Shown here: positions 1 through 64,000 of the stretch, piece by piece
How the letters are laid out: each line of letters opens with the position of its first letter
How positions within the stretch are numbered: position 1 is the first letter of the stretch
Assembly (NCBI RefSeq): GCF_900188275.1
Contig: NZ_FZNY01000005.1
Span: forward strand, 186,001-250,000
Reading direction: 5' to 3'
DNA: 64,000 nucleotides
Source: Dokdonia pacifica
Lineage (GTDB): Bacteria > Bacteroidota > Bacteroidia > Flavobacteriales > Flavobacteriaceae
Made by a program: the position numbers and the translations under genes
The notes under the pieces: model-generated
What the model saw: the letters and a program-made list of their open reading frames with translations, nothing else
Databases searched by the model: none
Told to the model about the DNA's origin: nothing

Positions 1-992
1 ATTACATACACCGCTAGTAAAAGGATAACACTCACGATAATAAATATAATATTAGACACACGTGATTTCTTAAAAGCAATGGCTTGCTTTTCTTTTTCTT
101 GATTTGCTAGAAATAACTTTTCTTCATTGTCTTTATTACGAAATTTCGTTTCTATTTCTTTAGCAATTTCTAATTCTCTAAACGTATAGATCGTATCGGC
201 TACTTGCGTATATGACCGTAAGGCTAGAAAAGCATCTTGATAGTTTTCATCTTCAGAATAACGCTCGGATTGGGTTCTATAGAGCGTAGCTAGAATTCCA
301 TAAAAATCATATTGCTTTGCGTAAGCGACACTCTCATCAAAATAGAACATATAATTTTCAACATCACCTTTTTCAAAGTACACATCGCTCAACCTCATGT
401 ACAAATACCCAACAATAGATCTTCCTTTTACAAGTGTCGATTCTTTAGAGAGTCTATATGCTTCATTATAATAGATGAGCGCATTGTCATAATCCTTTTC
501 AACATTATGTAAATACCTTGCATAATTATAGAGTGGATATATAAGTTCATCTTTATTCTGAGAAGCTCTTCCCAAACTTATCGCTTCTTTAAAATACACA
601 TTTGATGTTGAGATACTATCCAATTCCCGATAAGTGACACCAATATCACTGGTTACTTTGATAGCATTTCCTACATCATCAGATTTAAGAAAATAGTCTC
701 TTGATTTAAATAAGAAATCAAAACACAAGTTGATATTACCCGTATTGTAATATGAGTTCCCAATAACATTATATGCTTTGGCTCTTAAATGATCATTTTC
801 AGTTGCTGATGCATAGGCAATGACTTGATCTGAAATTTTTATCGCTTCTCCGTAATCAAATTGATCAAACAATTTATAAGCGCGTTCTACCTCTTTGTAC
901 ATAGAATCTACGATAACACTGTCTTGCACTTGAGCATAGCTAAAGCTATAAATGCTCATAAGTAAAGTACAGAGTACATACGTATATTTCAT
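1..992 (-). CDS. TPR-containing membrane signalling protein, C-terminus beyond window
   Basis: The reading frame starts at an ATG at 992 on the minus strand and stays open to the window edge, about 330 residues. It begins with a signal peptide (MKYTYVLCTLLMSIYSFSYA-like, cut before QVQDS), then shows helical repeats with TPR-like residues to about residue 260. A charged coiled-coil stretch follows (EKEKQAIAFKK) and one membrane segment (NIIFIIVSVILLLAVYV) just before the edge. In Bacteroidota this plan (periplasmic TPRs, one TM, coiled coil) normally continues into a histidine kinase or a LuxR-type DNA-binding domain. Which of these it is cannot be seen here. It is divergent from the protease gene at 1145. 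The frame is certain; the function is inferred from architecture. Confidence 0.8.
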   Translation of the reverse strand, partial: MKYTYVLCTLLMSIYSFSYAQVQDSVIVDSMYKEVERAYKLFDQFDYGEAIKISDQVIAYASATENDHLRAKAYNVIGNSYYNTGNINLCFDFLFKSRDYFLKSDDVGNAIKVTSDIGVTYRELDSISTSNVYFKEAISLGRASQNKDELIYPLYNYARYLHNVEKDYDNALIYYNEAYRLSKESTLVKGRSIVGYLYMRLSDVYFEKGDVENYMFYFDESVAYAKQYDFYGILATLYRTQSERYSEDENYQDAFLALRSYTQVADTIYTFRELEIAKEIETKFRNKDNEEKLFLANQEKEKQAIAFKKSRVSNIIFIIVSVILLLAVYV

Positions 993-1144
993 TAATCAAG
1001 TTGGTTATAAGTCACTGTAATTTAAGTAAAAAACATTAGAAACCTTTTTTACTCCTTAAAATTATTACTTAATAAAAGAATGACGTTAACATTCGTTAAC
1101 CCTTTTTTATTGCATTCTTAGTTACTTTTGAAAAAAACAATTTC

Positions 1145-2305
1145 ATGAGAAGTTACCTTTTTCTACTCTTTTTAAGTAGTACAATACTCGCCAATAGTCA
1201 AGTCACAAGTATCCCATTTGAAAAAAGAGGTTTAGTGTATATACCTGTACAAGTACCTGGAAAAGACACGGCACTCACATTTGTTTTTGATACTGGAGCT
1301 TCTACGGCCGTTATGGATAAAGCAGTTGCAACACGTTTAGGAATAAAAGCAGATACCAAACAATATGCGACTGGAGCATCAGGTTCTCAAGAGTATGAAA
1401 TTGCGATCAATAGAACACTTACCATTGCCGATGTAGATTTTAATAGATTAAACCTAGTACTGGTCGATCTTCAAGAATTAAGTAATCGTTCTGGTATGCA
1501 AATAGACGGTATTATAGGATATGATGTGATTAACGAGTTTGTGACTCAGTTTGATTTCGCTGAAAAGCAAATACACCTTTATAAGAACGCAAAAGATATT
1601 AAAGATACGACTGGATATACTGCTCATTCTATAAAAATGGATAGTTCCATTCCTAGAGTAACACTAGATTGCACTTTTAAAGATGGTTCTACAGTCTCTG
1701 GAAATTTTCTCTTTGATAGCGGTGCCAATCTAGGGATTCTTTTTAATACTCCTTTTGCAAAAAAACATCAACTAGAAGAGAAATTAGATAAAAAAATAAC
1801 CATTTCTTCTCGAGGACTCACAGCAACATCTACCTCTATAGTAGGATTGACAAAACAGGTTTCTTTATTAGGAAATACCTTTTCTGATGTCCCTATTAGT
1901 CTTTCTCAATCCACACAAGGTGTAAGCTCTCAAAAAGGTTTTGCAGGCATCCTTGGCGCTGATATTATTAATCGTTTTGATATGATTTTAGACTACAATA
2001 AAAAGAAACTATATCTAAAACCTAACGGTTATTACAAAGACGCGTTTGATGTTCCTTTAGTAGGGTTTACTATCAAAAAATCAGGAGATTATATTGTGAT
2101 AGGAGACGTTATTCAAGATACTGAAGCTGCCCAAAAAGGAATTCAGAGCAAAGACCAAATACTTGCTATAAATGGAACATCACATACCGATTTAAAAAGC
2201 TATAGAGAACTCTTAAAAAAAGAAGGACAGACCATACGTATACGACTTAAAAAGGCTTCTGGAAAAGAAGAAGAAATCGAATTAAAACTAGAGCGCTTAT
2301 TATAA
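1145..2305 (+). CDS. Secreted retropepsin-like aspartyl protease with C-terminal PDZ domain
   Basis: This 386-residue protein has a signal peptide (about residues 1-18) and two aspartyl-protease half-domains. The first carries the catalytic DTGAS motif (Asp49) and the second a DSGAN motif near residue 192, so both aspartates expected of a two-lobed enzyme are present. Residues about 300-386 form a PDZ domain, with a GDVIQDTEAAQKG segment and ILAINGT typical of the fold. Such proteins are common in Bacteroidota and are thought to act in the periplasm or at the cell surface; substrates are unknown. A promoter-like -7 box, TACTTTTG (1123-1130), lies 14 bp before the start, but I see no good -33 TTG at the right distance. 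Confidence 0.88.
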   Translation: MRSYLFLLFLSSTILANSQVTSIPFEKRGLVYIPVQVPGKDTALTFVFDTGASTAVMDKAVATRLGIKADTKQYATGASGSQEYEIAINRTLTIADVDFNRLNLVLVDLQELSNRSGMQIDGIIGYDVINEFVTQFDFAEKQIHLYKNAKDIKDTTGYTAHSIKMDSSIPRVTLDCTFKDGSTVSGNFLFDSGANLGILFNTPFAKKHQLEEKLDKKITISSRGLTATSTSIVGLTKQVSLLGNTFSDVPISLSQSTQGVSSQKGFAGILGADIINRFDMILDYNKKKLYLKPNGYYKDAFDVPLVGFTIKKSGDYIVIGDVIQDTEAAQKGIQSKDQILAINGTSHTDLKSYRELLKKEGQTIRIRLKKASGKEEEIELKLERLL

Positions 2306-2330
2306 ACCTATATAAAATTCAATAGCAACA

Positions 2331-2418
2331 CCTTCTCCCTGAGGGAGAAGGCTGGGATGAGGGTTTTATCTAGCCTATATTATTCCTTCAATACCTAAGA
2401 GAAGGCCGGGATGAGGGA
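2331..2418. repeat. Short interspersed repeat with GGGAGAAGG hairpin
   Basis: CCTTCTCCC (2331-2339) pairs with GGGAGAAGG (2343-2351) across a 3-nt loop and is followed by CTGGGATGAGGG. A second partial copy, GAGAAGGCCGGGATGAGGG, lies at about 2399-2417. It sits between the convergent protease and amidohydrolase genes. It resembles small repeats common in Bacteroidota spacers. It may double as a terminator, but no T-run follows. Confidence 0.6.
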
Positions 2419-2427
2419 AACTAAAAG

Positions 2428-3750
2428 TTACTTATACCGTTTTCCATGTTTAATCACGATATCTACATCCTGTAAGAGACTTATATGACGTAGTACATCC
2501 CCTTTTACAGCAATAATATCGGCAAATTTCCCTTCGGTAACAGTGCCTACTTCGTCTGCAACTCCCATCCATAAAGAAGGCCAATACGTTGCACCACGAA
2601 TGGCATACATAGGATCAATACCAAATTCATTTACCCAAACATCTAGCTCATTCCATGTAGACTGACTATGAAACTTCATAGGAATACCGCTATCTGTACC
2701 AATCATCAATACAACACCCGCATCCAGCAGTTGATTAATCTTAGTCTCTAAGGTAGGCTTACGCGCTGGTGTTAATTGGAAATAAGGTAATCTATCCTTA
2801 TGCTTAAAGCTATTTTTAATATCAGCAACAATGGTGTCATGCAGTCCGCGATGCCAAGAATCATTATCCAGATGTTCACCATGATCACGTACATATTCAT
2901 AATTATACAACCCTTCTACTGTTGGACACCAAAATAAAGGTCCCAGATTCATCTGTGCAGTACGCGCTCTAATAGCATCCATCACATCATCAGGATATCG
3001 CGGTGCAGATGAAAGCCCTGTATGCTCAAAACAATCGGCTCCTGCTTTTAAACCTGCTATAATTTCCATAGGACGGTGCCCGTGCGCCACCACTTTTAAG
3101 TTATGTTTATGTGCCTCATCTACTACTGCTTGAAGCTCGGCAGTAGTCATCTGATCTTGATCTATCAACTTGATACAATCTACTCCTGCATCGGCAAGGC
3201 GTTTTACTTTTTTACGCGCATCATCTGGCCCATTAATGCCCCATCGAAATGCTTCGGTACCTGGATAAGGCTTCTTCTGAATAAAAGGACCTGATACATA
3301 TAAAGTCGCTCCAGGAATCTCTCCATTATTGATACGATCCCGCACCGAAATACTCTCTTCAAGAGGTGCTCCAAGATCACGCGCACTCGTGACACCCGCC
3401 ATCAATAATTGCTCGGCAGAAGCTGGCATAATCGTATTTTCTAATAATGGCAAATAGGTTTTATCCCAATACGCATAATCTGCATGCCCATTAATCATGG
3501 TATGTACATGCATATCCCATAATCCAGGAAGTACAGACATTCCTTCGGTTGAGATGACTTCAGCGCCTTCAGGAATTGCTAAAGTGGCTACCGTTCCCAC
3601 AGCTTTTATTTTATCACCTTCTATAAGAATCACGCTATTCTTTATAGGCGTAGCCCCATAACCATCTATAAGCGTCCCTCCTACCAATGCTTTTACTTGC
3701 GCTTGAAGCGAAACAGTTCCTATTAAAAATGCAAAGAGTAATTTTTTCAT
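2428..3750 (-). CDS. Secreted amidohydrolase (imidazolonepropionase/prolidase-like)
   Basis: A 440-residue metal-dependent hydrolase with a signal peptide (MKKLLFAFLIGTVSLQAQ). The amidohydrolase TIM-barrel signatures appear in order: WDMHVH (His81 and His83, metal site), CIKLID (residue of the bridging Lys strand), VVAHGH, FEHTG and GTDSG near the C-terminus (catalytic Asp), followed by the beta-sandwich segment VTEGKFADIIAVKGD. The family hydrolyses cyclic amides, dipeptides or related C-N bonds; the exact substrate cannot be told from sequence. The export signal suggests a periplasmic role. It converges with the protease gene across a repeat-containing spacer. Confidence 0.88.
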   Translation of the reverse strand: MKKLLFAFLIGTVSLQAQVKALVGGTLIDGYGATPIKNSVILIEGDKIKAVGTVATLAIPEGAEVISTEGMSVLPGLWDMHVHTMINGHADYAYWDKTYLPLLENTIMPASAEQLLMAGVTSARDLGAPLEESISVRDRINNGEIPGATLYVSGPFIQKKPYPGTEAFRWGINGPDDARKKVKRLADAGVDCIKLIDQDQMTTAELQAVVDEAHKHNLKVVAHGHRPMEIIAGLKAGADCFEHTGLSSAPRYPDDVMDAIRARTAQMNLGPLFWCPTVEGLYNYEYVRDHGEHLDNDSWHRGLHDTIVADIKNSFKHKDRLPYFQLTPARKPTLETKINQLLDAGVVLMIGTDSGIPMKFHSQSTWNELDVWVNEFGIDPMYAIRGATYWPSLWMGVADEVGTVTEGKFADIIAVKGDVLRHISLLQDVDIVIKHGKRYK

Positions 3751-3902
3751 GGCGGTTATTTTTTCTTAAATATAAATAAATCAGACGTATTATAAAGAGA
3801 TAATCTCTAGTAAACAAGCAAACATGATCCTTCTGAATGTACTACAAAACCATGCTATATAAGCCATCAAAACAATATCATGTGATAGGGTATCTTTGTA
3901 AG

Positions 3903-3922
3903 TACGCTTTCGCGAAAGCGTA
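3903..3922. repeat. Solo palindrome TACGCTTTCGCGAAAGCGTA
   Basis: A perfect 20-bp palindrome in the spacer between the divergent amidohydrolase and AsmA genes. It is one of about 15 copies of the TTTCGCGAAA core in the window (see findings). It could be a protein-binding site or a remnant of the 70-bp element seen at 41413 and 44631. Confidence 0.9.
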
Positions 3923-4073
3923 TACAAGAATCACACAGGTAGAAAATAAGATTCCTTAAAACAACACAATGCTGTTAATCAAAAACTAAATCGCATTTCT
4001 ACACAAGATTTATTCCTATGAATTCGTTACTTTTAAAGTCGAACACTTTTTCTAACTATAAAGACCACTCCTT

Positions 4074-7000
4074 TTGAAGATTAAAAAATTCTGGAAACGA
4101 ATTTTAATAGCGCTCATCGTAGTTCCTATAGTGATACTAGGAGCGCTCATACTCTATATTCAGAGTAACCAATCTGAAATTATTAAGAGTGAGATTGCCA
4201 AACTCAATAAAGAGCACAAAGGCCAAATTAATGTAGGGGAAAGTGAATTATCCCTTTTTGGCAACTTTCCGCATATTTCTATAAAAGTGTATGATGTGCA
4301 GGTTCTTGAAACAAAAGAAGAAAATGCGCCTATCATTATGGACGTAAAAGACATCTATATAGGGTTTAATCTATGGGATATTGTCAATGGAAACTATGAC
4401 ATCCAATCGTTATTACTAGAAGAAGGTGTTTTCAATATTGTCATTCACGAAAACAATACCACCAACATTCAAAACTCCTTAGCAAGTACTTCTGACACAG
4501 AAACACCCACGACTAATATCCATCTTAAAAAGATCAAGTTTAAAAATCTAGATATTCATACCTTAGATGAAGCCACCAATACCGATGTCGAAAAGTTTGT
4601 ATATGCGGGCACCGGTGGGTTTAGCCGAAAAGATAGTATCATCGCTGGGCATATAGACACCTATTTTGAATTAAATGTGATAAAAGATAGTGATACCACC
4701 TTTTTTCGTAAAAAGCATTTTGAGATTAATACAAACCTCACATTTAATGAGCATACGGGTATTCTGAACATACAACCTTCAGGGATTTCGATGGAAAATG
4801 GCGATTTTGAATTAGAAGGATCGATAGATACCAAAAATGATGTAGACTTGGATCTGTCTATAAAAGGCACCAAGAATAATTTTGATATGTTTATCGCCTT
4901 TGCACCTACTGATATCATTCCTGTATTAGAAAAATATAATAATGCGGGTAAAATCTATTTTAATGCAACGATCAAAGGTGCTGCTAATAAAGGAAATCGA
5001 CCGCTTATCAATGCCGATTTTGGCGCTGGAAAAGCCTTCCTCGAAAACACCAAACGCAAGAAAAAGATAGATGAAGTAGGTTTTAAAGGTCATTTTACCA
5101 ATGGAGCCAATAGAGATGCCAGTACGATGGAGTTTTCACTTACGGATATGAAAGCCTCTTTGGAAAAAGGGGAATTTCAAGGCTCCGTATTTGTCAAGAA
5201 CTTTGAATCTCCCGAAGTCGAAATGCAAATCGATTCCAATTTCAATCTCGATTTTATCGCAGACTTCTTCGAGCTAGAACAAGTACAAGACGCCTCTGGG
5301 CAGGTTTCTCTGAAAATGAATTTTCATGATATTATTGATGTAGACCATCCTGAAAAAGCATTACAAAAACTCAATCAAGCCTACTTTTCAGAACTGATTG
5401 TAAAAGACTTGAGTCTAGACGCCAAAGAACTTCCCGTTCCCTTAGATAGCCTGAATGTACATCTTGTCATGAATGGCAAAAAAGCAACCCTCAAACAATT
5501 TGAACTATTGATGGGCAATTCAGATCTATCCATTAGTGGTTTTCTTTCAGATTTACCTTCTATTGTACATCATACAGACATTCCGGTAGATGCCCATTTA
5601 GATATTACTTCCAAGTATTTAGATATTGCCGAACTCACAGGATTTACAAAACAAGACACCATCCAAATAGGTGTTGATGAACAAATAAAAGATCTGACTT
5701 TAGGGCTTTCTTTTAAAGCTTCCGCGAAAGATTTTACAGAATCTAACTATTTACCAAGAGGCGAATTCTTTATCGATAGCCTGTATGCCGACTTAAAGCA
5801 TTATCCGCATACATTACATGATTTTAATGCCGATATGTTTATAGATGATGAAGATGTAGAAATCATAGACTTTACAGGCTATATAGATGATAGCGACTTT
5901 CATATAGATGGGCTCGTACATGATTATTCGTTTTGGATGCAACCCGAACTTCAAGGAGATGTGTATTTAGATATCAACCTATCTTCAGAAAAATTAAGAC
6001 TCGAAGATGTCTTCTCTTACAAAGGAGAAAATTATGTTCCGGAAGACTATAGACATGAAGAATTTGATAATCTGGCATTGCATTTCGCGTCAAGCATGCA
6101 TTATAAAGATTCTGTATTACATTCCATCGATCTCGCTTTAGACAAGCTAGATACAAAAATGAAAGTGCATCCGTTACCCTTTGAAAATTTTAGAGGGAAC
6201 ATTCATTATGAAGACGATCACATTGTTATCAAAGACTTTCATGGCGAGATAGGTACGACCAATTTCAATTTCGATCTCAATTATTATTTGGGAGAAGATC
6301 CACAAATAAAGAAAAGAGATAATTACCTCGAATTAAACGCAAATTATATTGACTTTGATGAGCTGTTTAATTTTGAAGAAAATACAACAACACCAACAGA
6401 AGTAGCCGTTTCAAAAACAGCAGATGTAAAAGCACATGCAGAAGCCTTCAATCTCTATGAGTTGCCATTTACAGACATGCAATTCAAAGCAAATATTGGG
6501 CATTTTATATATCATAAAATCGATCTTCAACAGATCAAAGCAGATATACGCACCACACCCAATCATTACATCTATATAGATACTCTCAATATGGATGCCG
6601 CAGGAGGAAACATCCGATTGAGCGGTTATTTTAATGGAAGCGATCCTAAGCATATCTATATGCAGCCTGATTTGGTGATGACCAATGTAGATTTGGATAA
6701 ACTGCTCTTCAAATTTGAAAACTTTGGACAAGACCATCTCGTATCCGAAAACTTACAAGGCAAGCTCACCTCTAGAATCAAAGGGAAAGTACGAGTATAC
6801 CCAGATATGACCCCAGATTTGGATCAGTCTACCCTAGAAATGGACGTAAAAGTATTAAACGGCCGATTAAAAAATTACGATCCTATGTTGGCACTTTCCG
6901 ATTATATGGGCGATAAAAACCTCCAAAACATTCGATTTGATACGCTACAAAACAGCTTAGACATACAGAAAGGAAAAATCCATATTCCAATGATGACCAT

Positions 7001-7271
7001 CGAATCTACCATAGGTCATATGGAATTATCCGGTACCCATGACAGCGATCAAAATATCGATTACTACCTACGTATTCCTTGGAAAGCCGCTAGAAAAGCT
7101 GCTTGGCAAAAGCTATTTAAAGGCAAGAGAGACACCCTTGTAAACCCAGAACAAGAAGATGCCATTGTAGCCATAGACACCACCAAAAGAATCAGATACC
7201 TCAACCTAAAGATCAAAGGAAATGTAGATGACTACAAAATCTCTTTAGGTAAGAAAAAAGAAAAGGAGTAA
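4074..7271 (+). CDS. AsmA-family inner-membrane-anchored protein
   Basis: A 1065-residue protein with one N-terminal membrane anchor (about residues 8-30, ILIALIVVPIVILGALILYI) followed by a very long beta-rich periplasmic region. It has the repeated, low-complexity character of AsmA/DUF748-type bridge-like proteins, for example LNIQPSGISMENGDFELEGS and repeated ISGFL/LSGYF strands. AsmA relatives are linked to lipid transport and outer-membrane assembly; its role here is inferred. The only sensible start is TTG at 4074 because no ATG lies near and the basic-TM start fits the family. A weak -7-like TACTTTTA is at 4028-4035. It is followed 38 bp later by a small membrane protein gene. Confidence 0.82.
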   Translation: MKIKKFWKRILIALIVVPIVILGALILYIQSNQSEIIKSEIAKLNKEHKGQINVGESELSLFGNFPHISIKVYDVQVLETKEENAPIIMDVKDIYIGFNLWDIVNGNYDIQSLLLEEGVFNIVIHENNTTNIQNSLASTSDTETPTTNIHLKKIKFKNLDIHTLDEATNTDVEKFVYAGTGGFSRKDSIIAGHIDTYFELNVIKDSDTTFFRKKHFEINTNLTFNEHTGILNIQPSGISMENGDFELEGSIDTKNDVDLDLSIKGTKNNFDMFIAFAPTDIIPVLEKYNNAGKIYFNATIKGAANKGNRPLINADFGAGKAFLENTKRKKKIDEVGFKGHFTNGANRDASTMEFSLTDMKASLEKGEFQGSVFVKNFESPEVEMQIDSNFNLDFIADFFELEQVQDASGQVSLKMNFHDIIDVDHPEKALQKLNQAYFSELIVKDLSLDAKELPVPLDSLNVHLVMNGKKATLKQFELLMGNSDLSISGFLSDLPSIVHHTDIPVDAHLDITSKYLDIAELTGFTKQDTIQIGVDEQIKDLTLGLSFKASAKDFTESNYLPRGEFFIDSLYADLKHYPHTLHDFNADMFIDDEDVEIIDFTGYIDDSDFHIDGLVHDYSFWMQPELQGDVYLDINLSSEKLRLEDVFSYKGENYVPEDYRHEEFDNLALHFASSMHYKDSVLHSIDLALDKLDTKMKVHPLPFENFRGNIHYEDDHIVIKDFHGEIGTTNFNFDLNYYLGEDPQIKKRDNYLELNANYIDFDELFNFEENTTTPTEVAVSKTADVKAHAEAFNLYELPFTDMQFKANIGHFIYHKIDLQQIKADIRTTPNHYIYIDTLNMDAAGGNIRLSGYFNGSDPKHIYMQPDLVMTNVDLDKLLFKFENFGQDHLVSENLQGKLTSRIKGKVRVYPDMTPDLDQSTLEMDVKVLNGRLKNYDPMLALSDYMGDKNLQNIRFDTLQNSLDIQKGKIHIPMMTIESTIGHMELSGTHDSDQNIDYYLRIPWKAARKAAWQKLFKGKRDTLVNPEQEDAIVAIDTTKRIRYLNLKIKGNVDDYKISLGKKKEKE

Positions 7272-7309
7272 ATACAGCAAAATGATGTCATAAAACTAAT
7301 GCGAAAAGA

Positions 7310-7915
7310 ATGCTAAAAAGGATTTTGAAAATAGTACTTTTCATTGTAATAGTGATCGCTATTGGAGCTGGGTATCTTTACATTCGATTACATAATAATA
7401 TTGATAATGTTCTAATTGCAAATGATACTTGGAGGAGTGAAGTTCTGGAATTCCCATTAATTTTTGCTGGTGACTTAGACTATCAAGGAGAAGAACATAT
7501 TCGGTTTGCTCCTGGATGGGGAGAAAAAAATAGTGAGGATTATTTTTCATATGTTTTTTTATGGATTCTTGAAGAAGATCCAAATATAAATGCCTCTGAA
7601 TTGGAACGTATAATGGAAATCTATTTTGATGGTCTTATGGGTACTGGAGCCATTACTAATTTAAATTTCTTTAAAAAAATCCCCGAAACAAAATCTTCTA
7701 TACAACAAACCGCTAATAACACTTTTGAAGGTTCTATTGAGATGTATGATGAATTTTTCAAAAAAGAGATCATTACGCTCAACGCAAAAATTAAAAGCGA
7801 GTATTGTCCACATCAGAAAAAATATTTGGTTTGGTATTATGTATCTCCACAAGAGAAAAATCATCCGATATGGAATCAATTAATGAATATACATACAAGT
7901 ACTAAGTGTCATTAA
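7310..7915 (+). CDS. Hypothetical single-pass membrane protein
   Basis: A 201-residue protein that I do not recognise. It starts with MLKRILKIVLFIVIVIAIGA, an N-terminal membrane anchor or uncleaved signal (residues 4-27), followed by a soluble region with many aromatic and acidic residues (FAPGWGEKNSEDYFSYVFLW). It has a single Cys pair far apart (YCPHQ and the C-terminal KCH). It lies 38 bp after the AsmA-like gene on the same strand, so it may be cotranscribed. Gene-free repeat DNA follows it. Its codon use looks like that of a real gene, and the ATG is well placed. Confidence 0.7.
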   Translation: MLKRILKIVLFIVIVIAIGAGYLYIRLHNNIDNVLIANDTWRSEVLEFPLIFAGDLDYQGEEHIRFAPGWGEKNSEDYFSYVFLWILEEDPNINASELERIMEIYFDGLMGTGAITNLNFFKKIPETKSSIQQTANNTFEGSIEMYDEFFKKEIITLNAKIKSEYCPHQKKYLVWYYVSPQEKNHPIWNQLMNIHTSTKCH

Positions 7916-7990
7916 ACGAAAACAGTTGACAACAGTCCTGATACGAAAAAAAATTACCACTAGACGCAATATTCTATTTTCTCTTCTTTC

Positions 7991-8074
7991 TTCTCTCTTC
8001 TCTCTTCTCTCTTCTCTATTATATTCTATACTCTATACTCTATACTCTATATTCTATATTCTATATTCTCTCTT
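7991..8074. repeat. Period-7 tandem repeat array
   Basis: About 12 consecutive heptamers: first TTCTCTC units, then a shift to CTCTATA and TTCTATA units, ending with TTCTCTC. The + strand is almost purely pyrimidine-plus-A. The array lies about 75 bp downstream of the stop at 7915, in gene-free DNA. Period-7 arrays expand and contract by slippage and are a useful strain marker. A separate TTTCGCGAAA copy lies at 8088-8097. Confidence 0.85.
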
Positions 8075-8114
8075 TCAAAAAATTCGCTTTCGCGAAAAAG
8101 TATAATGAAGCAGA

Positions 8115-8480
8115 AGTTTATACTGATTGTCACACTGAGCGTGTCGAAGTGCAAAAAGATATACTTCGTCACTTGAGCAACAAGCAGTCATCTCGACTGC
8201 AGGAGAGATCACACATCAAGCTAAGATTCCACAAATAAAATACTCACTGTTATGCGATTTCTCGTCGTTCACTCTTCACTCTGTCGAAATGACGAAGACA
8301 AAAGTTTATACTGAGTGTGTCGAAGTGCATAGTCGGAGTGCGGAAAGATAAACTTCATCACTTAAGCAACAAGCAGTCATCTCGACGACAGGAGAGATCA
8401 CACATCAAGCTAAGGCACTCACTGTGATGCGATTTCTCGTCGTTCATTCTTCACTCTGTCGAAATGACGAAGACAAAAAG
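8115..8480. repeat. Two near-identical ~180-bp direct repeats in gene-free DNA
   Basis: Copy 1 (8115-8302) and copy 2 (8303-8480) share long blocks such as CAACAAGCAGTCATCTCGAC, GGAGAGATCACACATCAAGC and GCGATTTCTCGTCGTTCA, and both end with CTGTCGAAATGACGAAGACA. No convincing coding frame crosses them. The text resembles the common Bacteroidota spacer repeat built around CATTTCGAC/GTCGAAATG. Two adjacent copies suggest a local tandem duplication followed by drift. Confidence 0.75.
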
Positions 8481-8539
8481 CAACTTTCTCCCCCATTTAC
8501 GGGTTTCCGTAACGAAGGTTGTGGGGAATTGGGTAGGTT

Positions 8540-8760
8540 TAGGTTTAATTACAAACGTTTATAAATAGTTGTAGTCATTTGCACACAATAGCTATTCATG
8601 ACAGTAAAACTGAAAACAACTCACAAACAAACAATTACAACTATATTTATAAAAAATTACACTACATTTGAGAAGAAACGTTTATATAAAATATATCGTA
8701 CGTGTATGATATAAAGTAGTTGTAGTGCATTTAAAATTAAGATGCTAAGAAGATTATAAT
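8540..8760. other. AT-rich spacer with direct and inverted short repeats
   Basis: No supportable gene. The block AAACGTTTATAAATAGTTGTAGTCATTTGCAC begins near 8554 in a form that recurs at about 8677-8735 as AAACGTTTATATAAAA plus TAGTTGTAGTGCATTT. An inverted relative, TTACAACTATATTTATAAA, lies between them (about 8634-8652). A -7-like TACATTTG is at 8663-8670. This could be a promoter region for the island or a cassette junction; I cannot decide which. Confidence 0.4.
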
Positions 8761-8762
8761 AG

Positions 8763-8840
8763 ATGAGAACTTATTCGGAAAACACTGAAGAACTAGAAAA
8801 AAAACACAGTTTTAGTTTTCCTTTAGATAACAAAAATTAG
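8763..8840 (+). CDS. Possible 25-residue peptide
   Basis: An ATG-started frame of 25 codons (MRTYSENTEELEKK...) ends at TAG 8840. It is charged and resembles the start of a soluble protein, so it may be a truncated gene remnant at the edge of the accessory island. There is no further support. Confidence 0.2.
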   Translation: MRTYSENTEELEKKHSFSFPLDNKN

Positions 8841-8919
8841 AGCTTATACATAATAATATCATTTTACGTAATGATATTGCATACGTATTTTTCAAATCCA
8901 GAATCTTAAATTCACTAAA

Positions 8920-9147
8920 ATGCAAAATCTATTTGAAAACGAATTATCTAGTGAGTCATTTTTGGACAAAAAAATTAACCAAACGGATAGACTTAAAATT
9001 TATAAAACAATAAAAAATCAGTTTCCCGTGCCAGTTAATGAGAGAAAGAAATTGAGTTTGTATTCTTTGTTTTATTTAAATGAAAAACCAAACATCAATA
9101 GTAGATTATTAACCATTAAAGATTTAATTTGTGATTTAATCAAGTAA
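8920..9147 (+). CDS. Small hypothetical protein, island gene
   Basis: A 75-residue, Lys/Asn/Leu-rich soluble protein with no recognisable domain. It is AT-rich like the next four genes and is preceded by repeat-laden non-coding DNA. It is followed after 77 bp by an imperfect hairpin (9224-9278). The sequence (FENELSSESFLDKKINQTDRLKIYK) reads as plausible protein, but it could be a fragment of a longer gene. I assign no function. Confidence 0.45.
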   Translation: MQNLFENELSSESFLDKKINQTDRLKIYKTIKNQFPVPVNERKKLSLYSLFYLNEKPNINSRLLTIKDLICDLIK

Positions 9148-9223
9148 AACAGATTGACGATTAAGAGAGATTTTGAAACATTTTTTAAACATGAGCTTGA
9201 TAACTTAAAATACTAGAACGACA

Positions 9224-9278
9224 CTACAACAATATGTGAAAATGTATTAAAAACGCATTTTACACTAACCGTTGTATG
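9224..9278. repeat. Cassette-like imperfect hairpin in island spacer
   Basis: Outer arms CTACAAC (9224-9230) and GTTGTATG (9271-9278) and inner arms GTGAAAATG (9236-9244) and CATTTTACAC (9256-9265) fold into a two-stem hairpin directly before the nucleotidyltransferase gene. Its form recalls recombination-type folded sites, though no integrase is in view. It could instead be a terminator for the upstream small gene. Confidence 0.45.
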
Positions 9279-9296
9279 TAATTAACAAAAACGAAT

Positions 9297-9890
9297 ATGA
9301 CAAAAGAAAATTTTCAGGCAGATATTGAAGTAAAGGGTAATAGCGAAATTTTCTTAAATTATCTTCAAGGAAATCAAATTTGGTATTTTACAGATTACTT
9401 GAAAGTAGAAAACCCTTCAGATACTTACGATAATTTTAAAAAATTTGTTTCTCAAAGTTTAGGAGTTAGTTTTAACAATGTTTGCATTGTTGGTAGCGGA
9501 AAATTAGGCTACAGTTTAGCTCCGGATAAAAATTTCAGCGATTTTAATGAAGAAGAATCAGATATTGATTTGGTAATAGTCTCGAGAAATTATTATTACA
9601 AATTTTGGAATGCATATTTAGATCTTTATGAAGACAAGGTTAATATCGGATATAGATATATAACTAGTAATATTTTCAGAAGGTTTATATCTGTAAAGGA
9701 ACCAAAGCCAATTCACCCTTTTTTTAAAGATTGGATATCAAGAATTGAAAAATTCAATAAGGATTATCAACTTTTATTTGGAATAAAACACGATATTAAT
9801 TATAGAATATACGATTCGTGGGAATCAGTTGAAAGGTATCATCTAAAAGGAATTCAAGAAATAAAAGAATTAAGTACACAAGAAAAATAG
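9297..9890 (+). CDS. Nucleotidyltransferase-fold protein paired with DUF262
   Basis: A 197-residue protein carrying the minimal nucleotidyltransferase signature: a Gly-Ser segment VGSGKLG (residues 65-71) followed, after a longer than usual insert, by ESDIDLVIVS with the paired aspartates Asp89 and Asp91. The rest is helical with many Tyr/Lys residues. A third acidic catalytic residue is not clear; a DINYRIYD segment near the C-terminus is a candidate. The stop lies 4 bp before the start of the DUF262 gene, so the two are surely cotranscribed. Such small nucleotidyltransferases act as antitoxins or effectors in several conflict systems, for example by AMPylation. That role here is inference from the partner gene and island context. 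Confidence 0.65.
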   Translation: MTKENFQADIEVKGNSEIFLNYLQGNQIWYFTDYLKVENPSDTYDNFKKFVSQSLGVSFNNVCIVGSGKLGYSLAPDKNFSDFNEEESDIDLVIVSRNYYYKFWNAYLDLYEDKVNIGYRYITSNIFRRFISVKEPKPIHPFFKDWISRIEKFNKDYQLLFGIKHDINYRIYDSWESVERYHLKGIQEIKELSTQEK

Positions 9891-9894
9891 AAAA

Positions 9895-10935
9895 ATGGCA
9901 TCAATAACAGATTATATATATATTGAAAGAAAAGACGTTAAATGGTTAACTGACCAGATTAAAAATGAGCTTCTACACGTTGATAATACTTTTCAAAGAC
10001 AATACATTTGGACAGTAAAAAATCAAATAAGACTTATTGAGACAATTTTATTGGGTTACGCAATACCTGAAATCTATTTATGGGAAAGAGATACAGAAAG
10101 TGAATCTGGCAATACAAATTTCAGCGTAATTGATGGACAGCAAAGATTGGGTTCAATTTTTAATTTTATTAATGGAGATTTTAAACTGAATGGTACTTAT
10201 TTAGATTTTAGAGACGCTGGTTACACTGGTAAAACTTTTACAGAACTAACCGAAAGCGAGAGAAATCAAATTTGGAAATATCCAATATCTGTTAGGTTTA
10301 TTAAAGACAACGTATCCAGAGAAGATATAGTTAATATGTTCTTAAGACTTAATAGTACAACTACTACATTAAATCCACAGGAATTAAGAAACGCTGAATA
10401 TAGTGGGTTGTTTCTGAGACTAGCCAATGAACTGACGGAAAATCCAATATGGCTAGAAAGTTCATTATTCACAGGATTGGATTATCGTAGAATGAAGGAT
10501 ATCGAGTTTATCAGCAGCCTACTAATATTTATAAGACTAGGTATTGAAGAAGAGACAACTCAAAAAAGCATAAACAAAGTTTACGATACTTTCAACGAAG
10601 AATACCCAGATTATGAAGAGGATAAAAATCTGTTTGAAAATTTATTATCTATTGTTAAAAAGTTTTTAGACGCTTCGGATTCAAATAAAAAACTCATTTC
10701 AAGAAAAGTTCACTTTTATACTTTGTTTACAGTAGCTTATTACTTATTTCAAAAATATGGAGACGCTCAACAAAAGCATATTGATAACTTCAACGCTTTT
10801 GTAGAAGATTATGGAGATACAGAAAATCGAGTTGGACTAATTGAAGAATATTTTCAACTTGGACAAGAAGGAACTCAAAGAAAAAGTAACAGGATGAGAA
10901 GATTTGAAATTTTGAAAGAAATATTGGAAAAATAA
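9895..10935 (+). CDS. DUF262-domain protein (GmrS/ParB-Srx-like), stand-alone
   Basis: A 346-residue protein with the DUF262 hallmarks: FQRQYIW (residues 33-39) and VIDGQQRLGSIFNF with the DGQQR nucleotide-binding/hydrolysis motif at 80-84. The C-terminal half is helical. DUF1524, the HNH nuclease domain found in GmrSD/BrxU and SspE-type restriction enzymes, is absent: no His-x-x-Pro nuclease motif is visible, and the 346-residue length fits DUF262 plus a helical tail only. In known systems DUF262 senses or hydrolyses NTP to control a nuclease. Here the only partner is the upstream nucleotidyltransferase-fold protein 4 bp away. It may be a defence or TA-like module, unproven. Confidence 0.8.
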   Translation: MASITDYIYIERKDVKWLTDQIKNELLHVDNTFQRQYIWTVKNQIRLIETILLGYAIPEIYLWERDTESESGNTNFSVIDGQQRLGSIFNFINGDFKLNGTYLDFRDAGYTGKTFTELTESERNQIWKYPISVRFIKDNVSREDIVNMFLRLNSTTTTLNPQELRNAEYSGLFLRLANELTENPIWLESSLFTGLDYRRMKDIEFISSLLIFIRLGIEEETTQKSINKVYDTFNEEYPDYEEDKNLFENLLSIVKKFLDASDSNKKLISRKVHFYTLFTVAYYLFQKYGDAQQKHIDNFNAFVEDYGDTENRVGLIEEYFQLGQEGTQRKSNRMRRFEILKEILEK

Positions 10936-10938
10936 CTA

Positions 10939-11135
10939 CTAAACACAACGTATACGACTTATAATCGGGTAGTTGTTTAATTGAAGTTAAGGCTTATTTG
11001 ATAGTCCGCCAAATTTTTAAATTTAGCTTTTAGTAAAAAAAAGAAAAAATCAGAAATTCAGCTCGTGCATAATTTGAAAATTCAATGTCTTTGTACACGC
11101 TACGTTTCATATACAAGACCGTTATTAAACTAAAA
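10939..11135. repeat. Flavobacterial-type interspersed spacer repeat
   Basis: This 200-bp non-coding block runs from ACACAACGTATACGAC through AGTCCGCCAAATTTTTAAA and CAGCTCGTGCATAA to CACGCTACGTTTCATATAC and a final GACCGTTATTAAAC. From memory, very similar text recurs between small accessory genes in many flavobacterial genomes; I cannot run the search. It separates the nucleotidyltransferase-DUF262 pair from the next unknown gene, suggesting cassette-style assembly of the island. Confidence 0.5.
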
Positions 11136-11142
11136 AAATCAA

Positions 11143-11742
11143 ATGTTTGGATTATTTACTAATAAGAAAAAGCAGAAAGAAAAGATTGATTCCCTATTAA
11201 TCGAGAAGATGAGAGAATATTCAGATGTAACTGAAAAATCTTATCGAAACTTTATTTCATATATGAAAGAAGACTTTCCAAATGACCAAATAAGTTTATC
11301 AATCTATGGTATTTACAAAGCTCGATTTGGAACTAATTTAATGGTGGCAATTGGTGCTCAATTTAGCAAATCAAAGATTGGTTATGGAAGTGGACAAGAA
11401 ATGTTTAATGATATACAAATAGCTTCTGCTTTAGCTCATGAACCATTTTCTCAACCACAAGAAATTGATTTTATAGACAAGTCAACTATTGCCAAACAAA
11501 CTGAAGAAATTATTGAATATATAGTCAAAGCAATTAAACCATATCAAGAAGAACTATATAAATCAAATATTGACAACTCAGCGGAGTATTTTAGTAAATT
11601 AAAAATCTATTTTCATAATTGTATTGCTGAATGCATTTCTGAAAAAGAACTACAATCCAAAATCATTGATATTGAAGATATTTATTTCCAAAATATCACG
11701 AATCAAAATTTGAATATTTTAATTGACTTTATGAAGATATAA
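11143..11742 (+). CDS. Hypothetical cytosolic protein, island gene
   Basis: A 199-residue soluble protein that I do not recognise. It starts with MFGLFTNKKKQKEKIDSLL and has no signal peptide or membrane segment. The middle (SKIGYGSGQEMFNDIQIASAL) may hold a small globular fold, and the C-terminal half is helical. It is AT-rich, as are its neighbours, and lies 8 bp after the interspersed spacer repeat. It is in the same orientation as the nucleotidyltransferase-DUF262 pair, but the 207-bp repeat spacer argues for a separate unit. Confidence 0.6.
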   Translation: MFGLFTNKKKQKEKIDSLLIEKMREYSDVTEKSYRNFISYMKEDFPNDQISLSIYGIYKARFGTNLMVAIGAQFSKSKIGYGSGQEMFNDIQIASALAHEPFSQPQEIDFIDKSTIAKQTEEIIEYIVKAIKPYQEELYKSNIDNSAEYFSKLKIYFHNCIAECISEKELQSKIIDIEDIYFQNITNQNLNILIDFMKI

Positions 11743-11821
11743 ATAATTACAATAATGCATACCCTTCAGGATACGTACCATAGCTAGAGCGTTATATCTT
11801 CTACGAAATAAACTAATCAAA

Positions 11822-12502
11822 ATGTCTAAAAAAGTTGCGCTAGAAACATTTACATTAAAAGAGATTTCAGGAATATTTCAAGAATCTCTCAAAATTGCCT
11901 TGCCAAAATCCAAAGGGGCAATTGCACATAAATTAAAGCAATTTAAAAAAATAGGAATAAGCAATTCCAAATGGATAAAAACTTATGAAGAATTTAAGGG
12001 AGCAAAATTGAGTTTCTATTGTGAAAAAATACCAACTGAATCTCAACCCATTGTAAGTATCGGAATGACACATAGAACAAGTAACGGATTATTACTAGTT
12101 ACTGCTGACACTTCAAATGGAGGAATTTCACCTACTGGTTTTGTGCAAAATTCAAGTTGGAATAAATGGGTTCGAATATATACTGGACATTTTTGTAAAA
12201 GGTTTGCAGAACGAATTTTAAAAAGTGAAAATTCTACATTCCAAATTGGTTCTAAAGGAATTATGTTCTCTGATATGCAAGGACCAGTTCGAGTTACAGA
12301 TACTATTGCAGAAGGAGTAGATGAAATTGAGTTTCAATTTAAAGAAGGACAAGCATATGGATACAGAGATAATAACAACAAGATCACATATTTTAGAACT
12401 ACATATTCAAATGACATGCTAAAACACGATAGGTTGGAGTTTAGAAAAGAATGGGAGCAACCCTTAGAAGAACTTTATGAATTATTTAAATGGAAAAAAT
12501 AA
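11822..12502 (+). CDS. Hypothetical protein with HFxxRFxER motif, island gene
   Basis: A 226-residue soluble protein of unknown function. A conspicuous central motif, TGHFCKRFAERIL, is followed by a glycine-rich strand region and a YFRTTYSNDML segment. From memory, short Bacteroidota proteins with a similar His-Phe-x-x-Arg-x-x-x-Arg core and a later (T/S)-x-x-x-DML segment exist, but I know no function for them. It is the last gene of the AT-rich island. The 79-bp spacer before it (CCCTTCAGGATACGTACCATAGC) also looks like cassette spacer DNA. Confidence 0.55.
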   Translation: MSKKVALETFTLKEISGIFQESLKIALPKSKGAIAHKLKQFKKIGISNSKWIKTYEEFKGAKLSFYCEKIPTESQPIVSIGMTHRTSNGLLLVTADTSNGGISPTGFVQNSSWNKWVRIYTGHFCKRFAERILKSENSTFQIGSKGIMFSDMQGPVRVTDTIAEGVDEIEFQFKEGQAYGYRDNNNKITYFRTTYSNDMLKHDRLEFRKEWEQPLEELYELFKWKK

Positions 12503-12766
12503 AAGTCAAGTTCACAATTATATATAGTTAAGAGATAAAATAAAAAGTAAAAGAGTTTGTTTTTTCTTACTACAAACTTAAAAGTAAATAATATAAACCC
12601 GTCCTATTGTCTAAAAAACATATAACCCAATCTCTAGCAATCTCAAAACAGCTCCCCCACTTTCCCAAAACATTTCCATAACTTTAATCGGTACCCATCA
12701 CTTTTTTTTGCGACACTTTTAAAAAAAGTACGTTATTATAATAAACCAACACATCAAAACCGATTT

Positions 12767-13306
12767 TTGGAACAATCAGAGTTAATAGAAGCATGTAAAA
12801 ACAATAACCTAAAAGCACAAATGCAGATCTATCTTAATTATAAAGATATGCTGTACAATGTGAGTTTTAGAATTGTAAAGAGCCAACAAGATGCACAAGA
12901 CACCGTGCATGATGCTTTTATCAAAGCGTTCCAGAATATTTCTAAACTTGAAGACCACCATCACCTAGGGCCCTGGTTAAAACGTATTGTGATTAATTGC
13001 TCTTTAGATTTCTTACGAAAGAAAAAGAAATTAGATGGATTACAAGACTCGGTAACGCTTCAAGAAGAGGAAGAAGAAGACACAGATACCTTTGAAGAGA
13101 CGTCTTTAAAAGTAGCACAAATTAAAAAAGCAATCCATGCATTAAAAGACAAATACCGAATCATTTTGGTACTGTACCTCATCGAAGACTATTCGCATAG
13201 AGAAATCGCAGAACAATTAGACTTAAATGAAAGTACTGTACGTAACCAATACAGACGAGGAAAGCGTCTTTTAATACAACAATTGCAAAAAAATGTAGAA
13301 GTATGA
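12767..13306 (+). CDS. ECF RNA polymerase sigma factor
   Basis: A 179-residue sigma-70 family protein of ECF size. Region 2 covers about residues 20-95 (LYNVSFRIVKSQQDAQDTVHDAFIKAF, then GPWLKRIVINCSLDFLRKKKK). Region 4, a helix-turn-helix, lies at about 125-175 (YSHREIAEQLDLNESTVRNQYRRG). An acidic linker of consecutive Glu/Asp separates them. It starts with TTG at 12767, the only start that keeps the full region 2. The next gene overlaps by 4 bp (ATGA) and encodes a membrane protein in the anti-sigma position, so this is a sigma/anti-sigma operon; its signal is unknown. Confidence 0.92.
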   Translation: MEQSELIEACKNNNLKAQMQIYLNYKDMLYNVSFRIVKSQQDAQDTVHDAFIKAFQNISKLEDHHHLGPWLKRIVINCSLDFLRKKKKLDGLQDSVTLQEEEEEDTDTFEETSLKVAQIKKAIHALKDKYRIILVLYLIEDYSHREIAEQLDLNESTVRNQYRRGKRLLIQQLQKNVEV

Positions 13307-13929
13307 GTGTAGAAGATTTTATTAAGAAGCATAAAAAAGCATTTGACGATCAGGAAATGCCCAACAATGCAACGCTAGATTTTGAAGCGAGACTGAAAAA
13401 AGAGTTGCATACATCTAAGCCTTCAAAACCAGTGAGAATGATACGATACCTATCCATTGCGGCAAGTGTGGTGATCGTACTAACACTTGGATATTTCTAT
13501 AACCAAAACAAAAAAGAACAATTAGAAATTAGAGATAATCTGGTGCTTGCTTTAGGAGAAGATCAAACCAATAGCACACGTTTACAAGCCATCTATGACA
13601 TCGAAGATCAATACCAAAATCAAGAAGAAGATGAAAAAATACTCCATGCCTTTTTTAAAATTCTAAAAGAAGATTCCGATAGCAATTCTAAAATAGCTGT
13701 GATTGATGCCCTTTTAAAGTTTCCGAATAATCAACTAGTGCGAAACAACCTTATTGAAGCCTTGGAAACAGAGAAAGAACCCTTAGTACAGCTAAAACTT
13801 ATAAAATCGGTTTCTATTTTAAGAGAACAACGAGCCAAGGAACCACTTAAAAAAATTATAGAAAACAAAGAATCATTACCCTTAGTAAAAGGGAACGCAT
13901 CTGCCTCATTGGCGATGTTAAATCAATAA
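13303..13929 (+). CDS. Anti-sigma-like single-TM protein with HEAT repeats
   Basis: A 208-residue protein with a cytosolic N-terminal region (about 1-45), one membrane segment (YLSIAASVVIVLTLGYFY, about 48-66) and an extracytoplasmic region of helical HEAT-like repeats (for example SNSKIAVIDALLKFPNNQLVRNNLIEAL, described by position 125-155). The 4-bp overlap with the ECF sigma gene and the topology identify it as the likely anti-sigma or regulator of sigma activity. HEAT repeats suggest that a protein ligand is sensed outside the membrane. The classical zinc anti-sigma HxxxCxxC motif is not seen. Confidence 0.75.
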   Translation: MSVEDFIKKHKKAFDDQEMPNNATLDFEARLKKELHTSKPSKPVRMIRYLSIAASVVIVLTLGYFYNQNKKEQLEIRDNLVLALGEDQTNSTRLQAIYDIEDQYQNQEEDEKILHAFFKILKEDSDSNSKIAVIDALLKFPNNQLVRNNLIEALETEKEPLVQLKLIKSVSILREQRAKEPLKKIIENKESLPLVKGNASASLAMLNQ

Positions 13930-13940
13930 AAACGAACAAA

Positions 13941-14867
13941 ATGAAACATATAATCACAGTAATGACCTTCCTTTTCATCATAGGAACTGGATACGCGCAA
14001 AAGAATGAAAAACGCATTGCCTTTACAAAAGGAACCTTAAAAATATGCACCACCTCTAATATGACCATTAGTGGTTATGACGGTGATGAAGTCATCATCA
14101 AAAGCCTTAATAGTAATGCAAACTATGCCTATTATAACCGTTACGGTGAAAAACTAAACAATATAAAATCATCAGACTCTTTGGTATTTAGATATAAAAC
14201 TTTTTTTAATGAAGCAGAAAATAAAGAGCTGGAAGAAGGGCTGACACCACTAGGAAATAAATCAAACAATCCTGCTGACAATTTATATTTAGACATTACA
14301 GAAAAGCCAGGAGAGTTAATTATCAAAGATTATAATGCCACGTCTAATAACACGGGAATCATAAATGCAGTTCATTTTAATAACAAATATGAAATGCTCA
14401 TCCCTAACTCGGTAAAACTATTATGGAATACAGATGGGTGTAAAAAAACCAATTCAAATACCTTTTTTATAACATCAGGCTCTAATGCTTGGGAACTATC
14501 CGATTTTAAAGGCGAAGCCGAAATATCTACTTCCTATCGTTCTATCAATCTAACCGATGTGAGTGGTCCTGTAATCGCTAATACGATAGGAGGAAATATA
14601 AAAGTGGTTTTTGATAAAGTATCACCTACAAATTTATATTCACTTATCAGTAATGACGGATACATCGATATGTCATTACCTCAAAATGCTAATGTACAAC
14701 TAGATGCCACTGGAAATCGCATTTTAAGTGATATTGACTTTAAGGTTTTAAATGAAGATCTCACCGAATTTGATGGAAAACGAATGCGACTCCAATTAAA
14801 TGGAGGCAAAACCAACATAAAACTAGATGCAAGCTCAGGAAGTATTTATCTTAGAAAGAGCAAATAG
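13941..14867 (+). CDS. Exported DUF4097-like beta-repeat protein
   Basis: A 308-residue secreted protein with a signal peptide (MKHIITVMTFLFIIGTGYAQ). The mature part is a beta-rich repeat of the putative-adhesin type (DUF4097/DUF2807-like), seen as alternating strands such as IKVVFDKVSPTNLYSLISNDGYIDMSLP and a C-terminal GGKTNIKLDASSGSIYLRK. It follows the anti-sigma-like gene by 11 bp and is probably the third gene of the sigma operon, perhaps the envelope component it monitors or supplies. Such sigma/anti-sigma/DUF4097 sets are frequent in Bacteroidota. Function is inferred. Confidence 0.7.
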   Translation: MKHIITVMTFLFIIGTGYAQKNEKRIAFTKGTLKICTTSNMTISGYDGDEVIIKSLNSNANYAYYNRYGEKLNNIKSSDSLVFRYKTFFNEAENKELEEGLTPLGNKSNNPADNLYLDITEKPGELIIKDYNATSNNTGIINAVHFNNKYEMLIPNSVKLLWNTDGCKKTNSNTFFITSGSNAWELSDFKGEAEISTSYRSINLTDVSGPVIANTIGGNIKVVFDKVSPTNLYSLISNDGYIDMSLPQNANVQLDATGNRILSDIDFKVLNEDLTEFDGKRMRLQLNGGKTNIKLDASSGSIYLRKSK

Positions 14868-14944
14868 TACGTTCTAGAAAATAGCATCTTATCATTTTCA
14901 ATAGAAGCTATATATACGATCATCAATCACTAAAAGCAAACAGC

Positions 14945-16390
14945 ATGCGTATTCCATATATTCTTACGGCCCTATTCGTACTATTAAACAGTTATGTGAG
15001 TCAATCGCAAGAAGATCAAAAGCAATTAGAAGAGAGAATTGCTCGAATCGAAAATGGTCTTCAATCCAATTTACAAATACAGTATGGCGATAGTATAAGC
15101 ATACAGTATTATACTATTGAAGATCGAATGAAGGAGTTAAACATTCCTGGATTGAGCATTGCCGTAATGAATAATGGCGTTATCGAATGGGCAAAAGGAT
15201 ATGGAATCGCAGATAGTACAGAAAATCGTAAAGTAACCACAGAAACTCTATTCCAAGCCGGCTCTATCAGTAAACCTGTAGCCGCCACAAGAATACATCA
15301 ATTGGTAGAAAAAGGAGTCATCAATTTAGATACCGATGTAAATAAATATCTAAGCAGTTGGAAAGTACCCGATAATGAGTTTACAAAAACAAAAAAAGTA
15401 ACCCCACGCGGACTCCTAACGCATGCTGCAGGACTCACCGTACATGGATTCCCCGGCTATACTAGAAGTGATGCCATCCCAAGTGTCGTTGATATTTTAG
15501 ATGGTAAAGGAAATACAGGTCCTGTAGAAGTATTTAGAGTGCCTGGCGAAGGCTGGAAATACTCTGGAGGTGGTTATACCATTATGCAATTGATGATTAC
15601 GGATATTGAGCAAACAGAATTTTCAGACATTATGCAAGAACAGGTGCTAGACCCATTAGGAATGACCAATAGCACGTATAGCAACCCATTACCCAAACAA
15701 TATCATGCCCTAGCTGCCACAGGACACTATGCAGATGGAACATCTGTTGAAGGCAAGTGGCATGTATATCCGGAAATGGCTGCGGCAGGTCTTTGGACCA
15801 CACCATCTCAATTGGTTTTATGGACCAAAGAAATACAAGAAACCTTACAAACACAAAAAGATGGATTCCTAAAAGCACAAACAATTAACGATATGCTCAC
15901 AGAATACCGAGGAAATCAAGGACTAGGACCCTATGTTCTTGAACATACCTTCGGTCATGGTGGCGCAGATGAAGGGTTTCGCGCAGATCTAAGAGCTTGG
16001 AAAGAACAACCTATTTCTGTAGCAATGATGTCTAATTCTGATAATGGAAGTGCCATCATGCAAGAGATCTTTTTAAGTATCGCAAAAGAATATAACCTAC
16101 CCGATGTATACCCTAGAAAGAGAGTATTTAATAAGCAATCACAGAAAGAATTAGAACGATTCATAGGAAATTATAACTTCCCCAATAATGGAGATGCTAT
16201 CATTAAGATAAAAGATAATGGCTTAGAGTTTAATGGAGACATATTCCAAGGACCGGGGGTTTTCTTATTACCTGAAACAGATAGCTTATTCTTTAATCAA
16301 GAAACTGGCACCTATTATGAATTTGAATTTGAAAATGACACCGTCATAAGCGTACAATTTTCACGTTATAAAGCGAAAAAAATTAAGTAA
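14945..16390 (+). CDS. Exported serine hydrolase of the beta-lactamase/PBP fold
   Basis: A 481-residue exported protein with a signal peptide ending near SQSQ. The class C beta-lactamase/DD-peptidase signatures are QAGSISKPVA with the catalytic Ser107-x-x-Lys110, a Tyr-containing KYSGGGY motif, and a C-terminal HGGADEGF block taking the place of the KTG motif. A C-terminal tail of about 100 residues forms a lipocalin-like beta domain. It is most like esterase or D-aminopeptidase members rather than resistance enzymes. It is a paralogue of the 52008-53096 gene: both have TAGL/AAGL-x-VHG-(F/Y)-PGY. The 77-bp gap after the DUF4097 gene suggests it may be separately transcribed. Confidence 0.85.
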   Translation: MRIPYILTALFVLLNSYVSQSQEDQKQLEERIARIENGLQSNLQIQYGDSISIQYYTIEDRMKELNIPGLSIAVMNNGVIEWAKGYGIADSTENRKVTTETLFQAGSISKPVAATRIHQLVEKGVINLDTDVNKYLSSWKVPDNEFTKTKKVTPRGLLTHAAGLTVHGFPGYTRSDAIPSVVDILDGKGNTGPVEVFRVPGEGWKYSGGGYTIMQLMITDIEQTEFSDIMQEQVLDPLGMTNSTYSNPLPKQYHALAATGHYADGTSVEGKWHVYPEMAAAGLWTTPSQLVLWTKEIQETLQTQKDGFLKAQTINDMLTEYRGNQGLGPYVLEHTFGHGGADEGFRADLRAWKEQPISVAMMSNSDNGSAIMQEIFLSIAKEYNLPDVYPRKRVFNKQSQKELERFIGNYNFPNNGDAIIKIKDNGLEFNGDIFQGPGVFLLPETDSLFFNQETGTYYEFEFENDTVISVQFSRYKAKKIK

Positions 16391-16415
16391 AACAGATATC
16401 TATTTATGGATACTT

Positions 16416-16453
16416 TATACGCTCCTGCCTGCCGGTGAGGCAGGTTCGCGAAA
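16416..16453. repeat. TTTCGCGAAA-type repeat split by a GC-rich palindrome
   Basis: TATACGCT (16416-16423) and TTCGCGAAA (16445-16453) would join exactly into the common element TATACGCTTTCGCGAAA. They are separated by the 21-bp near-palindrome CCTGCCTGCCGG-TGA-GGCAGG (16424-16444). The same GC-rich unit interrupts another element at 50624-50643. This is a nested insertion. Confidence 0.8.
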
Positions 16454-16460
16454 TGTCACT

Positions 16461-16486
16461 GTATACGCTTTCGCGAAAGCGTATAC
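16461..16486. repeat. 26-bp perfect palindrome centred on TTTCGCGAAA
   Basis: The longest perfect copy in the window: GTATACGC, then TTTCGCGAAA, then GCGTATAC. It lies 7 bp after the interrupted copy, in the spacer between the serine hydrolase and the beta-propeller gene. Confidence 0.95.
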
Positions 16487-16659
16487 AACAATAATTCATT
16501 TCTACTCATTATAGCAGGAACACTTTAAGTAAGACATTTTCCCATCCATCATTCATCAAATACCAAAACTTCGTTAAAATTCAACCTTATTAACAAAAGC
16601 CTTCAACCCATTTTTGTAATTTTAGGAGTTATGAGATTGTTTTTAAAAGTCTTTACGAC

Positions 16660-16733
16660 GTCATTCTGAAATGAATTCAGAATCTCACAGGTATGATTCA
16701 CATAATGGGATCCTGAATCAATTTCAGGATGAC
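16660..16733. repeat. TCATTCTGAA/TTCAGGATGA inverted repeat
   Basis: GTCATTCTGAAATGAATTC at the left and AATTTCAGGATGAC at the right form a 74-bp imperfect palindrome, with internal GAATC and GGATCCTGAATC blocks. It belongs to a family with copies at 20027 and 20574. The family is common in Bacteroidota spacers. The rest of the 16391-16788 spacer holds only the two TTTCGCGAAA-type repeats and AT-rich DNA. Confidence 0.75.
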
Positions 16734-16788
16734 AACCATAAAAGTTTTAGATGATCTCATAGAATAATCACTAAAACCACACCAAAAA

Positions 16789-19700
16789 ATGAAGATTGCT
16801 TTCAACTATCTCATGCTATTCCTATGCGCGGTTAGCATGACGCTTCATGCGCAAGAAAAACCAAAAAATCCGTATAGCGGTTTAGAATTTAGAAACATTG
16901 GTCCAGCGATGACCTCTGGAAGAATTGCAGATATTGCTATTCATCCAGAAAATGAAAACGTATGGTACGTTGCCGTAGGATCTGGAGGTATCTGGAAAAC
17001 AACGAATTCCGGAACGACTTGGAAATCACTATTTGATAATGAAAAAGTCTACTCCATGGGATGCATCACTATTGATCCTAACAATCCAAGTACCATCTGG
17101 GCAGGATCAGGAGAAAATGTAGGCGGACGCCATGCAGGATTTGGTGATGGGATTTATGTAAGTCATAATGATGGGAAATCATGGAAGAATATGGGGTTAG
17201 AAAACTCAGAACATCTTTCCAAAATTATTGTCCATCCAGAAAATTCAGATATTATATGGGTCGCTTCTCAAGGGCCGCTTTGGAGTAAAGGCGGTGATCG
17301 TGGGGTGTATAAAACGACTGACGGCGGTAAAAATTGGAAACGCACCTTAGGAGATGAGGCTTGGGTAGGCGCTACCGATTTACTTATAGATCCAAACAAT
17401 TCAGATGTACTCTATGCTGCTACGTGGCAAAGACATCGTACGGTAGCAGGTTATTTAGGAGGTGGTCCTGGATCAGGATTACACAAAAGTACCGATGGAG
17501 GAGAAACCTGGAAACCATTAAAAAGTGGGATTCCAAAATCCAACCTTGGAAAAATAGGACTCGCTATGTCTCCTTTTAATTCTGAAGTGATTTATGCAGC
17601 TATCGAATTAGACAGAAGAAAAGGGGGTGTCTTTATGACTAAGAACGGAGGAACTACGTGGACCAAACAATCAAATGCAGTTTCTGGAGGAACAGGACCT
17701 CACTATTATCAAGAAATTATTGCATCACCTCATTATGAAGGGACCGTGTATATGATGAATAATGCGGCATTGATCTCTACCGATCATGGGAAGACCTTCA
17801 CCAATATGAAAAGATCCAATCAGCATAGTGATAGCCATGCATTGGTATTTAAAAAATCTGACCCTAATTACTTATTAATCGGAACCGATGGAGGGCTCTA
17901 TGAAAGTTTTGACAATACCAACAGCTGGAAATATGTACGCAACCTACCGATTACCCAATACTTCAAAATTGCAGTAGATGATGCCCTCCCCTTTTACAAT
18001 GTATACGGAGGAACCCAAGATAACGGATCGCATTCAGGTCCTTCCAGAACCATTAGCTCTGATGGAATTGCTAGTGCCGACTGGTGGAAAACCTTAGGTG
18101 CCGATGGTGCACAAACCGCTACAGAGCCTGGGAATCCTGATATAAGTTATGGAGAATTCCAGCAAGGAGCTTTATGGAGAATCGATCATAAAACTAGAGA
18201 AACGGTGTTTATTCAACCACAAGCAAGAGAAGGAGATCCTTTTGAGCGTTTTAATTGGGATGCGCCTATTGTGGTGAGTTCACATAATCCGAAAAGACTC
18301 TATTTTGCATCACAACGCGTTTGGAAATCTGAAAACAGAGGTGATGGTTGGGAACCTATCTCTGGAGATTTAACCTTGAATCAAGAACGTGTGACCTTCC
18401 CGTATTATGACAAACCTCAAAGTTGGGATAATGCGTGGGATGTATATGCCATGTCAAATTACAATACGATTACCTCATTAGCCGAGTCGCCAAAACAAGA
18501 AGGACTGCTCTATGCAGGTACCGATGATGGTTTGATTCAAGTGACAGAAAATGGAGGTGCAACTTGGTCAAAATTTACACTAAATAATATCAAAGGCGTT
18601 CCAGAAACTCCTTTTGTAAATGATGTACGCGCCGATTTATTTGATGCCAATGTGGTCTATGCAGCTCTAGACAATCATAAATATGGAGATTATAAACCCT
18701 ATATCATCAAGAGTACAGACAAAGGGAAAAGTTGGAAACTCATCAACGGGAATTTACCTGAAAAATTACTCATCTGGAGATTGGTGCAAGATCACGTAAA
18801 GAAGGATTTATTATTTGCAGCGACAGAATTTGGTGTATACTTCACTAATAATGGCGGCGGTAACTGGACAAAGTTAAAAGGCGGTATGCCTACCATTCCG
18901 ATTAGAGATATTACCATTCAACGTCGTGAAAATGATTTGGTAGCAGGATCGTTTGGTAGAGGAATTTTTATACTGGATGATATCACCCCTTTAAGAAATT
19001 TCGCGCCAAGCATGAACAATACAGAAGCAACGCTATTTCCTGTAAAAACGGCACATTGGTACCGACAACACAATCGTGTAGGAAGTCAAGGAGATGCCGA
19101 GTGGAAAGCAAAAAATCCGCCATTTGGAGCCAACTTCACATATTATATGCCTAATAAATTGAAGTCGATTAAAGATGTACGTAAAGCAAAGGAAAAGAAA
19201 GGCGATGCAAAATTCCCAGGATGGGAAGCGCTGGAAGCAGAAAATAGACAAGACAAACCTGCGATACTCTTAGTAATAAAAGATGCCAATGGTAATGTAG
19301 TAAATACGGTAAAAGGAACGAATAAAAAAGGCTTTAACCGTGTGAGCTGGAACCTATCGTATCCTCGTAAAAATGGAGAGCGATTACAAGCACCAAGAGG
19401 TCGTCGTGGCTTTAGAGGTGGTGGTGTGATGGCAACGCCTGGCAACTATACTGTAACCCTTGTAAAGCAAATAGATGGTACACAAACCGTATTACAAGGT
19501 CCAGCATCATTTACTGTAGCACCATTATTTGATGAAACAGCTTTACCTAGAAAATCCTATCAGGAAATCGATCGTTTTAGAGAAGCTACGTTTGCTTTTC
19601 AACAAGATTTAACTGCTACCAATATTGCTTTATCTAAAAGTCAGCAAAAGGTAGATGCCATGTTACGTGCGTTGAGCAAAGCAACTTCACCATCTAATGA

Positions 19701-20019
19701 TTTATATACTCGTTTACATGACGCTAAAAACGCTTTATTAGATATTGATAAAGAACTACACGGAAATCCTGTAAAAGATGAGATTGGAGAACGCAATAAC
19801 CCAACCGCTAGTGATGGAAATTCGTTAGGAAGATTTTTAGGCAATACCTACGGTCCAACCGATGAGCATAAAGGTTTATTAAGTAGAGTGCAAAGCCAAC
19901 TTAAAAAAGTAAAAGCAACCTTACGTCCTATTGTAGAAACAACACTCCCTGCATTAGAACGTGATTTAAAAAACGCTGGCGCTCCTTGGATAGAAGGACA
20001 AGGATTGATTCAGAATTAA
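16789..20019 (+). CDS. Secreted sortilin-type beta-propeller protein (glycosyl-hydrolase-like)
   Basis: A 1076-residue exported protein with a signal peptide (MKIAFNYLMLFLCAVSMTLHAQ). It has two runs of BNR/Asp-box beta-propeller repeats over about residues 30-740, with many copies of the S-x-D-x-G-x-x-W type (TTDGGKNW, STDGGETW, TENGGATW). A Lys/Arg/Gly-rich C-terminal region follows, including a FlgD-like strand segment (NTVKGTNKKGFNRVSWNL) and a helical tail. These VPS10/sortilin-like proteins are often labelled glycosyl hydrolases, but no hydrolase active site is visible. They are typically surface or periplasmic. It is monocistronic, with a terminator 130 bp downstream. Confidence 0.82.
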   Translation: MKIAFNYLMLFLCAVSMTLHAQEKPKNPYSGLEFRNIGPAMTSGRIADIAIHPENENVWYVAVGSGGIWKTTNSGTTWKSLFDNEKVYSMGCITIDPNNPSTIWAGSGENVGGRHAGFGDGIYVSHNDGKSWKNMGLENSEHLSKIIVHPENSDIIWVASQGPLWSKGGDRGVYKTTDGGKNWKRTLGDEAWVGATDLLIDPNNSDVLYAATWQRHRTVAGYLGGGPGSGLHKSTDGGETWKPLKSGIPKSNLGKIGLAMSPFNSEVIYAAIELDRRKGGVFMTKNGGTTWTKQSNAVSGGTGPHYYQEIIASPHYEGTVYMMNNAALISTDHGKTFTNMKRSNQHSDSHALVFKKSDPNYLLIGTDGGLYESFDNTNSWKYVRNLPITQYFKIAVDDALPFYNVYGGTQDNGSHSGPSRTISSDGIASADWWKTLGADGAQTATEPGNPDISYGEFQQGALWRIDHKTRETVFIQPQAREGDPFERFNWDAPIVVSSHNPKRLYFASQRVWKSENRGDGWEPISGDLTLNQERVTFPYYDKPQSWDNAWDVYAMSNYNTITSLAESPKQEGLLYAGTDDGLIQVTENGGATWSKFTLNNIKGVPETPFVNDVRADLFDANVVYAALDNHKYGDYKPYIIKSTDKGKSWKLINGNLPEKLLIWRLVQDHVKKDLLFAATEFGVYFTNNGGGNWTKLKGGMPTIPIRDITIQRRENDLVAGSFGRGIFILDDITPLRNFAPSMNNTEATLFPVKTAHWYRQHNRVGSQGDAEWKAKNPPFGANFTYYMPNKLKSIKDVRKAKEKKGDAKFPGWEALEAENRQDKPAILLVIKDANGNVVNTVKGTNKKGFNRVSWNLSYPRKNGERLQAPRGRRGFRGGGVMATPGNYTVTLVKQIDGTQTVLQGPASFTVAPLFDETALPRKSYQEIDRFREATFAFQQDLTATNIALSKSQQKVDAMLRALSKATSPSNDLYTRLHDAKNALLDIDKELHGNPVKDEIGERNNPTASDGNSLGRFLGNTYGPTDEHKGLLSRVQSQLKKVKATLRPIVETTLPALERDLKNAGAPWIEGQGLIQN

Positions 20020-20026
20020 ATCAATA

Positions 20027-20103
20027 GTCATGCTGAATTTATTTCAGCATCTCATAAAATTGAAAACCATGCTATTGAGACGCTGAAACAAGTTCAGAGT
20101 GAC
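20027..20103. repeat. TCATGCTGAA/CAGAGTGAC inverted repeat
   Basis: A 77-bp imperfect palindrome (GTCATGCTGAATTTATTTCAG ... GAAACAAGTTCAGAGTGAC) starting 8 bp after the beta-propeller gene. It is clearly related to the copy at 20574-20648; both contain CATCTCATAA and TTGAAAACC in the same order. Confidence 0.8.
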
Positions 20104-20150
20104 AAGTCCAGAGTAGGCACTAGAATAAATAAAAATTATATGATAAAAAC

Positions 20151-20178
20151 AAAAGCGCCTCTGTTTGGAGGCGCTTTT
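20151..20178 (+). terminator. Rho-independent terminator
   Basis: AAAAGCGCCTC and GAGGCGCTTTT form an 11-bp perfect stem around a 6-nt loop and end in a T-run. It probably ends the 16789-20019 transcript and can work on both strands. Confidence 0.85.
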
Positions 20179-20199
20179 TCTATTTAAGTGTTTTCTATT

Positions 20200-20370
20200 C
20201 ATTTTCTTTGCTTGTCCAAAGAAAACGAACCAAAAGAAAAGACACTTTTTCCAAGGTATTTTTTCGCTTAAAGCGAAAAACCACAAAACTTCACCTAAAT
20301 TTTTTCCAAGGCTTCAAAAATTTTTAACGGTAAAGCCTTGTTATACTGAGTAAAAAGAACGCTATTTAAC
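20200..20370. repeat. 170-bp interspersed spacer repeat, copy 1
   Basis: Starts with CATTTTCTTTGCTTGTCC and runs through an internal hairpin TTTTTCGCTT/AAGCGAAAAA and CCAAGGCTTCAAAAAT to CGCTATTTAAC. Copy 2 is at 37777-37950; the first 50 bp are nearly identical. The + frame spells a spurious ACPKKTNQKKRHFF-type peptide that tends to be predicted as a protein. I treat it as a non-coding repeat, possibly an RNA. Confidence 0.8.
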
Positions 20371-20446
20371 TTACTTATCAACTAAAAAATGTAAAATCAA
20401 AAAAACGTCTATAAATGGAGGTGTTTTTTTATTGATTTAGAAATAG

Positions 20447-20508
20447 GTCTCGACTGTTCTCGACCTGGTAAATTATTTAATCTTGTCCCATCGAGCGCAG
20501 TCGAGATG
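20447..20508. repeat. CTCGACTG/CAGTCGAG inverted repeat
   Basis: GTCTCGACTG (20447-20456) and CAGTCGAGAT (20498-20507) flank a 41-bp AT-rich centre that itself carries TCTCGACC and ATCGAGCG. This is another repeat in the gene-free stretch 20020-20727. Just before it (20401-20429) lies a degenerate copy of the CACCTCC/GGAGGTG terminator. Confidence 0.65.
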
Positions 20509-20573
20509 TTTTTGCAAAATCATAATGAATCATACTTCATATCTTTTTCTATGTGGTATCTAAAGAAAAAAAC

Positions 20574-20648
20574 TTCATACTGAATTTAGTTCATCATCTC
20601 ATAATTGAAAACCGTTCTAATGAGACTCTGAAATAAATTCAGAGTGAC
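20574..20648. repeat. TCATACTGAA/CAGAGTGAC inverted repeat
   Basis: The second close copy of the family at 20027-20103, with the same order of CATCTCATAA, TTGAAAACC and GAGAC blocks and arms TCATACTGAATTTAGTTCA and AAATAAATTCAGAGTGAC. Confidence 0.8.
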
Positions 20649-20677
20649 GTATTCAAATGGATACGTACTAGTAAAAT

Positions 20678-20707
20678 AAAAAACACCTCCATTTGGAGGT
20701 GTTTTTT
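20678..20707. terminator. Rho-independent terminator of the ferredoxin gene
   Basis: AAAAAACACCTCC, an ATTT loop and GGAGGTGTTTTTT form a 13-bp perfect stem lying 21 bp beyond the stop of the minus-strand ferredoxin gene. The A and T runs on each side make it bidirectional. Confidence 0.88.
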
Positions 20708-20727
20708 GTATACATTAAAAATGTTTT

Positions 20728-21081
20728 TTAGCCTTCAGGATGCATAAACGCTTGTTTTCCGAGAAGTTCTTCTTCTGTTTCTACATGGTCATCATCAGGA
20801 ACACAACAGTCTACTGGGCATACTGCCGCACACTGAGGTTCATCATGAAATCCTTTACACTCCGTACATTTATCGGGAATGATGTAATAAATTTCGTCGC
20901 TTACTGGCTCTTGAGCATCGTCTGCATTGACCGCATTTCCATTAGGTAGTATGACATCTCCTGTCAAACTTGTTCCGTCAGAATAACGCCAGTCATCGGC
21001 TCCTTCATAAATCGCTGTGTTTGGGCATTCAGGTTCGCATGCTCCACAATTTATACATTCGTCTGTGATGATAATTGCCAT
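20728..21081 (-). CDS. 2[4Fe-4S] ferredoxin
   Basis: A 117-residue electron-transfer protein starting [20 protein letters not shown], the first CxxCxxCxxxCP cluster motif. A second cluster site lies near residue 80-100 ([22 protein letters not shown]), with a long insertion and a spaced third Cys. An acidic insert of about 45 residues separates the two. I chose the ATG at 21081 rather than the TTG five codons upstream (21096), because family members start at MAIIIT and the promoter sits just before. It is divergent from the acyl-CoA reductase gene, with promoters packed into the 62-bp gap. Confidence 0.92.
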
Positions 21082-21104
21082 AGGTTCTTTTTTCAATAAC
21101 TTTG
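21075..21104 (+). promoter_or_regulatory. Promoter of the acyl-CoA reductase gene
   Basis: TTG (21075-21077), 19 nt, TAACTTTG (21097-21104) matches the Bacteroidota housekeeping promoter (-33 TTG, -7 TAnnTTTG). The -33 element lies inside the start of the oppositely oriented ferredoxin gene. Confidence 0.65.
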
Positions 21105-21106
21105 CA

Positions 21107-21137
21107 CAAAAATAATGCCTAGCCGTAGATTAGACAA
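21107..21137 (-). promoter_or_regulatory. Promoter of the ferredoxin gene
   Basis: Read on the minus strand: TTG (21137-21135), 20 nt, TATTTTTG (21114-21107), a full match to the Bacteroidota consensus. The -7 boxes of the two divergent promoters are only 2 bp apart. Confidence 0.7.
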
Positions 21138-21143
21138 GCACAT

Positions 21144-22211
21144 ATGAAATTACTAGAAAGAATTAACGCTTTTGTTCAACTTGGAGACTTTTTATCTCAA
21201 TTTTCTAGAGCAGAAATATCCCAAAAAGAAGGAGTTGCTTACAACGATCTTTTCTTTGATGGCTTTCAACATCAAATCAAATTGGCTAGCGAACATAATG
21301 GTTGGTTTACTAAGGAAAATATCTTGTATGCCATAGAAGGATGGGCGTCATCGCTTACAGAAAAGCATCTTTCAGAATGGTTGACTCCATATGAGTCCGC
21401 TTTCGCGAAAGCGTATACCTCCAAAACCATTGCCGTGATCATGGCAGGAAATATTCCGCTGGTGGGTTTTCATGATTTCTTATCGGTACTCATAACGGCA
21501 CATCAAGTTATCGTTAAACAATCGAGTAATGATAAGCACCTTCTCCCCTTTCTTGCGAAGTATTTGGAATATATACATCCAGATTTAAAAGGAAAAATCA
21601 CCTTTACAGAAGATAAATTACCTCCTCATGATGCAGTGATTGCGACTGGAAGTGATAATACGGCGCGTTACTTTGAGTACTATTTTGGTAAGAAACCTAA
21701 TATTATTCGTAAAAACCGAAACTCTGTTGCGGTACTTACTGGAAATGAAACTCCTGAGCAATTAGAAGCGCTGGCTGAAGATATATTTCGTTATTACGGA
21801 TTAGGGTGTCGTAATGTGTCAAAACTATATGTTCCTAAAGATTATAATTTTGATGGTTTCTTTAATGCTATTTATGCCTGGAAAGATATTATCAATCAAG
21901 CAAAGTATGCTAATAATTATGACTACAATAAAGCGGTATACTTAATGAGTCTTTTTGATTTATTAGAAAACGGATTTTTAATGCTTAAGGAAGATGCAAG
22001 TTTTGGATCTCCTATTGCGACTTTATTTTATGAGCGTTACGAATCTTTAGAAATTTTATATAAGACACTAGAGGATCACAAAGACAATATACAGTGTATT
22101 GTAGGTGAAACGCTAGATATAGAAACCATTGCGTTTGGGCAGACACAAAATCCCCAATTGCATGACTATGCTGATGGTGTAGACACCATTGCATTTTTGT
22201 TAAAAAAATAG
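21144..22211 (+). CDS. LuxC-family acyl-CoA reductase
   Basis: A 355-residue member of the LuxC/acyl-CoA reductase family, an aldehyde-dehydrogenase-related fold that reduces acyl-CoA to aldehyde with NAD(P)H. Family blocks visible are IMAGNIPLVGFHDFL (residues about 100-115), VIVKQSSND, DAVIATGSDNTARYFEYYFG, and RYYGLGCRNVSKLYVP with the conserved Cys (about residue 230). A copy of the TTTCGCGAAA palindrome (21401-21410) is embedded in frame as SAFAKAY. The arrangement ferredoxin / acyl-CoA reductase / serC / serA recurs in Flavobacteriia, as I remember it. Its physiological substrate is unknown. Confidence 0.88.
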   Translation: MKLLERINAFVQLGDFLSQFSRAEISQKEGVAYNDLFFDGFQHQIKLASEHNGWFTKENILYAIEGWASSLTEKHLSEWLTPYESAFAKAYTSKTIAVIMAGNIPLVGFHDFLSVLITAHQVIVKQSSNDKHLLPFLAKYLEYIHPDLKGKITFTEDKLPPHDAVIATGSDNTARYFEYYFGKKPNIIRKNRNSVAVLTGNETPEQLEALAEDIFRYYGLGCRNVSKLYVPKDYNFDGFFNAIYAWKDIINQAKYANNYDYNKAVYLMSLFDLLENGFLMLKEDASFGSPIATLFYERYESLEILYKTLEDHKDNIQCIVGETLDIETIAFGQTQNPQLHDYADGVDTIAFLLKK

Positions 22212-22290
22212 TGTATAAATTATCATATTATCAATGCCATTGTAGGTCATTTTAGGCATCTTTGCATTGTATTTAAAAATCAAATACTCA

Positions 22291-23355
22291 ATGAAAAAGC
22301 ATAATTTTAGCGCAGGACCTTGTATTTTACCACAAGAGGTTTTTCAAGAAGCTTCTCAAGCTATTTTAGATTTTAATAACTCTGGATTATCCATTTTAGA
22401 GATTTCACACCGTAGCAAAGATTTTGTTGATGTGATGGATGAAGCTCGTAATCTTGCATTAGAGTTACTAGGTTTAGAAGGATTAGGATATAAAGCATTA
22501 TTCTTACAAGGAGGTGCAAGTACGCAGTTTTTAATGACTGCATATAACTTATTACAGACAAAAGCTGGATACCTTAATACAGGTACTTGGAGTGATAAAT
22601 CCATTAAAGAAGCAAAGCTTTTTGGAGATATTATCGAGGTGGCTTCGAGTAAAGATGCAAACTATAAATACATTCCTAAAGGATTTGTATTACCAGAAGG
22701 ATTGGATTATTTACATCTTACAAGTAACAATACCATTTTTGGAACACAGATCAAAAATTTCCCTGAAGTAGATTGCCCATTGATTTGTGATATGAGTAGT
22801 GATATTTTTTCGCGAAAGCTAGATTTTTCAAAATTTGATTTGATTTATGCCGGAGCTCAGAAAAACATGGGACCTGCTGGTACTACTTTGGTCGTAATAC
22901 GAGAAGATATATTAGGAAAAGTAACACGTGCTATTCCAAGTATGTTAGACTATAAAACACACATTAGTAAAGGAAGTATGTTCAATACACCTTCTGTATA
23001 TGCAGTGTATGTATCTATGCTTACTATGAGATGGCTTAAAGCGAAAGGTGGTATAGATGCTATAGAAGAGATAAATGATCGCAAAGCAGGATTACTATAT
23101 TCTGAAATAGAATTAAATCCATTATTCACTGGATTTGCTGCCAAAGAAGATCGTTCTTCTATGAATGCAACTTTCTCACTTACAGATGGTGATTTGAAGG
23201 AAACTTTTGATGCGATGTGGAAAGAAGCAGGTATCAATGGCTTAAATGGACACAGAAGTGTAGGTGGATATAGAGCTTCTATGTACAATGCAATGTCACT
23301 AGAAAGTGTTGGAACATTGGTAGATGTAATGAGTGAACTAGAGCGTAAAGCGTAA
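22291..23355 (+). CDS. serC: Phosphoserine aminotransferase
   Basis: A 354-residue class V PLP aminotransferase that converts 3-phosphohydroxypyruvate to phosphoserine. It starts MKKHNFSAGPCILP, the diagnostic SerC N-terminus; the ATG at 22291 is chosen over an in-frame upstream ATG at 22267. The PLP lysine is Lys191 in AGAQKNMGPAG, and the C-terminal RSVGGYRASMYNA binds phosphate. A TTTCGCGAAA copy (22808-22817) encodes FSRK within it. It is followed by serA, giving consecutive steps of serine synthesis in one operon. Confidence 0.95.
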   Translation: MKKHNFSAGPCILPQEVFQEASQAILDFNNSGLSILEISHRSKDFVDVMDEARNLALELLGLEGLGYKALFLQGGASTQFLMTAYNLLQTKAGYLNTGTWSDKSIKEAKLFGDIIEVASSKDANYKYIPKGFVLPEGLDYLHLTSNNTIFGTQIKNFPEVDCPLICDMSSDIFSRKLDFSKFDLIYAGAQKNMGPAGTTLVVIREDILGKVTRAIPSMLDYKTHISKGSMFNTPSVYAVYVSMLTMRWLKAKGGIDAIEEINDRKAGLLYSEIELNPLFTGFAAKEDRSSMNATFSLTDGDLKETFDAMWKEAGINGLNGHRSVGGYRASMYNAMSLESVGTLVDVMSELERKA

Positions 23356-23382
23356 GCAAGATTAATATAAATTGATTAACAG

Positions 23383-23426
23383 ATTCCCGTCTTCACGGGA
23401 ATGTAAATTACCCGCTTATGCGGGCA
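23383..23426. repeat. Two REP-like hairpins between serC and serA
   Basis: ATTCCCGT-cttc-ACGGGAAT (23383-23402) and CCCGC-ttat-GCGGG (23411-23424) lie in the 76-bp serC-serA gap and end 6 bp before the serA ATG. They may tune serA translation or mRNA stability. A relative, ATCTCCGC-cttc-GCGGAGAT, lies inside thrB (62823). Confidence 0.8.
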
Positions 23427-23431
23427 TTACT

Positions 23432-24382
23432 ATGAAAGTATTAGCAAACGATGGTGTTTCTCAAACAGGAATTGATGCACTAGAAAAAGCCGGATTTGAA
23501 GTAATTACAACAAAAGTTGCGCAAGAACAACTTGCTAACTATATCAACTCAGAACAGATTGATGTCGTATTAGTACGTAGTGCAACTACAGTTCGTAAAG
23601 AAGTGATTGATGCATGCCCAAGCCTTAAAATTATAGGACGTGGTGGTGTAGGTATGGATAATATAGATGTTGCTTATGCACGTGAAAAAGGATTACACGT
23701 GATCAATACACCAGCAGCGTCATCTGCTTCGGTAGCAGAATTAGTATTTGCGCATTTATACGGAAGTGTACGTTTCTTATATGCTGCAAACAGAGATATG
23801 CCTTTAGATGGAGATTCAAAATTTAAAGATCTTAAAAAAGCATATGCTAAAGGAACTGAACTGAGAGGAAAGACATTAGGAATTATTGGTTTTGGACGTA
23901 TTGGACAAGAAGTTGCAAAAATTGCTATTGGATGTGGTATGAATGTTATTGCTAGTGATCCATTTATGGAAAAAGCAAGCATCGATCTTTCATTCTTTGA
24001 TGGACAATCATTATCATTTACCATTGAAACAATTGCTAAAGAAGAGATATTAAAGCAATCTGATTTTATAACACTTCATGTACCTGCTCAGAAAGAGTAT
24101 GTAATTGGAAAAGATGAGCTTGCGCTTATGAAAAATGGCGCAGGTATTGTAAATGCTGCAAGAGGTGGTGTGATAGATGAAGTGGCTCTTATTGATGCTT
24201 TAGATAAAGGGAAGTTATCATTTGCTGCATTAGATGTATTTGAAAACGAACCAAAGCCAGCAATTCAAGTATTGATGAACCCAAGAGTATCATTGACACC
24301 TCATATTGGTGCTGCAACACAGCAGGCACAAGATCGTATTGGTACAGAACTGGCAGATCAGATTATAAGTATCTTAAAATAA
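23432..24382 (+). CDS. serA: D-3-phosphoglycerate dehydrogenase (short form)
   Basis: A 316-residue NAD-dependent D-2-hydroxyacid dehydrogenase catalysing the first step of serine synthesis. Signatures: IIGRGGVGMDNID, the Rossmann loop GFGRIGQ (about 155), NAARGGVIDE, DVFENEP and the catalytic His in LTPHIGAAT. There is no C-terminal ACT domain, so serine feedback of the E. coli type is not expected. The start at 23432 (MKVLANDG) is chosen because the upstream in-frame codons are encoded by the hairpin repeat. A terminator follows at 24406. Confidence 0.92.
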   Translation: MKVLANDGVSQTGIDALEKAGFEVITTKVAQEQLANYINSEQIDVVLVRSATTVRKEVIDACPSLKIIGRGGVGMDNIDVAYAREKGLHVINTPAASSASVAELVFAHLYGSVRFLYAANRDMPLDGDSKFKDLKKAYAKGTELRGKTLGIIGFGRIGQEVAKIAIGCGMNVIASDPFMEKASIDLSFFDGQSLSFTIETIAKEEILKQSDFITLHVPAQKEYVIGKDELALMKNGAGIVNAARGGVIDEVALIDALDKGKLSFAALDVFENEPKPAIQVLMNPRVSLTPHIGAATQQAQDRIGTELADQIISILK

Positions 24383-24405
24383 TAACCTATGTGTATAGGT
24401 AAAAG

Positions 24406-24433
24406 AAAAAGCCACCGATATCGGTGGCTTTTT
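24406..24433. terminator. Bidirectional terminator
   Basis: A 28-bp perfect palindrome (AAAAAGCCACCGA, TA, TCGGTGGCTTTTT) lies between serA and the convergent peptide gene. It serves both. Confidence 0.9.
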
Positions 24434-24459
24434 TATGTTCTAAATGAATGAGAATGGAT

Positions 24460-24681
24460 TTACATCATACAGCTATGAATTCCCCATCCTTCGCCATCTT
24501 TACCACATGAATTAGGAGCACAACAAAGAGATGAGTTATTTATAATGGCATTATGACAATCTCCTTGTGTATCAAAGCATCCTCCAAAAGGGACTTGAGG
24601 ATTATGATCTATCCCTCCTTTGATAGTTTGTTGCTCACTTTTACTTAACTGTTTTCCAAGATTTGAAATGTTTTTTAACAT
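24460..24681 (-). CDS. Double-glycine leader peptide with six cysteines (bacteriocin-like)
   Basis: A 73-residue peptide whose leader ISNLGKQLSKSEQQTIKGG ends in Gly22-Gly23, the site cut by C39 peptidase-ABC transporters. The core is 50 residues with six cysteines (35, 42, 53, 54, 59, 71), consistent with three disulphides, and is otherwise Gly/Asn-rich. The LxxSExxxIxGG leader type is common in Bacteroidota bacteriocin-like or signalling peptides. No C39 transporter, modification enzyme or immunity gene lies next to it, so it is an orphan here. Whether it is antimicrobial or a signal cannot be told. Confidence 0.75.
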   Translation of the reverse strand: MLKNISNLGKQLSKSEQQTIKGGIDHNPQVPFGGCFDTQGDCHNAIINNSSLCCAPNSCGKDGEGWGIHSCMM

Positions 24682-24999
24682 GATGAATATATTTTAAGTT
24701 ATATACTAAAGAGGCTATATTCTCATTTTGTTACCTAATCAAATATGTTAAAAAACTACATGAATGATACACGAATAATTACATATAACAACTATCACAA
24801 GCAAGATTATAAAGAATTGTATATAAATAAATTATGAGTGCTTTGCATTATTTTCCAAATGAGTTTTTATGTATTAAGAATATAAATACCGACAAAAAGC
24901 ATCATTTTATCGATAAAACGCATTTTTAGAAGCATCATCCTACTTTCCCTTAAATATTTCGTAAATTGAAATCAATTAATAACTTAAAACAATAAAAGG
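24682..24999. other. Intergenic region, divergent promoters expected
   Basis: This 318-bp AT-rich spacer lies between the divergent peptide gene and the DUF937 gene. I see no repeat family member and no clear TAnnTTTG box. A 31-codon ATG frame at 24835-24930 (MSALHYFPNEFL...) has no other support. Confidence 0.5.
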
Positions 25000-25632
25000 A
25001 TGTCAGGATTACTAGACTTATTAAATAGCCCAATGGGAAAGCAGATTATTAGTGGAGTGAGCGGGTCTACAGGTCAATCAGAAAGTGATACAGGTAATTT
25101 ATTAAGTATGGCAATGCCAGTACTTATGGGTGCCATGAAAAAAAATGTACAAACACCAGACGGAGCAGCAGGACTAATGGGTGCGTTATCAGGAAAACAT
25201 GATGGTAGTATATTAGACAATCTAGGTGGCCTTTTTCAAGGAGGCGTAGATGAAAGTGTAACAAAAGACGGAGAAGGAATATTAGGACATCTTTTAGGAG
25301 GCAACCGTCCTAATGTAGAAAATGCTTTAAGCCAAAAGTCAGGAATGGATGCTGGATCTGTAGGTCAAATTCTAAAGGTAGCAGCTCCTATACTAATGGG
25401 TGTACTAGGAAAGCAAACAAAACAAGCAGGTGTAAATGATGCAGGAGGAATGAATGCACTATTAGGTGGAATGCTAGGAGGACAACCTAAAGAAAATCAA
25501 AGCTTAATTTCTTCTTTACTAGATGCAGATGGAGATGGAAGTATCTTAGATGATGTAGCTGGTATGGTACTTAACAGTGGAGGCAAAAAAGGTGGTCTTG
25601 GAGGATTACTAGGAGGTCTCTTCGGAAAATAA
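25000..25632 (+). CDS. DUF937-domain protein
   Basis: A 210-residue Gly/Leu/Met-rich protein of the DUF937 family, starting MSGLLDLLNSPMGKQIISGVSGSTG. It has three internal repeats of the form LLxMAxPVLMGAM / ILKVAAPILMGVLGK and a C-terminal GGLGGLLGGLFGK tail. A SLLDADGDGSILDDVAGM segment resembles a Ca-binding DxDGDG loop. The family's function is unknown. There is no signal peptide. It is monocistronic, with a strong UUCG-loop terminator right after it. Confidence 0.85.
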   Translation: MSGLLDLLNSPMGKQIISGVSGSTGQSESDTGNLLSMAMPVLMGAMKKNVQTPDGAAGLMGALSGKHDGSILDNLGGLFQGGVDESVTKDGEGILGHLLGGNRPNVENALSQKSGMDAGSVGQILKVAAPILMGVLGKQTKQAGVNDAGGMNALLGGMLGGQPKENQSLISSLLDADGDGSILDDVAGMVLNSGGKKGGLGGLLGGLFGK

Positions 25633-25659
25633 ATCACAAGTAACTTAGTTTGATATTTA

Positions 25660-25694
25660 AAATCACACACTACTTCGGTAGTGTGTGATTTTTT
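25660..25694 (+). terminator. Terminator with TTCG tetraloop
   Basis: AAATCACACACTAC, TTCG, GTAGTGTGTGATTT: a 14-bp perfect stem closed by a stable UUCG loop and followed by T-runs, 28 bp after the DUF937 stop. Confidence 0.92.
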
Positions 25695-25784
25695 ATTTTA
25701 AAAAGACTTGAAAATTACTTTTATTTCTTAGCTGTAAACATAGAGTATTCTTTTGTAATTTGCGTTCCAACAATATATCCATCT

Positions 25785-26909
25785 ATGGATTTTAATATAT
25801 ACCTCACTGTCTGGAATATCCTAATTGCTATATCAACTATCGTTGGGTTGACATTTGGAATATTATTACTATTTACTAATAGAAAAAATAAAGCGGCTAA
25901 TCAATTTATGGCTATTGTTGTCATCATTATGTCGCTTTGGTTAACATGGGTATATATTGCAGATACAAAAATATTAGACTATTATCCTAGATTCACCTGG
26001 TTTCCAATTACTTCTTATCTATTAATTGTCGGACCTGCATTATATTTCTATGTTAGAAAGTTAATTACACCAGATTTTAAACTTAAAAAATCAGATTATC
26101 TTCACTTTAGTCCGCTCCTACTCGATATTACATTTCATGGACTTCAAGTATTCGATAGTTATCATTCTGGAGTACCTATTCATCGCACAAAAACATTTGA
26201 ACTATTAAGCCCCATTTTACAATTAATGGCAATTATCTCTGTTGCAGTTTATGTCATACTATCAATCAAAAAAATAAAAACATTTACTTTATTACTTATT
26301 GAAAACTATAGCAATAGTGAAAAGTACAAACTTACATGGCTAAAAAGGATCGTTTACTTTTTTGGTATTATGTGGTTACTCTGGTTACCCTATACTTTTA
26401 TAGACTATTTCTTTTTTGAGTATCAGTTAAATTTCAAATACTACTATCCATTATACTTAATTATGGGAATTGTTTCTGTCTGGATGGGAATGGAAGCTTT
26501 CTTAAGGCCTGAGTATATTATTGTACACTTAAAAGAACCAAAAAATAAAAAAACAGTAGTCATTCATGACTTAGAAGAAAAAATAGCCTGGTTACAAGAA
26601 CAAATGAATCAAAATTTATTTTTTCTTAATTCTGAATTAACATTAAACACGCTTGCAGAAAACCTACAAATACATCCTAATCTCCTTTCCCGAATAATTA
26701 ATGAAGGAACCAAAAAAAACTTTTCTGATTTTATAAATGAATATAGAGTACATACGGTTATAGAAAAAATGAAAAGTAAGTCCTATGAAAATATTACCCT
26801 TATTGGAATGGCTCATGAAAGTGGATTTAACTCAAAAACCTCATTTTATAGAACCTTTAAAAAGTTTACGAATAAAACACCTTCTGATTATTTAAAGTCA
26901 ATAAAATAA
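25785..26909 (+). CDS. AraC-type transcriptional regulator with membrane sensor domain
   Basis: A 374-residue protein with about seven hydrophobic segments over residues 8-240 and a cytosolic AraC/XylS DNA-binding domain at about 270-374 (LTLNTLAENLQIHPNLLSRIINEG, then the second helix-turn-helix ENITLIGMAHESGFNSKTSFYRTFKKFTNKTPSDYL, described by position 335-372). Such 7TM-AraC regulators are widespread in Flavobacteriia. It lies directly upstream of the S41/S9/beta-lactamase-fold cluster but is separated from it by its own terminator. It is a good candidate to control those genes, by inference from position. Confidence 0.88.
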   Translation: MDFNIYLTVWNILIAISTIVGLTFGILLLFTNRKNKAANQFMAIVVIIMSLWLTWVYIADTKILDYYPRFTWFPITSYLLIVGPALYFYVRKLITPDFKLKKSDYLHFSPLLLDITFHGLQVFDSYHSGVPIHRTKTFELLSPILQLMAIISVAVYVILSIKKIKTFTLLLIENYSNSEKYKLTWLKRIVYFFGIMWLLWLPYTFIDYFFFEYQLNFKYYYPLYLIMGIVSVWMGMEAFLRPEYIIVHLKEPKNKKTVVIHDLEEKIAWLQEQMNQNLFFLNSELTLNTLAENLQIHPNLLSRIINEGTKKNFSDFINEYRVHTVIEKMKSKSYENITLIGMAHESGFNSKTSFYRTFKKFTNKTPSDYLKSIK

Positions 26910-26923
26910 GTGAATACGCAAGT

Positions 26924-26958
26924 AATAAGTGCCAAATTTATAATCTGGCACTTATTTT
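26924..26958 (+). terminator. Rho-independent terminator
   Basis: AATAAGTGCCA and TGGCACTTATT form an 11-bp perfect stem with an 11-nt loop followed by TTTTT, 15 bp after the AraC gene. Confidence 0.88.
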
Positions 26959-27019
26959 TAAAATTTGAAACGAGGCTTCTAATTTTTATTTAGGAGTATT
27001 GTAATATCAATATGGTATT

Positions 27020-28462
27020 ATGAAAACTACTATTCTTTCTTTAGTATTAATCATCTTATTTGCTTGCTCTGAAAAACTAGATGAGCAATTGAAAAGTTCT
27101 CCGCTAGAATATACAATTTCAAAGGATAAAAAAGGTGTCAATACTAAGATACTAGGTGTATGGAAGTCTATAGGAAATGGTTATTATCTTGAAGCCACAA
27201 AAGATCATATTTTAGTATATAGTTATACCGAAAACTTCTGTTACAAAGAAAAAAATGAGTATCTCGAAGGGTTACTAAACTCTCAAAGTCAATTTATCAA
27301 ATCTAAAGATACGCTTAGTATATATCTGACAGATTATGGTGAAAAAACAAAAGAGCTACAAACTAAAAAGGATTTTGTACGTATTGAGAGACTCCCAAGT
27401 CACTGCTTGAAAATAGATGAAATAAAATCACTTAATGTAAATGATTTACATAAATTATATTTAGAATCGCTTAAAGAGAATTACGCATTCTCTCAAAAAA
27501 GAAATCTAAATTGGGATTCTATATACAATACTAAAAAACATCATACATTAACTAAAGATGAATTATTTGAAACTTTAGGAAACATAGCTATACTTACAAA
27601 AGATCAACACACTAAAGTCATAGCTAACGATAGCACATCTTTACAATATCGTATAACCCCAACAGCAGAATTAGTTAAAGAAGCTTTCTATGAGCAATCA
27701 AAAATAACTAACCTCAATAATTACTACAATCTATTTTTTAAAACAAATTATAAAAACATCACAGAAGATATTCTTCAAGGAAAAGGGAATAAAATAGCAA
27801 ACAATAAAATTGAATGGGGTAGTGTACATCAAGATATTGGATATATACATATTCATTCTTTTGCTGGTTTTTTTGAAGAACCCATTTCAAGAAAGCAACA
27901 AATAGATAGTTTAAATATGTATATGAAACACATCATTACTTCTTTTCAAGAGAAAGAAGCTATTATTATAGACGTTAGTTTTAATTTTGGTGGTTATGAT
28001 GCTTCAGCTCTTACTATAGCTAGTTATTTTACAGAAGAGCCTGTTTTTGCATATACAAGTCAAGTCTTTAATAATGGTGAGTTTTATAATGAAGATGGTG
28101 TAATAGTATATCCTGCAAAATCTATTTCATATACAAAGCCCGTATACATAGTAATGACCGACATTAGTAGAAGTGCAGCTGAAGGTTTTGTCATGATGAT
28201 GAGAGAACTACCAAATGTCACAATTATAGGTACAAATACCTTAGGGACGTTGTCGGGCATGTTAGGTAAATCTATAGGGCCTTATTATACAACGGTATCA
28301 AATCAAAGATTAATGACTCATAAACAAGAATATTATGAGGTAACAGGAGTTCCTCCAGATATAAATAAGATTATATTCTCAAAAGAAACTATTTTAAACA
28401 GTCACAAAATAGCTATTCAAGATATCATTAAGTCAACACTAATAATCGAAACGAACAAATGA
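27020..28462 (+). CDS. S41-family serine peptidase lipoprotein
   Basis: A 480-residue lipoprotein with a signal and lipobox ending at Cys16 (LIILFACSEK). The S41 (tail-specific/tricorn-like) fold occupies about residues 135-450: IGYIHIHSFAGFF, IIIDVSFNFGGYDASAL and TDISRSAAEGFVMMMRELP with the probable nucleophile Ser385 in SAAE, then VTIIGTNTLGTLSG. There is no PDZ domain. It is exported to the periplasm or outer membrane. It overlaps the next gene by 4 bp (ATGA) and so is co-translated with the S9 peptidase. Its likely role is peptide turnover. Confidence 0.85.
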   Translation: MKTTILSLVLIILFACSEKLDEQLKSSPLEYTISKDKKGVNTKILGVWKSIGNGYYLEATKDHILVYSYTENFCYKEKNEYLEGLLNSQSQFIKSKDTLSIYLTDYGEKTKELQTKKDFVRIERLPSHCLKIDEIKSLNVNDLHKLYLESLKENYAFSQKRNLNWDSIYNTKKHHTLTKDELFETLGNIAILTKDQHTKVIANDSTSLQYRITPTAELVKEAFYEQSKITNLNNYYNLFFKTNYKNITEDILQGKGNKIANNKIEWGSVHQDIGYIHIHSFAGFFEEPISRKQQIDSLNMYMKHIITSFQEKEAIIIDVSFNFGGYDASALTIASYFTEEPVFAYTSQVFNNGEFYNEDGVIVYPAKSISYTKPVYIVMTDISRSAAEGFVMMMRELPNVTIIGTNTLGTLSGMLGKSIGPYYTTVSNQRLMTHKQEYYEVTGVPPDINKIIFSKETILNSHKIAIQDIIKSTLIIETNK

Positions 28463-30366
28463 AAAAACACCTAGCTATAATTGGGTTAATTATCTACTCT
28501 ATAGTTTCCTATGGACAAGATAATATTGTTTCTCAAGGAATTACTGATTCAATTTATTCAAAAGAATATACAAAAGTCAATAAATATGCAAGTCAAGTTA
28601 ACTACCCCCCTTTTATTGGTTGGAGTTTGGATAGTAAAAAAATGTTATTCAATGGTGGAAAGGTTATTTATTCAATGAGAAAACATACGTCTGAAATTCA
28701 AGAATATAAAGAATTTAGCCAAAATTTCAGTTCTTACCTTTCGCCAAATCACAAGTACTTTCTCTACCAAGAAGATGAAAACGGTAATGAGGACTATCAG
28801 CTATTTTTATATAACATTTCTACTAACACGAATAGGCCTTTATCAAAAAAAGGAGACAAAACTTACGACCCATTTTGGAGTTCTAACAATAATAAAATTG
28901 CTTATAAATCTAATAAAGAAAACTCTTCCAGAGTCGACTTATATATACGAGATATTTCTATAAAGAATAAAGAAGACCTTATTTTTAAGGGCTTTTCGGA
29001 TGATGGCCAAGTATATGATTGGTCTTCTAATAAAAATCAAATCTTAGCTGTTAAGGTTATATCTGAGAATGATAAATTGCTTTATTTAATCAATGACACT
29101 TCTTATGAAATTGAACAAATAAATCCTAATGATACTAAAATTGCTTACTCAGATGCTAAGTTTATCCCAAATCAAAATGCTTGTTTAATAGTTTCAGATG
29201 AATTTTCAGAGTTTTTACAGCTTCATCATTACGATTTAGTAAAGAAAGAGTTCACGACTATTACTACAAATATCCTATGGGATGTGGAATCTATAACAAT
29301 TGATAAACAAGGTCAGAAGGCCGCATTTAGTGTTAATGAAAATGGACTGTCACAACTTTACATTCTTGATATACCTACTCTAAAGTATACAAAAGTGAAT
29401 AATTTCCCTGAAGGTATTATCCGAGATTTAATAATAAATCCAAAAGGAACAGAGGTTGGATTTAACTTTTATTCTAGCACCTTTCGTAGAAAAGTTTATG
29501 GTTATTCTATTAAAAAGAATATTTTAAATCAATATACAAGAAAGGGGAAACCACAAACAGATTCAATCGTTTTTATAAAGGCTGTCCCTTTTACATTTAA
29601 AAGTATTGACATTAAAACAAACAAAGAATATGATATCCCTGCATTTATCTATAAATCCAAAAAAGAATCTTCACCTGTGTTCATAGATATTCACGGTGGT
29701 CCTGAATATCAGATTAGAGCATATTTTAACGGGTTCTATCAATACTTAGTCAATGAACTTGGCATTACAGTAATAGTTCCAAACATTAGAGGTTCCAATG
29801 GCTATGGAAAGTCCTATATGAAAATGGATGATGGACTTAACAGAGAAAATGCAATCCAAGATATTGGAGGTTTACTCAATTGGATTACTCTTCAAGGCAA
29901 TTTGAATGGAAATCGTGTTGCCATTCACGGAGAATCTTATGGCGGTTACGTTGTTCTTGCTTCACTTGCAAAATTTCCGAACCGTATAAAATGCGGAATC
30001 GACATTGTTGGTATTTCAAATTGGATTACTTACCTAAACAACACAAGTGATTACCGAAGAGATTTGAGAAGGGTTGAATTTGGAGATGAACGTAATACTG
30101 AAACATATCAATATCTAAAAAAAATTTCACCCTTAAATATGGCCAATAAAATAAATTCCCCACTACTAATTTTTCAAGGACAAAATGACCCTAGAGTCAA
30201 TTACCAAGAAGCTGAACAGATGTATGAATCACTAAATAAGCAAGAAAAGGAAGTTTGGTATATTTTAGCAAAAGATGAAGGGCACGGATTCCATAAATAC
30301 AAAAATTACTTATTGCAAAAAAATCTTACTATCTCATTCCTTAAAAAATACTTATCAATAGAATAA
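28459..30366 (+). CDS. S9 prolyl-oligopeptidase-type exported peptidase
   Basis: A 635-residue protein with a signal peptide (MKKHLAIIGLIIYSIVSYGQ). The N-terminal region is a TolB/beta-propeller (residues about 50-370) and the C-terminal region an alpha/beta hydrolase: oxyanion region FIDIHGGPEYQ, nucleophile Ser493 in HGESYGGY, acid Asp in QGQNDPRVNY, and catalytic His in DEGHGFHKY. All parts of the triad are present. It cleaves short peptides, often after Pro or as a dipeptidyl/acylaminoacyl peptidase. It is coupled to the S41 gene by a 4-bp overlap and followed after 34 bp by a serine hydrolase gene. Confidence 0.9.
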   Translation: MKKHLAIIGLIIYSIVSYGQDNIVSQGITDSIYSKEYTKVNKYASQVNYPPFIGWSLDSKKMLFNGGKVIYSMRKHTSEIQEYKEFSQNFSSYLSPNHKYFLYQEDENGNEDYQLFLYNISTNTNRPLSKKGDKTYDPFWSSNNNKIAYKSNKENSSRVDLYIRDISIKNKEDLIFKGFSDDGQVYDWSSNKNQILAVKVISENDKLLYLINDTSYEIEQINPNDTKIAYSDAKFIPNQNACLIVSDEFSEFLQLHHYDLVKKEFTTITTNILWDVESITIDKQGQKAAFSVNENGLSQLYILDIPTLKYTKVNNFPEGIIRDLIINPKGTEVGFNFYSSTFRRKVYGYSIKKNILNQYTRKGKPQTDSIVFIKAVPFTFKSIDIKTNKEYDIPAFIYKSKKESSPVFIDIHGGPEYQIRAYFNGFYQYLVNELGITVIVPNIRGSNGYGKSYMKMDDGLNRENAIQDIGGLLNWITLQGNLNGNRVAIHGESYGGYVVLASLAKFPNRIKCGIDIVGISNWITYLNNTSDYRRDLRRVEFGDERNTETYQYLKKISPLNMANKINSPLLIFQGQNDPRVNYQEAEQMYESLNKQEKEVWYILAKDEGHGFHKYKNYLLQKNLTISFLKKYLSIE

Positions 30367-30400
30367 ATACTATAATGAATTAAAAAACATCACTCAATCA

Positions 30401-31924
30401 ATGAAATCAAAAATCACTCTCATCCTACTTTTTACTCTTCTTTTAAATAGTTGTAAGGAAGAAAAAGAAGTTATAATCAATAATCCAACCGGTACATTTA
30501 TATCAGAAATAGATCAATTAAAAGATTATTTTCAAATTCCAGGTCTAGCGGTTTTAATAAAAGAAGGAAATACGGTTATTCATGAAGACTATTTAGGGTA
30601 TGCAACTATTGCAGATAGTATTCCACTAGATAAGACAACTACAATTCCAATGGCGTCCCTGACAAAAATATTTTCTGGAATTGTAATCATGCAATTGGAA
30701 GAAGAAGGGAAGCTATCACTTGATGAGGCCGTTAGTGATTATCTTCCAGAGATGGGAGTTCCTGATGATATTAAAATCAAACATATCCTCTCCCATACTT
30801 CTCAAGGAACTATAGGAAAGCATTTTTATTATAGTAGTCGTTTTGGCATCTTAACGCCTATCATTGAAAAAGCAGATGCGCAATCCTTTGAAGATGCTAT
30901 TCAGAAAAGAATCATCAATAAACTTCAACTGACAAATACCTATTTACTTAAGGATTCGCTACAAATTAGTTCTCAAAACAGAAAAATAGCCGCTCCCTAC
31001 TTTTTAGGAGGTGATATGAAAGATGGATTCCTTCTAAAAGAAACAAAAGATGGTTTTATAGATTATGGATTTTCTGCATCGGCAGGAATCACTTCTACCA
31101 TTCAAGATTTAGGTATTCTAAGTAATGCATTAGATACCAATACACTCATTACTGAAGCATCCAAAGAAAAAATGATGACACCTTTTACCAATAATTCACC
31201 TTATGGTTTAGGCATCTTTACACAAACATTTTTAGGAGAGCAATTAATTTGGGGATATGGCCAATACGACTGTTACTCTAGTTTATTCCTTAAAGTTCCA
31301 AGCAAAAACCTAACCTATATTATAGCAGCAAATAATAATTTAATGAGTGATCCTGCACGTTTAATTAACGGAGATCTCACTACCTCTTTATTTGCGATGA
31401 GTTTTCTGAAAAATTATGTATTTCATTTTGATGAAATGCCACTTTTTGAAAAAACAGCTTCATTAACTACAATCAAAAATAATATCAATGACACTAATCG
31501 TGAGTTCTACCGTAAAAAACTAATAGCACAAGCATCTGCAGAAGCCTACATGATGCGATTTGATAATAGCTATGGTGATCATAGCAAAGCCATTTTAAAG
31601 GAATATTTCAACCTGTACTCTAATGATGAAACTAATACAGATCTGACACTTCTTTTTAATCTACAGTTTTTAAAAACAATGGCTACTATGCGTGAAGAAC
31701 CTGAATTCACTGCATTTGATATGGAATATAAAAAAATAGGTACACAATTACTTTCTATAGATACTCATAATCCATATGCAAATTATTATATGGCTAATTA
31801 TTATCAGACTAAAAATAGTATAGATAGTACGACCCATTTCTTTAAAAAAATAGTTGATGCAGAAAACTTCTCTCCATGGTGGTATACTAATGAAGCAAAA
31901 CAATGGTTAGATAGTCAAGACTAA
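30401..31924 (+). CDS. Beta-lactamase-fold serine hydrolase lipoprotein with C-terminal extension
   Basis: A 507-residue lipoprotein (lipobox Cys18, LLLNSCKE). The catalytic pair is in MASLTKIF (Ser87-x-x-Lys90), and HILSHTSQG marks the usual following helix. The enzyme core ends near residue 335; the remaining 170 residues are helical and TPR-like (YANYYMANYYQTK). The D-aminopeptidase/esterase branch is most likely. It is the third gene of the peptidase cluster after S41 and S9, all three exported, so together they could trim extracellular or periplasmic peptides. Confidence 0.85.
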   Translation: MKSKITLILLFTLLLNSCKEEKEVIINNPTGTFISEIDQLKDYFQIPGLAVLIKEGNTVIHEDYLGYATIADSIPLDKTTTIPMASLTKIFSGIVIMQLEEEGKLSLDEAVSDYLPEMGVPDDIKIKHILSHTSQGTIGKHFYYSSRFGILTPIIEKADAQSFEDAIQKRIINKLQLTNTYLLKDSLQISSQNRKIAAPYFLGGDMKDGFLLKETKDGFIDYGFSASAGITSTIQDLGILSNALDTNTLITEASKEKMMTPFTNNSPYGLGIFTQTFLGEQLIWGYGQYDCYSSLFLKVPSKNLTYIIAANNNLMSDPARLINGDLTTSLFAMSFLKNYVFHFDEMPLFEKTASLTTIKNNINDTNREFYRKKLIAQASAEAYMMRFDNSYGDHSKAILKEYFNLYSNDETNTDLTLLFNLQFLKTMATMREEPEFTAFDMEYKKIGTQLLSIDTHNPYANYYMANYYQTKNSIDSTTHFFKKIVDAENFSPWWYTNEAKQWLDSQD

Positions 31925-31944
31925 ATAACCATTTTAAAATACCC

Positions 31945-32097
31945 CTATTCACTCAAGATTTTCATATCATCCTGAGTGATTTTCTTTAGGTAATATACAA
32001 TCCACTCATTCAAACTACCCATTCCCTCATTTATCATTTTAGCAATCGCGTAAGTAGTATAGATTTGTTCACGACAAAAAGCAGGAATGATACTGCT
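31945..32097 (-). pseudogene. Probable 3' remnant of a lost gene
   Basis: On the minus strand an open frame of about 50 codons without a proper start ends at TAG 31945. It reads like a protein C-terminus (CREQIYTTYAIAKMINEG ... WIVYYLKKITQDDMKILSE). No ATG lies near the head, and a stop (32098) cuts it off. It is a plausible decayed gene between the peptidase cluster and the DUF6146 gene. The short 7-bp inverted repeat TCACTCA/TGAGTGA at 31949-31979 also lies here. Confidence 0.35.
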
Positions 32098-32148
32098 TTA
32101 CATTAACACAAATTTTGAACTAAAATCAGTACATTTAAGATTATTATT

Positions 32149-32556
32149 ATGAAAAAGATACTTTACACTTTACTCCTAGCCGCCTTTATAATAGGATGTG
32201 CTACCACCAATACGAAAAATGATATTGCAAATACTGCTGGAAATGATTCCGATACCGTACGTATAGCAAATGACAGTTTAGAATTTGAAATTCTTATCAT
32301 AGAACCTGGTTTTAATAATTGGTTAGTCACACAACAACCAAGAGGATATTACGAGCAGCCCTATTTAGAAAATAGAAACCTCATGCGTGTGATAGAGTAT
32401 AATAATCGCGTACTTGAAAGTTCGCGATTTGATCCTAATATCTACTTACAACAAATAAATTACGAGCGAGGCGTAGATTATGGATATGAAGTGAATTATT
32501 TATTACATAATTGGTTTAATTTTTTTGAAAGACGCTATAAGCAAAAGCTACGATAG
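32149..32556 (+). CDS. DUF6146-type lipoprotein
   Basis: A 135-residue lipoprotein with lipobox Cys17 (AFIIGCATT). The mature part has IANDSLEFEILIIEPGFNNWL, PRGYYEQPYLENRN and a YGYEVNYLLHNWFNFFERRYKQKL tail, which I recognise as the DUF6146 family of Bacteroidota. Function is unknown. It is adjacent to a membrane protein gene (no gap) and is probably the first gene of a five-gene run leading to the TonB receptor. Confidence 0.8.
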   Translation: MKKILYTLLLAAFIIGCATTNTKNDIANTAGNDSDTVRIANDSLEFEILIIEPGFNNWLVTQQPRGYYEQPYLENRNLMRVIEYNNRVLESSRFDPNIYLQQINYERGVDYGYEVNYLLHNWFNFFERRYKQKLR

Positions 32557-32571
32557 TTGTATTTTTGTTCT

Positions 32572-33093
32572 GTGATACAGAACATCAAAAATCGTTGGGA
32601 AATAACTCAAAATTGGCAATTCATCCATATTATTCTTGGTTTGATTGCCACTTTTTTTTCTGCATACCTCATCGCAAAAGGAATCATTACATCGTTTGCT
32701 ATTCAAAATGAAACCTACTCACTAGTAGCGATTAGTATATGTACACTATTTGTAGCTTTTATTTTATTAAAAATCACATTTTGGCTATTTAAAAAACTTT
32801 ATAAGCGTTGGAAAGTAACCCATCGTTGGCAATTAATTGCTATGTTTTTAGTCTTTGCTGTGACGGGATCTACAGCTGGTAAAATATCAGATCCGCTTAT
32901 GGAGTTAATAGGGCTTTCAAGAGAAACTACCAATGGATGGATTTACTGGCCTGTTAGAATTGTGTTAATTTTTCCTATTTATCAAGTTTTATTAGTGATT
33001 TTTGGATGGATATTTGGTCAATACATTTTTTTTAAGGACTTTGCGATCAAAATGGCCTCAAGAATGGGGTTTGGTTTTTTATTTAAAAAATAG
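32572..33093 (+). CDS. DUF6787-like membrane protein
   Basis: A membrane protein of about 173 residues with four hydrophobic segments. Two K/R-N-R-W or Y-K-R-W modules (NRWEITQNWQ at the start, KRWKVTHRWQLIAMF in the middle) suggest an internal duplication; the second half resembles DUF6787. I prefer the GTG at 32572 (MIQNIKNRW) over the TTG at 32557 that directly abuts the previous stop, because the family starts near the I-x-N-x-W motif; either is possible. Function is unknown. Confidence 0.7.
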   Translation: MIQNIKNRWEITQNWQFIHIILGLIATFFSAYLIAKGIITSFAIQNETYSLVAISICTLFVAFILLKITFWLFKKLYKRWKVTHRWQLIAMFLVFAVTGSTAGKISDPLMELIGLSRETTNGWIYWPVRIVLIFPIYQVLLVIFGWIFGQYIFFKDFAIKMASRMGFGFLFKK

Positions 33094-33095
33094 AC

Positions 33096-33428
33096 TTGCG
33101 TACATTTCGTTCACATATCATAAAAAATATATCGGCAATTGCCCTTCTATTTTTCTTGTTACTACCTACAGTAGTTAACTTTTTGCATAGTGCAGAAGGA
33201 CATGATCATGGTGACCGTTGCGAGAACAAATCAGACACACACGTACACGAAAAGAAGCTTGATTGCTGTCTTTGTGATGTTACACTTCAAAATAACGGCG
33301 TTTTTACTCCTACTAAAAATATCCTATTTATATCATATCAGGATATTCCTAAAAAAACTATTCATACACAAACGGTATATCTATCTGTATATCGTACTAC
33401 AGAATCACGCGGTCCTCCCGCATGTTAA
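33096..33428 (+). CDS. Exported His/Cys-rich small protein, probable metal binder
   Basis: A 110-residue protein starting at TTG (33096), 2 bp after the previous stop. It has an N-terminal hydrophobic signal (IIKNISAIALLFFLLLPTVV) and then a metal-ligand-rich stretch with HSAEGHDHGDRC, THVHEKKLDCCLC and a C-terminal SRGPPAC. Small proteins of this type sit directly upstream of TonB receptors for zinc or copper in Flavobacteriia. Metal binding is inferred from composition. The TonB receptor follows after 42 bp. Confidence 0.72.
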   Translation: MRTFRSHIIKNISAIALLFFLLLPTVVNFLHSAEGHDHGDRCENKSDTHVHEKKLDCCLCDVTLQNNGVFTPTKNILFISYQDIPKKTIHTQTVYLSVYRTTESRGPPAC

Positions 33429-33470
33429 CAATACGCTACACTACGCTTTAGATTAACAAATTTTTTATTC

Positions 33471-35870
33471 ATGAAATTTTTCATTGTACTCTGTGCAGTT
33501 ATGTACAGTAGTATGAGTATAGCACAAGACTGTACTTATACCCTTACCGGTTATGTTATTGATTTACACGACCAAGAAACACTAGCTGATGCAACACTCA
33601 GCATAGAAGAGCTAGGTAATACCATAAAAACAACTACTAAAGGAAAATACACATTTAGTAATTTATGTAATGGTGCTACCTATACGATACGTGTATCTCA
33701 CCCTTTATGTAATACACAAACTATTAATGTAACCATTAATGGAAATACAGAGCGTACCATAAATATGGAACACCACTTAGAAGAATTAGGGGAAATTTCA
33801 ATCACTGGAGAAGCTCAAAAAAATGGTGGAAAAACAGCTATCGAATCTCAAGTATCTAATGAAGCCATTCAAGTAAATAGTGCAGGTTCATTAGGGGATG
33901 CTTTAAACCAGTTAAGTGGTGTTTCTTCTTTAAATACAGGAAATACTGTTGTAAAACCTGTGATCCAAGGATTACATAGTAGCCGTGTCGTATTAATTAC
34001 AGAAGGCACAAGACTACAAGATCAAGAATGGGGTGTAGAACACGCACCAAATGTAGATTTAAATAATGCAGGAAGTATCTCTGTAATTAAAGGAGCCGCT
34101 GGATTACAATATGGAGGTGACGCGGTGGGGGGCACCATTATTGTGAATCCAAAACGCATTCCTATTTCGGATAGTCTGTATGGAGAAACGCTTCTTACAG
34201 GAGTCACTAATGGACGTGGTGGTAGTGCCACAACTACGCTTACAAAATCTTACAATTCTGGATGGTATGCTAGTTTTCAAGGAACTTTAAAACGTTTTGG
34301 AGACTTTGAAGCACCAGATTATATTTTAAGTAATACAGGAGCCGATGAGCGTGATGCCGCAGTACGCATTGGAGTTAATAAATATTCATATGGAGTAGAA
34401 GCTAGTTATTCTATTTATAGTAATAAGTTAGGAATATTACGTTCTTCACATGTAGGAAGTGCTGCCGATCTTGCCAATGCGATCAATAGTGACAGACCTT
34501 TATTTATAGAAGACTTTACCTACGATATCAACCCTCCAAGACAAGAAGTAAAGCATCAAGTAGCAAGACTTAATGCTTATAAACGTTTTGATAATATTGG
34601 AAAGTTTAGTTTTCAATATGATTACCAACAAAACAATCGTTTGGAATTTGATATCAGACGCGATAGTGAAGATGTTCGCCCAGCTATAGATTTACAGTTA
34701 CGCACGCACAGTACAACATTAGATTTTGAATATACAGCAGATAATACCGTAGAAGCCAAAGCTGGAGTATTAGCACGTACACAAACCAATTTCCCAGATC
34801 CACTCACAGGCGTACGAAGGTTAATCCCAGATTATGATCGCTTTGATTTTGGAATATACGCGCTAGCTGCAAAAACACTAGATGCATGGACAATTGAAGG
34901 AGGTATTCGCTATGATTATAACTTTATAGATGCACAAAAATTCTATCGTACGTCCTTTTGGGAAGCGAGAGGTTATGATGTGTTATTTCCAGAATTGGTT
35001 ATAGAAGAAGTTGGGAATCAAATTTTAACCAATCCTGAATTTACCTTTCATAACGTATCGGCTACAGCGGGAGTTGGATATGAGTTTAATGATATCTATA
35101 ATATCACAGCAAACTATTCACTAGCCAATAGAGCTCCTAACCCATCGGAATTATTTAGTGATGGGTTACATCAAAGCGCTGCTCGTATTGAGCTGGGTGA
35201 TATTCGTTTTGATCAAGAAACCTCAAATAAAATTTCTGTTGCGCTTTCGCGAAAGCATAAAAATTGGTCATTTACGGTAGCTCCATTTGCCAACTTCATT
35301 TCAGACTTTATCTTGATAGAGCCTACTGGAAGTCAGCAATCCTTACGTGGTAATTTCCAAGTTTGGGAATACCGTCAGACCGATGCACGATTACTCGGGG
35401 TAGATATTGATAATGAATTTCGCGTAAGCGAGCATTTTAGTATAAATAATCAACTCTCTGTCGTAAAAGGACAGGATACTACCTTGGATGTACCATTGAT
35501 TAATATCCCGCCTGTAAATACTACAAATCGCGTCACATATACCAATGAAAAATGGCACAATTTAAAAGTATGGGTAGAGAGCCAGTATGTCTTTAGACAA
35601 AATGAATTTCCTGATAATAATTTTGAAATTTTTATTGTCGAAACCGATAGCAATGTATTAGTAGATGTAAGCACACCTCCAGATGCCTATCACTTAATCA
35701 ATTTAAGAGGGCAGCTTGATTTTGCAGTAAGTAACAAATCTACCTTACAAGTAGCATTAGCGGTCAATAATCTTTTTGATACTTCCTACCGAAACTATTT
35801 AAACAGACAACGCTTTTTTGCTGATGACCTTGGCAGAAATCTAAGTTTACAACTTAAAATAAACTATTAA
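33471..35870 (+). CDS. TonB-dependent outer-membrane receptor
   Basis: A 799-residue receptor with a signal peptide to Gln19, a carboxypeptidase-regulatory-like beta domain (about 20-105), a plug domain (about 125-225, with ALNQLSGVSSL, VIQGLHSSRVVLITEGTRLQDQEWGVEHAP and GAAGLQYGGDAVGGTI) and a 22-strand barrel ending NLSLQLKINY. The WG-x-EHAP plug motif plus the His/Cys-rich protein upstream point to a metal ion (zinc or copper) rather than SusC-type glycans, and there is no SusD. A TTTCGCGAAA copy (35245-35254) encodes LSRKH. A lipoprotein gene follows after 40 bp. Confidence 0.88.
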   Translation: MKFFIVLCAVMYSSMSIAQDCTYTLTGYVIDLHDQETLADATLSIEELGNTIKTTTKGKYTFSNLCNGATYTIRVSHPLCNTQTINVTINGNTERTINMEHHLEELGEISITGEAQKNGGKTAIESQVSNEAIQVNSAGSLGDALNQLSGVSSLNTGNTVVKPVIQGLHSSRVVLITEGTRLQDQEWGVEHAPNVDLNNAGSISVIKGAAGLQYGGDAVGGTIIVNPKRIPISDSLYGETLLTGVTNGRGGSATTTLTKSYNSGWYASFQGTLKRFGDFEAPDYILSNTGADERDAAVRIGVNKYSYGVEASYSIYSNKLGILRSSHVGSAADLANAINSDRPLFIEDFTYDINPPRQEVKHQVARLNAYKRFDNIGKFSFQYDYQQNNRLEFDIRRDSEDVRPAIDLQLRTHSTTLDFEYTADNTVEAKAGVLARTQTNFPDPLTGVRRLIPDYDRFDFGIYALAAKTLDAWTIEGGIRYDYNFIDAQKFYRTSFWEARGYDVLFPELVIEEVGNQILTNPEFTFHNVSATAGVGYEFNDIYNITANYSLANRAPNPSELFSDGLHQSAARIELGDIRFDQETSNKISVALSRKHKNWSFTVAPFANFISDFILIEPTGSQQSLRGNFQVWEYRQTDARLLGVDIDNEFRVSEHFSINNQLSVVKGQDTTLDVPLINIPPVNTTNRVTYTNEKWHNLKVWVESQYVFRQNEFPDNNFEIFIVETDSNVLVDVSTPPDAYHLINLRGQLDFAVSNKSTLQVALAVNNLFDTSYRNYLNRQRFFADDLGRNLSLQLKINY

Positions 35871-35910
35871 AAATAAAACCTATTAAACAATTAAATTAAA
35901 AACAATTATT

Positions 35911-36474
35911 ATGAAAACTATTAAATCAATGAAGACTTTTATAATCGCATTAGTAGCAGGAGTTATTGCAATTTCTTGTTCTAGCGATGATGATAATACA
36001 CCAGTGGTAATTAATGAAGAAGAAGTAATTACTACGGTAAGAGTACAATTAGTAAGTACTGCTGGAAACGTAACCTTAGAAAGTGTAGACAGCGATGGTG
36101 ATGACGGACCTAATGCTCCAATGATTACAATTACAGGTGATATCATGCCAAATACTACTTATGCAGGTACCGTAACTTTCTTAAATGAAACTGAAACACC
36201 TGCCGAAGATATTACTGAAGAAGTAGAAGAAGAAGATGATGAGCATCAAGTATTCTATACACCAGCTGCTGGTCTTAATATCACTACTGAGTACGGTAAC
36301 TTTGATGGTGATGGAAACCCATTAGGAACGGTATTTACATTAACTACAGGTGATGCTAGTAATGGAAACTTTACGGTAACACTTCGTCATGAGCCTACAA
36401 AACCAAATACAGGTCTTGCTGATGCAGGTGGAGAAACTGATGTAGAAGTAACATTTGCCGTAACAGTGCAATAA
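35911..36474 (+). CDS. Periplasmic/surface lipoprotein accompanying TonB receptor
   Basis: A 187-residue lipoprotein (lipobox ISCSSDDDN, Cys23). The mature protein is acidic and beta-rich, with an unusual VESVDSDGDDGPNAP loop, NETETPAEDITEEVEEEDDEHQ (an acidic/His run) and GNFTVTLRHEP. It resembles proteins annotated as type 1 periplasmic-binding-fold superfamily in Flavobacteriia. It probably captures or hands over the ligand of the TonB receptor; the acidic/His cluster fits metal. Two stem-loops follow. Confidence 0.72.
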   Translation: MKTIKSMKTFIIALVAGVIAISCSSDDDNTPVVINEEEVITTVRVQLVSTAGNVTLESVDSDGDDGPNAPMITITGDIMPNTTYAGTVTFLNETETPAEDITEEVEEEDDEHQVFYTPAAGLNITTEYGNFDGDGNPLGTVFTLTTGDASNGNFTVTLRHEPTKPNTGLADAGGETDVEVTFAVTVQ

Positions 36475-36490
36475 AAATATATTTTAATAA

Positions 36491-36683
36491 GGAAGGCGGT
36501 TGCAAAATTAGGAACATTGTACATATCATAATTGATATATAATAACCGCCTCCTTTTAAAAATAAAATGCTCTTAGATAAAGCTATAAAACAAAAATCAT
36601 TGTTAGTTATAGCATAAAAATAAATATTTTGATTAGCAAGGCGGTTACATTTGATTAGTAACCAAGAATACCGTAACCGCCTT
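36491..36683. repeat. Two related stem-loops (GGCGGTT / AACCGCC) after the TonB operon
   Basis: Stem 1: GGCGGTT (36495-36501) pairs with AACCGCC (36544-36550). Stem 2: AAGGCGGTTAC (36639-36649) pairs with GTAACCGCCTT (36673-36683), 11 bp perfect. The two share arm sequence but have different loops and no long T-run. They could be terminators, a repeat family or RNA regulatory stems. The rest of the 351-bp spacer contains a TTTCGCGAAA copy (36733-36742) within TATACGCTTTCGCGAAA. Confidence 0.7.
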
Positions 36684-36825
36684 CATTCAAAATAGCACAC
36701 TATGCTATTTTTAGCTGAAATCAATTATACGCTTTCGCGAAATTTTATATCGAATTTACACTTCGGTTGAGTTGTAAAAATGACAAGTTAAGAATAATTT
36801 ACTTGTTATTAATACTTCTTAATAC

Positions 36826-37656
36826 TTACACATACTCCAAAAAGAAATCGGGTTCAGGACGTACTCTATAATTATCGGTTACATCTGCAAATTGAATAAC
36901 GCCATTTCTATCTGTAATAATCACAGTAGGTAATACAGTATCACTATCATATCCCAATACTTGAAACCCAAAAGGAATGCCGTTTTTAGAAGCAATTCCT
37001 AATTGCTTAGCAGCAGTATTCTTTACATCCGTTAAAAATTGAAAGTGCAATCCATGCTTCTTTGCTAGTTTTTTTGAAAACCCATGTGGTTGCGGACTCA
37101 CAAAAATCATATGTACTCCTTTTTCTTCTAACGTTTTATATTGATCTACAACTTCTTGAATTTGTGCCATACACAACGGACACCAATTCCCTCTGTAGAA
37201 CAAAAAAATGGAAGGTTTTCCTATAAACGAAGTAGAAGACACCTCTTCTTTTTGATGAGTTTCTAATGTAAATGTAGGAAGTGTATTTCCTACTTGGACA
37301 ACAGATGTATCTCGATTTCGAAACACCGAATACCACACGAGATATAACCACCACCCTACTATTAATAGGGATACATACACATATTCTTTAGATTCAAAAG
37401 CAGCCCTGCCAAGAATAGTCAACACAAGTCCAATCGTAATGGTTACTGTATATAAAATTAAAAACCTACCCGTGCGAGCACGTGGCATCACAAATAAACC
37501 TATAAAAAATACGACAATAGAAATTGCCATGATCATAAGACCTACAGTTCCTAATTGTGGTTCATTCTGTATAATCTCTAAATTATATCTTCCTGCCACA
37601 TATAATGCGAATACTGGGAAAGCAGAAATAAAAATAGATTTAAGTAGATTTTGCAT
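36826..37656 (-). CDS. Membrane-anchored peroxiredoxin-like (AhpC/TSA) protein
   Basis: A 276-residue protein with four membrane segments (about residues 5-22, 37-57, 65-83, 92-112) followed by a thioredoxin-fold AhpC/TSA domain (about 120-276). The active site is RGNWCPLC (Cys159 and Cys162), typical of peroxiredoxin-like or redoxin proteins. Which side of the membrane it works on is not certain. It converges on the TonB operon and is flanked by repeat DNA. A thiol-disulphide or peroxide-reducing role is inferred from the CxxC site. Confidence 0.82.
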   Translation of the reverse strand: MQNLLKSIFISAFPVFALYVAGRYNLEIIQNEPQLGTVGLMIMAISIVVFFIGLFVMPRARTGRFLILYTVTITIGLVLTILGRAAFESKEYVYVSLLIVGWWLYLVWYSVFRNRDTSVVQVGNTLPTFTLETHQKEEVSSTSFIGKPSIFLFYRGNWCPLCMAQIQEVVDQYKTLEEKGVHMIFVSPQPHGFSKKLAKKHGLHFQFLTDVKNTAAKQLGIASKNGIPFGFQVLGYDSDTVLPTVIITDRNGVIQFADVTDNYRVRPEPDFFLEYV

Positions 37657-37776
37657 ATAAGATGAATTTCAACACTAAGTAGTAGAAGTTATAGATTCAT
37701 TACATTATTATTAAACACTTATATTTTTTTTGTATAAATAATATATACTACTTAGAGAATAAACTTACTCATTGTT

Positions 37777-37950
37777 CATTTTCTTTGCTTGTCCAAAGAA
37801 AACGAACCAAAAGAAAAGACACTTTTTCTTAGGTATTTTTTCGCATAAAGCGAAAAACCATAAATGATTTCCTGAATTTTTTCCAAGGCTTCAAAAATTC
37901 TTAACGAAAATCGTTTATTATACTTTAGAAAAAGATAATAACCCATTTAA
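37777..37950. repeat. 170-bp interspersed spacer repeat, copy 2
   Basis: The same block order as at 20200-20370: CATTTTCTTTGCTTGTCC, AAAGAAAACGAACCAAAAG, the hairpin TTTTTCGC/GCGAAAAA, CCAAGGCTTCAAAAATT and a final ACCCATTTAAC. The loop of the hairpin differs while the stem is kept. The 37657-37980 spacer contains nothing else of note. Confidence 0.82.
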
Positions 37951-37980
37951 CAAGTCTTTGAGCAAACTTTTTAGTCTCTC

Positions 37981-39522
37981 CTACCCTTCTTCTTGTGGTG
38001 GTTGTTCTGGCTTAGCAAATAGATCCATATAAGCTCTTCCTAAAAACTCAGTAACATCACTAGCTATGAGTCCTTCAATACCATATTGGTTAATTGCAAT
38101 ATCGGCGGCTCTACCATGAAAATATACCCCCATCAATGCTGCTTCCATAGGGTGATATCCTTGCGCTAATAGTCCTGTAATTACCCCCGTTAATACATCA
38201 CCACTTCCTGCTGTTGCCAGTCCTGGGTTTCCAGAATCATTGATGTATAGCTTCATATCATAGGTAGTAATAGTATGTGCGCCTTTCATGACAATAGCAA
38301 TGTCATGCTTTTTAGCAAACTTAGCTGTCTTCTCTAATCTATCAAAATCATCTTCCCATTTCCCAATCAGGCGTTCTAATTCGCCAAAATGAGGTGTAAA
38401 AATAGACAGTGCTGGTACATCAGCTAGTAATTCAGGAATTGCCGCAATGATATTAATCGCATCGGCATCAATCACCAGTGGGTTTTTCTGTGTTTTCAAG
38501 AAATCCCCCATAGCTTTTGCCGTCTTAGAATCGGTACCCATTCCTGGTCCTATCCCAATAGCATTTGCCTTTGTTTGGAAATCTATCTCTTCAAATACTT
38601 TTCCATTAAAGTTATCGGTTTCTGTCATTACTTCTGGCAATGCCGTTTGTAAGATAGGCACCCCTATTTGTGGTATATAGGCAGTTACCATACCACTACC
38701 AGCACGCATTGCTGCTTTACTAGCAAGAATAATAGCACCCATTTTCCCATAACTTCCTCCTATAAGTAAACTATGTCCAAACATCCCTTTATGCGCAAAT
38801 TGAGGACGACTACGATACATCTGAATCACCTCTTGCTTTCCAATCAATTCTACATCGGTAGCAGTAGTGGCTAGGTATTCAGGATCCAATCCAATATCTA
38901 GAATATCCCATGCCTGCATGATAGGAGCCGTATCTGGTAAAAAGAACGGTAATTTTGGCGCTTGAAAACTTAACGTAAAACGAGGCAGGATAATAACGTC
39001 CCCTTCTTGAGGCGCCATATCCATATACATTCCAGAAGGAATATCAATACTCAACACATAGGCATTAGAGTTATTAATGGCTGTAAAAAGTGCCTTCACC
39101 CAATCCTGAACTACTCTATTAAGACCAATGCCAAAAATAGCATCTACTACAATATCCTGTGGACTAATGGCTGGTAATTCATCTCCTTCATTAATCACGA
39201 TAGGCCAATTTTTGGTTGCCGATTTTAATCGATCGTACGCGCCCAGAAAATCAGGAACTCTTTTGTTATTATAGTTGACCACATAGGTAGTCACATTGTA
39301 ATTGTTTTCTATAAGGTAACGTGCCAGTACCATCCCATCGCCTCCATTATTTCCAATCCCACAGAATACTTTAATAGGTACTTGCCCCCCTTTAAGGCGT
39401 TCGTTCACCCATTCATAGATATATCCTCCTGCACGTTCCATCAAATTAATAGACGGAATTCCTTCCTTTTCTACCGTTACTTTATCGGCTTCGTATATCT
39501 GTGCTCTGCTATATATTTTCAT
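37981..39522 (-). CDS. nnr: Bifunctional NAD(P)HX epimerase / ADP-dependent dehydratase
   Basis: A 513-residue metabolite-repair enzyme. The N-terminal YjeF_N domain (about 1-215) starts MKIYSRAQIYEADKVTVEKEG and contains CGIGNNGGDGMVLARYL; it epimerises damaged hydrated NAD(P)H. The C-terminal ribokinase-like domain (about 225-500) has HKGMFGHSLLIGGSYGKMGA, GIGPGMG and the anion-hole motif GSGDVLTGVI; it dehydrates NAD(P)HX. I start it at the ATG 39522. An open frame extends upstream to 39747 but runs through a TTTCGCGAAA repeat and lacks homology. Confidence 0.93.
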   Translation of the reverse strand: MKIYSRAQIYEADKVTVEKEGIPSINLMERAGGYIYEWVNERLKGGQVPIKVFCGIGNNGGDGMVLARYLIENNYNVTTYVVNYNNKRVPDFLGAYDRLKSATKNWPIVINEGDELPAISPQDIVVDAIFGIGLNRVVQDWVKALFTAINNSNAYVLSIDIPSGMYMDMAPQEGDVIILPRFTLSFQAPKLPFFLPDTAPIMQAWDILDIGLDPEYLATTATDVELIGKQEVIQMYRSRPQFAHKGMFGHSLLIGGSYGKMGAIILASKAAMRAGSGMVTAYIPQIGVPILQTALPEVMTETDNFNGKVFEEIDFQTKANAIGIGPGMGTDSKTAKAMGDFLKTQKNPLVIDADAINIIAAIPELLADVPALSIFTPHFGELERLIGKWEDDFDRLEKTAKFAKKHDIAIVMKGAHTITTYDMKLYINDSGNPGLATAGSGDVLTGVITGLLAQGYHPMEAALMGVYFHGRAADIAINQYGIEGLIASDVTEFLGRAYMDLFAKPEQPPQEEG

Positions 39523-39614
39523 GGAAATGTTCTTTCTTTTATAGATTAAAAAATCGCTACGATCTCTTTGTTGTAAAAATACTACTTTTTTGGAGCTCTC
39601 TGGGGGTTGTTTTC

Positions 39615-39638
39615 TATACGCTTTCGCGAAAGCGTATA
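39615..39638. repeat. 24-bp solo palindrome centred on TTTCGCGAAA
   Basis: A perfect palindrome TATACGC-TTTCGCGAAA-GCGTATA in the spacer between the divergent nnr and PD40 lipoprotein genes. It is exactly the 20-bp left end of the 70-bp element joined to its last TATA. Confidence 0.95.
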
Positions 39639-39779
39639 CAGATAGACATAAAAATAACCATAACTCAATAACATACACATTAGAAATTCCTAACAAAATA
39701 TAGTATCTTTTTACCCAATCCATTTCAAATACAAAATCATTAAACACTATATCTCAAAACATAAAAAGAGAATTCCCTA

Positions 39780-40943
39780 ATGACCAACCGTTTTCTAGCA
39801 TTCATCTTCAGTATTCTATTGATAGCTTGTCAATCGCCTATTGAACCTGTTGACTATCTTGGGCAAACACAACCCGATACTATTCCTGTAATTTTTGCGC
39901 CCGATATCATTTCTGTAAAAGGGAGATTAGAACATGGTATTTCATTTACACCAGATACAAAAGAAGTTGCCTTTGGCATATTAGATAAAGACAATTTTAG
40001 TGGTGATATAATGTATGCTAAAAAAGAAGATAAGCATTGGCCTACTCCTACCATTTTTGAGCCGTTAAAAAACGAAAGTGTATTTCTTCCCTATTTTTCT
40101 CCAGATGGAACATCATTGATTTATGCAAAAAGTAAAGCAGATTCTATCAATTATGTCACTGATATTTGGAGGCTTACCAAGAATACAAATACATGGAATC
40201 ACCCTCAAAAAATCAAAGGTCCTATAAACACCACAACGAGAGAGGCTTCAGCTTGTATGGCATTAAATAACACCCTATACTTTTCATCAAATAGAGATCA
40301 AAGCGGTCTCGCCGATCTCTATGTTACATCACTAGATAATGGCACCTACACACATGCCAAACGTATAGATGCGATATGCTCAGGAGGTGATGAAGAGAGT
40401 ATTTATATCGCTCCAGATGAGCGTTATATTATTTTTAGTAGATACAGCAGCGTAGAAAAAGGACCCGATTTATGGATCAGTTATCAAGATGCTAAACATA
40501 ATTGGACAAAACCCAAATTATTAGATACAACCATCAATACTACAAATTGGGAAAGAAGACCCTTTGTCTCCAATGACCAAAAATTTCTGTTTTATACTAC
40601 ACTCACTTTTAACGAATCCGTAATGACCGAATCGGATATTTATTGGGTAAGCACTCAAAATATCTTTACCCCTTATGTTTTTAATCCGATTAGAGAAAAA
40701 ACGATCAAAGTTGGAGAGGAAACAAAAATAATACTACCGTCAGATTATTTTAAAGATATTGATGATGATCAATTAGAAATTCGTCTTAACAATGAACCTA
40801 TAGATGGGATTACATTTGATTCGAAAAATAGAACATTGATCATAACGCCAAAAGAGGTAGGTGAATTAGAATTGATTTTGACTGCTACCGATTCATTTTC
40901 AAACAAAACAGATGATATCTTAAAAATTAGTGTTAAGGAATGA
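39780..40943 (+). CDS. PD40 (TolB-like) beta-propeller lipoprotein
   Basis: A 387-residue lipoprotein (lipobox ILLIACQSP). The body is a WD40-like/TolB propeller with PD40 repeats (ISFTPDTKEVAFGIL, LPYFSPDGTSLIYAKSK, IYIAPDERYIIFSRY, FVSNDQKFLFYTTL) and an Ig-like C-terminal domain (about 300-387, GVEEETKIILPSDYFKD-type). Its role is likely surface binding or sensing; no catalytic site is visible. It overlaps the DUF2750 gene by 4 bp (ATGA), so the two are co-translated, an odd pairing of a lipoprotein with a cytosolic protein. Confidence 0.78.
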   Translation: MTNRFLAFIFSILLIACQSPIEPVDYLGQTQPDTIPVIFAPDIISVKGRLEHGISFTPDTKEVAFGILDKDNFSGDIMYAKKEDKHWPTPTIFEPLKNESVFLPYFSPDGTSLIYAKSKADSINYVTDIWRLTKNTNTWNHPQKIKGPINTTTREASACMALNNTLYFSSNRDQSGLADLYVTSLDNGTYTHAKRIDAICSGGDEESIYIAPDERYIIFSRYSSVEKGPDLWISYQDAKHNWTKPKLLDTTINTTNWERRPFVSNDQKFLFYTTLTFNESVMTESDIYWVSTQNIFTPYVFNPIREKTIKVGEETKIILPSDYFKDIDDDQLEIRLNNEPIDGITFDSKNRTLIITPKEVGELELILTATDSFSNKTDDILKISVKE

Positions 40944-41395
40944 TTCAAGATACTGCACACATCGAAAAACGATATCTACGATTTATAAAAACAATTAGTG
41001 AATCTGAAATTGTTTATGCCCTTAAAAACAAAAATGGGTTTGCTACTTCAAGTTCAATACATTTTGAAGATGACAAAGGGTTTCCCATTGGATTGATATG
41101 TTTTTGGGCTGAAAAAGCATTCGCAAAGTCCTGTATAAAAGAAGATTGGGCAACGTATAAAGTAATCAAAATTCATCTATCTGATTTTATGGAGAACTGG
41201 TGTATTGGAATGGAAAATGATGGACTTCTCATTGGAGTAGAGTTTGATCAAAACATGTTTGGATATGAAGCAGAACCTTTAGAAACAATTCTTGATATCA
41301 CTACTACTTTAAAAACACTAGGAAAGGATTTAATCTTTAAAAAATTTACAAGTGTAACTGATTTAGACCAACAAGTAAAAGAAATTTTAGAATAA
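40940..41395 (+). CDS. DUF2750-type cytosolic protein
   Basis: A 151-residue soluble protein. RYLRFIKTISESEIVYALKNKNG, FPIGLICFWAEKAFAKSC and IHLSDFMENWCIGMENDGLLIGVEFDQNMFG (positions about 10-110) match the DUF2750 family, whose role is unknown. The C-terminal 40 residues are an extra helix. It is translationally coupled to the PD40 lipoprotein gene. The identical 70-bp repeat A begins 18 bp after its stop. Confidence 0.78.
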   Translation: MIQDTAHIEKRYLRFIKTISESEIVYALKNKNGFATSSSIHFEDDKGFPIGLICFWAEKAFAKSCIKEDWATYKVIKIHLSDFMENWCIGMENDGLLIGVEFDQNMFGYEAEPLETILDITTTLKTLGKDLIFKKFTSVTDLDQQVKEILE

Positions 41396-41412
41396 AAACG
41401 GACGGCTTCCTG

Positions 41413-41482
41413 TATACGCTTTCGCGAAAGCGAGTTTACGAGATTCACGACCAAAAGGGAGAGCGCAGCGGTAAAGCGTATA
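41413..41482 (+). repeat. 70-bp inverted-end element, copy A
   Basis: Begins TATACGCTTTCGCGAAAGCG, continues AGTTTACGAGATTCACGACC and AAAAGGGAGAGCGCAGCGGT, and ends AAAGCGTATA, with 10-bp terminal inverted repeats TATACGCTTT/AAAGCGTATA. It is identical over 70 bp to copy B (44631-44700), both in the same orientation on either side of the GH2 gene. Diverged copies are at 50592 and, inverted, at 57929. The rest of the 307-bp spacer is AT-rich, with no gene. Confidence 0.92.
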
Positions 41483-41702
41483 ACATAACAATTAAAACAT
41501 ATCAACGCCCCATTACAGCCATAAATGAGTAACTAAATATCTTTTACTCAAATACTCAAAATCAATATTTTAATTTCATATTCCAAAATATTATAAGTAC
41601 TCATCTAGAATACTTTTAAATACATTTCTTCTTTTCTTAGGTTGAGCATTTTATTTAGTGTACTTTCAAAATCCTTTAAAAAAACCATCCTAAAAATTCT
41701 TT

Positions 41703-44558
41703 ATGCCAAATTCTATTATACGAGTTCAACCCAAAATAGGTCAGCCACAACTTTTAAATTCTGAAACTATACCTTGGCAACTCGTAAAAGATACCATTAC
41801 TTCTTCTGAAACAGAAAAAACAGTAGCCATCAAAAAACAAGGGATTTCATATTCGTCACATGGAATTGAGTCCGAAAAAAGTATTCCTGTAGCTGTCCCT
41901 GGCACTATACTAAATGCTGTATTAAGGGATAAAGATTGGCTTAAAACCAATATACTAAACCAAGAACAGTTAGTAAAAGAAGGTAAAACTGTACATACTG
42001 ATTTCTTCGATCCTTTTTTTGATACCAATCAGCAATTTATACCCGATATATTTGACAAAGGCATTGAATTTTACACCTATTGGTATTACGCAGAATTTTC
42101 TTTAAAAAATGTAGCATCAAATCAACGCTTTTGGTTGAATTTTAGGGGTCTTAATTATACCGCAGATGTATTTGTAAATGGGGTTCAAAAAGGAACCCAC
42201 TTACAAGGGATGTTTTTACGAAATTCATTTGATATTACTGATTGTCCAAGTAAAGACGGTGTATATAGAGTTGCCGTTCGAATTGAACCACCATCCACCC
42301 CTGGAAAACCAACTTTAGCTAATAATGGAGGGGTTCTTAGTGTACCTAATATTGGAGAATGTGTTACTATGCGCCATACGGTAGGTTGGGATTGGACTAT
42401 TTCTATTCCAGATAGAAGTACAGGAATTTGGGATCAGGTATCGCTTACTACGACCAAAACATTAGTGATCAAACATCCTAAAGTAACAACAAAAATTAAA
42501 GGAACGACAGCTATAGTGACTATTCAGACACAAGTATATAATCCAACTAACGAGCAACAAACAGGATTTATAAGCTATGAATTGGATGGAAAAACACATC
42601 AGAAATCAGTAACGGTTGGTGCTGGAAAAACATTACAAATTGACTTCCCGCCTCTTGATATAATCAATGCTCGTTTGTGGTGGCCTCATGGAACTGACCC
42701 TATAAACCCAGAAAACAAGCCTGAGTTATACGAGCTTAATATATATGCTAGTACAACAAAAGAAATGAATGCTGCGTCGCTTTCAGATCAACATACCATA
42801 AACATTGGAATGCGAGAGTTTTCAAATGAATTGGTCAAAGTTGCAGTTCCAAATGATACAACTGGCGAGAAGACAAGAAATAGTCGTCAATTTCTTGTAA
42901 ATGGATTACCTGTCATGATTCGTGGTGGAAATTGGATGGGAATGGATACCTTATTTAGAAATAATGCAACGCGTTATAAGAATGAAGTCCGTATGCACAA
43001 AGAAATGAATTTAAACTTAATTCGTGTTTGGGGAGGTGGACATATTGAGCGTCCAGAATTTTATGAAGCTTGTGATGAATTAGGAATTATGGTGATGCAA
43101 GAATTCTGGTTTTCTAGTGAATTTATATATGAAGATTCTGAAATACCAGAAAACTATAAAACTACATGTACCCAATGCGCTATAGATACCATACAGATGT
43201 TAAGAAATCATACAAGCTTACTGTTTTGGTGTGCCGCTAATGAATCAAAACCTCCTACATCTTTACTTACAGAATTAGAAAGCTATATAGGAGAAAAAGA
43301 AGAGGCTTTATATGATACTACCCGACTGTTAGTTCATAATTCTTTAGATATAAATGGAAATGGATACCCTGGTACAGACGGACCATATGGGATTTTAGAA
43401 CTGAACAATTATTTTAAATGGTTGCCTGACGGATATACCAATTCGTTCAATCCAGAAATAGGGTCTTTAGGAATCCCTACGGTAGAAAGTATTCAAAGAA
43501 TGATTCGAGCAGAAAATTTAACATCAGTACCTGAAGAGTATGCAGTCTTTAAGAAAACAGGCAAAAACCATCCCATCGTAAATGAAAGTTGGAAACAATT
43601 AAAATATAGTCAGTATATGATTGATCATAATGTGCCAAAGCCTAGCGATCAAATCTACACATATGGAACCCCAAAAGATATCGAGGCCTATTGTGAACGC
43701 GCACAACTTGTTAATCACCTACATTATAAAGAACTATGGGAAGGTTATTTATTGCATATGAAGGAATGGTATACTGGATTAATTATTTGGAAATCTCAAG
43801 GTTGTTGGACGGGTGTAAGAGCGAAGTTATACGATTGGTTTTTAGAACAAAACGGAGGTTTTTGGGGAGTAAAAACCGCTTGCGAACCTATACACGTACA
43901 ACTAAATTTAGAAAATTATCCTACAGCAACTAGTTATGACGTACATGTTGTAAACCAAACAACCCATGAGTATAAAAACCTCAATCTTCACTGGGAAATT
44001 TATGATGTAAAAGGCAGCATTGCATCAAAAACAGTTCCTGTAAAAACGGAAGATGGCACCAATACCGTGTGTAAAACTAGTACTACTAAAATTGCAACTT
44101 TAACAATTAAAGATCTACTTACTTCATTAGACCCTGACCTATACTTTGTTATTTTAAAATTGGTAAATGGACAGAAAACAATGTCTCGAAATTTTTATTG
44201 GTTGAGTAAAAGTGGAGACTATCTACCGTTGGATGCCTACAGTACAGCATCACTAACTTATACTGCAAAAGGTCAAAAAACAACCCAAGGTAATTATACA
44301 TTGCAAACAACATTTAAAAACAATAATGATCAACTCTCTTTTTGGAATCGTTTGCAAGTTAGAAAACCAATTAAATCTAGTGAAGACATACGCGTATTAC
44401 CTGTATTTTATGAAAAAAATTATTTCTCTCTATCAAGTCAAGAACAGCTATCCATTGGTATTGAATTTCAGCACGATCAAAAAGAAGGAATTCCAGAACT
44501 ATGGATCAGAGAATGGAATCAAAAATGGGTACAAATACCTATCAATTGGGGGAAATAA
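41703..44558 (+). CDS. GH2 exo-beta-D-glucosaminidase/mannosidase-like enzyme
   Basis: A 951-residue glycoside hydrolase family 2 protein: sugar-binding jelly-roll (about 60-210, FWLNFRGLNYTADVFVNG), immunoglobulin-like domain (about 225-345), and TIM barrel (about 370-700, with LIRVWGGGHIERPEFYEACDELG by position 410-440). The acid/base is Glu514 in CAANES and the nucleophile Glu585 in FNPEIGSLGIPTVES. The 71-residue spacing and the (F)NxE-x-S/G-IPT context resemble exo-beta-glucosaminidase (CsxA) more than mannosidase. No signal peptide is visible, so it may act in the cytosol on imported chito-oligosaccharides. It is flanked by identical 70-bp elements and followed by an amine oxidase gene. 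Confidence 0.88.
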   Translation: MPNSIIRVQPKIGQPQLLNSETIPWQLVKDTITSSETEKTVAIKKQGISYSSHGIESEKSIPVAVPGTILNAVLRDKDWLKTNILNQEQLVKEGKTVHTDFFDPFFDTNQQFIPDIFDKGIEFYTYWYYAEFSLKNVASNQRFWLNFRGLNYTADVFVNGVQKGTHLQGMFLRNSFDITDCPSKDGVYRVAVRIEPPSTPGKPTLANNGGVLSVPNIGECVTMRHTVGWDWTISIPDRSTGIWDQVSLTTTKTLVIKHPKVTTKIKGTTAIVTIQTQVYNPTNEQQTGFISYELDGKTHQKSVTVGAGKTLQIDFPPLDIINARLWWPHGTDPINPENKPELYELNIYASTTKEMNAASLSDQHTINIGMREFSNELVKVAVPNDTTGEKTRNSRQFLVNGLPVMIRGGNWMGMDTLFRNNATRYKNEVRMHKEMNLNLIRVWGGGHIERPEFYEACDELGIMVMQEFWFSSEFIYEDSEIPENYKTTCTQCAIDTIQMLRNHTSLLFWCAANESKPPTSLLTELESYIGEKEEALYDTTRLLVHNSLDINGNGYPGTDGPYGILELNNYFKWLPDGYTNSFNPEIGSLGIPTVESIQRMIRAENLTSVPEEYAVFKKTGKNHPIVNESWKQLKYSQYMIDHNVPKPSDQIYTYGTPKDIEAYCERAQLVNHLHYKELWEGYLLHMKEWYTGLIIWKSQGCWTGVRAKLYDWFLEQNGGFWGVKTACEPIHVQLNLENYPTATSYDVHVVNQTTHEYKNLNLHWEIYDVKGSIASKTVPVKTEDGTNTVCKTSTTKIATLTIKDLLTSLDPDLYFVILKLVNGQKTMSRNFYWLSKSGDYLPLDAYSTASLTYTAKGQKTTQGNYTLQTTFKNNNDQLSFWNRLQVRKPIKSSEDIRVLPVFYEKNYFSLSSQEQLSIGIEFQHDQKEGIPELWIREWNQKWVQIPINWGK

Positions 44559-44630
44559 TAGTAAACGAATAGATTTTCTAGCGAAGTTCTGAAAAAAGGG
44601 GGTGAAAATGTAATACAAGGTTTATAGAGA

Positions 44631-44700
44631 TATACGCTTTCGCGAAAGCGAGTTTACGAGATTCACGACCAAAAGGGAGAGCGCAGCGGTAAAGCGTATA
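44631..44700 (+). repeat. 70-bp inverted-end element, copy B
   Basis: A base-for-base identical copy of the element at 41413-41482, same orientation, with TATACGCTTT and AAAGCGTATA ends. It lies between the GH2 and amine oxidase genes. The flanks differ from those of copy A, so the homology ends at the element boundaries. Confidence 0.93.
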
Positions 44701-44783
44701 AATGCATAAAAAAACACGTAAAAACCCTTGATACTCTTCATTATCAATTATGTATGTTTAAGAAATCATAAAACATACATCCC

Positions 44784-46688
44784 ATGGCACAATATAAAAG
44801 TCGTAAAGAGTTTCTTCAGGATAACCCTAGAGCTACCGCTTTTGCAGCATTAGCAGAAGCTACGCGTCAGCAAAATGAAATTACAGACAAAGCAATACCA
44901 CTTAAACCGGGACAGCTTAAAGATAAAGAAGTAATTATTGTAGGTTCTGGTGTAGGCGGACTTACCACTGCCTATGAATTATTAGCACAAAAATCGGGTG
45001 CTAAAGTCACCGTTTTAGAAGCGCAAAACAGAACTGGCGGACGCTGCTTAAGTTTGCGAACTGGAGATGTGTTAACCGAAGATGCAAATAGCAAATTATT
45101 TGATTCAGAACCAGGAGAGCCTCAAGTAGTGCGTTTTAAAAGACCTACAGGCGATGCAGAACCTTATTTAAATGCAGGACCTGGACGTATCCCTAGTAGT
45201 CACAAACGATTGCTACATTATCTTAAAAAATTCTCTGTAGAGGTAGAAGTATATATCATGAATTCTGAATCTAACCTCGTACAAAAGGATAAAAGTTTTG
45301 GTGGAGAAGCAATGGTATACCGTCGCTTAGATCACAATACACGTGGTTGGTTAGCACATATGGTATATGAAGAGGCAGATAGATTACTTCGTAATCCTAA
45401 ACTGGGAATTAACCAAGATCAAATAAAAAATAGAGTTGAAGAATTACAGAGCTTAATGATTAGTTTTGGAGAGTTAGATGCAGATGGAAAGTATGCGGCT
45501 ACGGCAGGAACACCTGGATTTGAAGATGGTAAAACTCGTGCAGGATATAAAGAATTGCCAGGAGTTGCCGCAGGAATTGTGGCTGACGTTTTGAGTTTTG
45601 ATAGCTTACTAGAATCAAAGTTTTGGGAAAGTACTCGTTTTTATCAGCCTGTAGATTTTTTATGGCAACCCACCCTATTTCAGCCTGTAGGCGGAATGGA
45701 TCAAGTACAGCATGCGTTTGCACAACAAGTAGCTGCGCTAGGTGGAGATATTCATTTAAACAGTCCTGTAAAAAAGATAGATTGGTGTGAAGACACCAAG
45801 AAATTTAAAGTTTATGTAAGTCAAGTAGGTACCGAAGATGTTATTGAATACAAAGCAGACTATTGTGTATGTAATCTTGCAATGCCGTTTTTAAAAGGAA
45901 TTTTATCAGAATCTTTGATGAGAAAAGGAAAGAGTGGTTTTGAAGGTCGATTTAAAGATGCACTCCATGCAGTATATGTGGCACAATTCACTCCTACCAA
46001 GGCACCTGGGTACAAACCTAGAAAAGATAAATATGTCCCACATTTTCTAGCCAATACTACAAAAGTAGGGTGGCAAGCAGATAGGCATTTATGGCAAGGA
46101 AGCCCTATCAATCCCGCTACGGGGTCTGTAGAAGATTCAGAGGTTGGAGTTGTGCCAATTTTTGGAGGTATCTCATGGACCGATAATGATATCCAACAAA
46201 TTTGGTATCCATCTACGGCATATCAAGATAAAAAAGGGGTACTCACGGGTGCTTATAATTTTGATAAAATAGCACACAAATGGGGGAAAATGCCTATTAA
46301 AAAAAGATTACATCATGCACGAGAACACGCAAAAAAATTCAATGAAAAATTTGGAGAAGGATTAGATGATGGCCTTGCCATTGCATGGCAAAACATGCCT
46401 TATATAAAAGGAGGGTGGGCGTATTGGCAAGCAGTGGGCGAATCAGAGTATGCCACAAATCAATATAATGCGATCTCTCAGGGATCAGGGATTTATGATG
46501 AAAATAGTGATACATATAGTATCCCATGCTTCTTTATTGTAGGAGATCAAATTTCATCTTTACCAGGTTGGCAAGAAGGTGCGATTGCTGCCGCTATTAA
46601 AGTAATTAGTCGTATGGCAAAACCAGAACTGGAAATTGCACCGCTAAAACGTTTACCAGATACACGTTTAATGGTAGAAGGTATTTAA
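44784..46688 (+). CDS. Flavin-dependent amine oxidase
   Basis: A 634-residue FAD enzyme of the monoamine/L-amino-acid oxidase family. The Rossmann FAD site is VIIVGSGVGGLTTAYEL (GxGxxG at 54-59), followed by VLEAQNRTGGRC. The FAD-contacting C-terminal motif is GDQISSLPGWQEGAIAAA. A substrate-domain middle section lies at about 230-460. There is no signal peptide, though the N-terminal 45 residues are an unusual helical extension. It would oxidise an amine or amino acid to imine plus H2O2. Its place 225 bp after a glucosaminidase-like gene invites a link to amino-sugar use, unproven. Confidence 0.87.
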   Translation: MAQYKSRKEFLQDNPRATAFAALAEATRQQNEITDKAIPLKPGQLKDKEVIIVGSGVGGLTTAYELLAQKSGAKVTVLEAQNRTGGRCLSLRTGDVLTEDANSKLFDSEPGEPQVVRFKRPTGDAEPYLNAGPGRIPSSHKRLLHYLKKFSVEVEVYIMNSESNLVQKDKSFGGEAMVYRRLDHNTRGWLAHMVYEEADRLLRNPKLGINQDQIKNRVEELQSLMISFGELDADGKYAATAGTPGFEDGKTRAGYKELPGVAAGIVADVLSFDSLLESKFWESTRFYQPVDFLWQPTLFQPVGGMDQVQHAFAQQVAALGGDIHLNSPVKKIDWCEDTKKFKVYVSQVGTEDVIEYKADYCVCNLAMPFLKGILSESLMRKGKSGFEGRFKDALHAVYVAQFTPTKAPGYKPRKDKYVPHFLANTTKVGWQADRHLWQGSPINPATGSVEDSEVGVVPIFGGISWTDNDIQQIWYPSTAYQDKKGVLTGAYNFDKIAHKWGKMPIKKRLHHAREHAKKFNEKFGEGLDDGLAIAWQNMPYIKGGWAYWQAVGESEYATNQYNAISQGSGIYDENSDTYSIPCFFIVGDQISSLPGWQEGAIAAAIKVISRMAKPELEIAPLKRLPDTRLMVEGI

Positions 46689-46723
46689 TAGTATACGTGC
46701 TATACGTATGACAAACGAATACT

Positions 46724-46760
46724 AAAAATGCGATGTAGAAACAATCTACATCGCATTTTT
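46724..46760 (+). terminator. Strong terminator of the amine oxidase gene
   Basis: AAAAATGCGATGTAGA and TCTACATCGCATTTTT form a 16-bp perfect stem with an AACAA loop, 36 bp after the stop. Confidence 0.95.
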
Positions 46761-46802
46761 AATTATATCCAATAGAGACGTTATCTTTAACAAAAACAAA
46801 GA

Positions 46803-47381
46803 ATGCGTCAAGACAGAATCGTTTGTATAGGTGATAGCTTAACAGCTGGATATGGTGTTCAAACACATCATAGATGGAGTCATTTATTAAGTTGTGATTT
46901 AAATATTGACGTCATTAATAGCGGTATCTCTGGAGACACTACCGCTGGTATGCTCGCTAGATTTCATGAAATGGCTATTAAACACAATCCCTCGCATATT
47001 ATTATTACAGGAGGAACCAACGATTTGTTTTTAAATCTTTCAGACAACATCATAGTAAGTAACATTCTTGCTATGACAAGATATGCTAAGTATCATGGTA
47101 TTACTTCAATTATTGGGATTCCTACTCCATTTTTTAATCAAGAAATGAATGCAGACGAAAATCAATTTAATGATGATGCTAGTGTAAGTAAACGCATTTT
47201 CTCATTTCAAGAAATATTAAAGCAATATGCTTTGAATGACAATCACCCAATTATTGACTTTACTATACATATGACGCCAGATCTATTCTTAAAAGACGGA
47301 CTCCATCCTAATGAAAAAGGACATCGAATAATGGCTGAAAATGCAAAAGCAAGTTTGAATAATTATTTTAATCATATCTAA
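46803..47381 (+). CDS. SGNH/GDSL-type esterase or lipase
   Basis: A 192-residue hydrolase with the SGNH blocks: CIGDSLTAGYG (nucleophile Ser12), the Gly of block II in GISGDTTAGM, GGTNDLFLN (Asn oxyanion), and DGLHPNEKGH with the Asp/His pair near the C-terminus. No signal peptide is seen, so this is a cytosolic TAP/ArgE-like form. It hydrolyses esters or thioesters; the substrate is unknown. A -7-like TATCTTTA lies just upstream (about 46780). Confidence 0.88.
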   Translation: MRQDRIVCIGDSLTAGYGVQTHHRWSHLLSCDLNIDVINSGISGDTTAGMLARFHEMAIKHNPSHIIITGGTNDLFLNLSDNIIVSNILAMTRYAKYHGITSIIGIPTPFFNQEMNADENQFNDDASVSKRIFSFQEILKQYALNDNHPIIDFTIHMTPDLFLKDGLHPNEKGHRIMAENAKASLNNYFNHI

Positions 47382-47506
47382 ATATTTATTTAACTAATAA
47401 AGTAAATACACCATTATCTTCAAGAAGATCATGATACATGACTCATTTTACATCATAAATTAATTATATTTGATTGCCCTCATTTTATTAACTAACATAC
47501 CTACTT

Positions 47507-48814
47507 ATGAAAAAATCACTACTTTTTTTCATTATAATCTCGTGTGTAATAAATTCGTCAGCGCAAGAGCATTTAATAGAAATTCATCCAGAGGGCAGAG
47601 TGGCTTCATTATTAATGGAACCATCAGAATACAACAATTGGATTATTAATGATGAATTCAATAACGCCTCAATTAGACATGCCCTTTTTCAAGATATTTA
47701 TCAATTCTTTGGAGATGATTTTGACTTTGTCTTTTTAATCTTAAATGAAGATACCCGTCCTAACAACCTTCCTTTTGGTCAACTAATTAATGTATCGAAT
47801 GCTATTGAAGGCATTGGTAAAAATATATTTGATAATAGTTCCAACTACGGTTCTAATGGTCAATTAAAAGCAGTCATGCATCTAACAAGAAGAGATTATT
47901 TAAGAGCTGGACCATCGTTACATGAAATTATGCATAATTGGGGGAATTCTGGAATTTATACGGAATCAGTATCTACTACCGGAGACGATCTCACTTCATT
48001 TCCCTATATACCACATTGGGGTTTTACAGGAGGAAGTAATAAAGGGCAATTAGGAGGTTTTAGTCAAAGTACTCTTATTGAAAATGGTGGAAACTCATAT
48101 ACTGTCGAAGATTTTGGACCTAATGCAAATGGAGGTAATTCTGTTCCTTATTCTCAAATGGAACTCTATCTTATGGGTATGATTCCTATTACTGATGTTG
48201 ACCCCTTTGATGTTTTTACAGATATTACATCTTTATCAGTAACTCCGCCAGATGATCCTGATGAATTTCATTTTGAAGCAAATGATAGAACAACCTATAC
48301 CCCAGCACTTATAGAATCTACTTTAGGTACTAGGACTCCTTCTTATATAGATTCTCAAAAAGATTTTAAACTTTTAGTGTTAATTTTAACCGATACTCCT
48401 CTTAGTACAAACCAATGGGATTTAGTAAATGATCATTCTGAAAAATTTGGAAGGCCTGCATCTGATGATGCCTCCCACACTAATAATTTTTGGGAAGCTA
48501 CTAATGGGATTGGTACTTTAGAAACAGGTAATTTATTTGATTCTTTAGGTATTGATCATAGTGTCACCAGTAGCGATATAGAAATATACCCCATTCCTAC
48601 TAAGGATAACATCTTGATAACATTTAATGACCAGGTAAATATTACATCTACTTTGTTATATAATGTATTAGGTCAAAAAATAGGAGCTTATGAGTTTAAA
48701 GGTTCTTTAAATCAGAATAATATCGATATGAGCAATTACCCTTCAGGAGTCTACTATCTTACATTTATAACTAATAAAAATCAAATCGTTACAAAAAAAA
48801 TTATCAAAAATTAG
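47507..48814 (+). CDS. Secreted HExxH protein with type IX secretion C-terminal signal
   Basis: A 435-residue exported protein with signal peptide to Ala19-Gln20. The mid-part contains SLHEIMHNWG (His139, Glu140, His143), a HExxH zinc-peptidase-type site, with downstream Ser/Gly/Asp-rich stretches. The last 80 residues form a Por-secretion sorting domain (IEIYPIPTKDNILI, LYNVLGQKIGAYEFKG, LPSG-like YPSGVYYLTFI and VTKKIIKN), so it goes out through the type IX system. A third zinc ligand is not certain. A -7 box TATATTTG is at 47466-47473. Metalloprotease function is inferred. Confidence 0.85.
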   Translation: MKKSLLFFIIISCVINSSAQEHLIEIHPEGRVASLLMEPSEYNNWIINDEFNNASIRHALFQDIYQFFGDDFDFVFLILNEDTRPNNLPFGQLINVSNAIEGIGKNIFDNSSNYGSNGQLKAVMHLTRRDYLRAGPSLHEIMHNWGNSGIYTESVSTTGDDLTSFPYIPHWGFTGGSNKGQLGGFSQSTLIENGGNSYTVEDFGPNANGGNSVPYSQMELYLMGMIPITDVDPFDVFTDITSLSVTPPDDPDEFHFEANDRTTYTPALIESTLGTRTPSYIDSQKDFKLLVLILTDTPLSTNQWDLVNDHSEKFGRPASDDASHTNNFWEATNGIGTLETGNLFDSLGIDHSVTSSDIEIYPIPTKDNILITFNDQVNITSTLLYNVLGQKIGAYEFKGSLNQNNIDMSNYPSGVYYLTFITNKNQIVTKKIIKN

Positions 48815-48999
48815 AGTATCATATCACACACATTAAACAGATAGCATATATTGATAGTAAATCATATAAGAAGGATGTATCACTAAAAAACTTTGGTAAC
48901 GTAATAACTAACATAGAATTAAAAAAGAGTATATATTTTATACCTATACCTAGTACCTCCCATCATTTCTAAAACCATAATCTAAAAAATTCAACACAC

Positions 49000-49833
49000 A
49001 TGAAAACACGTATAGTATTGATGTTACTAGGTATTAGCTTAGTAAGTTCCTGTAAGAACACATCTCCATCATCTGAAGGCACCACTGAAACAACACCAAA
49101 AAAAGTCGAAGTCTCAGAAAGAAAAATCATCGATTTATCTCATACCTATTCTGATGAAACTGTATATTGGGTAACAGCAAAAGAGTTTCGTTTAGACACT
49201 GTTTTTGAAGGGCAAACGGATAAAGGATATTATTATTCTGCCTATAATTTTAGTACTGCAGAACATGGTGGAACACATATAGATGCTCCAATTCATTTTG
49301 CAGAAAAAGGCCAAACAGTCGATGAGATTCCTCTTGAAAAATTAATGGGGTCTGCTATAAAAATTGATGTATCTAATAACGCATTTAATAATCCTGATTA
49401 CTTAATCACTATAGATGATTTAAAAGCATGGGAAGCCAAAGAAAAAACTCCTATCCCAGATGGGAGTATTGTTTTATTACAAACTGGATTTTCAAAATAT
49501 TACCCTAATAAGGTAAAATATATGGGAACTGATGAACGTGGAGAAATTGCTGTTAAAAAACTTCATTTCCCTGGACTTTCTCCTGAAGCAGCAAAATGGC
49601 TCGTAGAACAACGTACTATTAATGCCATAGGAATAGACACACCAAGTATTGATTATGGGCAGTCTGAATATTTCAAAAGTCATGTCATTCTACTTTCTAA
49701 AGATATCCCTGCATTTGAAAATCTAACCAATCTTGACCAATTACCCAATCGTGGATTTGAAGTCATTGCACTACCTATGAAAATTCAAGGAGGAAGTGGC
49801 GCACCATTACGAATTGTAGCAGTAATAAAATAA
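49000..49833 (+). CDS. Cyclase-family (kynurenine formamidase-like) lipoprotein
   Basis: A 277-residue lipoprotein (lipobox Cys18, LVSSCKN). The cyclase/arylformamidase fold has IIDLSHTYSDETVYW and the metal motif HGGTHIDAP (His89, His93, Asp95), then GIDTPSIDYGQ. The usual family members hydrolyse N-formylkynurenine or related amides and are cytosolic; export as a lipoprotein is a Bacteroidota variation. Two Asp/His metal-binding sets appear complete. The substrate is unknown, as no kynurenine pathway gene is near. Confidence 0.85.
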   Translation: MKTRIVLMLLGISLVSSCKNTSPSSEGTTETTPKKVEVSERKIIDLSHTYSDETVYWVTAKEFRLDTVFEGQTDKGYYYSAYNFSTAEHGGTHIDAPIHFAEKGQTVDEIPLEKLMGSAIKIDVSNNAFNNPDYLITIDDLKAWEAKEKTPIPDGSIVLLQTGFSKYYPNKVKYMGTDERGEIAVKKLHFPGLSPEAAKWLVEQRTINAIGIDTPSIDYGQSEYFKSHVILLSKDIPAFENLTNLDQLPNRGFEVIALPMKIQGGSGAPLRIVAVIK

Positions 49834-49952
49834 CAGCATCACACTTGATCGATTCATGTATCGCTTCAAAACAGTAACTTATATTGTAAATCAAAGACAT
49901 ATCATACATTATACTGTATAGAAGTATTCGTAATATTAAAATATAACGATCA

Positions 49953-50591
49953 ATGATGTCAAGAAAATTATTAGAAATTATAGCAGTCTTTCTAACAGCT
50001 ATCGGAAAATTTGTGTTCATGGATTATTTAGAATGGAGATTCCCATATGTAGTGGGAGCTTCTCTTTTCTGGTTACTCTATATCATATACCGTTGGAGAG
50101 TTACTCCAGAAATCTTTAAAAATTGGGGATTTCGAAAAGATAATTTTAAAGAGGTTTTAAAAATCGTGTTGCCTTTTGGCATTATGGGTATACTCACTAT
50201 GATTATCATTGGTAGTATCCAAGGAACCATAAACATCACATGGCATATCATTCCTATTTTTATAAGTTATCCTATTTGGGGTACGATTCAACAGTTCTTA
50301 TTAATCGCACTTTTAGCTGGAAATTTAAGTGATTTAAACATCCCAAAACTTAGTAAGCCTATCATCATTTTAATAGCTGCACTTATGTTTGCTGGCGTAC
50401 ATTATCCATTTTGGTGGTTAATTATTGCTACGTTTATCCTTGCCATATTTTATGGTTATGTTTATTTAAAAAAACGAAATGTGTATGTATTGGGTCTTTT
50501 TCATGGTTGGTTAGGAGGTCTATTTTACTATACAGTGATGGATACCGATCCCTTTTTAGATACCTTTGGAAAACTCATTTATGGTTCATAA
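49953..50591 (+). CDS. CPBP (Abi)-like membrane protein with Gln-Gln in motif 1
   Basis: A 212-residue membrane protein with about six hydrophobic segments. It keeps motif 2 (FAGVHYPFW, His150) and motif 3 (LGLFHGWLGG, His184) of the CPBP intramembrane protease family. Motif 1, normally EExxxR, is WGTIQQFLLIALL, so both glutamates are Gln113-Gln114 and the Arg is missing. It may be inactive as a protease, or belong to a CPBP branch with another role. The start is the ATG at 49953. The repeat at 50592 begins immediately after its stop. Confidence 0.75.
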   Translation: MMSRKLLEIIAVFLTAIGKFVFMDYLEWRFPYVVGASLFWLLYIIYRWRVTPEIFKNWGFRKDNFKEVLKIVLPFGIMGILTMIIIGSIQGTINITWHIIPIFISYPIWGTIQQFLLIALLAGNLSDLNIPKLSKPIIILIAALMFAGVHYPFWWLIIATFILAIFYGYVYLKKRNVYVLGLFHGWLGGLFYYTVMDTDPFLDTFGKLIYGS

Positions 50592-50692
50592 GGCTTTGCT
50601 TTCGCGAAATCGAATTTGAGAGACCTGCCTGCCGGCAGGCAGGTTCACAACCAAAAGGGAGAGCGTAGCGTTAAAGCTTAAAAAAGCGTATA
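50592..50692 (+). repeat. Diverged 70-bp element with inserted GC-rich palindrome (copy C)
   Basis: GCTTTGCTTTCGCGAAATCG and AATTTGAGAGA are followed by the perfect palindrome CCTGCCTGCCGGCAGGCAGG (50624-50643), then TTCACAACCAAAAGGGAGAG and CGTAGCGTTAAAGC, ending AGCGTATA. Without the 20-bp insert the order matches copy A. The right end overlaps the methyltransferase gene: its last codons (Tyr-Thr-Leu-Phe) are encoded by the repeat terminus. Confidence 0.85.
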
Positions 50693-51352
50693 CAAACTAG
50701 TGACAATAATTCCTTTAGAGTTAGGTAATATAACAGACGAGATCACTTTTCTCTCTTTTACTTTAAAATAAAACGGAGCAGCTACGATATCTAAACCACT
50801 CTGCATCTTTAATCGGGTGCCTTGTCCGGCAATGATATCTTTATTAGGAATAAAATCCCCTTCAGGAAGGTGTTCTGTAAGAATTACATATCTAAACGAT
50901 GTTAGCTTCACAAGAATTCGTTGTACCTCAGCATTGGATAGGTGTTGTAATACCTGTCGTACAATAGCACAATCACCCAAAGGCAAATCATCCTGAGAAA
51001 TATCTAAGCAATGAAATTCTACCTGTGCAGTTTTAAACGTTTTTTTATGGTGTACAATAAGGTCAGAAACAATATCTATGGCATAGTACTTCTTTGCATA
51101 TGGTATCAATTCTTTTCCTACATTAAAATCGCCACAGCCTAAATCACATACAATAAGAGGTGTTTCAAAAGAAGTCAAAAATGAAGTGATAGCATTTATA
51201 TAGGGCTGTATAATCAATGGGTCATGAGAACCTTCGCCAGAATAATAAGTCACTTCCCCACCCCATAGATTTTTATCATAAATCTGCTCCATAGCATCTT
51301 TTGTAGGCCAAGGTTTCTTTTCTTTTTTAATGTTAGCATGTTCTTTACTCAT
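50678..51352 (-). CDS. Class I SAM-dependent methyltransferase
   Basis: A 224-residue cytosolic methyltransferase. Motif I is IVCDLGCGDFNVG (about residues 74-86), followed by YYAIDIVSDLIVHHK (motif II, acidic) and DLPLGDCAIVRQVLQHLS (motifs III-IV). An N-terminal region KNLWGGEVTYYSGEGSHDP precedes the core. The substrate is unknown; it resembles O- or lipid-type methyltransferases only in general form. The C-terminal residues are supplied by the 70-bp repeat end, suggesting that the original stop was lost or moved by the insertion. Confidence 0.85.
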   Translation of the reverse strand: MSKEHANIKKEKKPWPTKDAMEQIYDKNLWGGEVTYYSGEGSHDPLIIQPYINAITSFLTSFETPLIVCDLGCGDFNVGKELIPYAKKYYAIDIVSDLIVHHKKTFKTAQVEFHCLDISQDDLPLGDCAIVRQVLQHLSNAEVQRILVKLTSFRYVILTEHLPEGDFIPNKDIIAGQGTRLKMQSGLDIVAAPFYFKVKERKVISSVILPNSKGIIVTSLYTLF

Positions 51353-51475
51353 ACATACAAATCTATACCCTTTTCTATGTTTACATTTTTACCACACATC
51401 CAATCATTCTAAAATTAGTATATCTTTATTATTTTTATGAGAAGGTGTTATCTCATTACGTATGAAATATAAAAA

Positions 51476-51931
51476 ATGAAAATAGAATTAATCACTAAGG
51501 ATCATATTTTTTTAGAAAAAGGTATTGCCTATTTCTGGAAACAATGGGGAAGCGAATCCAACTTTGATTTCTACAAAGATTGTATTGAAAACTCTCTCTC
51601 TATTGATAACGCACTCCCAAAGTTCTATCTCATGATAGAAAAAAATACAATTATAGGTTCCTATGCTTTATTAACTAATGATATTATAAGCAGACAAGAT
51701 CTCATGCCTTGGTTTGCCTGTTTATATGTAGATAAAGCCTATAGAAATCAAGGAGTCGCCAAAAAACTCCTAACCCACGGCCTGAATGAATCATCCAAAA
51801 AAGGATATGACACCCTATACCTTTGTACAGATCTAGAGGGTTTTTATGAAAACAGCGGGTGGATATATTATGCCACTGGATACAATGTAAATGGGGATAA
51901 AACTAAAATCTATTCTCAAAAAACGGTATAA
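51476..51931 (+). CDS. GNAT-family N-acetyltransferase
   Basis: A 151-residue acetyltransferase. The acetyl-CoA loop is ACLYVDKAYRNQGVAKKLL (R/Q-x-x-G-x-A motif, about residues 80-100), with beta-strand IIGSYALL before it and a C-terminal LYLCTDLEGFYENSGW segment typical of small-molecule GNATs. The substrate cannot be predicted. It converges on the serine hydrolase gene. Confidence 0.85.
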   Translation: MKIELITKDHIFLEKGIAYFWKQWGSESNFDFYKDCIENSLSIDNALPKFYLMIEKNTIIGSYALLTNDIISRQDLMPWFACLYVDKAYRNQGVAKKLLTHGLNESSKKGYDTLYLCTDLEGFYENSGWIYYATGYNVNGDKTKIYSQKTV

Positions 51932-51958
51932 ACAAATAGTCTCTTCTAAACATAAATA

Positions 51959-51990
51959 AAAGTGAATCCCTACGACTAGAAATTCACTTT
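51959..51990. terminator. Convergent-gene terminator
   Basis: AAAGTGAAT (51959-51967) and ATTCACTTT (51982-51990) form a 9-bp stem with A/T flanks in the short gap between the GNAT and serine hydrolase genes. The T-run is short, so confidence is moderate. Confidence 0.5.
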
Positions 51991-52007
51991 AGATAAGATA
52001 TTCTCTA

Positions 52008-53096
52008 TTAATGATTAGAACGCCATTGTGCCCAATCTTTCATACTTCCAAACAATACCTTCTTTCCTGCCGAACCATTGGTAAGTACAATTATTCCTGA
52101 CTTTGAATCAAAATCAAGCATAAATCCTGATTGCCAACCTTGATTAGAACCGCCATGTCCAGAAAGTGTAAAATCTCCAAAACGATTCATCACCATATAG
52201 CCCATTCCATAATTTCCTCGTGATAACTCTGTAGGAGCAATTAATAATGCAATACTCTTTTCTGATAAGACAGGGTTTGTTGATAATGACGCTTTCGCGA
52301 AAAGAATTAAATCCTCTATAGTTGTGTGTAGTCCTGCTGCTGCTTGCGCATTAAAGAGACGTAATGGGATTTCATTTCCCTCATCATCATAGCCTCTAGC
52401 CGATGTTTTCAAAATTTGTTGATCAATCGAAAAACTTGTATGCTTCATTTTTAAGGGTTTAAAAATAGTTTTCTCCATATAGCTCGCAAATGATTTGCCA
52501 CTCACCTCTTCTATTACCAATTGTAAAACTGTATAACCGCCTCCAGAATATTTCCAAGTAGTTTCAGGTTGCATAATTAATTTCACCTGTTCTTCTTCTC
52601 TTGTACTTCCATTTAAACAATCTACCAAAGAACTTAGCTTATCCTTACTTTCATATCCAGGATATCCATGTACAGATAAACCAGCCGTATGTTGTAATAC
52701 ATTTCTAATGGTTACTTTACGAGCATCATATTCACTAGATGGTAACTTCCATTTTGAAATATACGTTGAGACGGGAGTATCTAAATCTATTGTTCCATCT
52801 TCAACCAATTTCATAATCCCCCAAGCAGTAAACATTTTGGATATAGACCCTATATTAAACCCTGTCATTGTCGTAACCATTTCTTTATTGGAAACATCAG
52901 AATATCCGTACCCTTTCTTAAGAATAACTTCTCCATTTTTAATAATAGCAACAGCCAGCCCAGGCACATGGTTTGCTTCTAAAGCTTTTGGAGTATTTGT
53001 GTCAAAGGTTTTAAGAAGGTCGTCTTTTGAGGTATGTTGCGCACTTATAATAAAGGGCATCATAACTAATAAGAATAATGTAATACGTGTTTTCAT
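52008..53096 (-). CDS. Exported beta-lactamase-fold serine hydrolase
   Basis: A 362-residue exported protein (signal MKTRITLFLLVMMPFIISAQ). The start at 53096 is chosen over an upstream in-frame ATG because it begins the signal peptide. The catalytic pair is in NIGSISKMFT (Ser84-x-x-Lys87), with a KYSGGGY Tyr motif and GHGGSNQGWQSG in place of KTG. It is clearly paralogous to 14945-16390 (HTAGLSVHGYPGYESKD versus HAAGLTVHGFPGYTRSD). A TTTCGCGAAA copy (52293-52302) encodes LFAKAS. A -7 box TATGTTTG reads on the minus strand at 53128-53121. Confidence 0.88.
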   Translation of the reverse strand: MKTRITLFLLVMMPFIISAQHTSKDDLLKTFDTNTPKALEANHVPGLAVAIIKNGEVILKKGYGYSDVSNKEMVTTMTGFNIGSISKMFTAWGIMKLVEDGTIDLDTPVSTYISKWKLPSSEYDARKVTIRNVLQHTAGLSVHGYPGYESKDKLSSLVDCLNGSTREEEQVKLIMQPETTWKYSGGGYTVLQLVIEEVSGKSFASYMEKTIFKPLKMKHTSFSIDQQILKTSARGYDDEGNEIPLRLFNAQAAAGLHTTIEDLILFAKASLSTNPVLSEKSIALLIAPTELSRGNYGMGYMVMNRFGDFTLSGHGGSNQGWQSGFMLDFDSKSGIIVLTNGSAGKKVLFGSMKDWAQWRSNH

Positions 53097-53323
53097 TTTT
53101 GTTTTTTTATAAATTCTATACAAACATATCATCAGAAACCAACGCTCTTAAATATTTATGACAAACATCGTAAGCCATTTGACAAAAAATCAATTTCGCA
53201 ATGTATACGTCGTTTACCCAGTTTTTTAAACCGTTTACAATCACATATGGTGAGTTAATCAAATAAATACTCGATTCGTAAAATCATCAGATAGTTTTGA
53301 GGTCTAAACTTTAATATATTTGA

Positions 53324-54277
53324 ATGATGACTTTAAAAAAAGTAACTATAGGATCGGCGTTATTATCTCTAATGATCATCATCTTGATGATTATTTTTAG
53401 AGATACAAAAAGTGAATTATTTACAATGCTATCTATTGCATTAGGCGCTACTATCTTTTTTACGCTTTTATACTATCTCTACACCACAGAAAGAATAAAA
53501 CAGAATACCCCAAAAACTACGTACAAATATCTCTTCTTTGCGATAAGTATTCCATTTTTGATTTTTGCTATTGATGTAACAGAAGAATCTGAAGGTTTTT
53601 TAAAAGAAGCCATTAGAGTTCTTTTAGCCCTTGAAATAGGGTATTTAATTTTCTCTTGGGTTTTTACAGAATGGAAAAATATTCAAACACTCAAAAACGA
53701 AAAAGCAAAAGCTGAATTATCATTATTAAAAGAACAAATCAATCCGCATTTTTTCTTTAATACGCTTAACAACCTCTATTCTTTGATAAAAAAAGATTCA
53801 GATGCTGCACAAGAATATGTGCTTCAATTATCTGACTTAATGCGCTTTACCATTTATGATAGCGCCAAAGAGAAAGTATCGCTTCAACAAGAAATAAACT
53901 ATTTAAATAATTTCATTGAATTACAAACGGCACGCTATCATAAAGATATTGATATTAATTTCGTGAAAACGATTCAAAACTCTGACACTAAAATTGCGCC
54001 CTTGTTATTTATAGTCTTACTAGAAAATGCATTTAAACATGGGGTAGAGCAAATAACAGAAAATGCATCTATACATCTAGAATTAATTGAAAACCAGCAT
54101 AACATCCTTTTTACGATTAGAAATAACTTTGATACAGAACAATTTTCAAAAAACGAAGGCATCGGACTCAAAAACCTAAAAGAACGTTTAACTTTAGTCT
54201 ATCCAAATCGACATCAATTAAACTGTACAATTGAAGAAGATATCTATACGGCAACTTTAGAAATCATAAAACAATGA
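53324..54277 (+). CDS. LytS-type membrane histidine kinase
   Basis: A 317-residue sensor kinase with four N-terminal membrane segments (about 8-26, 34-54, 69-84, 97-115), a short coiled coil, the His_kinase domain with phosphoacceptor His142 in QINPHFFFNTLNNL, and an ATPase segment (LLENAFKHGVEQ, GIGLKNLKERL). The start overlaps a perfect -7 box TATATTTG ending 2 bp before the first ATG, so the second ATG (53327) and leaderless translation are possible. It overlaps its response regulator by 4 bp (ATGA). Confidence 0.92.
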   Translation: MMTLKKVTIGSALLSLMIIILMIIFRDTKSELFTMLSIALGATIFFTLLYYLYTTERIKQNTPKTTYKYLFFAISIPFLIFAIDVTEESEGFLKEAIRVLLALEIGYLIFSWVFTEWKNIQTLKNEKAKAELSLLKEQINPHFFFNTLNNLYSLIKKDSDAAQEYVLQLSDLMRFTIYDSAKEKVSLQQEINYLNNFIELQTARYHKDIDINFVKTIQNSDTKIAPLLFIVLLENAFKHGVEQITENASIHLELIENQHNILFTIRNNFDTEQFSKNEGIGLKNLKERLTLVYPNRHQLNCTIEEDIYTATLEIIKQ

Positions 54278-54972
54278 TCAAATATATAATTGTAGATGAC
54301 GAAACGGCTTCGCATGATATTATAAAAGAATACGCTGCAAGTGTCTCCTATTTATCATTCCAAACGAGTTGTTACAATGCATTTGAAGCTATTGAGTATC
54401 TTACTAAAAACAATATTGATCTTATCTTTTTAGATATTAATATGCCTAAGCTATCGGGTTTTGATTTCTTAAAAACGCTTTCCAATCCGCCTAAAATTAT
54501 TGTTACTACGGCCTATAATGAATATGCTTTAGAGGGATACGAACTAAATATTGAAGACTATCTCTTAAAGCCTTTCCATTTTTTGCGTTTTATGAAAGCT
54601 GTAAATAAAGTGTACGAAGCATCGACACCTTCTTCCAAACGTATTCAAGATACAATCACACCAGATAGTGCTACGATTTTCATCAAAGAAGAGAAAAAGT
54701 ATCATCAAATTAGTTTAAGCAATATCCTTTTTATTGAAGCATATGGAAACTATACAAAAATTCATATGACCGATAAACTGATTGTTTCGCATCAGACATT
54801 ATCCTCTTTTACACAAAACTTACCAGAGAATCAGTTTATAAGAGTTCATAAATCTTATATAGTGTCTATTCCTAAAATTGAACTCATAGAAGGAAATAGA
54901 ATTCTTATCAAAACACATAAAATTCCAATAGGTAAAATGTATAAACTAAATGTCGACAAATTACTTTCATAG
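54274..54972 (+). CDS. LytTR-family response regulator
   Basis: A 232-residue regulator: receiver domain (about 1-118, acidic pocket Asp8-Asp9, phosphoacceptor Asp54 in FLDINMP, conserved LLKPF) and LytTR DNA-binding domain (about 135-230, ILFIEAYGNYTKIHM and FIRVHKSYIVSIPKI). It is the cognate partner of the preceding LytS-type kinase by the 4-bp overlap. Target genes are not evident; the nearest candidates are the downstream Crp, SnoaL-like and YceI genes. Confidence 0.93.
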   Translation: MIKYIIVDDETASHDIIKEYAASVSYLSFQTSCYNAFEAIEYLTKNNIDLIFLDINMPKLSGFDFLKTLSNPPKIIVTTAYNEYALEGYELNIEDYLLKPFHFLRFMKAVNKVYEASTPSSKRIQDTITPDSATIFIKEEKKYHQISLSNILFIEAYGNYTKIHMTDKLIVSHQTLSSFTQNLPENQFIRVHKSYIVSIPKIELIEGNRILIKTHKIPIGKMYKLNVDKLLS

Positions 54973-55104
54973 ATGCTAAAACAACTAGTATATCTGAAGT
55001 TTTTTTAAAGTGATATTGCAATTTTATTAGTATTTTAGAGACTCAAAAATGAGTTGATTTCGATCATCCACTCTTTATATCATTTGTATACTTTAACAAT
55101 ATCA

Positions 55105-55689
55105 ATGAGCTATCAACCACTACTAGACTATATAAAAAAGCATGTTGACTTAACTCCTGAGGAAAAGGCGATATTACTTTCAAAAATCATTGATAGAAGG
55201 TATCTCAAAAATCAATATATCGTACAGCAAGGAGATATTTGTAAAACCATTAATTTTATTATTGCTGGATGCACCAAAATGTTTTATGTAGATGAAGAAG
55301 GGCAAGAACATATCATTATGTTTTCTGTAGAAGACTGGTGGAGTTCTGATTTAGGAAGCTTTATCACACAAACCCCTGCCGACTTTAATATTCAGTGTTT
55401 AGAAAATACGCAGCTTATTCAATTTTCATATGATCATCTGGAAGTATTATACAAAGAGGTTCCTAAATTAGAACGCCTTTTTAGAAAAATTACAGAGCGT
55501 GCTTTTGTGGCTTCACAAAAGAGAGTTGTTAGAAATTTTAGCCTTTCGGCGAAAGAACAATACGTAACTTTTAGGAACACCTACCCTAAAATAGAACAAC
55601 GCGTTCCTCAATACATGATTGCTTCGTATTTAGGGATTACCAAAGAGTTTTTAAGTAAAATTAAAAGCCAATTGATCCAAGATCAATAA
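55105..55689 (+). CDS. Crp/Fnr-family transcriptional regulator
   Basis: A 194-residue regulator with an N-terminal cyclic-nucleotide-binding-like beta-barrel (about 10-120, QYIVQQGDICKTINFIIAG) and a C-terminal winged helix (VPQYMIASYLGITKEFLSKI). The Fnr cluster cysteines are absent. The start MSYQPLLDYIKKHV at 55105 fits the family; upstream in-frame codons are not conserved-looking. The next two genes (SnoaL-like, YceI) form a set often controlled by such regulators in Bacteroidota. ATGT-N5-ACAT at about 55745-55757 just before them is a possible operator. Confidence 0.88.
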   Translation: MSYQPLLDYIKKHVDLTPEEKAILLSKIIDRRYLKNQYIVQQGDICKTINFIIAGCTKMFYVDEEGQEHIIMFSVEDWWSSDLGSFITQTPADFNIQCLENTQLIQFSYDHLEVLYKEVPKLERLFRKITERAFVASQKRVVRNFSLSAKEQYVTFRNTYPKIEQRVPQYMIASYLGITKEFLSKIKSQLIQDQ

Positions 55690-55786
55690 ATGTTAATCTA
55701 GTTTAACATCATTTCATAATCTACTTCATTTCGCACGTTTTGAATGTTTTGGACATTTGTACCATAATCATTTAAAACTAAAAAAG

Positions 55787-56140
55787 ATGAACACATTACT
55801 AGAAAAAATCAGCACTATTAACGACATGATCTTACAAGGAAAAGCTTTAGAAGCTTTTGACCAATTCTACCATGAAGATGTCGTAATGCAAGAAAATGAC
55901 AATCCTATTATTGAAGGAAAAGCAGCAAACAGACAACGTGAAGAAGATTTCTTTGGAGCCATTACAGAGTTTAGAGGAGCGACTCCTTTAAAAGTGACGA
56001 TTGGAGAAAATACAACCATGGTAGAATGGCACTTTGATTACACTCATAAAGATTGGGGCGTAAAAAACTACACCCAAGTAGCTGTTCAGGATTGGCAAGA
56101 TGGAAAAATAATTAAAGAAAAATTCTACTACGGATCCTAA
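55787..56140 (+). CDS. SnoaL/NTF2-like small protein
   Basis: A 117-residue single-domain NTF2-like fold (MNTLLEKISTINDMILQGKALEAFDQFYHEDVVMQEND by position 1-38, then GKAANRQREEDFFGAITEF and VVEWHFDYTHKDWG-type strands). Members act as small-molecule isomerases, cyclases or binding proteins. I begin at the ATG 55787, since the upstream in-frame Met lacks family residues. It is followed 70 bp later by the YceI gene across a period-7 repeat. Confidence 0.8.
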   Translation: MNTLLEKISTINDMILQGKALEAFDQFYHEDVVMQENDNPIIEGKAANRQREEDFFGAITEFRGATPLKVTIGENTTMVEWHFDYTHKDWGVKNYTQVAVQDWQDGKIIKEKFYYGS

Positions 56141-56158
56141 CATACCGATTCCAAAAAC

Positions 56159-56191
56159 ACAAATCACAAATCACAAATCACAAATCACAAA
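56159..56191. repeat. Period-7 tandem repeat ACAAATC
   Basis: Nearly five exact units of ACAAATC lie 19 bp before the ATG of the YceI gene. Slippage here would change the spacing between any promoter at its left and the start codon, so it could modulate expression. Confidence 0.85.
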
Positions 56192-56210
56192 ACATATAAA
56201 TAATTATATC

Positions 56211-56789
56211 ATGAAAAATTCAATTAAAAATATCGTGAGCATCGTACTCGTAGCCTTGTTTACATTATCGTTTACAACACCAGAAAACACCAAAAAAGAA
56301 GTAAAAACAACCCAAAGTAAAGTCGTTTGGAAAGGCTATAAAGTAACAGGATCACACGAAGGAACGATTGCCATACAAAAAGGAAACCTAATTTTTAATG
56401 GCTCAAAATTAACTGGAGGAGAATTTACAATAGACATGCGTTCTATTTCCAGCACAGATTTAGAGGGAGAGTACCAAAAGAAATTAGAAGGGCACTTAAA
56501 ATCGGACGATTTCTTTGGCGTTGAGAAATTTCCAACAGCATCGTTAGTTTTCACGAAAGTGAACGCTACAGGAAAAAACTCTTATAAAGTGACAGGAAAT
56601 ATCACTATTAAAGGACATACAGAAGTTATCACGCTAGACCTATCTGTTTATGGAAATAAAGCAACGGCTTCCTTGAAAATAGATCGCACAAAATTTGATG
56701 TACGATACGGATCTACCAGTTTCTTTGACGGATTAAAAGACAAAGCAATTTATGACGACTTTGACTTAGTAGTTGATTTAGAGTTCTAA
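56211..56789 (+). CDS. YceI-family exported lipid-binding protein
   Basis: A 192-residue protein with a signal peptide (MKNSIKNIVSIVLVALFTLS) and a YceI lipocalin-like barrel: SKVVWKGYKVTGSHEGTI, GGEFTIDMRSISSTDL, HLKSDDFFGVEKFPTASLVFT and IDRTKFDVRYGS. The family binds polyisoprenoid or quinone-like molecules in the periplasm. The set Crp regulator / SnoaL-like / YceI may respond to redox or envelope stress, inferred from gene order. The terminator follows closely. Confidence 0.9.
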   Translation: MKNSIKNIVSIVLVALFTLSFTTPENTKKEVKTTQSKVVWKGYKVTGSHEGTIAIQKGNLIFNGSKLTGGEFTIDMRSISSTDLEGEYQKKLEGHLKSDDFFGVEKFPTASLVFTKVNATGKNSYKVTGNITIKGHTEVITLDLSVYGNKATASLKIDRTKFDVRYGSTSFFDGLKDKAIYDDFDLVVDLEF

Positions 56790-56812
56790 ACTCCCCACAT
56801 TCATATACATTT

Positions 56813-56848
56813 AAAAAAGCGCACATCCCTATGATGATGCGCTTTTTT
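56813..56848 (+). terminator. Rho-independent terminator
   Basis: AAAAAAGCGCA and TGCGCTTTTTT (11-bp stem), with a second inner pairing CATC/GATG, ends the YceI transcript 24 bp after its stop. Confidence 0.92.
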
Positions 56849-56864
56849 AATATATTTATAAGGA

Positions 56865-57920
56865 ATGAATCTTACACGTCTATACACTTGCATTTTTTCT
56901 CTCATCGCTACGATAAGTTATTCGCAAACACCTGCCAAGTTTGAACCAGCAGATGGAAGCTGTTTGGTGTTTGTAGGTCAAGATCTAGAAGCCACTGGCG
57001 GACTCAATGCCTACACTAATGGATACACCGATTTTTTTGACACACCCGCTGGAGTTACAATCTATACCAACATCTCCCCTAGTGATGAATCATTTGGATA
57101 TTACAATAGAGGGCTTGACGGTTTACAAACCAAAGCCAATTGGGGTGCTGGAGATTGTTGTGCGCAATGCTACTTAGATAATACTACCTATAAAAATACC
57201 ATCATCTCCATAGGACTCTCTATCGTTAATCACGAAAAGAAAGTTGGTAACGGGAAACACGATTCCTATATCATAGCCTTAGGGAATTGGATAAGAGAAA
57301 GTAAACGTCCTGTCTTTTTACGAATAGGCTATGAATTTGATGGGCATGATTGGAATCATTATAATCGTAAACATTATTTAAAAGCATGGGAGCGTATTTA
57401 TAACATTTTCAGAAAAATGCGTGTAGACAATGTGGCGTTTGTATGGCAATCAAAAGGAACGGGATCAGATCAAGAAGCCTTAGAAGATTGGTATCCTGGA
57501 GATGATCTGGTAGATTGGTGTGCCTACTCCTACTTTGGTAATCCCGATACCGAAATGCTTACGTTTGCTAGAAAACACAACAAACCAATTTTTATCGCAG
57601 AAGCCAGTCCTACCCTACAAACAGATAACTTATTTTTTGACACCGACCTCAAAAAAGATATCATCGCCAAACGAGCGTGGCAACAATGGTTTCTCCCATT
57701 TTTCAAAACCATAAATGACAATAAAGATGTGATTAAAGCCTTTAGTTATATCAATACAGATTGGACTTCGCAGATGATGTGGATTAATAATGACACCTTC
57801 CAACAAGTAGATTCTCGCATTCAAGTAAGTCCATACATTTCTGAAAAATGGACCCAAGAACTAGCAAATCCTAGGTATCTAAAAGCGAGTGATGAGTTGT
57901 GGGGGAATTTAAAATTCTAA
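56865..57920 (+). CDS. Secreted GH26-like glycoside hydrolase
   Basis: A 351-residue exported protein (signal to about residue 21) with a TIM-barrel hydrolase fold. FLRIGYEFDGHDW supplies a candidate acid/base Glu157 and FIAEASP a candidate nucleophile Glu246, a spacing close to clan A enzymes such as GH26 mannanases. The N-terminal part (GQDLEATGGLNAY) and a Cys-rich GDCCAQCYLD are unusual. The substrate may be a beta-mannan or xylan; this is not certain from sequence. It is the only predicted extracellular glycanase in the window and does not sit in a PUL. Confidence 0.7.
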   Translation: MNLTRLYTCIFSLIATISYSQTPAKFEPADGSCLVFVGQDLEATGGLNAYTNGYTDFFDTPAGVTIYTNISPSDESFGYYNRGLDGLQTKANWGAGDCCAQCYLDNTTYKNTIISIGLSIVNHEKKVGNGKHDSYIIALGNWIRESKRPVFLRIGYEFDGHDWNHYNRKHYLKAWERIYNIFRKMRVDNVAFVWQSKGTGSDQEALEDWYPGDDLVDWCAYSYFGNPDTEMLTFARKHNKPIFIAEASPTLQTDNLFFDTDLKKDIIAKRAWQQWFLPFFKTINDNKDVIKAFSYINTDWTSQMMWINNDTFQQVDSRIQVSPYISEKWTQELANPRYLKASDELWGNLKF

Positions 57921-57928
57921 AATAACTT

Positions 57929-57998
57929 TATACGCTTTAACGCTGCGCTCTCCCATTTGGTCGTGAATCTCTCAAGTTCGATTTCGCGAAAGCGTACT
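57929..57998 (-). repeat. Diverged 70-bp element, inverted copy D
   Basis: TATACGCTTTAACGCTGCGC at the left and TTCGATTTCGCGAAAGCGTA at the right match the reverse complement of copy A, with about 10 substitutions. It lies 8 bp after the GH26-like stop. Confidence 0.85.
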
Positions 57999-58055
57999 CA
58001 GTCATAAATAATTCATAATAAAACAACTTGTTATTAATGAAATCGTTCTAGGAAT

Positions 58056-58682
58056 ATGAAAAGTAAATTGACGAAGTATATTAAGAAAGTATGTTACTTA
58101 CTTGTCATTCTATTTATAGGTTTTTTCTCTATTTTTCAATACTTGAAATATGACTTCAATAAGCATTTAGATCAAAAAACCTTTGAAAATGTCATTCTAG
58201 AAGTACAAAAAGCAGAACCACTCCCAGAAAACTTTATAAATCTATATGAACAAATACACCCTATTACAAATATAAACGGACTCTTATATGATTCTCTAAG
58301 AGAAAAATACGATCGGAGATGTCCTTGTAGAAGTTTAAGCTTTCTAACCTATTCTCCTAGAGAAGGATTCATTAGACATCAACACTCTTTGGATATCTAT
58401 TTTCACACTAAAAAATTAGAAAAAAAGGTTTCTCAAAAAGCATGTTTAAATGCATATATAAACACTTTTGATTTTTTATTTAATACGAAAGGAATTAAGG
58501 ACGCATCAAAGTATTATTTTGATAAAGAGCCTTCTACTTTAAATGAAGAAGAAATGATTACGATGATACTGATGCTACAAAACCCAAGACGATATAATCC
58601 CAAACGATCTGTAAGCCAAAAAACATTAGCTACAAAAATTATAGAGATCAAAGAAAAAATAGCAAATCAAAAAGAATACTAA
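58056..58682 (+). CDS. Hypothetical single-TM protein
   Basis: A 208-residue protein that I do not recognise, with one N-terminal membrane anchor (KVCYLLVILFIGFFSIFQYL, about 11-30) and a helical, Lys-rich outer domain. A CPCRS Cys pair and IRHQHSLDIYFHTKKL are noticeable; the C-terminal half reads like a coiled helix with RYNPKRSVSQ. The next gene follows after 2 bp, so the pair is probably cotranscribed. Confidence 0.65.
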   Translation: MKSKLTKYIKKVCYLLVILFIGFFSIFQYLKYDFNKHLDQKTFENVILEVQKAEPLPENFINLYEQIHPITNINGLLYDSLREKYDRRCPCRSLSFLTYSPREGFIRHQHSLDIYFHTKKLEKKVSQKACLNAYINTFDFLFNTKGIKDASKYYFDKEPSTLNEEEMITMILMLQNPRRYNPKRSVSQKTLATKIIEIKEKIANQKEY

Positions 58683-58684
58683 CT

Positions 58685-59062
58685 ATGAACCTAGAACAAA
58701 ACAAACAAAACGCCATTGCTTTTTACAAAATGGCGTATGAAGGCAATCCAAAAGAAGCGGTAAATCAATATATTGGAAAAGAATATATCCAACATAATCC
58801 TGACGTAGCTGATGGCACCAAAGGGTTTATAGCCTATTTTGAACGCATGCAACAAGAATATCCTGATAAGTCTATTGCGTTTGTGCGCTGTATCGCCCAA
58901 GGTGATCTCGTTGCTTTACATACCCATCAGACATGGCCTGGAAATGATCAATATGTAACCATGGATTTTTTTAGATTTGATACAAATGGAAAAATCTGTG
59001 AGCATTGGGATGCTATCCAGCAAATCCCAAAACAATCAGCCAATCCAAATACAATGTATTAA
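58685..59062 (+). CDS. SnoaL-like NTF2-fold protein
   Basis: A 125-residue single-domain protein of the SnoaL/NTF2 group: YIGKEYIQHNPDVADGTKGFI, VRCIAQGDLVALHTHQTWPG and a FRFDTNGKICEHWDAIQ core that is typical of small secondary-metabolite enzymes. It is distinct in sequence from the 55787 gene. It lies 2 bp after the membrane protein gene and 40 bp before a sugar-isomerase-like gene. Its reaction is unknown. Confidence 0.82.
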   Translation: MNLEQNKQNAIAFYKMAYEGNPKEAVNQYIGKEYIQHNPDVADGTKGFIAYFERMQQEYPDKSIAFVRCIAQGDLVALHTHQTWPGNDQYVTMDFFRFDTNGKICEHWDAIQQIPKQSANPNTMY

Positions 59063-59102
59063 CATCATAAAATTCTGAATACATATTCCTATCTTCATAC
59101 CC

Positions 59103-59996
59103 ATGAACAGAAGAACATTTATTGAGTCTATGGGAATCCTAGGAGCTGCTTCCCTCCTCCCTATATCTTGTCTACATATGCAACCCACTACCAACTACAA
59201 ATTAGGATATCAGTTATTCTCTATTAGAGATGAGATGACAAAAGACCCTATTGGCACTTTAAAACTTCTTAAAAAATTAGGCTATCAAGATTTTGAAATC
59301 TATGGTTTTGATGCAGAAAAAGGAATGTATTATGGATATACCGCCGCCGATTTTAAAATGATCTTAGATGACTTAGGACTCACCGTATCTAGCGGTCATT
59401 ATGGATTTTCAGGATTTTTGAATGCACCAGAAGATATATTAATTCGTTTTGTAGATCAATGCATTCAAGGAGCTGACACCTTAAACAGTGCCTATATCAC
59501 ATGGCCATGGATTGCTCCAGAGCAACGTACACTAGACAACTTTAAAATCATGTCTAAAAAACTAAACATCATTGGAGAGCAAGTAAAAGCTGCTGGATTA
59601 GGTTTTGCATATCATAATCATGGCTATGAATTTGACGATCACAATGGACAAAATGGATATGACATCATCCTTTCCGAAACAGATGCCGCGCTAGTAAAAC
59701 TACAAATGGATATGTATTGGGTGATGCATTCTTCAAAGTATACACCCAAAGAACTCATTCAAAAACAACCTGGACGTTACGTCATGTGGCATATCAAAGA
59801 TATGGATACAAAAACCAGAGATTACACGGAACTAGGAAATGGTTCTATAGATTATACCACATTATTACCTGATCCTATTGCCTCAGGACTAGAATACTAT
59901 TACATAGAACAAGGCGGTAATTTTGCACAAAACTCTATTCAAAGTGCCACCGATAGCGCTACCTATTTTAAAGAACATCTTCAAAAGTATTTGTAA
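59103..59996 (+). CDS. Exported sugar phosphate isomerase/epimerase-like TIM barrel
   Basis: A 297-residue protein with a twin-arginine-like signal (NRRTFIESMGILGAASLLP) that ends in a Cys (PISCLHM), so it may be a Tat-exported lipoprotein. The body is a xylose-isomerase-like TIM barrel with YQDFEIYGF, SGHYGFSGF, FAYHNHGYEF (metal His), VKLQMDMYW (metal Asp) and VMWHIKDM. The metal-ligand set fits hydroxypyruvate-isomerase or inosose-type enzymes. Exported relatives occur in Bacteroidota; the substrate is unknown. Confidence 0.83.
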   Translation: MNRRTFIESMGILGAASLLPISCLHMQPTTNYKLGYQLFSIRDEMTKDPIGTLKLLKKLGYQDFEIYGFDAEKGMYYGYTAADFKMILDDLGLTVSSGHYGFSGFLNAPEDILIRFVDQCIQGADTLNSAYITWPWIAPEQRTLDNFKIMSKKLNIIGEQVKAAGLGFAYHNHGYEFDDHNGQNGYDIILSETDAALVKLQMDMYWVMHSSKYTPKELIQKQPGRYVMWHIKDMDTKTRDYTELGNGSIDYTTLLPDPIASGLEYYYIEQGGNFAQNSIQSATDSATYFKEHLQKYL

Positions 59997-60117
59997 ACTT
60001 TATTTACACTAGTAATGTAGCAATATTTTAAAAAGTGTAATAAAACCTGCCTTCATTTACATATCTCACAAAATAAGAGGGTATTATTTTTAATTCCATA
60101 AAAATCAGTAGTTGCAC

Positions 60118-60147
60118 TTGTGCACTAAGGTAAAAAGAGTACATTTA
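60118..60147 (+). promoter_or_regulatory. thr operon promoter with overlapping inverted repeat
   Basis: TTG (60118-60120), exactly 19 nt, TACATTTA (60140-60147) fits the Bacteroidota consensus with one mismatch in the -7 box. TGCAC-TT-GTGCA (60113-60124) overlaps the -33 element and could be an operator. Transcription would start near 60152, about 10 nt before the leader ATG. The remaining 59997-60117 spacer contains only AT-rich DNA. Confidence 0.65.
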
Positions 60148-60162
60148 ACTATTGTAATGTAT

Positions 60163-60240
60163 ATGAGGACATCAGCATACATATTTATTTCTACGATTAC
60201 CATTTCTACATTTGGTACAATTACCCCTATGGGGTTATAG
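60163..60240 (+). CDS. thrL: Thr/Ile-rich leader peptide of the thr operon
   Basis: A 25-codon frame reading MRTSAYIF then ISTITISTFGTITPMGL. Six codons are Thr and five Ile, the hallmark of an attenuation leader sensing threonyl- and isoleucyl-tRNA supply, like ThrL in E. coli. The end of the peptide is written by CCCCTATGGGG, a small 4-bp stem. I see no T-tailed terminator between 60240 and thrA (116 bp), only weak stems such as ATACC...GGTAT (about 60267-60283), so the mechanism may be Rho-dependent or translational. ACCC...GGGC near 60339-60352 could hide the thrA start. Confidence 0.8.
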   Translation: MRTSAYIFISTITISTFGTITPMGL

Positions 60241-60356
60241 TCATTACATATCATCCATTCCTATACCCGTTTATCGGTATCACAATCAAATAATACATCA
60301 TACACTAAACTATCAAGCATCATTGATATAAAAACACCCATCATTAGGGCGCTATC

Positions 60357-62795
60357 ATGAGAATACTCAAATTTGGAGGAACTTCCGTTGGAAGTCCTGA
60401 AAACATACAAAAAGTCATCGCCGTTGTTAATGCAAGAGCTCAAAAAGAAAATGTAGCTGTTGTGGTCTCAGCTGTTGGTGGTATTACCAATAAATTATTA
60501 CAAGCGGGTCATTTAGCTTCTAAAAATGACACGGCATATATCTCATTATTTGAAGAAATAAAAGAAACCCATCTCACGTATACAAAAGCACTTACGCAAA
60601 GCAAAGAGACATATACCCAAGTAGAAATACTCATGAACGACCTAGAAGCCTTATTACAGGGTATTTTCTTGATTCATGAGTTATCTCCAAAAACCATTGA
60701 TAAACTTACTTCTTTTGGAGAACGTACCTCTTCTGTCTTGATAACAGCGGCTTTTCAGGAACAAAACATTCCAGCTCAACATAAAGATACGCGTGATTTG
60801 ATTCTAACAGATACAAAGCATACCAAAGCCTCTGTATATTATGAACAAACACATACAACTATACAAGCATATTTTAAAGATGTACAAACAGCTATTACCG
60901 TATTACCTGGTTTTATTGCACGCTCTGAAACGGGAGAAACAAGCACTTTAGGTCGCGGCGGATCAGACTTTACAGCGGCTATTATTGCAGCCGCTCTAAA
61001 AGTAGATGCTCTCGAAATATGGACCGATGTAAGCGGTATGTATAGTGCCAATCCAAAACTCGTAAAGCAAGCACAACCTATTGCGCATATCTCTTATCAT
61101 GAAGCCATGGAGTTATCGCATTTTGGTGCCAAAGTTCTCTATCCTCCTACGATCGCACCTGTGATGCAGGAAAATATTCCTTTATATATTAAAAACACCT
61201 TTGATCCAGAAGCAATAGGAACTTGCATTTCTAATGAAGCCAATGGAAAAAACAATCCCATAAAAGGTATCAGTCACATTAGTGATATTGCCTTATTGAC
61301 GCTAGAAGGTGCAGGAATGATTGGTATTTCAGGAACGTCAAAACGACTTTTTGAAACCTTATCTGCGGTAGATGTCAATATTATTCTAATTACACAAGCC
61401 TCTAGTGAACATAGCATTTGTATTGGTGTCGCACAAGAAGATGCGCAACAGGCTAAAGAAGCCATAGAAACCACCTTTGCCTATGAGATAGCAATCCATA
61501 AAATAGATCCTGTCATTGTAGAACAAGACCTTTCCATTATTGCATTGGTAGGAGAACGTATGAAAAGCCATCAAGGTATTTCTGGTAAAATGTTTAGTAC
61601 ACTAGGTAAAAATAACGTCAATATTAGAGCTATTGCACAAGGAGCTAGTGAAAAAAATATCTCGGCAGTGATTGCTTCTAAAGATGTAAAGAAAGCACTT
61701 AATAGTTTACACGAACGTTTCTTTGAAGATCAACGCCAGCAACTCAACTTATTTATTATGGGCGTTGGAAATGTAGGCGGACGATTGATGGCACAAATTG
61801 AGCAACAGCAACAATACCTCTTAGAAAATCTCAAATTAAATCTCCGTGTGATCGGAATTTCGAATAGTAGAACCATGGTTTTCGAAGAAGAAGGAATAGA
61901 CCTTTCCAAATGGCAAGCACTACTTGCCGCAGGCGAAAAAGCAGATGGTATACGCTTTCGCGAAAGCGTACAAAGCCTCAACATACGCAACTCAGTATTT
62001 GTAGATGTTACCGCAAATGAGGAAGTAGCGATGAGTTATGCCCAGTATTTACGCCATAGTATTGCAGTCGTTGCGTGTAATAAAATTGCTTGTGCCAGTA
62101 CTATGGAAAATTATAGTGAGTTGAAACGTTTAAGTAAAAAATACAATGCCTCATTCATGTTTGAAACCAATGTAGGCGCTGGACTTCCTATTATAGATAC
62201 GCTCAAAAATCTCATCGCATCGGGTGATCGTATTACTAAGATTCAGGCAGTACTTTCTGGTAGTCTCAATTTTGTGTTTAATAATTTCACCTCAGGAAGT
62301 AGCTTTCATGATGTGGTACAACAAGCAAAAGCAGAAGGCTATACAGAACCCGATCCGCGTATAGATTTAAGTGGTGTAGATGTGGCTCGAAAAATACTCA
62401 TTCTTGCTAGAGAAGCGGGATTGCAACTAGAACTTGAAGACATTACTAACACTCCTTTCTTAACACAGAATAATTTAGAAAGCACTGATGTTTCTCATTT
62501 TTTTGAAACCTTAAAAGAAGATGCCTCTCATTTTGAAACCTTAGTGAGTGATGCTACTGCAAAAGGGCATCGTTTAAAATATGTAGCACAGTTAGAAGGT
62601 GATAAAGCAAGTGTAGGTTTACAATCGGTGTCAGAAGAAAGTCCGTTTTATCAATTAGAAGGTAAAGATAATATTGTACTTTTCTATACGGAACGATATC
62701 CAGATCAGCCATTAATTATCAAAGGTGCTGGTGCTGGTGGTGACGTAACCGCTAGTGGTTTATTTTCAGATATTATAAGACTAAGACAATATTAA
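60357..62795 (+). CDS. thrA: Bifunctional aspartokinase / homoserine dehydrogenase
   Basis: An 812-residue fusion: aspartokinase (about 1-290, KFGGTSVGSPENIQ, GFIARSETGETSTLGRGGSD by position), ACT domains (about 305-455, LTLEGAGMIGISGTSKRLF and IALVGERMKSHQGISGKMF), homoserine dehydrogenase (about 460-812, NAD site FIMGVGNVGGRLM, ACNKIACAS and KIQAVLSGSLNFVFN). It makes homoserine from aspartate and is expected to be Thr-inhibited through ACT. A TACGCTTTCGCGAAAGCGTA copy (61951-61970) encodes RFRESV in the middle of the dehydrogenase. thrB follows after 2 bp. Confidence 0.96.
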   Translation: MRILKFGGTSVGSPENIQKVIAVVNARAQKENVAVVVSAVGGITNKLLQAGHLASKNDTAYISLFEEIKETHLTYTKALTQSKETYTQVEILMNDLEALLQGIFLIHELSPKTIDKLTSFGERTSSVLITAAFQEQNIPAQHKDTRDLILTDTKHTKASVYYEQTHTTIQAYFKDVQTAITVLPGFIARSETGETSTLGRGGSDFTAAIIAAALKVDALEIWTDVSGMYSANPKLVKQAQPIAHISYHEAMELSHFGAKVLYPPTIAPVMQENIPLYIKNTFDPEAIGTCISNEANGKNNPIKGISHISDIALLTLEGAGMIGISGTSKRLFETLSAVDVNIILITQASSEHSICIGVAQEDAQQAKEAIETTFAYEIAIHKIDPVIVEQDLSIIALVGERMKSHQGISGKMFSTLGKNNVNIRAIAQGASEKNISAVIASKDVKKALNSLHERFFEDQRQQLNLFIMGVGNVGGRLMAQIEQQQQYLLENLKLNLRVIGISNSRTMVFEEEGIDLSKWQALLAAGEKADGIRFRESVQSLNIRNSVFVDVTANEEVAMSYAQYLRHSIAVVACNKIACASTMENYSELKRLSKKYNASFMFETNVGAGLPIIDTLKNLIASGDRITKIQAVLSGSLNFVFNNFTSGSSFHDVVQQAKAEGYTEPDPRIDLSGVDVARKILILAREAGLQLELEDITNTPFLTQNNLESTDVSHFFETLKEDASHFETLVSDATAKGHRLKYVAQLEGDKASVGLQSVSEESPFYQLEGKDNIVLFYTERYPDQPLIIKGAGAGGDVTASGLFSDIIRLRQY

Positions 62796-62797
62796 AC

Positions 62798-63760
62798 ATG
62801 GGAAGGAAAGAACAGGAAAAAGATCTCCGCCTTCGCGGAGATGAAATTAAGATATTTTGTCCCGCAACTGTTGCCAATGTAAACTGTGGATTTGATACGT
62901 TAGGTTTTGCACTAGAGGGTATTGGTGATAAGATGGTGTTTCGTAAAGTATCCACTCCAGGAGTTACTATTACTGTGATTACTGGAGAAGAATTACCTAT
63001 GGAAGCACATAACAATGTCGCTGGCGTTGCAGGCAATGCTATGCTTCAGGGGATTCAAGCAGATTTTGGTGTCGAAATAGAAATACATAAGAACATACGA
63101 TCAGGAAGCGGTATTGGTAGTAGTGCAGCTAGTGCTGCAGGAGCCGTTTTTGGAATTAACCAATTACTAGATCATCCAATATCCAATTTAGAACTGACTC
63201 GATACGCCATGAAAGGAGAAGCCTTAGCCAGTGGTAATGAACATGCTGATAATGTAGCCCCATGTATTTATGGAGGTACTACGCTCATTACAGGATATGA
63301 TCCTTTACGAGTGATCTCGCTCCCTCCTATGGAAACGGTATATGTCGGAATTTTACACCCACATATTAAAATTGCCACCAAAGATGCACGCGCTATTCTC
63401 CCAAAAGAGGTACCGCTAAAAGATGCAATTACACAAGCACAACGCCTTGCTGGTTTTGTTGCGAGTCTGTATGAATGGGACAAACAGTTATTTATAGAAA
63501 GTGTACAAGATGTATTAGTAGAACCTCATCGCAAGCAATTGATTCCACATTTTGATACGATAAAAACACTGTCCAAAGAACATGGATGTATGGCGTTTGG
63601 TATTTCTGGAAGTGGCCCTAGTCTTTTTGCGTTCGCTTTCGCGAAAGCGAATATAGAAAGCTATTTAATGGCAAGTAAAGCTTATTATAAACAACAACAT
63701 TTAAAAGTAGATACCTACTCCAGTCAAATAAGCGGTACTGGATGTCAGGTAATACAATAA
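62798..63760 (+). CDS. thrB: Homoserine kinase with repeat-encoded N-terminus
   Basis: A 320-residue GHMP kinase phosphorylating homoserine. After the first 14 residues the family begins at IKIFCPATVANVNCGFDTLG; the ATP loop is RSGSGIGSSAASAAG. The start ATG (62798) is 2 bp after thrA. Codons 10-15 (LRLRGD) lie over the hairpin ATCTCCGC-cttc-GCGGAGAT (62823-62842), so a REP-like element has added a short in-frame extension. A TTTCGCGAAA copy (63637-63646) encodes FAFAKAN near the C-terminus. thrC follows after 5 bp. Confidence 0.95.
   Translation: MGRKEQEKDLRLRGDEIKIFCPATVANVNCGFDTLGFALEGIGDKMVFRKVSTPGVTITVITGEELPMEAHNNVAGVAGNAMLQGIQADFGVEIEIHKNIRSGSGIGSSAASAAGAVFGINQLLDHPISNLELTRYAMKGEALASGNEHADNVAPCIYGGTTLITGYDPLRVISLPPMETVYVGILHPHIKIATKDARAILPKEVPLKDAITQAQRLAGFVASLYEWDKQLFIESVQDVLVEPHRKQLIPHFDTIKTLSKEHGCMAFGISGSGPSLFAFAFAKANIESYLMASKAYYKQQHLKVDTYSSQISGTGCQVIQ
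62823..62842. repeat. REP-like hairpin inside the thrB 5' end
   Basis: A perfect 8-bp stem (ATCTCCGC/GCGGAGAT) with a CTTC loop, in frame with thrB. It has the same layout as the serA upstream hairpin ATTCCCGT-cttc-ACGGGAAT. Confidence 0.85.
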
Positions 63761-63765
63761 CAACT

Positions 63766-64000
63766 ATGAACTACTACAGTTTAAACAAACAAGCCCCTAA
63801 TGTCACTTTTGATGAAGCAGTGATACGAGGCATTGCACCGGATAAAGGATTGTATTTTCCTGAAGAAATTCCGCGATTACCAGCATCCTTTTGGGATACT
63901 ATAGAACATCTATCTAAAGAAGAAATCGCATGCACAGCCATGAAACCCTTTGTGGGTGATACTATAGATGATGCTTCCTTGCTAGAAATTGTGACAGATG
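63766..64000 (+). CDS. thrC: Threonine synthase, N-terminal part
   Basis: Starts MNYYSLNKQAPNVTFDEAVIRG and continues IAPDKGLYFPEEIPRLP, the typical N-terminus of threonine synthase; 78 codons are visible and the gene runs off the window. It lies 5 bp after thrB and completes the thrABC order. Confidence 0.92.
   Translation, partial: MNYYSLNKQAPNVTFDEAVIRGIAPDKGLYFPEEIPRLPASFWDTIEHLSKEEIACTAMKPFVGDTIDDASLLEIVTD

Follow-up and report, generated by a model that had tools for sequence, protein, structure and literature searches.

Iterated sites that span a whole genome are few, and some of them, such as HIP1, are still unexplained. Known Chi words, at which RecBCD and AddAB change their activity, are 5-8 nt long and non-palindromic, and Chi sites are oriented relative to replication. 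The uptake sequences of Neisseria (DUS) and Pasteurellaceae (USS) are evenly spread, change by substitution and occur in lineage dialects, and DNA uptake sequences are not known to be enriched in phages. Sites of the Noc or MatP type leave a regional gap on the chromosome, and HIP sites are known to go together with a methyltransferase. HIP1 itself (GCGATCGC) is described, in excerpts of one report, as a short palindrome of cyanobacteria in large excess, restricted to some lineages and bearing palindromic extensions, with one-off sequences common in many of the cyanobacteria that carry it (PMC4390886). A repeated palindrome of Caldithrix abyssi, according to excerpts of its description, has 38 exact copies distributed along the chromosome, some of them separating convergent genes, rarely lies in real genes and is conserved over no more than 18 nt (PMC5317091).

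Here we describe a site of the marine genus Dokdonia that resembles each of these in part. It shares with HIP1 the palindrome, the excess, the extensions and the restriction to some lineages, and differs in its longer core, its strand-specific flanks, its scarcity of one-off relatives, its several copies in phage contigs and the lack, among three families, of a methyltransferase that all carriers have. It is like the Caldithrix palindrome in its genome-wide spread and its place between convergent genes, and unlike it in copy number, in its frequency within genes and in the length conserved. With DUS and USS it has even spread, substitution changes and dialects in common, yet it is palindromic with two-sided flanks and stands in several copies in phage contigs. 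Its density and the C-poor, G/T-rich strand 5' of the motif recall Chi, from which it differs in being palindromic and long and in having no origin-terminus orientation; its reading enzyme is putative.

An iterated dyad site of Dokdonia chromosomes

The window, the 64-kb stretch of Dokdonia pacifica DNA analysed here (34.3% GC), contains the 10-mer TTTCGCGAAA 15 times, at every one of the starts listed by an earlier sequence-only reading. That reading had expected fewer than one copy by chance, and dinucleotide shuffles of the window agree, holding 0.03 copies on average and never reaching 15 in 100 shuffles. It had also named counts near expectation as an outcome that would speak against it; the genome showed 1195 copies in 5,520,745 bases (0.22 per kb) against 15 for the reversed pattern, an excess of about 80 times and, as for HIP sites, far above genome-wide expectation. 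The shuffles and the reversed control exclude chance or base composition as the cause. Each of 17 other Dokdonia genomes searched has 481-1107 copies, and a 12-mer search found hundreds in only three of 347 other genomes of the family, from two genera coded here as g26 and g206. The top palindrome of a Leeuwenhoekiella sample was another word, TACCGGTA (34 strand-counted copies vs 3.1 expected), with no comparable flank bias, and samples of two further genomes (G200 and G230) contained no palindrome of comparable strength. Among the papers listed by literature searches with the word and similar motifs, none describes the motif in its title or abstract opening.

The palindrome forms the centre of a larger dyad site, about 50-60 bp long. 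The claim that most copies extend to the 20-mer TACGCTTTCGCGAAAGCGTA was overstated, since no more than four of the window's 15 copies have it in full (the 16-mer CGCTTTCGCGAAAGCG is present in 8, the 14-mer GCTTTCGCGAAAGC in 9; perfect palindromes span 10 to 28 nt), while the site as a whole is longer than was then reported, namely (TA)CGCTTTCGCGAAAGCG(TA) plus arms. Each arm is C-poor and G/T-rich over a 5' stretch of about 20 nt, in which C is tolerated at -10, -16 and -22. From -21 to -7 C stands at 0.47 times its baseline, G at 1.31 and T at 1.21 times; decay of C to T is rejected as the origin of the flank because G is enriched as well, not T alone. The tolerance of C at the three positions recurs in in-gene (0.159 vs 0.079) and intergenic (0.121 vs 0.079) sites of Dokdonia, in g26 (0.138 vs 0.065), in phage sites (0.159 vs 0.110) and in g206 (0.236 vs 0.182), and a period scan of the flanks did not cleanly single out six nucleotides.

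The arm bias is found in intergenic, in-gene and phage copies alike and, for in-gene sites, on both strands; it is weaker in g206, where there is also no clear intergenic excess. The outer arms show no pairing from -7 outwards, and three other palindromes tested in Dokdonia have no such flank. When flank skew was compared over all 6-mer palindromes, TCGCGA far exceeded every other word in Dokdonia, with 0.36 at 322 sites, and also ranked first in g26, with 0.26 at 60 sites, but reached only 0.09 in g206 (150 sites). Skews of up to 0.22, as for GTATAC at 38 sites of G230, arise in unrelated 6-mers through chance or some other cause. Genera differ in dialect before the core, with ACGC in Dokdonia and CCGC in g26. 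One-off relatives are few and the core is nearly all-or-none, which together with the strand-specific flank and a spacing in which neighbours repel makes the rules of this site unusually clear.

Along Dokdonia chromosomes there is about one site per 3-5 kb overall; in two other Dokdonia, stretches of 220 kb average one per 3.1-3.3 kb. In these stretches the coefficient of variation of the gaps was 0.68 and 0.61 (0.98 if random), and only 5 of 70 and 2 of 65 gaps were below 1 kb, where 19.2 and 17.0 were expected, indicating repulsion between neighbours. Close pairs pointed to no candidate gene. In G006, the one genome in which origin and terminus were placed, by GC skew, 20 samples (20 kb apiece) hold 4-10 sites each, the terminus side has no gap, and origin-facing and terminus-facing arms are equal (133 sites); polarity or regional bias of the KOPS, Noc or MatP type was thus not found there. 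Intergenic density in Dokdonia is 4.6 to 11.5 times that within ORFs, with its peak between convergent genes, and 159 of 258 sites are nonetheless located within ORFs.

Conservation in genes and copies in phages

The site is selected at the DNA level and is kept even at the cost of protein sequence. Among 127 ungapped sites, 109 were intact at 66-72% identity, compared with 5% of control 10-mers (140 sites in all, 13 gapped; the pairs overlap and are not independent). One case is the copy at 61956..61965, in the thrA ORF 60357-62795 (aspartokinase-homoserine dehydrogenase domains), which all 17 aligned Dokdonia rows retain (a genome may appear in more than one row) and which lies at identical codons in G222. 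The palindrome dictates the residues at this place, and other genera do not have them; conservation of the proteins alone, the second outcome by which the earlier reading might have failed, therefore does not explain the sites. Of ten aligned comparisons between g206 and Dokdonia, covering 8 distinct sites, two share a site position within a gene; between g26 and Dokdonia none of five does. An identical word recurs in a distant genus without shared positions, in the few genes compared. Together, these observations point to a DNA-level signal for a putative reading factor rather than to a hairpin, a terminator or an ordinary repeat.

Besides being conserved so firmly that it sets amino acids, the site is carried in viral DNA. 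Thirty viral records were chosen because they contain an extended form of it, and 15 of these hold between 3 and 8 copies; phage genes were identified in site-bearing contigs, and two viral sites lie inside ORFs matching portal and terminase. The richest records have one well-formed site per 4-8 kb. A blastn search of phages and plasmids with a 30-nt query gave no match spanning 80% of the query. A 14-mer scan placed at least 122 distinct sites in viral loci among the matches listed; the 58 of these that lie in contigs of at least 45% GC and lack the CGC extension have unbiased flanks, with C at 0.286 and G at 0.279, and resemble background.

Possible readers of the site

The sequence-only reading had offered a chromosome-organising or replication-linked site, with HIP1 and KOPS as models, or else a mobile palindrome. 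What stands of the former is a functional class of site that is chromosome-wide, about 80 times its control, evenly spread in the stretches tested and conserved in place; likeness to KOPS is rejected because the site is palindromic and its origin-side and terminus-side arms are equal. A HIP1-like origin, in which an orphan methyltransferase and strand-directed repair leave the palindrome as a by-product, would agree with a highly iterated palindrome bearing palindromic extensions, as excerpts of PMC4390886 describe for HIP1, but is very unlikely: none of three methyltransferase families searched is present in every carrier tested (PF00145 in only 3 of 10 Dokdonia; PF01555 above cut-off in none of 10, two of which give weak partial matches; PF02086 in 7 of 10, and in none of three g26/g206 genomes), one-off sequences are rare, and the conserved site is far longer than a methylation word of 4-8 bp. 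The mobile palindrome, of REP or MITE type and spread by a transposase, holds for a minority of copies at most. Four of the 15 window copies form one end of a repeat of 70-100 bp whose other end is an inverted half-site or a degraded form: 41420..41429 (repeat 41413-41482, 70 bp), 44638..44647 (44631-44700, 70 bp), 50600..50609 (a longer version, about 50593-50692) and 57982..57991 (a minus-strand copy, 57929-57996). As a general account it is very unlikely, since the repeat occurs in only two of 41 other Dokdonia loci (L001 and L044, one copy each), every codon of the thrA site is fixed, and what marks the flanks is a preference for certain bases, not a copied sequence. Moreover, the site at 22808..22817, in ORF 22267-23355 (class-V aminotransferase match), is missing in all four relatives compared (L004, L005, L006 and L014) by substitutions without gaps. 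The excess between genes, highest at convergent ones, might suggest a transcription terminator or RNA hairpin, to which we give almost no credence: most sites lie within ORFs, where flank bias is similar on either strand, and separate hairpin-plus-T-run terminators adjoin many sites, which with the unpaired arms speaks against an intrinsic terminator at gene ends.

Two further explanations deserve more weight. An abundant dimeric chromosome-organising protein (nucleoid-associated or loop-forming) may bind the palindrome, with arms or adjoining subunits extending about 20 bp along each flank; we regard this as doubtful, though well within reach. The palindromic core with half-sites and no hairpin, the even spread in the 20 samples and the repulsion of neighbours are all in its favour, and prophage DNA would presumably need such sites too. 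Against it, a strand-specific avoidance of C over many positions would be hard to obtain from DNA shape, single-base contacts at so many positions would be unusual, and the terminus side of G006 has no gap. Nor was an extra ParB-type protein found, with one match in seven of eight Dokdonia genomes and two in the other (G000), one in each of three g26/g206 genomes, and, in non-carriers, one in five of seven and two in two. The site could instead be a DNA uptake sequence, preferred by competent cells and maintained in shared genes by drive and recombination, which we consider unlikely. Gain or loss by substitution at 22808, even spacing, genus dialects and the presence of some sites in genes that appear by eye to be housekeeping genes are consistent with it, and natural competence is present in related Riemerella according to excerpts of two reports (PMC7965970, PMC8459023); the literature matches listed contain nothing on competence in Dokdonia. 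The well-formed sites of viral contigs, portal and terminase ORFs included, count against it because a virus would have little cause to retain them for the sake of uptake.

The mechanism we favour, tentatively and as a possibility only, is a two-way Chi-like site. A DNA-processing machine would read the palindrome from either side, as RecBCD and AddAB read Chi; arriving from a DNA end or with a moving fork, it would switch its activity there, and the strand 5' of the motif would be the single strand retained and loaded with protein in six-nucleotide steps. This strand should be little folded because it is C-poor and G/T-rich, and in the analogy it is where the recombinase would be loaded. After Chi the 3'-ended strand is kept, and the polarity of the flank fits. 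Flanked in this way on each strand, the palindrome would work in both directions. Host DNA carries one site per few kb, as for Chi; we propose that this density suffices and that neighbours therefore repel and phages gain from carrying sites. The spacing, the strand-specific flank with its tolerated C positions, the unpaired arms, the conservation (thrA codons included) and the phage copies are in favour of this reading. Against it, the arms in G006 are equal whichever way they face, whereas Chi is oriented; known Chi words are short and non-palindromic; the flank bias of g206 is weaker and comes with no clear intergenic excess; and the period scan gave six nucleotides no clean preference. A strong PF12705 match of AddB size is present in 15 of 15 genomes and a second, AddA-type match in 12, the names AddA and AddB following from these matches and from ORF sizes. 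Transfer of AddAB between g26 and Dokdonia is unsupported: a partial AddB tree places g26 by itself, on a long branch apart from Dokdonia, and g26 is absent from the AddA tree. Nor did any protein emerge as a candidate for sharing by transfer with g26 in the sampled stretches, which cover a minor fraction of every genome.

It is also conceivable, if unlikely, that the site is a self-mark of a new kind. The dyad of about 60 bp would have its flanks read single-stranded in six-nucleotide steps by a laterally moving machine that spares or licenses DNA showing the mark every few kb; hosts would keep some 1000 copies despite the cost to proteins, and phages would have adopted the mark to persist. 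Whatever reads it, the site offers a sharp bait with which to find its reader in a marine genus that can be cultured, and through it recombination, chromosome structure and phage biology could prove to be linked in a new way.

The copies of the window

As the earlier reading had noted, copies lie both between and inside genes, eight outside and seven inside the ORFs of a simple caller. The copy at 3908..3917 stands between divergent ORFs as a 20-bp perfect palindrome, that at 16469..16478 is intergenic, downstream of ORF 14945-16390, with a perfect palindrome of 28 bp, and those at 8088..8097 and 36733..36742 are also intergenic. Within ORFs are 21401..21410 (ORF 21144-22211, LuxC-type acyl-CoA reductase match), 35245..35254 (ORF 33471-35870, TonB-dependent receptor match) and 52293..52302 (ORF 52008-53132, minus strand). 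The 24-bp perfect palindrome at 39622..39631 is near the 5' end of the minus-strand ORF 37981-39747 and, though inside the called ORF, is probably upstream of the true gene start, because in Dokdonia alignments the homologous part of the ORF ends near 39522. Beside thrA, ORF 62798-63760 matches GHMP kinases and is named thrB from this position; its site, 63637..63646, is kept at 8 of 11 aligned Dokdonia loci.

Abundance and carriers of the palindrome

The sequence-only reading placed 15 copies of the palindromic 10-mer TTTCGCGAAA in the window, and all lie exactly where it put them, far over chance as it claimed (0.03 expected from shuffles). A genome-wide count, the check it proposed, gives 1195 copies in the 5.52-Mb genome against 15 of the reversed word. 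All 17 other Dokdonia genomes searched hold 481-1107 copies, and 21 genomes from other genera and families 0-8 each. When loci were drawn with thrA, a conserved protein of the window, as query, the word was present in 10/10 Dokdonia loci (3-9 copies per locus) and 0/8 Leeuwenhoekiella loci, the only named relatives confirmed in that scan. By description the site is a highly iterated palindrome; literature searches, with most subscription papers outside their reach, found no paper describing it in its title or the start of its abstract.

Among 349 genomes of the family, the 12-mer CTTTCGCGAAAG occurs 933 and 917 times in two Dokdonia, 586 and 685 times in two genomes of a second carrier genus (g26), 445 times in one of a third (g206) and 0-21 times in the other 344. 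In a phylum sample of 395 genomes, the D. pacifica genome alone exceeds 11 copies. In an rpoB tree g206 groups with Dokdonia and Leeuwenhoekiella (g160 in the tree, named through its member G176, whose thrA locus matches that of an L. polynyae record with 100% identity across 5.4 kb), while g26 lies far off; well-supported branches require at least two changes of carrier state. One region (L206, G192:C1:309501-328500), in a genus with only 0-4 copies, holds four sites with the g26-type extension, among proteins that by eye resemble metal-efflux or metal-binding parts. Its 933-bp site spacing recurs in G110, G119, G133 and G246, which suggests transfer from a g26-like donor.

Selection, flanks and spacing of the site

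Selection acts on the site as DNA. Forms with a single mismatch are rare, with 35 one-off sites against 301 exact 14-mer sites (602 strand-counted) in the Dokdonia sample. Conservation was followed in gene pairs, which are not independent because loci recur (the thr operon most) and were counted in both directions. At 66-72% nucleotide identity, 13 of the 140 sites counted fall in gaps and 109 of the other 127 are unchanged, compared with 5% for control 10-mers. Ungapped sites remain intact in 72/110 cases at 72-78% (118 counted), 54/57 at 78-84% (60 counted) and 38/38 at 84-97%. The thrA codons CGC TTT CGC GAA hold the word in 17/17 Dokdonia rows (some genomes repeated; one row starts with CAC), and the g206 genome G222 has it at the same codons. 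Among 9 rows from 8 Leeuwenhoekiella species and 16 from other genera it is absent and the residues vary, so the DNA word here writes the protein.

Across 416 distinct Dokdonia and g26 sites the core grows to (T)(A)CGCTTTCGCGAAAGCG(T)(A); the g26 dialect prefers C where the Dokdonia extension has that A. Beyond it, 5' of each arm, C is scarce from -21 to -7 (0.47 times baseline), with G at 1.31 and T at 1.21. This bias is present for both arms within genes, between genes, and in 45 distinct phage sites, mostly out of contigs with several copies; it is weaker in g206, and three control palindromes in Dokdonia have no such flank. C is tolerated anew at -10, -16 and -22 in Dokdonia genes (0.159 vs 0.079), between them (0.121 vs 0.079) and in g26 (0.138 vs 0.065). 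Because these positions were chosen on pooled Dokdonia and g26 data, phage sites (0.159 vs 0.110, p 0.03) and g206 (0.236 vs 0.182, p 0.013) are the fairer tests. Period scans are not clean: pooled sites favour 6.5 and 12, intergenic ones 5 and 4, and in-gene ones 3, the period expected from codons. A long hairpin is ruled out, since the arms show no complementarity to each other from -7 outwards.

In 220-kb stretches of two Dokdonia genomes, G016 and G008, mean gaps are 3.1 and 3.3 kb, with a CV of 0.68 and 0.61 against 0.98 under random placing; gaps below 1 kb number 5/70 and 2/65, where 19.2 and 17.0 are expected. In a third, G006, each of twenty 20-kb samples contains between 4 and 10 sites, and the index of dispersion is 0.39 (P 0.009). 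The index in G222 is 0.79 (P 0.29), and the window by itself is too small for a verdict (P 0.15). With ORFs from a simple caller in place of curated genes, Dokdonia densities per kb are 0.21 in ORFs and 2.4, 1.1 and 0.95 in convergent, tandem and divergent gaps; in g206, ORFs have 0.16 and intergenic stretches 0.16-0.30 (8 sites). Many sites are adjoined by ordinary terminators.

Phages carry the site too. Of the 2.9 million IMG/VR contigs one contains the exact 20-mer, and the dialect 17-mers are present in 37 and 21 viral stretches. In 30 viral records picked for carrying an extended form, the core has 3-8 copies per 12-40 kb in 15 (not 15 independent cases, as several share spacings and are relatives), two in 7 and one in 8, whereas the reversed control has a single copy in each of two. 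Among the ORFs scanned there are matches to terminase, portal, major head protein, tail sheath, baseplate hub, tape measure and a phage transposase, and in one contig (L325) 2/3 sites lie within ORFs matching portal and terminase. Some of these records may be integrated prophages. Recurring spacings mark groups of phage contigs (L241, L245, L249, L259, L325, L334, L345 and related ones), with 4480 bp in five records.

Possible readers of the site

The site is two-fold, selected at the DNA level in host and phage DNA, flanked strand-specifically and, in Dokdonia, present once per few kb. We infer that a single-strand reader explains the strand-specific avoidance of C over some 16 positions more easily than duplex contacts or shape would. 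The tentative reading we prefer, possible but short of probable, is a Chi-type two-sided site: both strands have their C-poor stretch 5' of the palindrome, which is where the 3'-ended strand would be left for coating after a switch of Chi type, and the palindromic core would let the switch act from both sides. An AddB tree without a link between g26 and Dokdonia, together with absent replication polarity, holds our confidence there.

The sequence-only reading had also proposed a chromosome-organising or replication-linked site, like HIP1 or KOPS. The KOPS likeness fell away: the features tested of KOPS-type sites, as of terminators, are missing, and in G006, with origin and terminus placed by GC skew, arms facing the two do not differ. 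That a dyad-binding protein organises the chromosome through the site we consider doubtful; ParB has one match in 7/8 Dokdonia (two in G000) and one per genome in three from g26 and g206, and likewise one in 5/7 non-carriers. Service as a DNA uptake sequence we consider slightly more doubtful still. The site is unlikely to be the by-product of a methyltransferase, an origin proposed for HIP1 (PMC4390886), for carriers have no common methyltransferase among PF00145 (3/10 Dokdonia), PF01555 (above cut-off in 0/10) and PF02086 (7/10, and 0/3 g26 and g206 genomes), and the flanks, spacing and phage copies also set the palindrome apart from HIP1.

Mobility and neighbouring repeats

The further suggestion of a mobile palindrome appears not to fit most copies, which do not look like REP or MITE elements. 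At 22808, inside a gene, 4/4 compared relatives lack the site by substitutions only, so gain or loss can happen with no insertion; that at 63637 is present in 8/11 aligned Dokdonia loci. The suggestion retains four window copies, each at one end of a 70-100 bp repeat (41413-41482, 44631-44700, about 50593-50692 and 57929-57996). The far end of this repeat bears AAAGCGTATA, a half-site in inverted orientation, or a degraded version of it, and the inner part of the repeat is GGGAGAGCGCAGCG; among 41 other Dokdonia loci, L001 and L044 have one copy each.

A second GC-rich palindrome, of CCTGCCTGCCGGCAGG type, adjoins two sites, at 16424-16444 and 50624-50643. Outside Dokdonia, a genome of another genus (G230, L173-L178) carries a dense non-palindromic repeat family around GGTTACCGTAAAGG, and G222 (L022-L041) has a further over-represented word family, ACTTTAACGG and GTTACCGTAG, alongside the palindrome.
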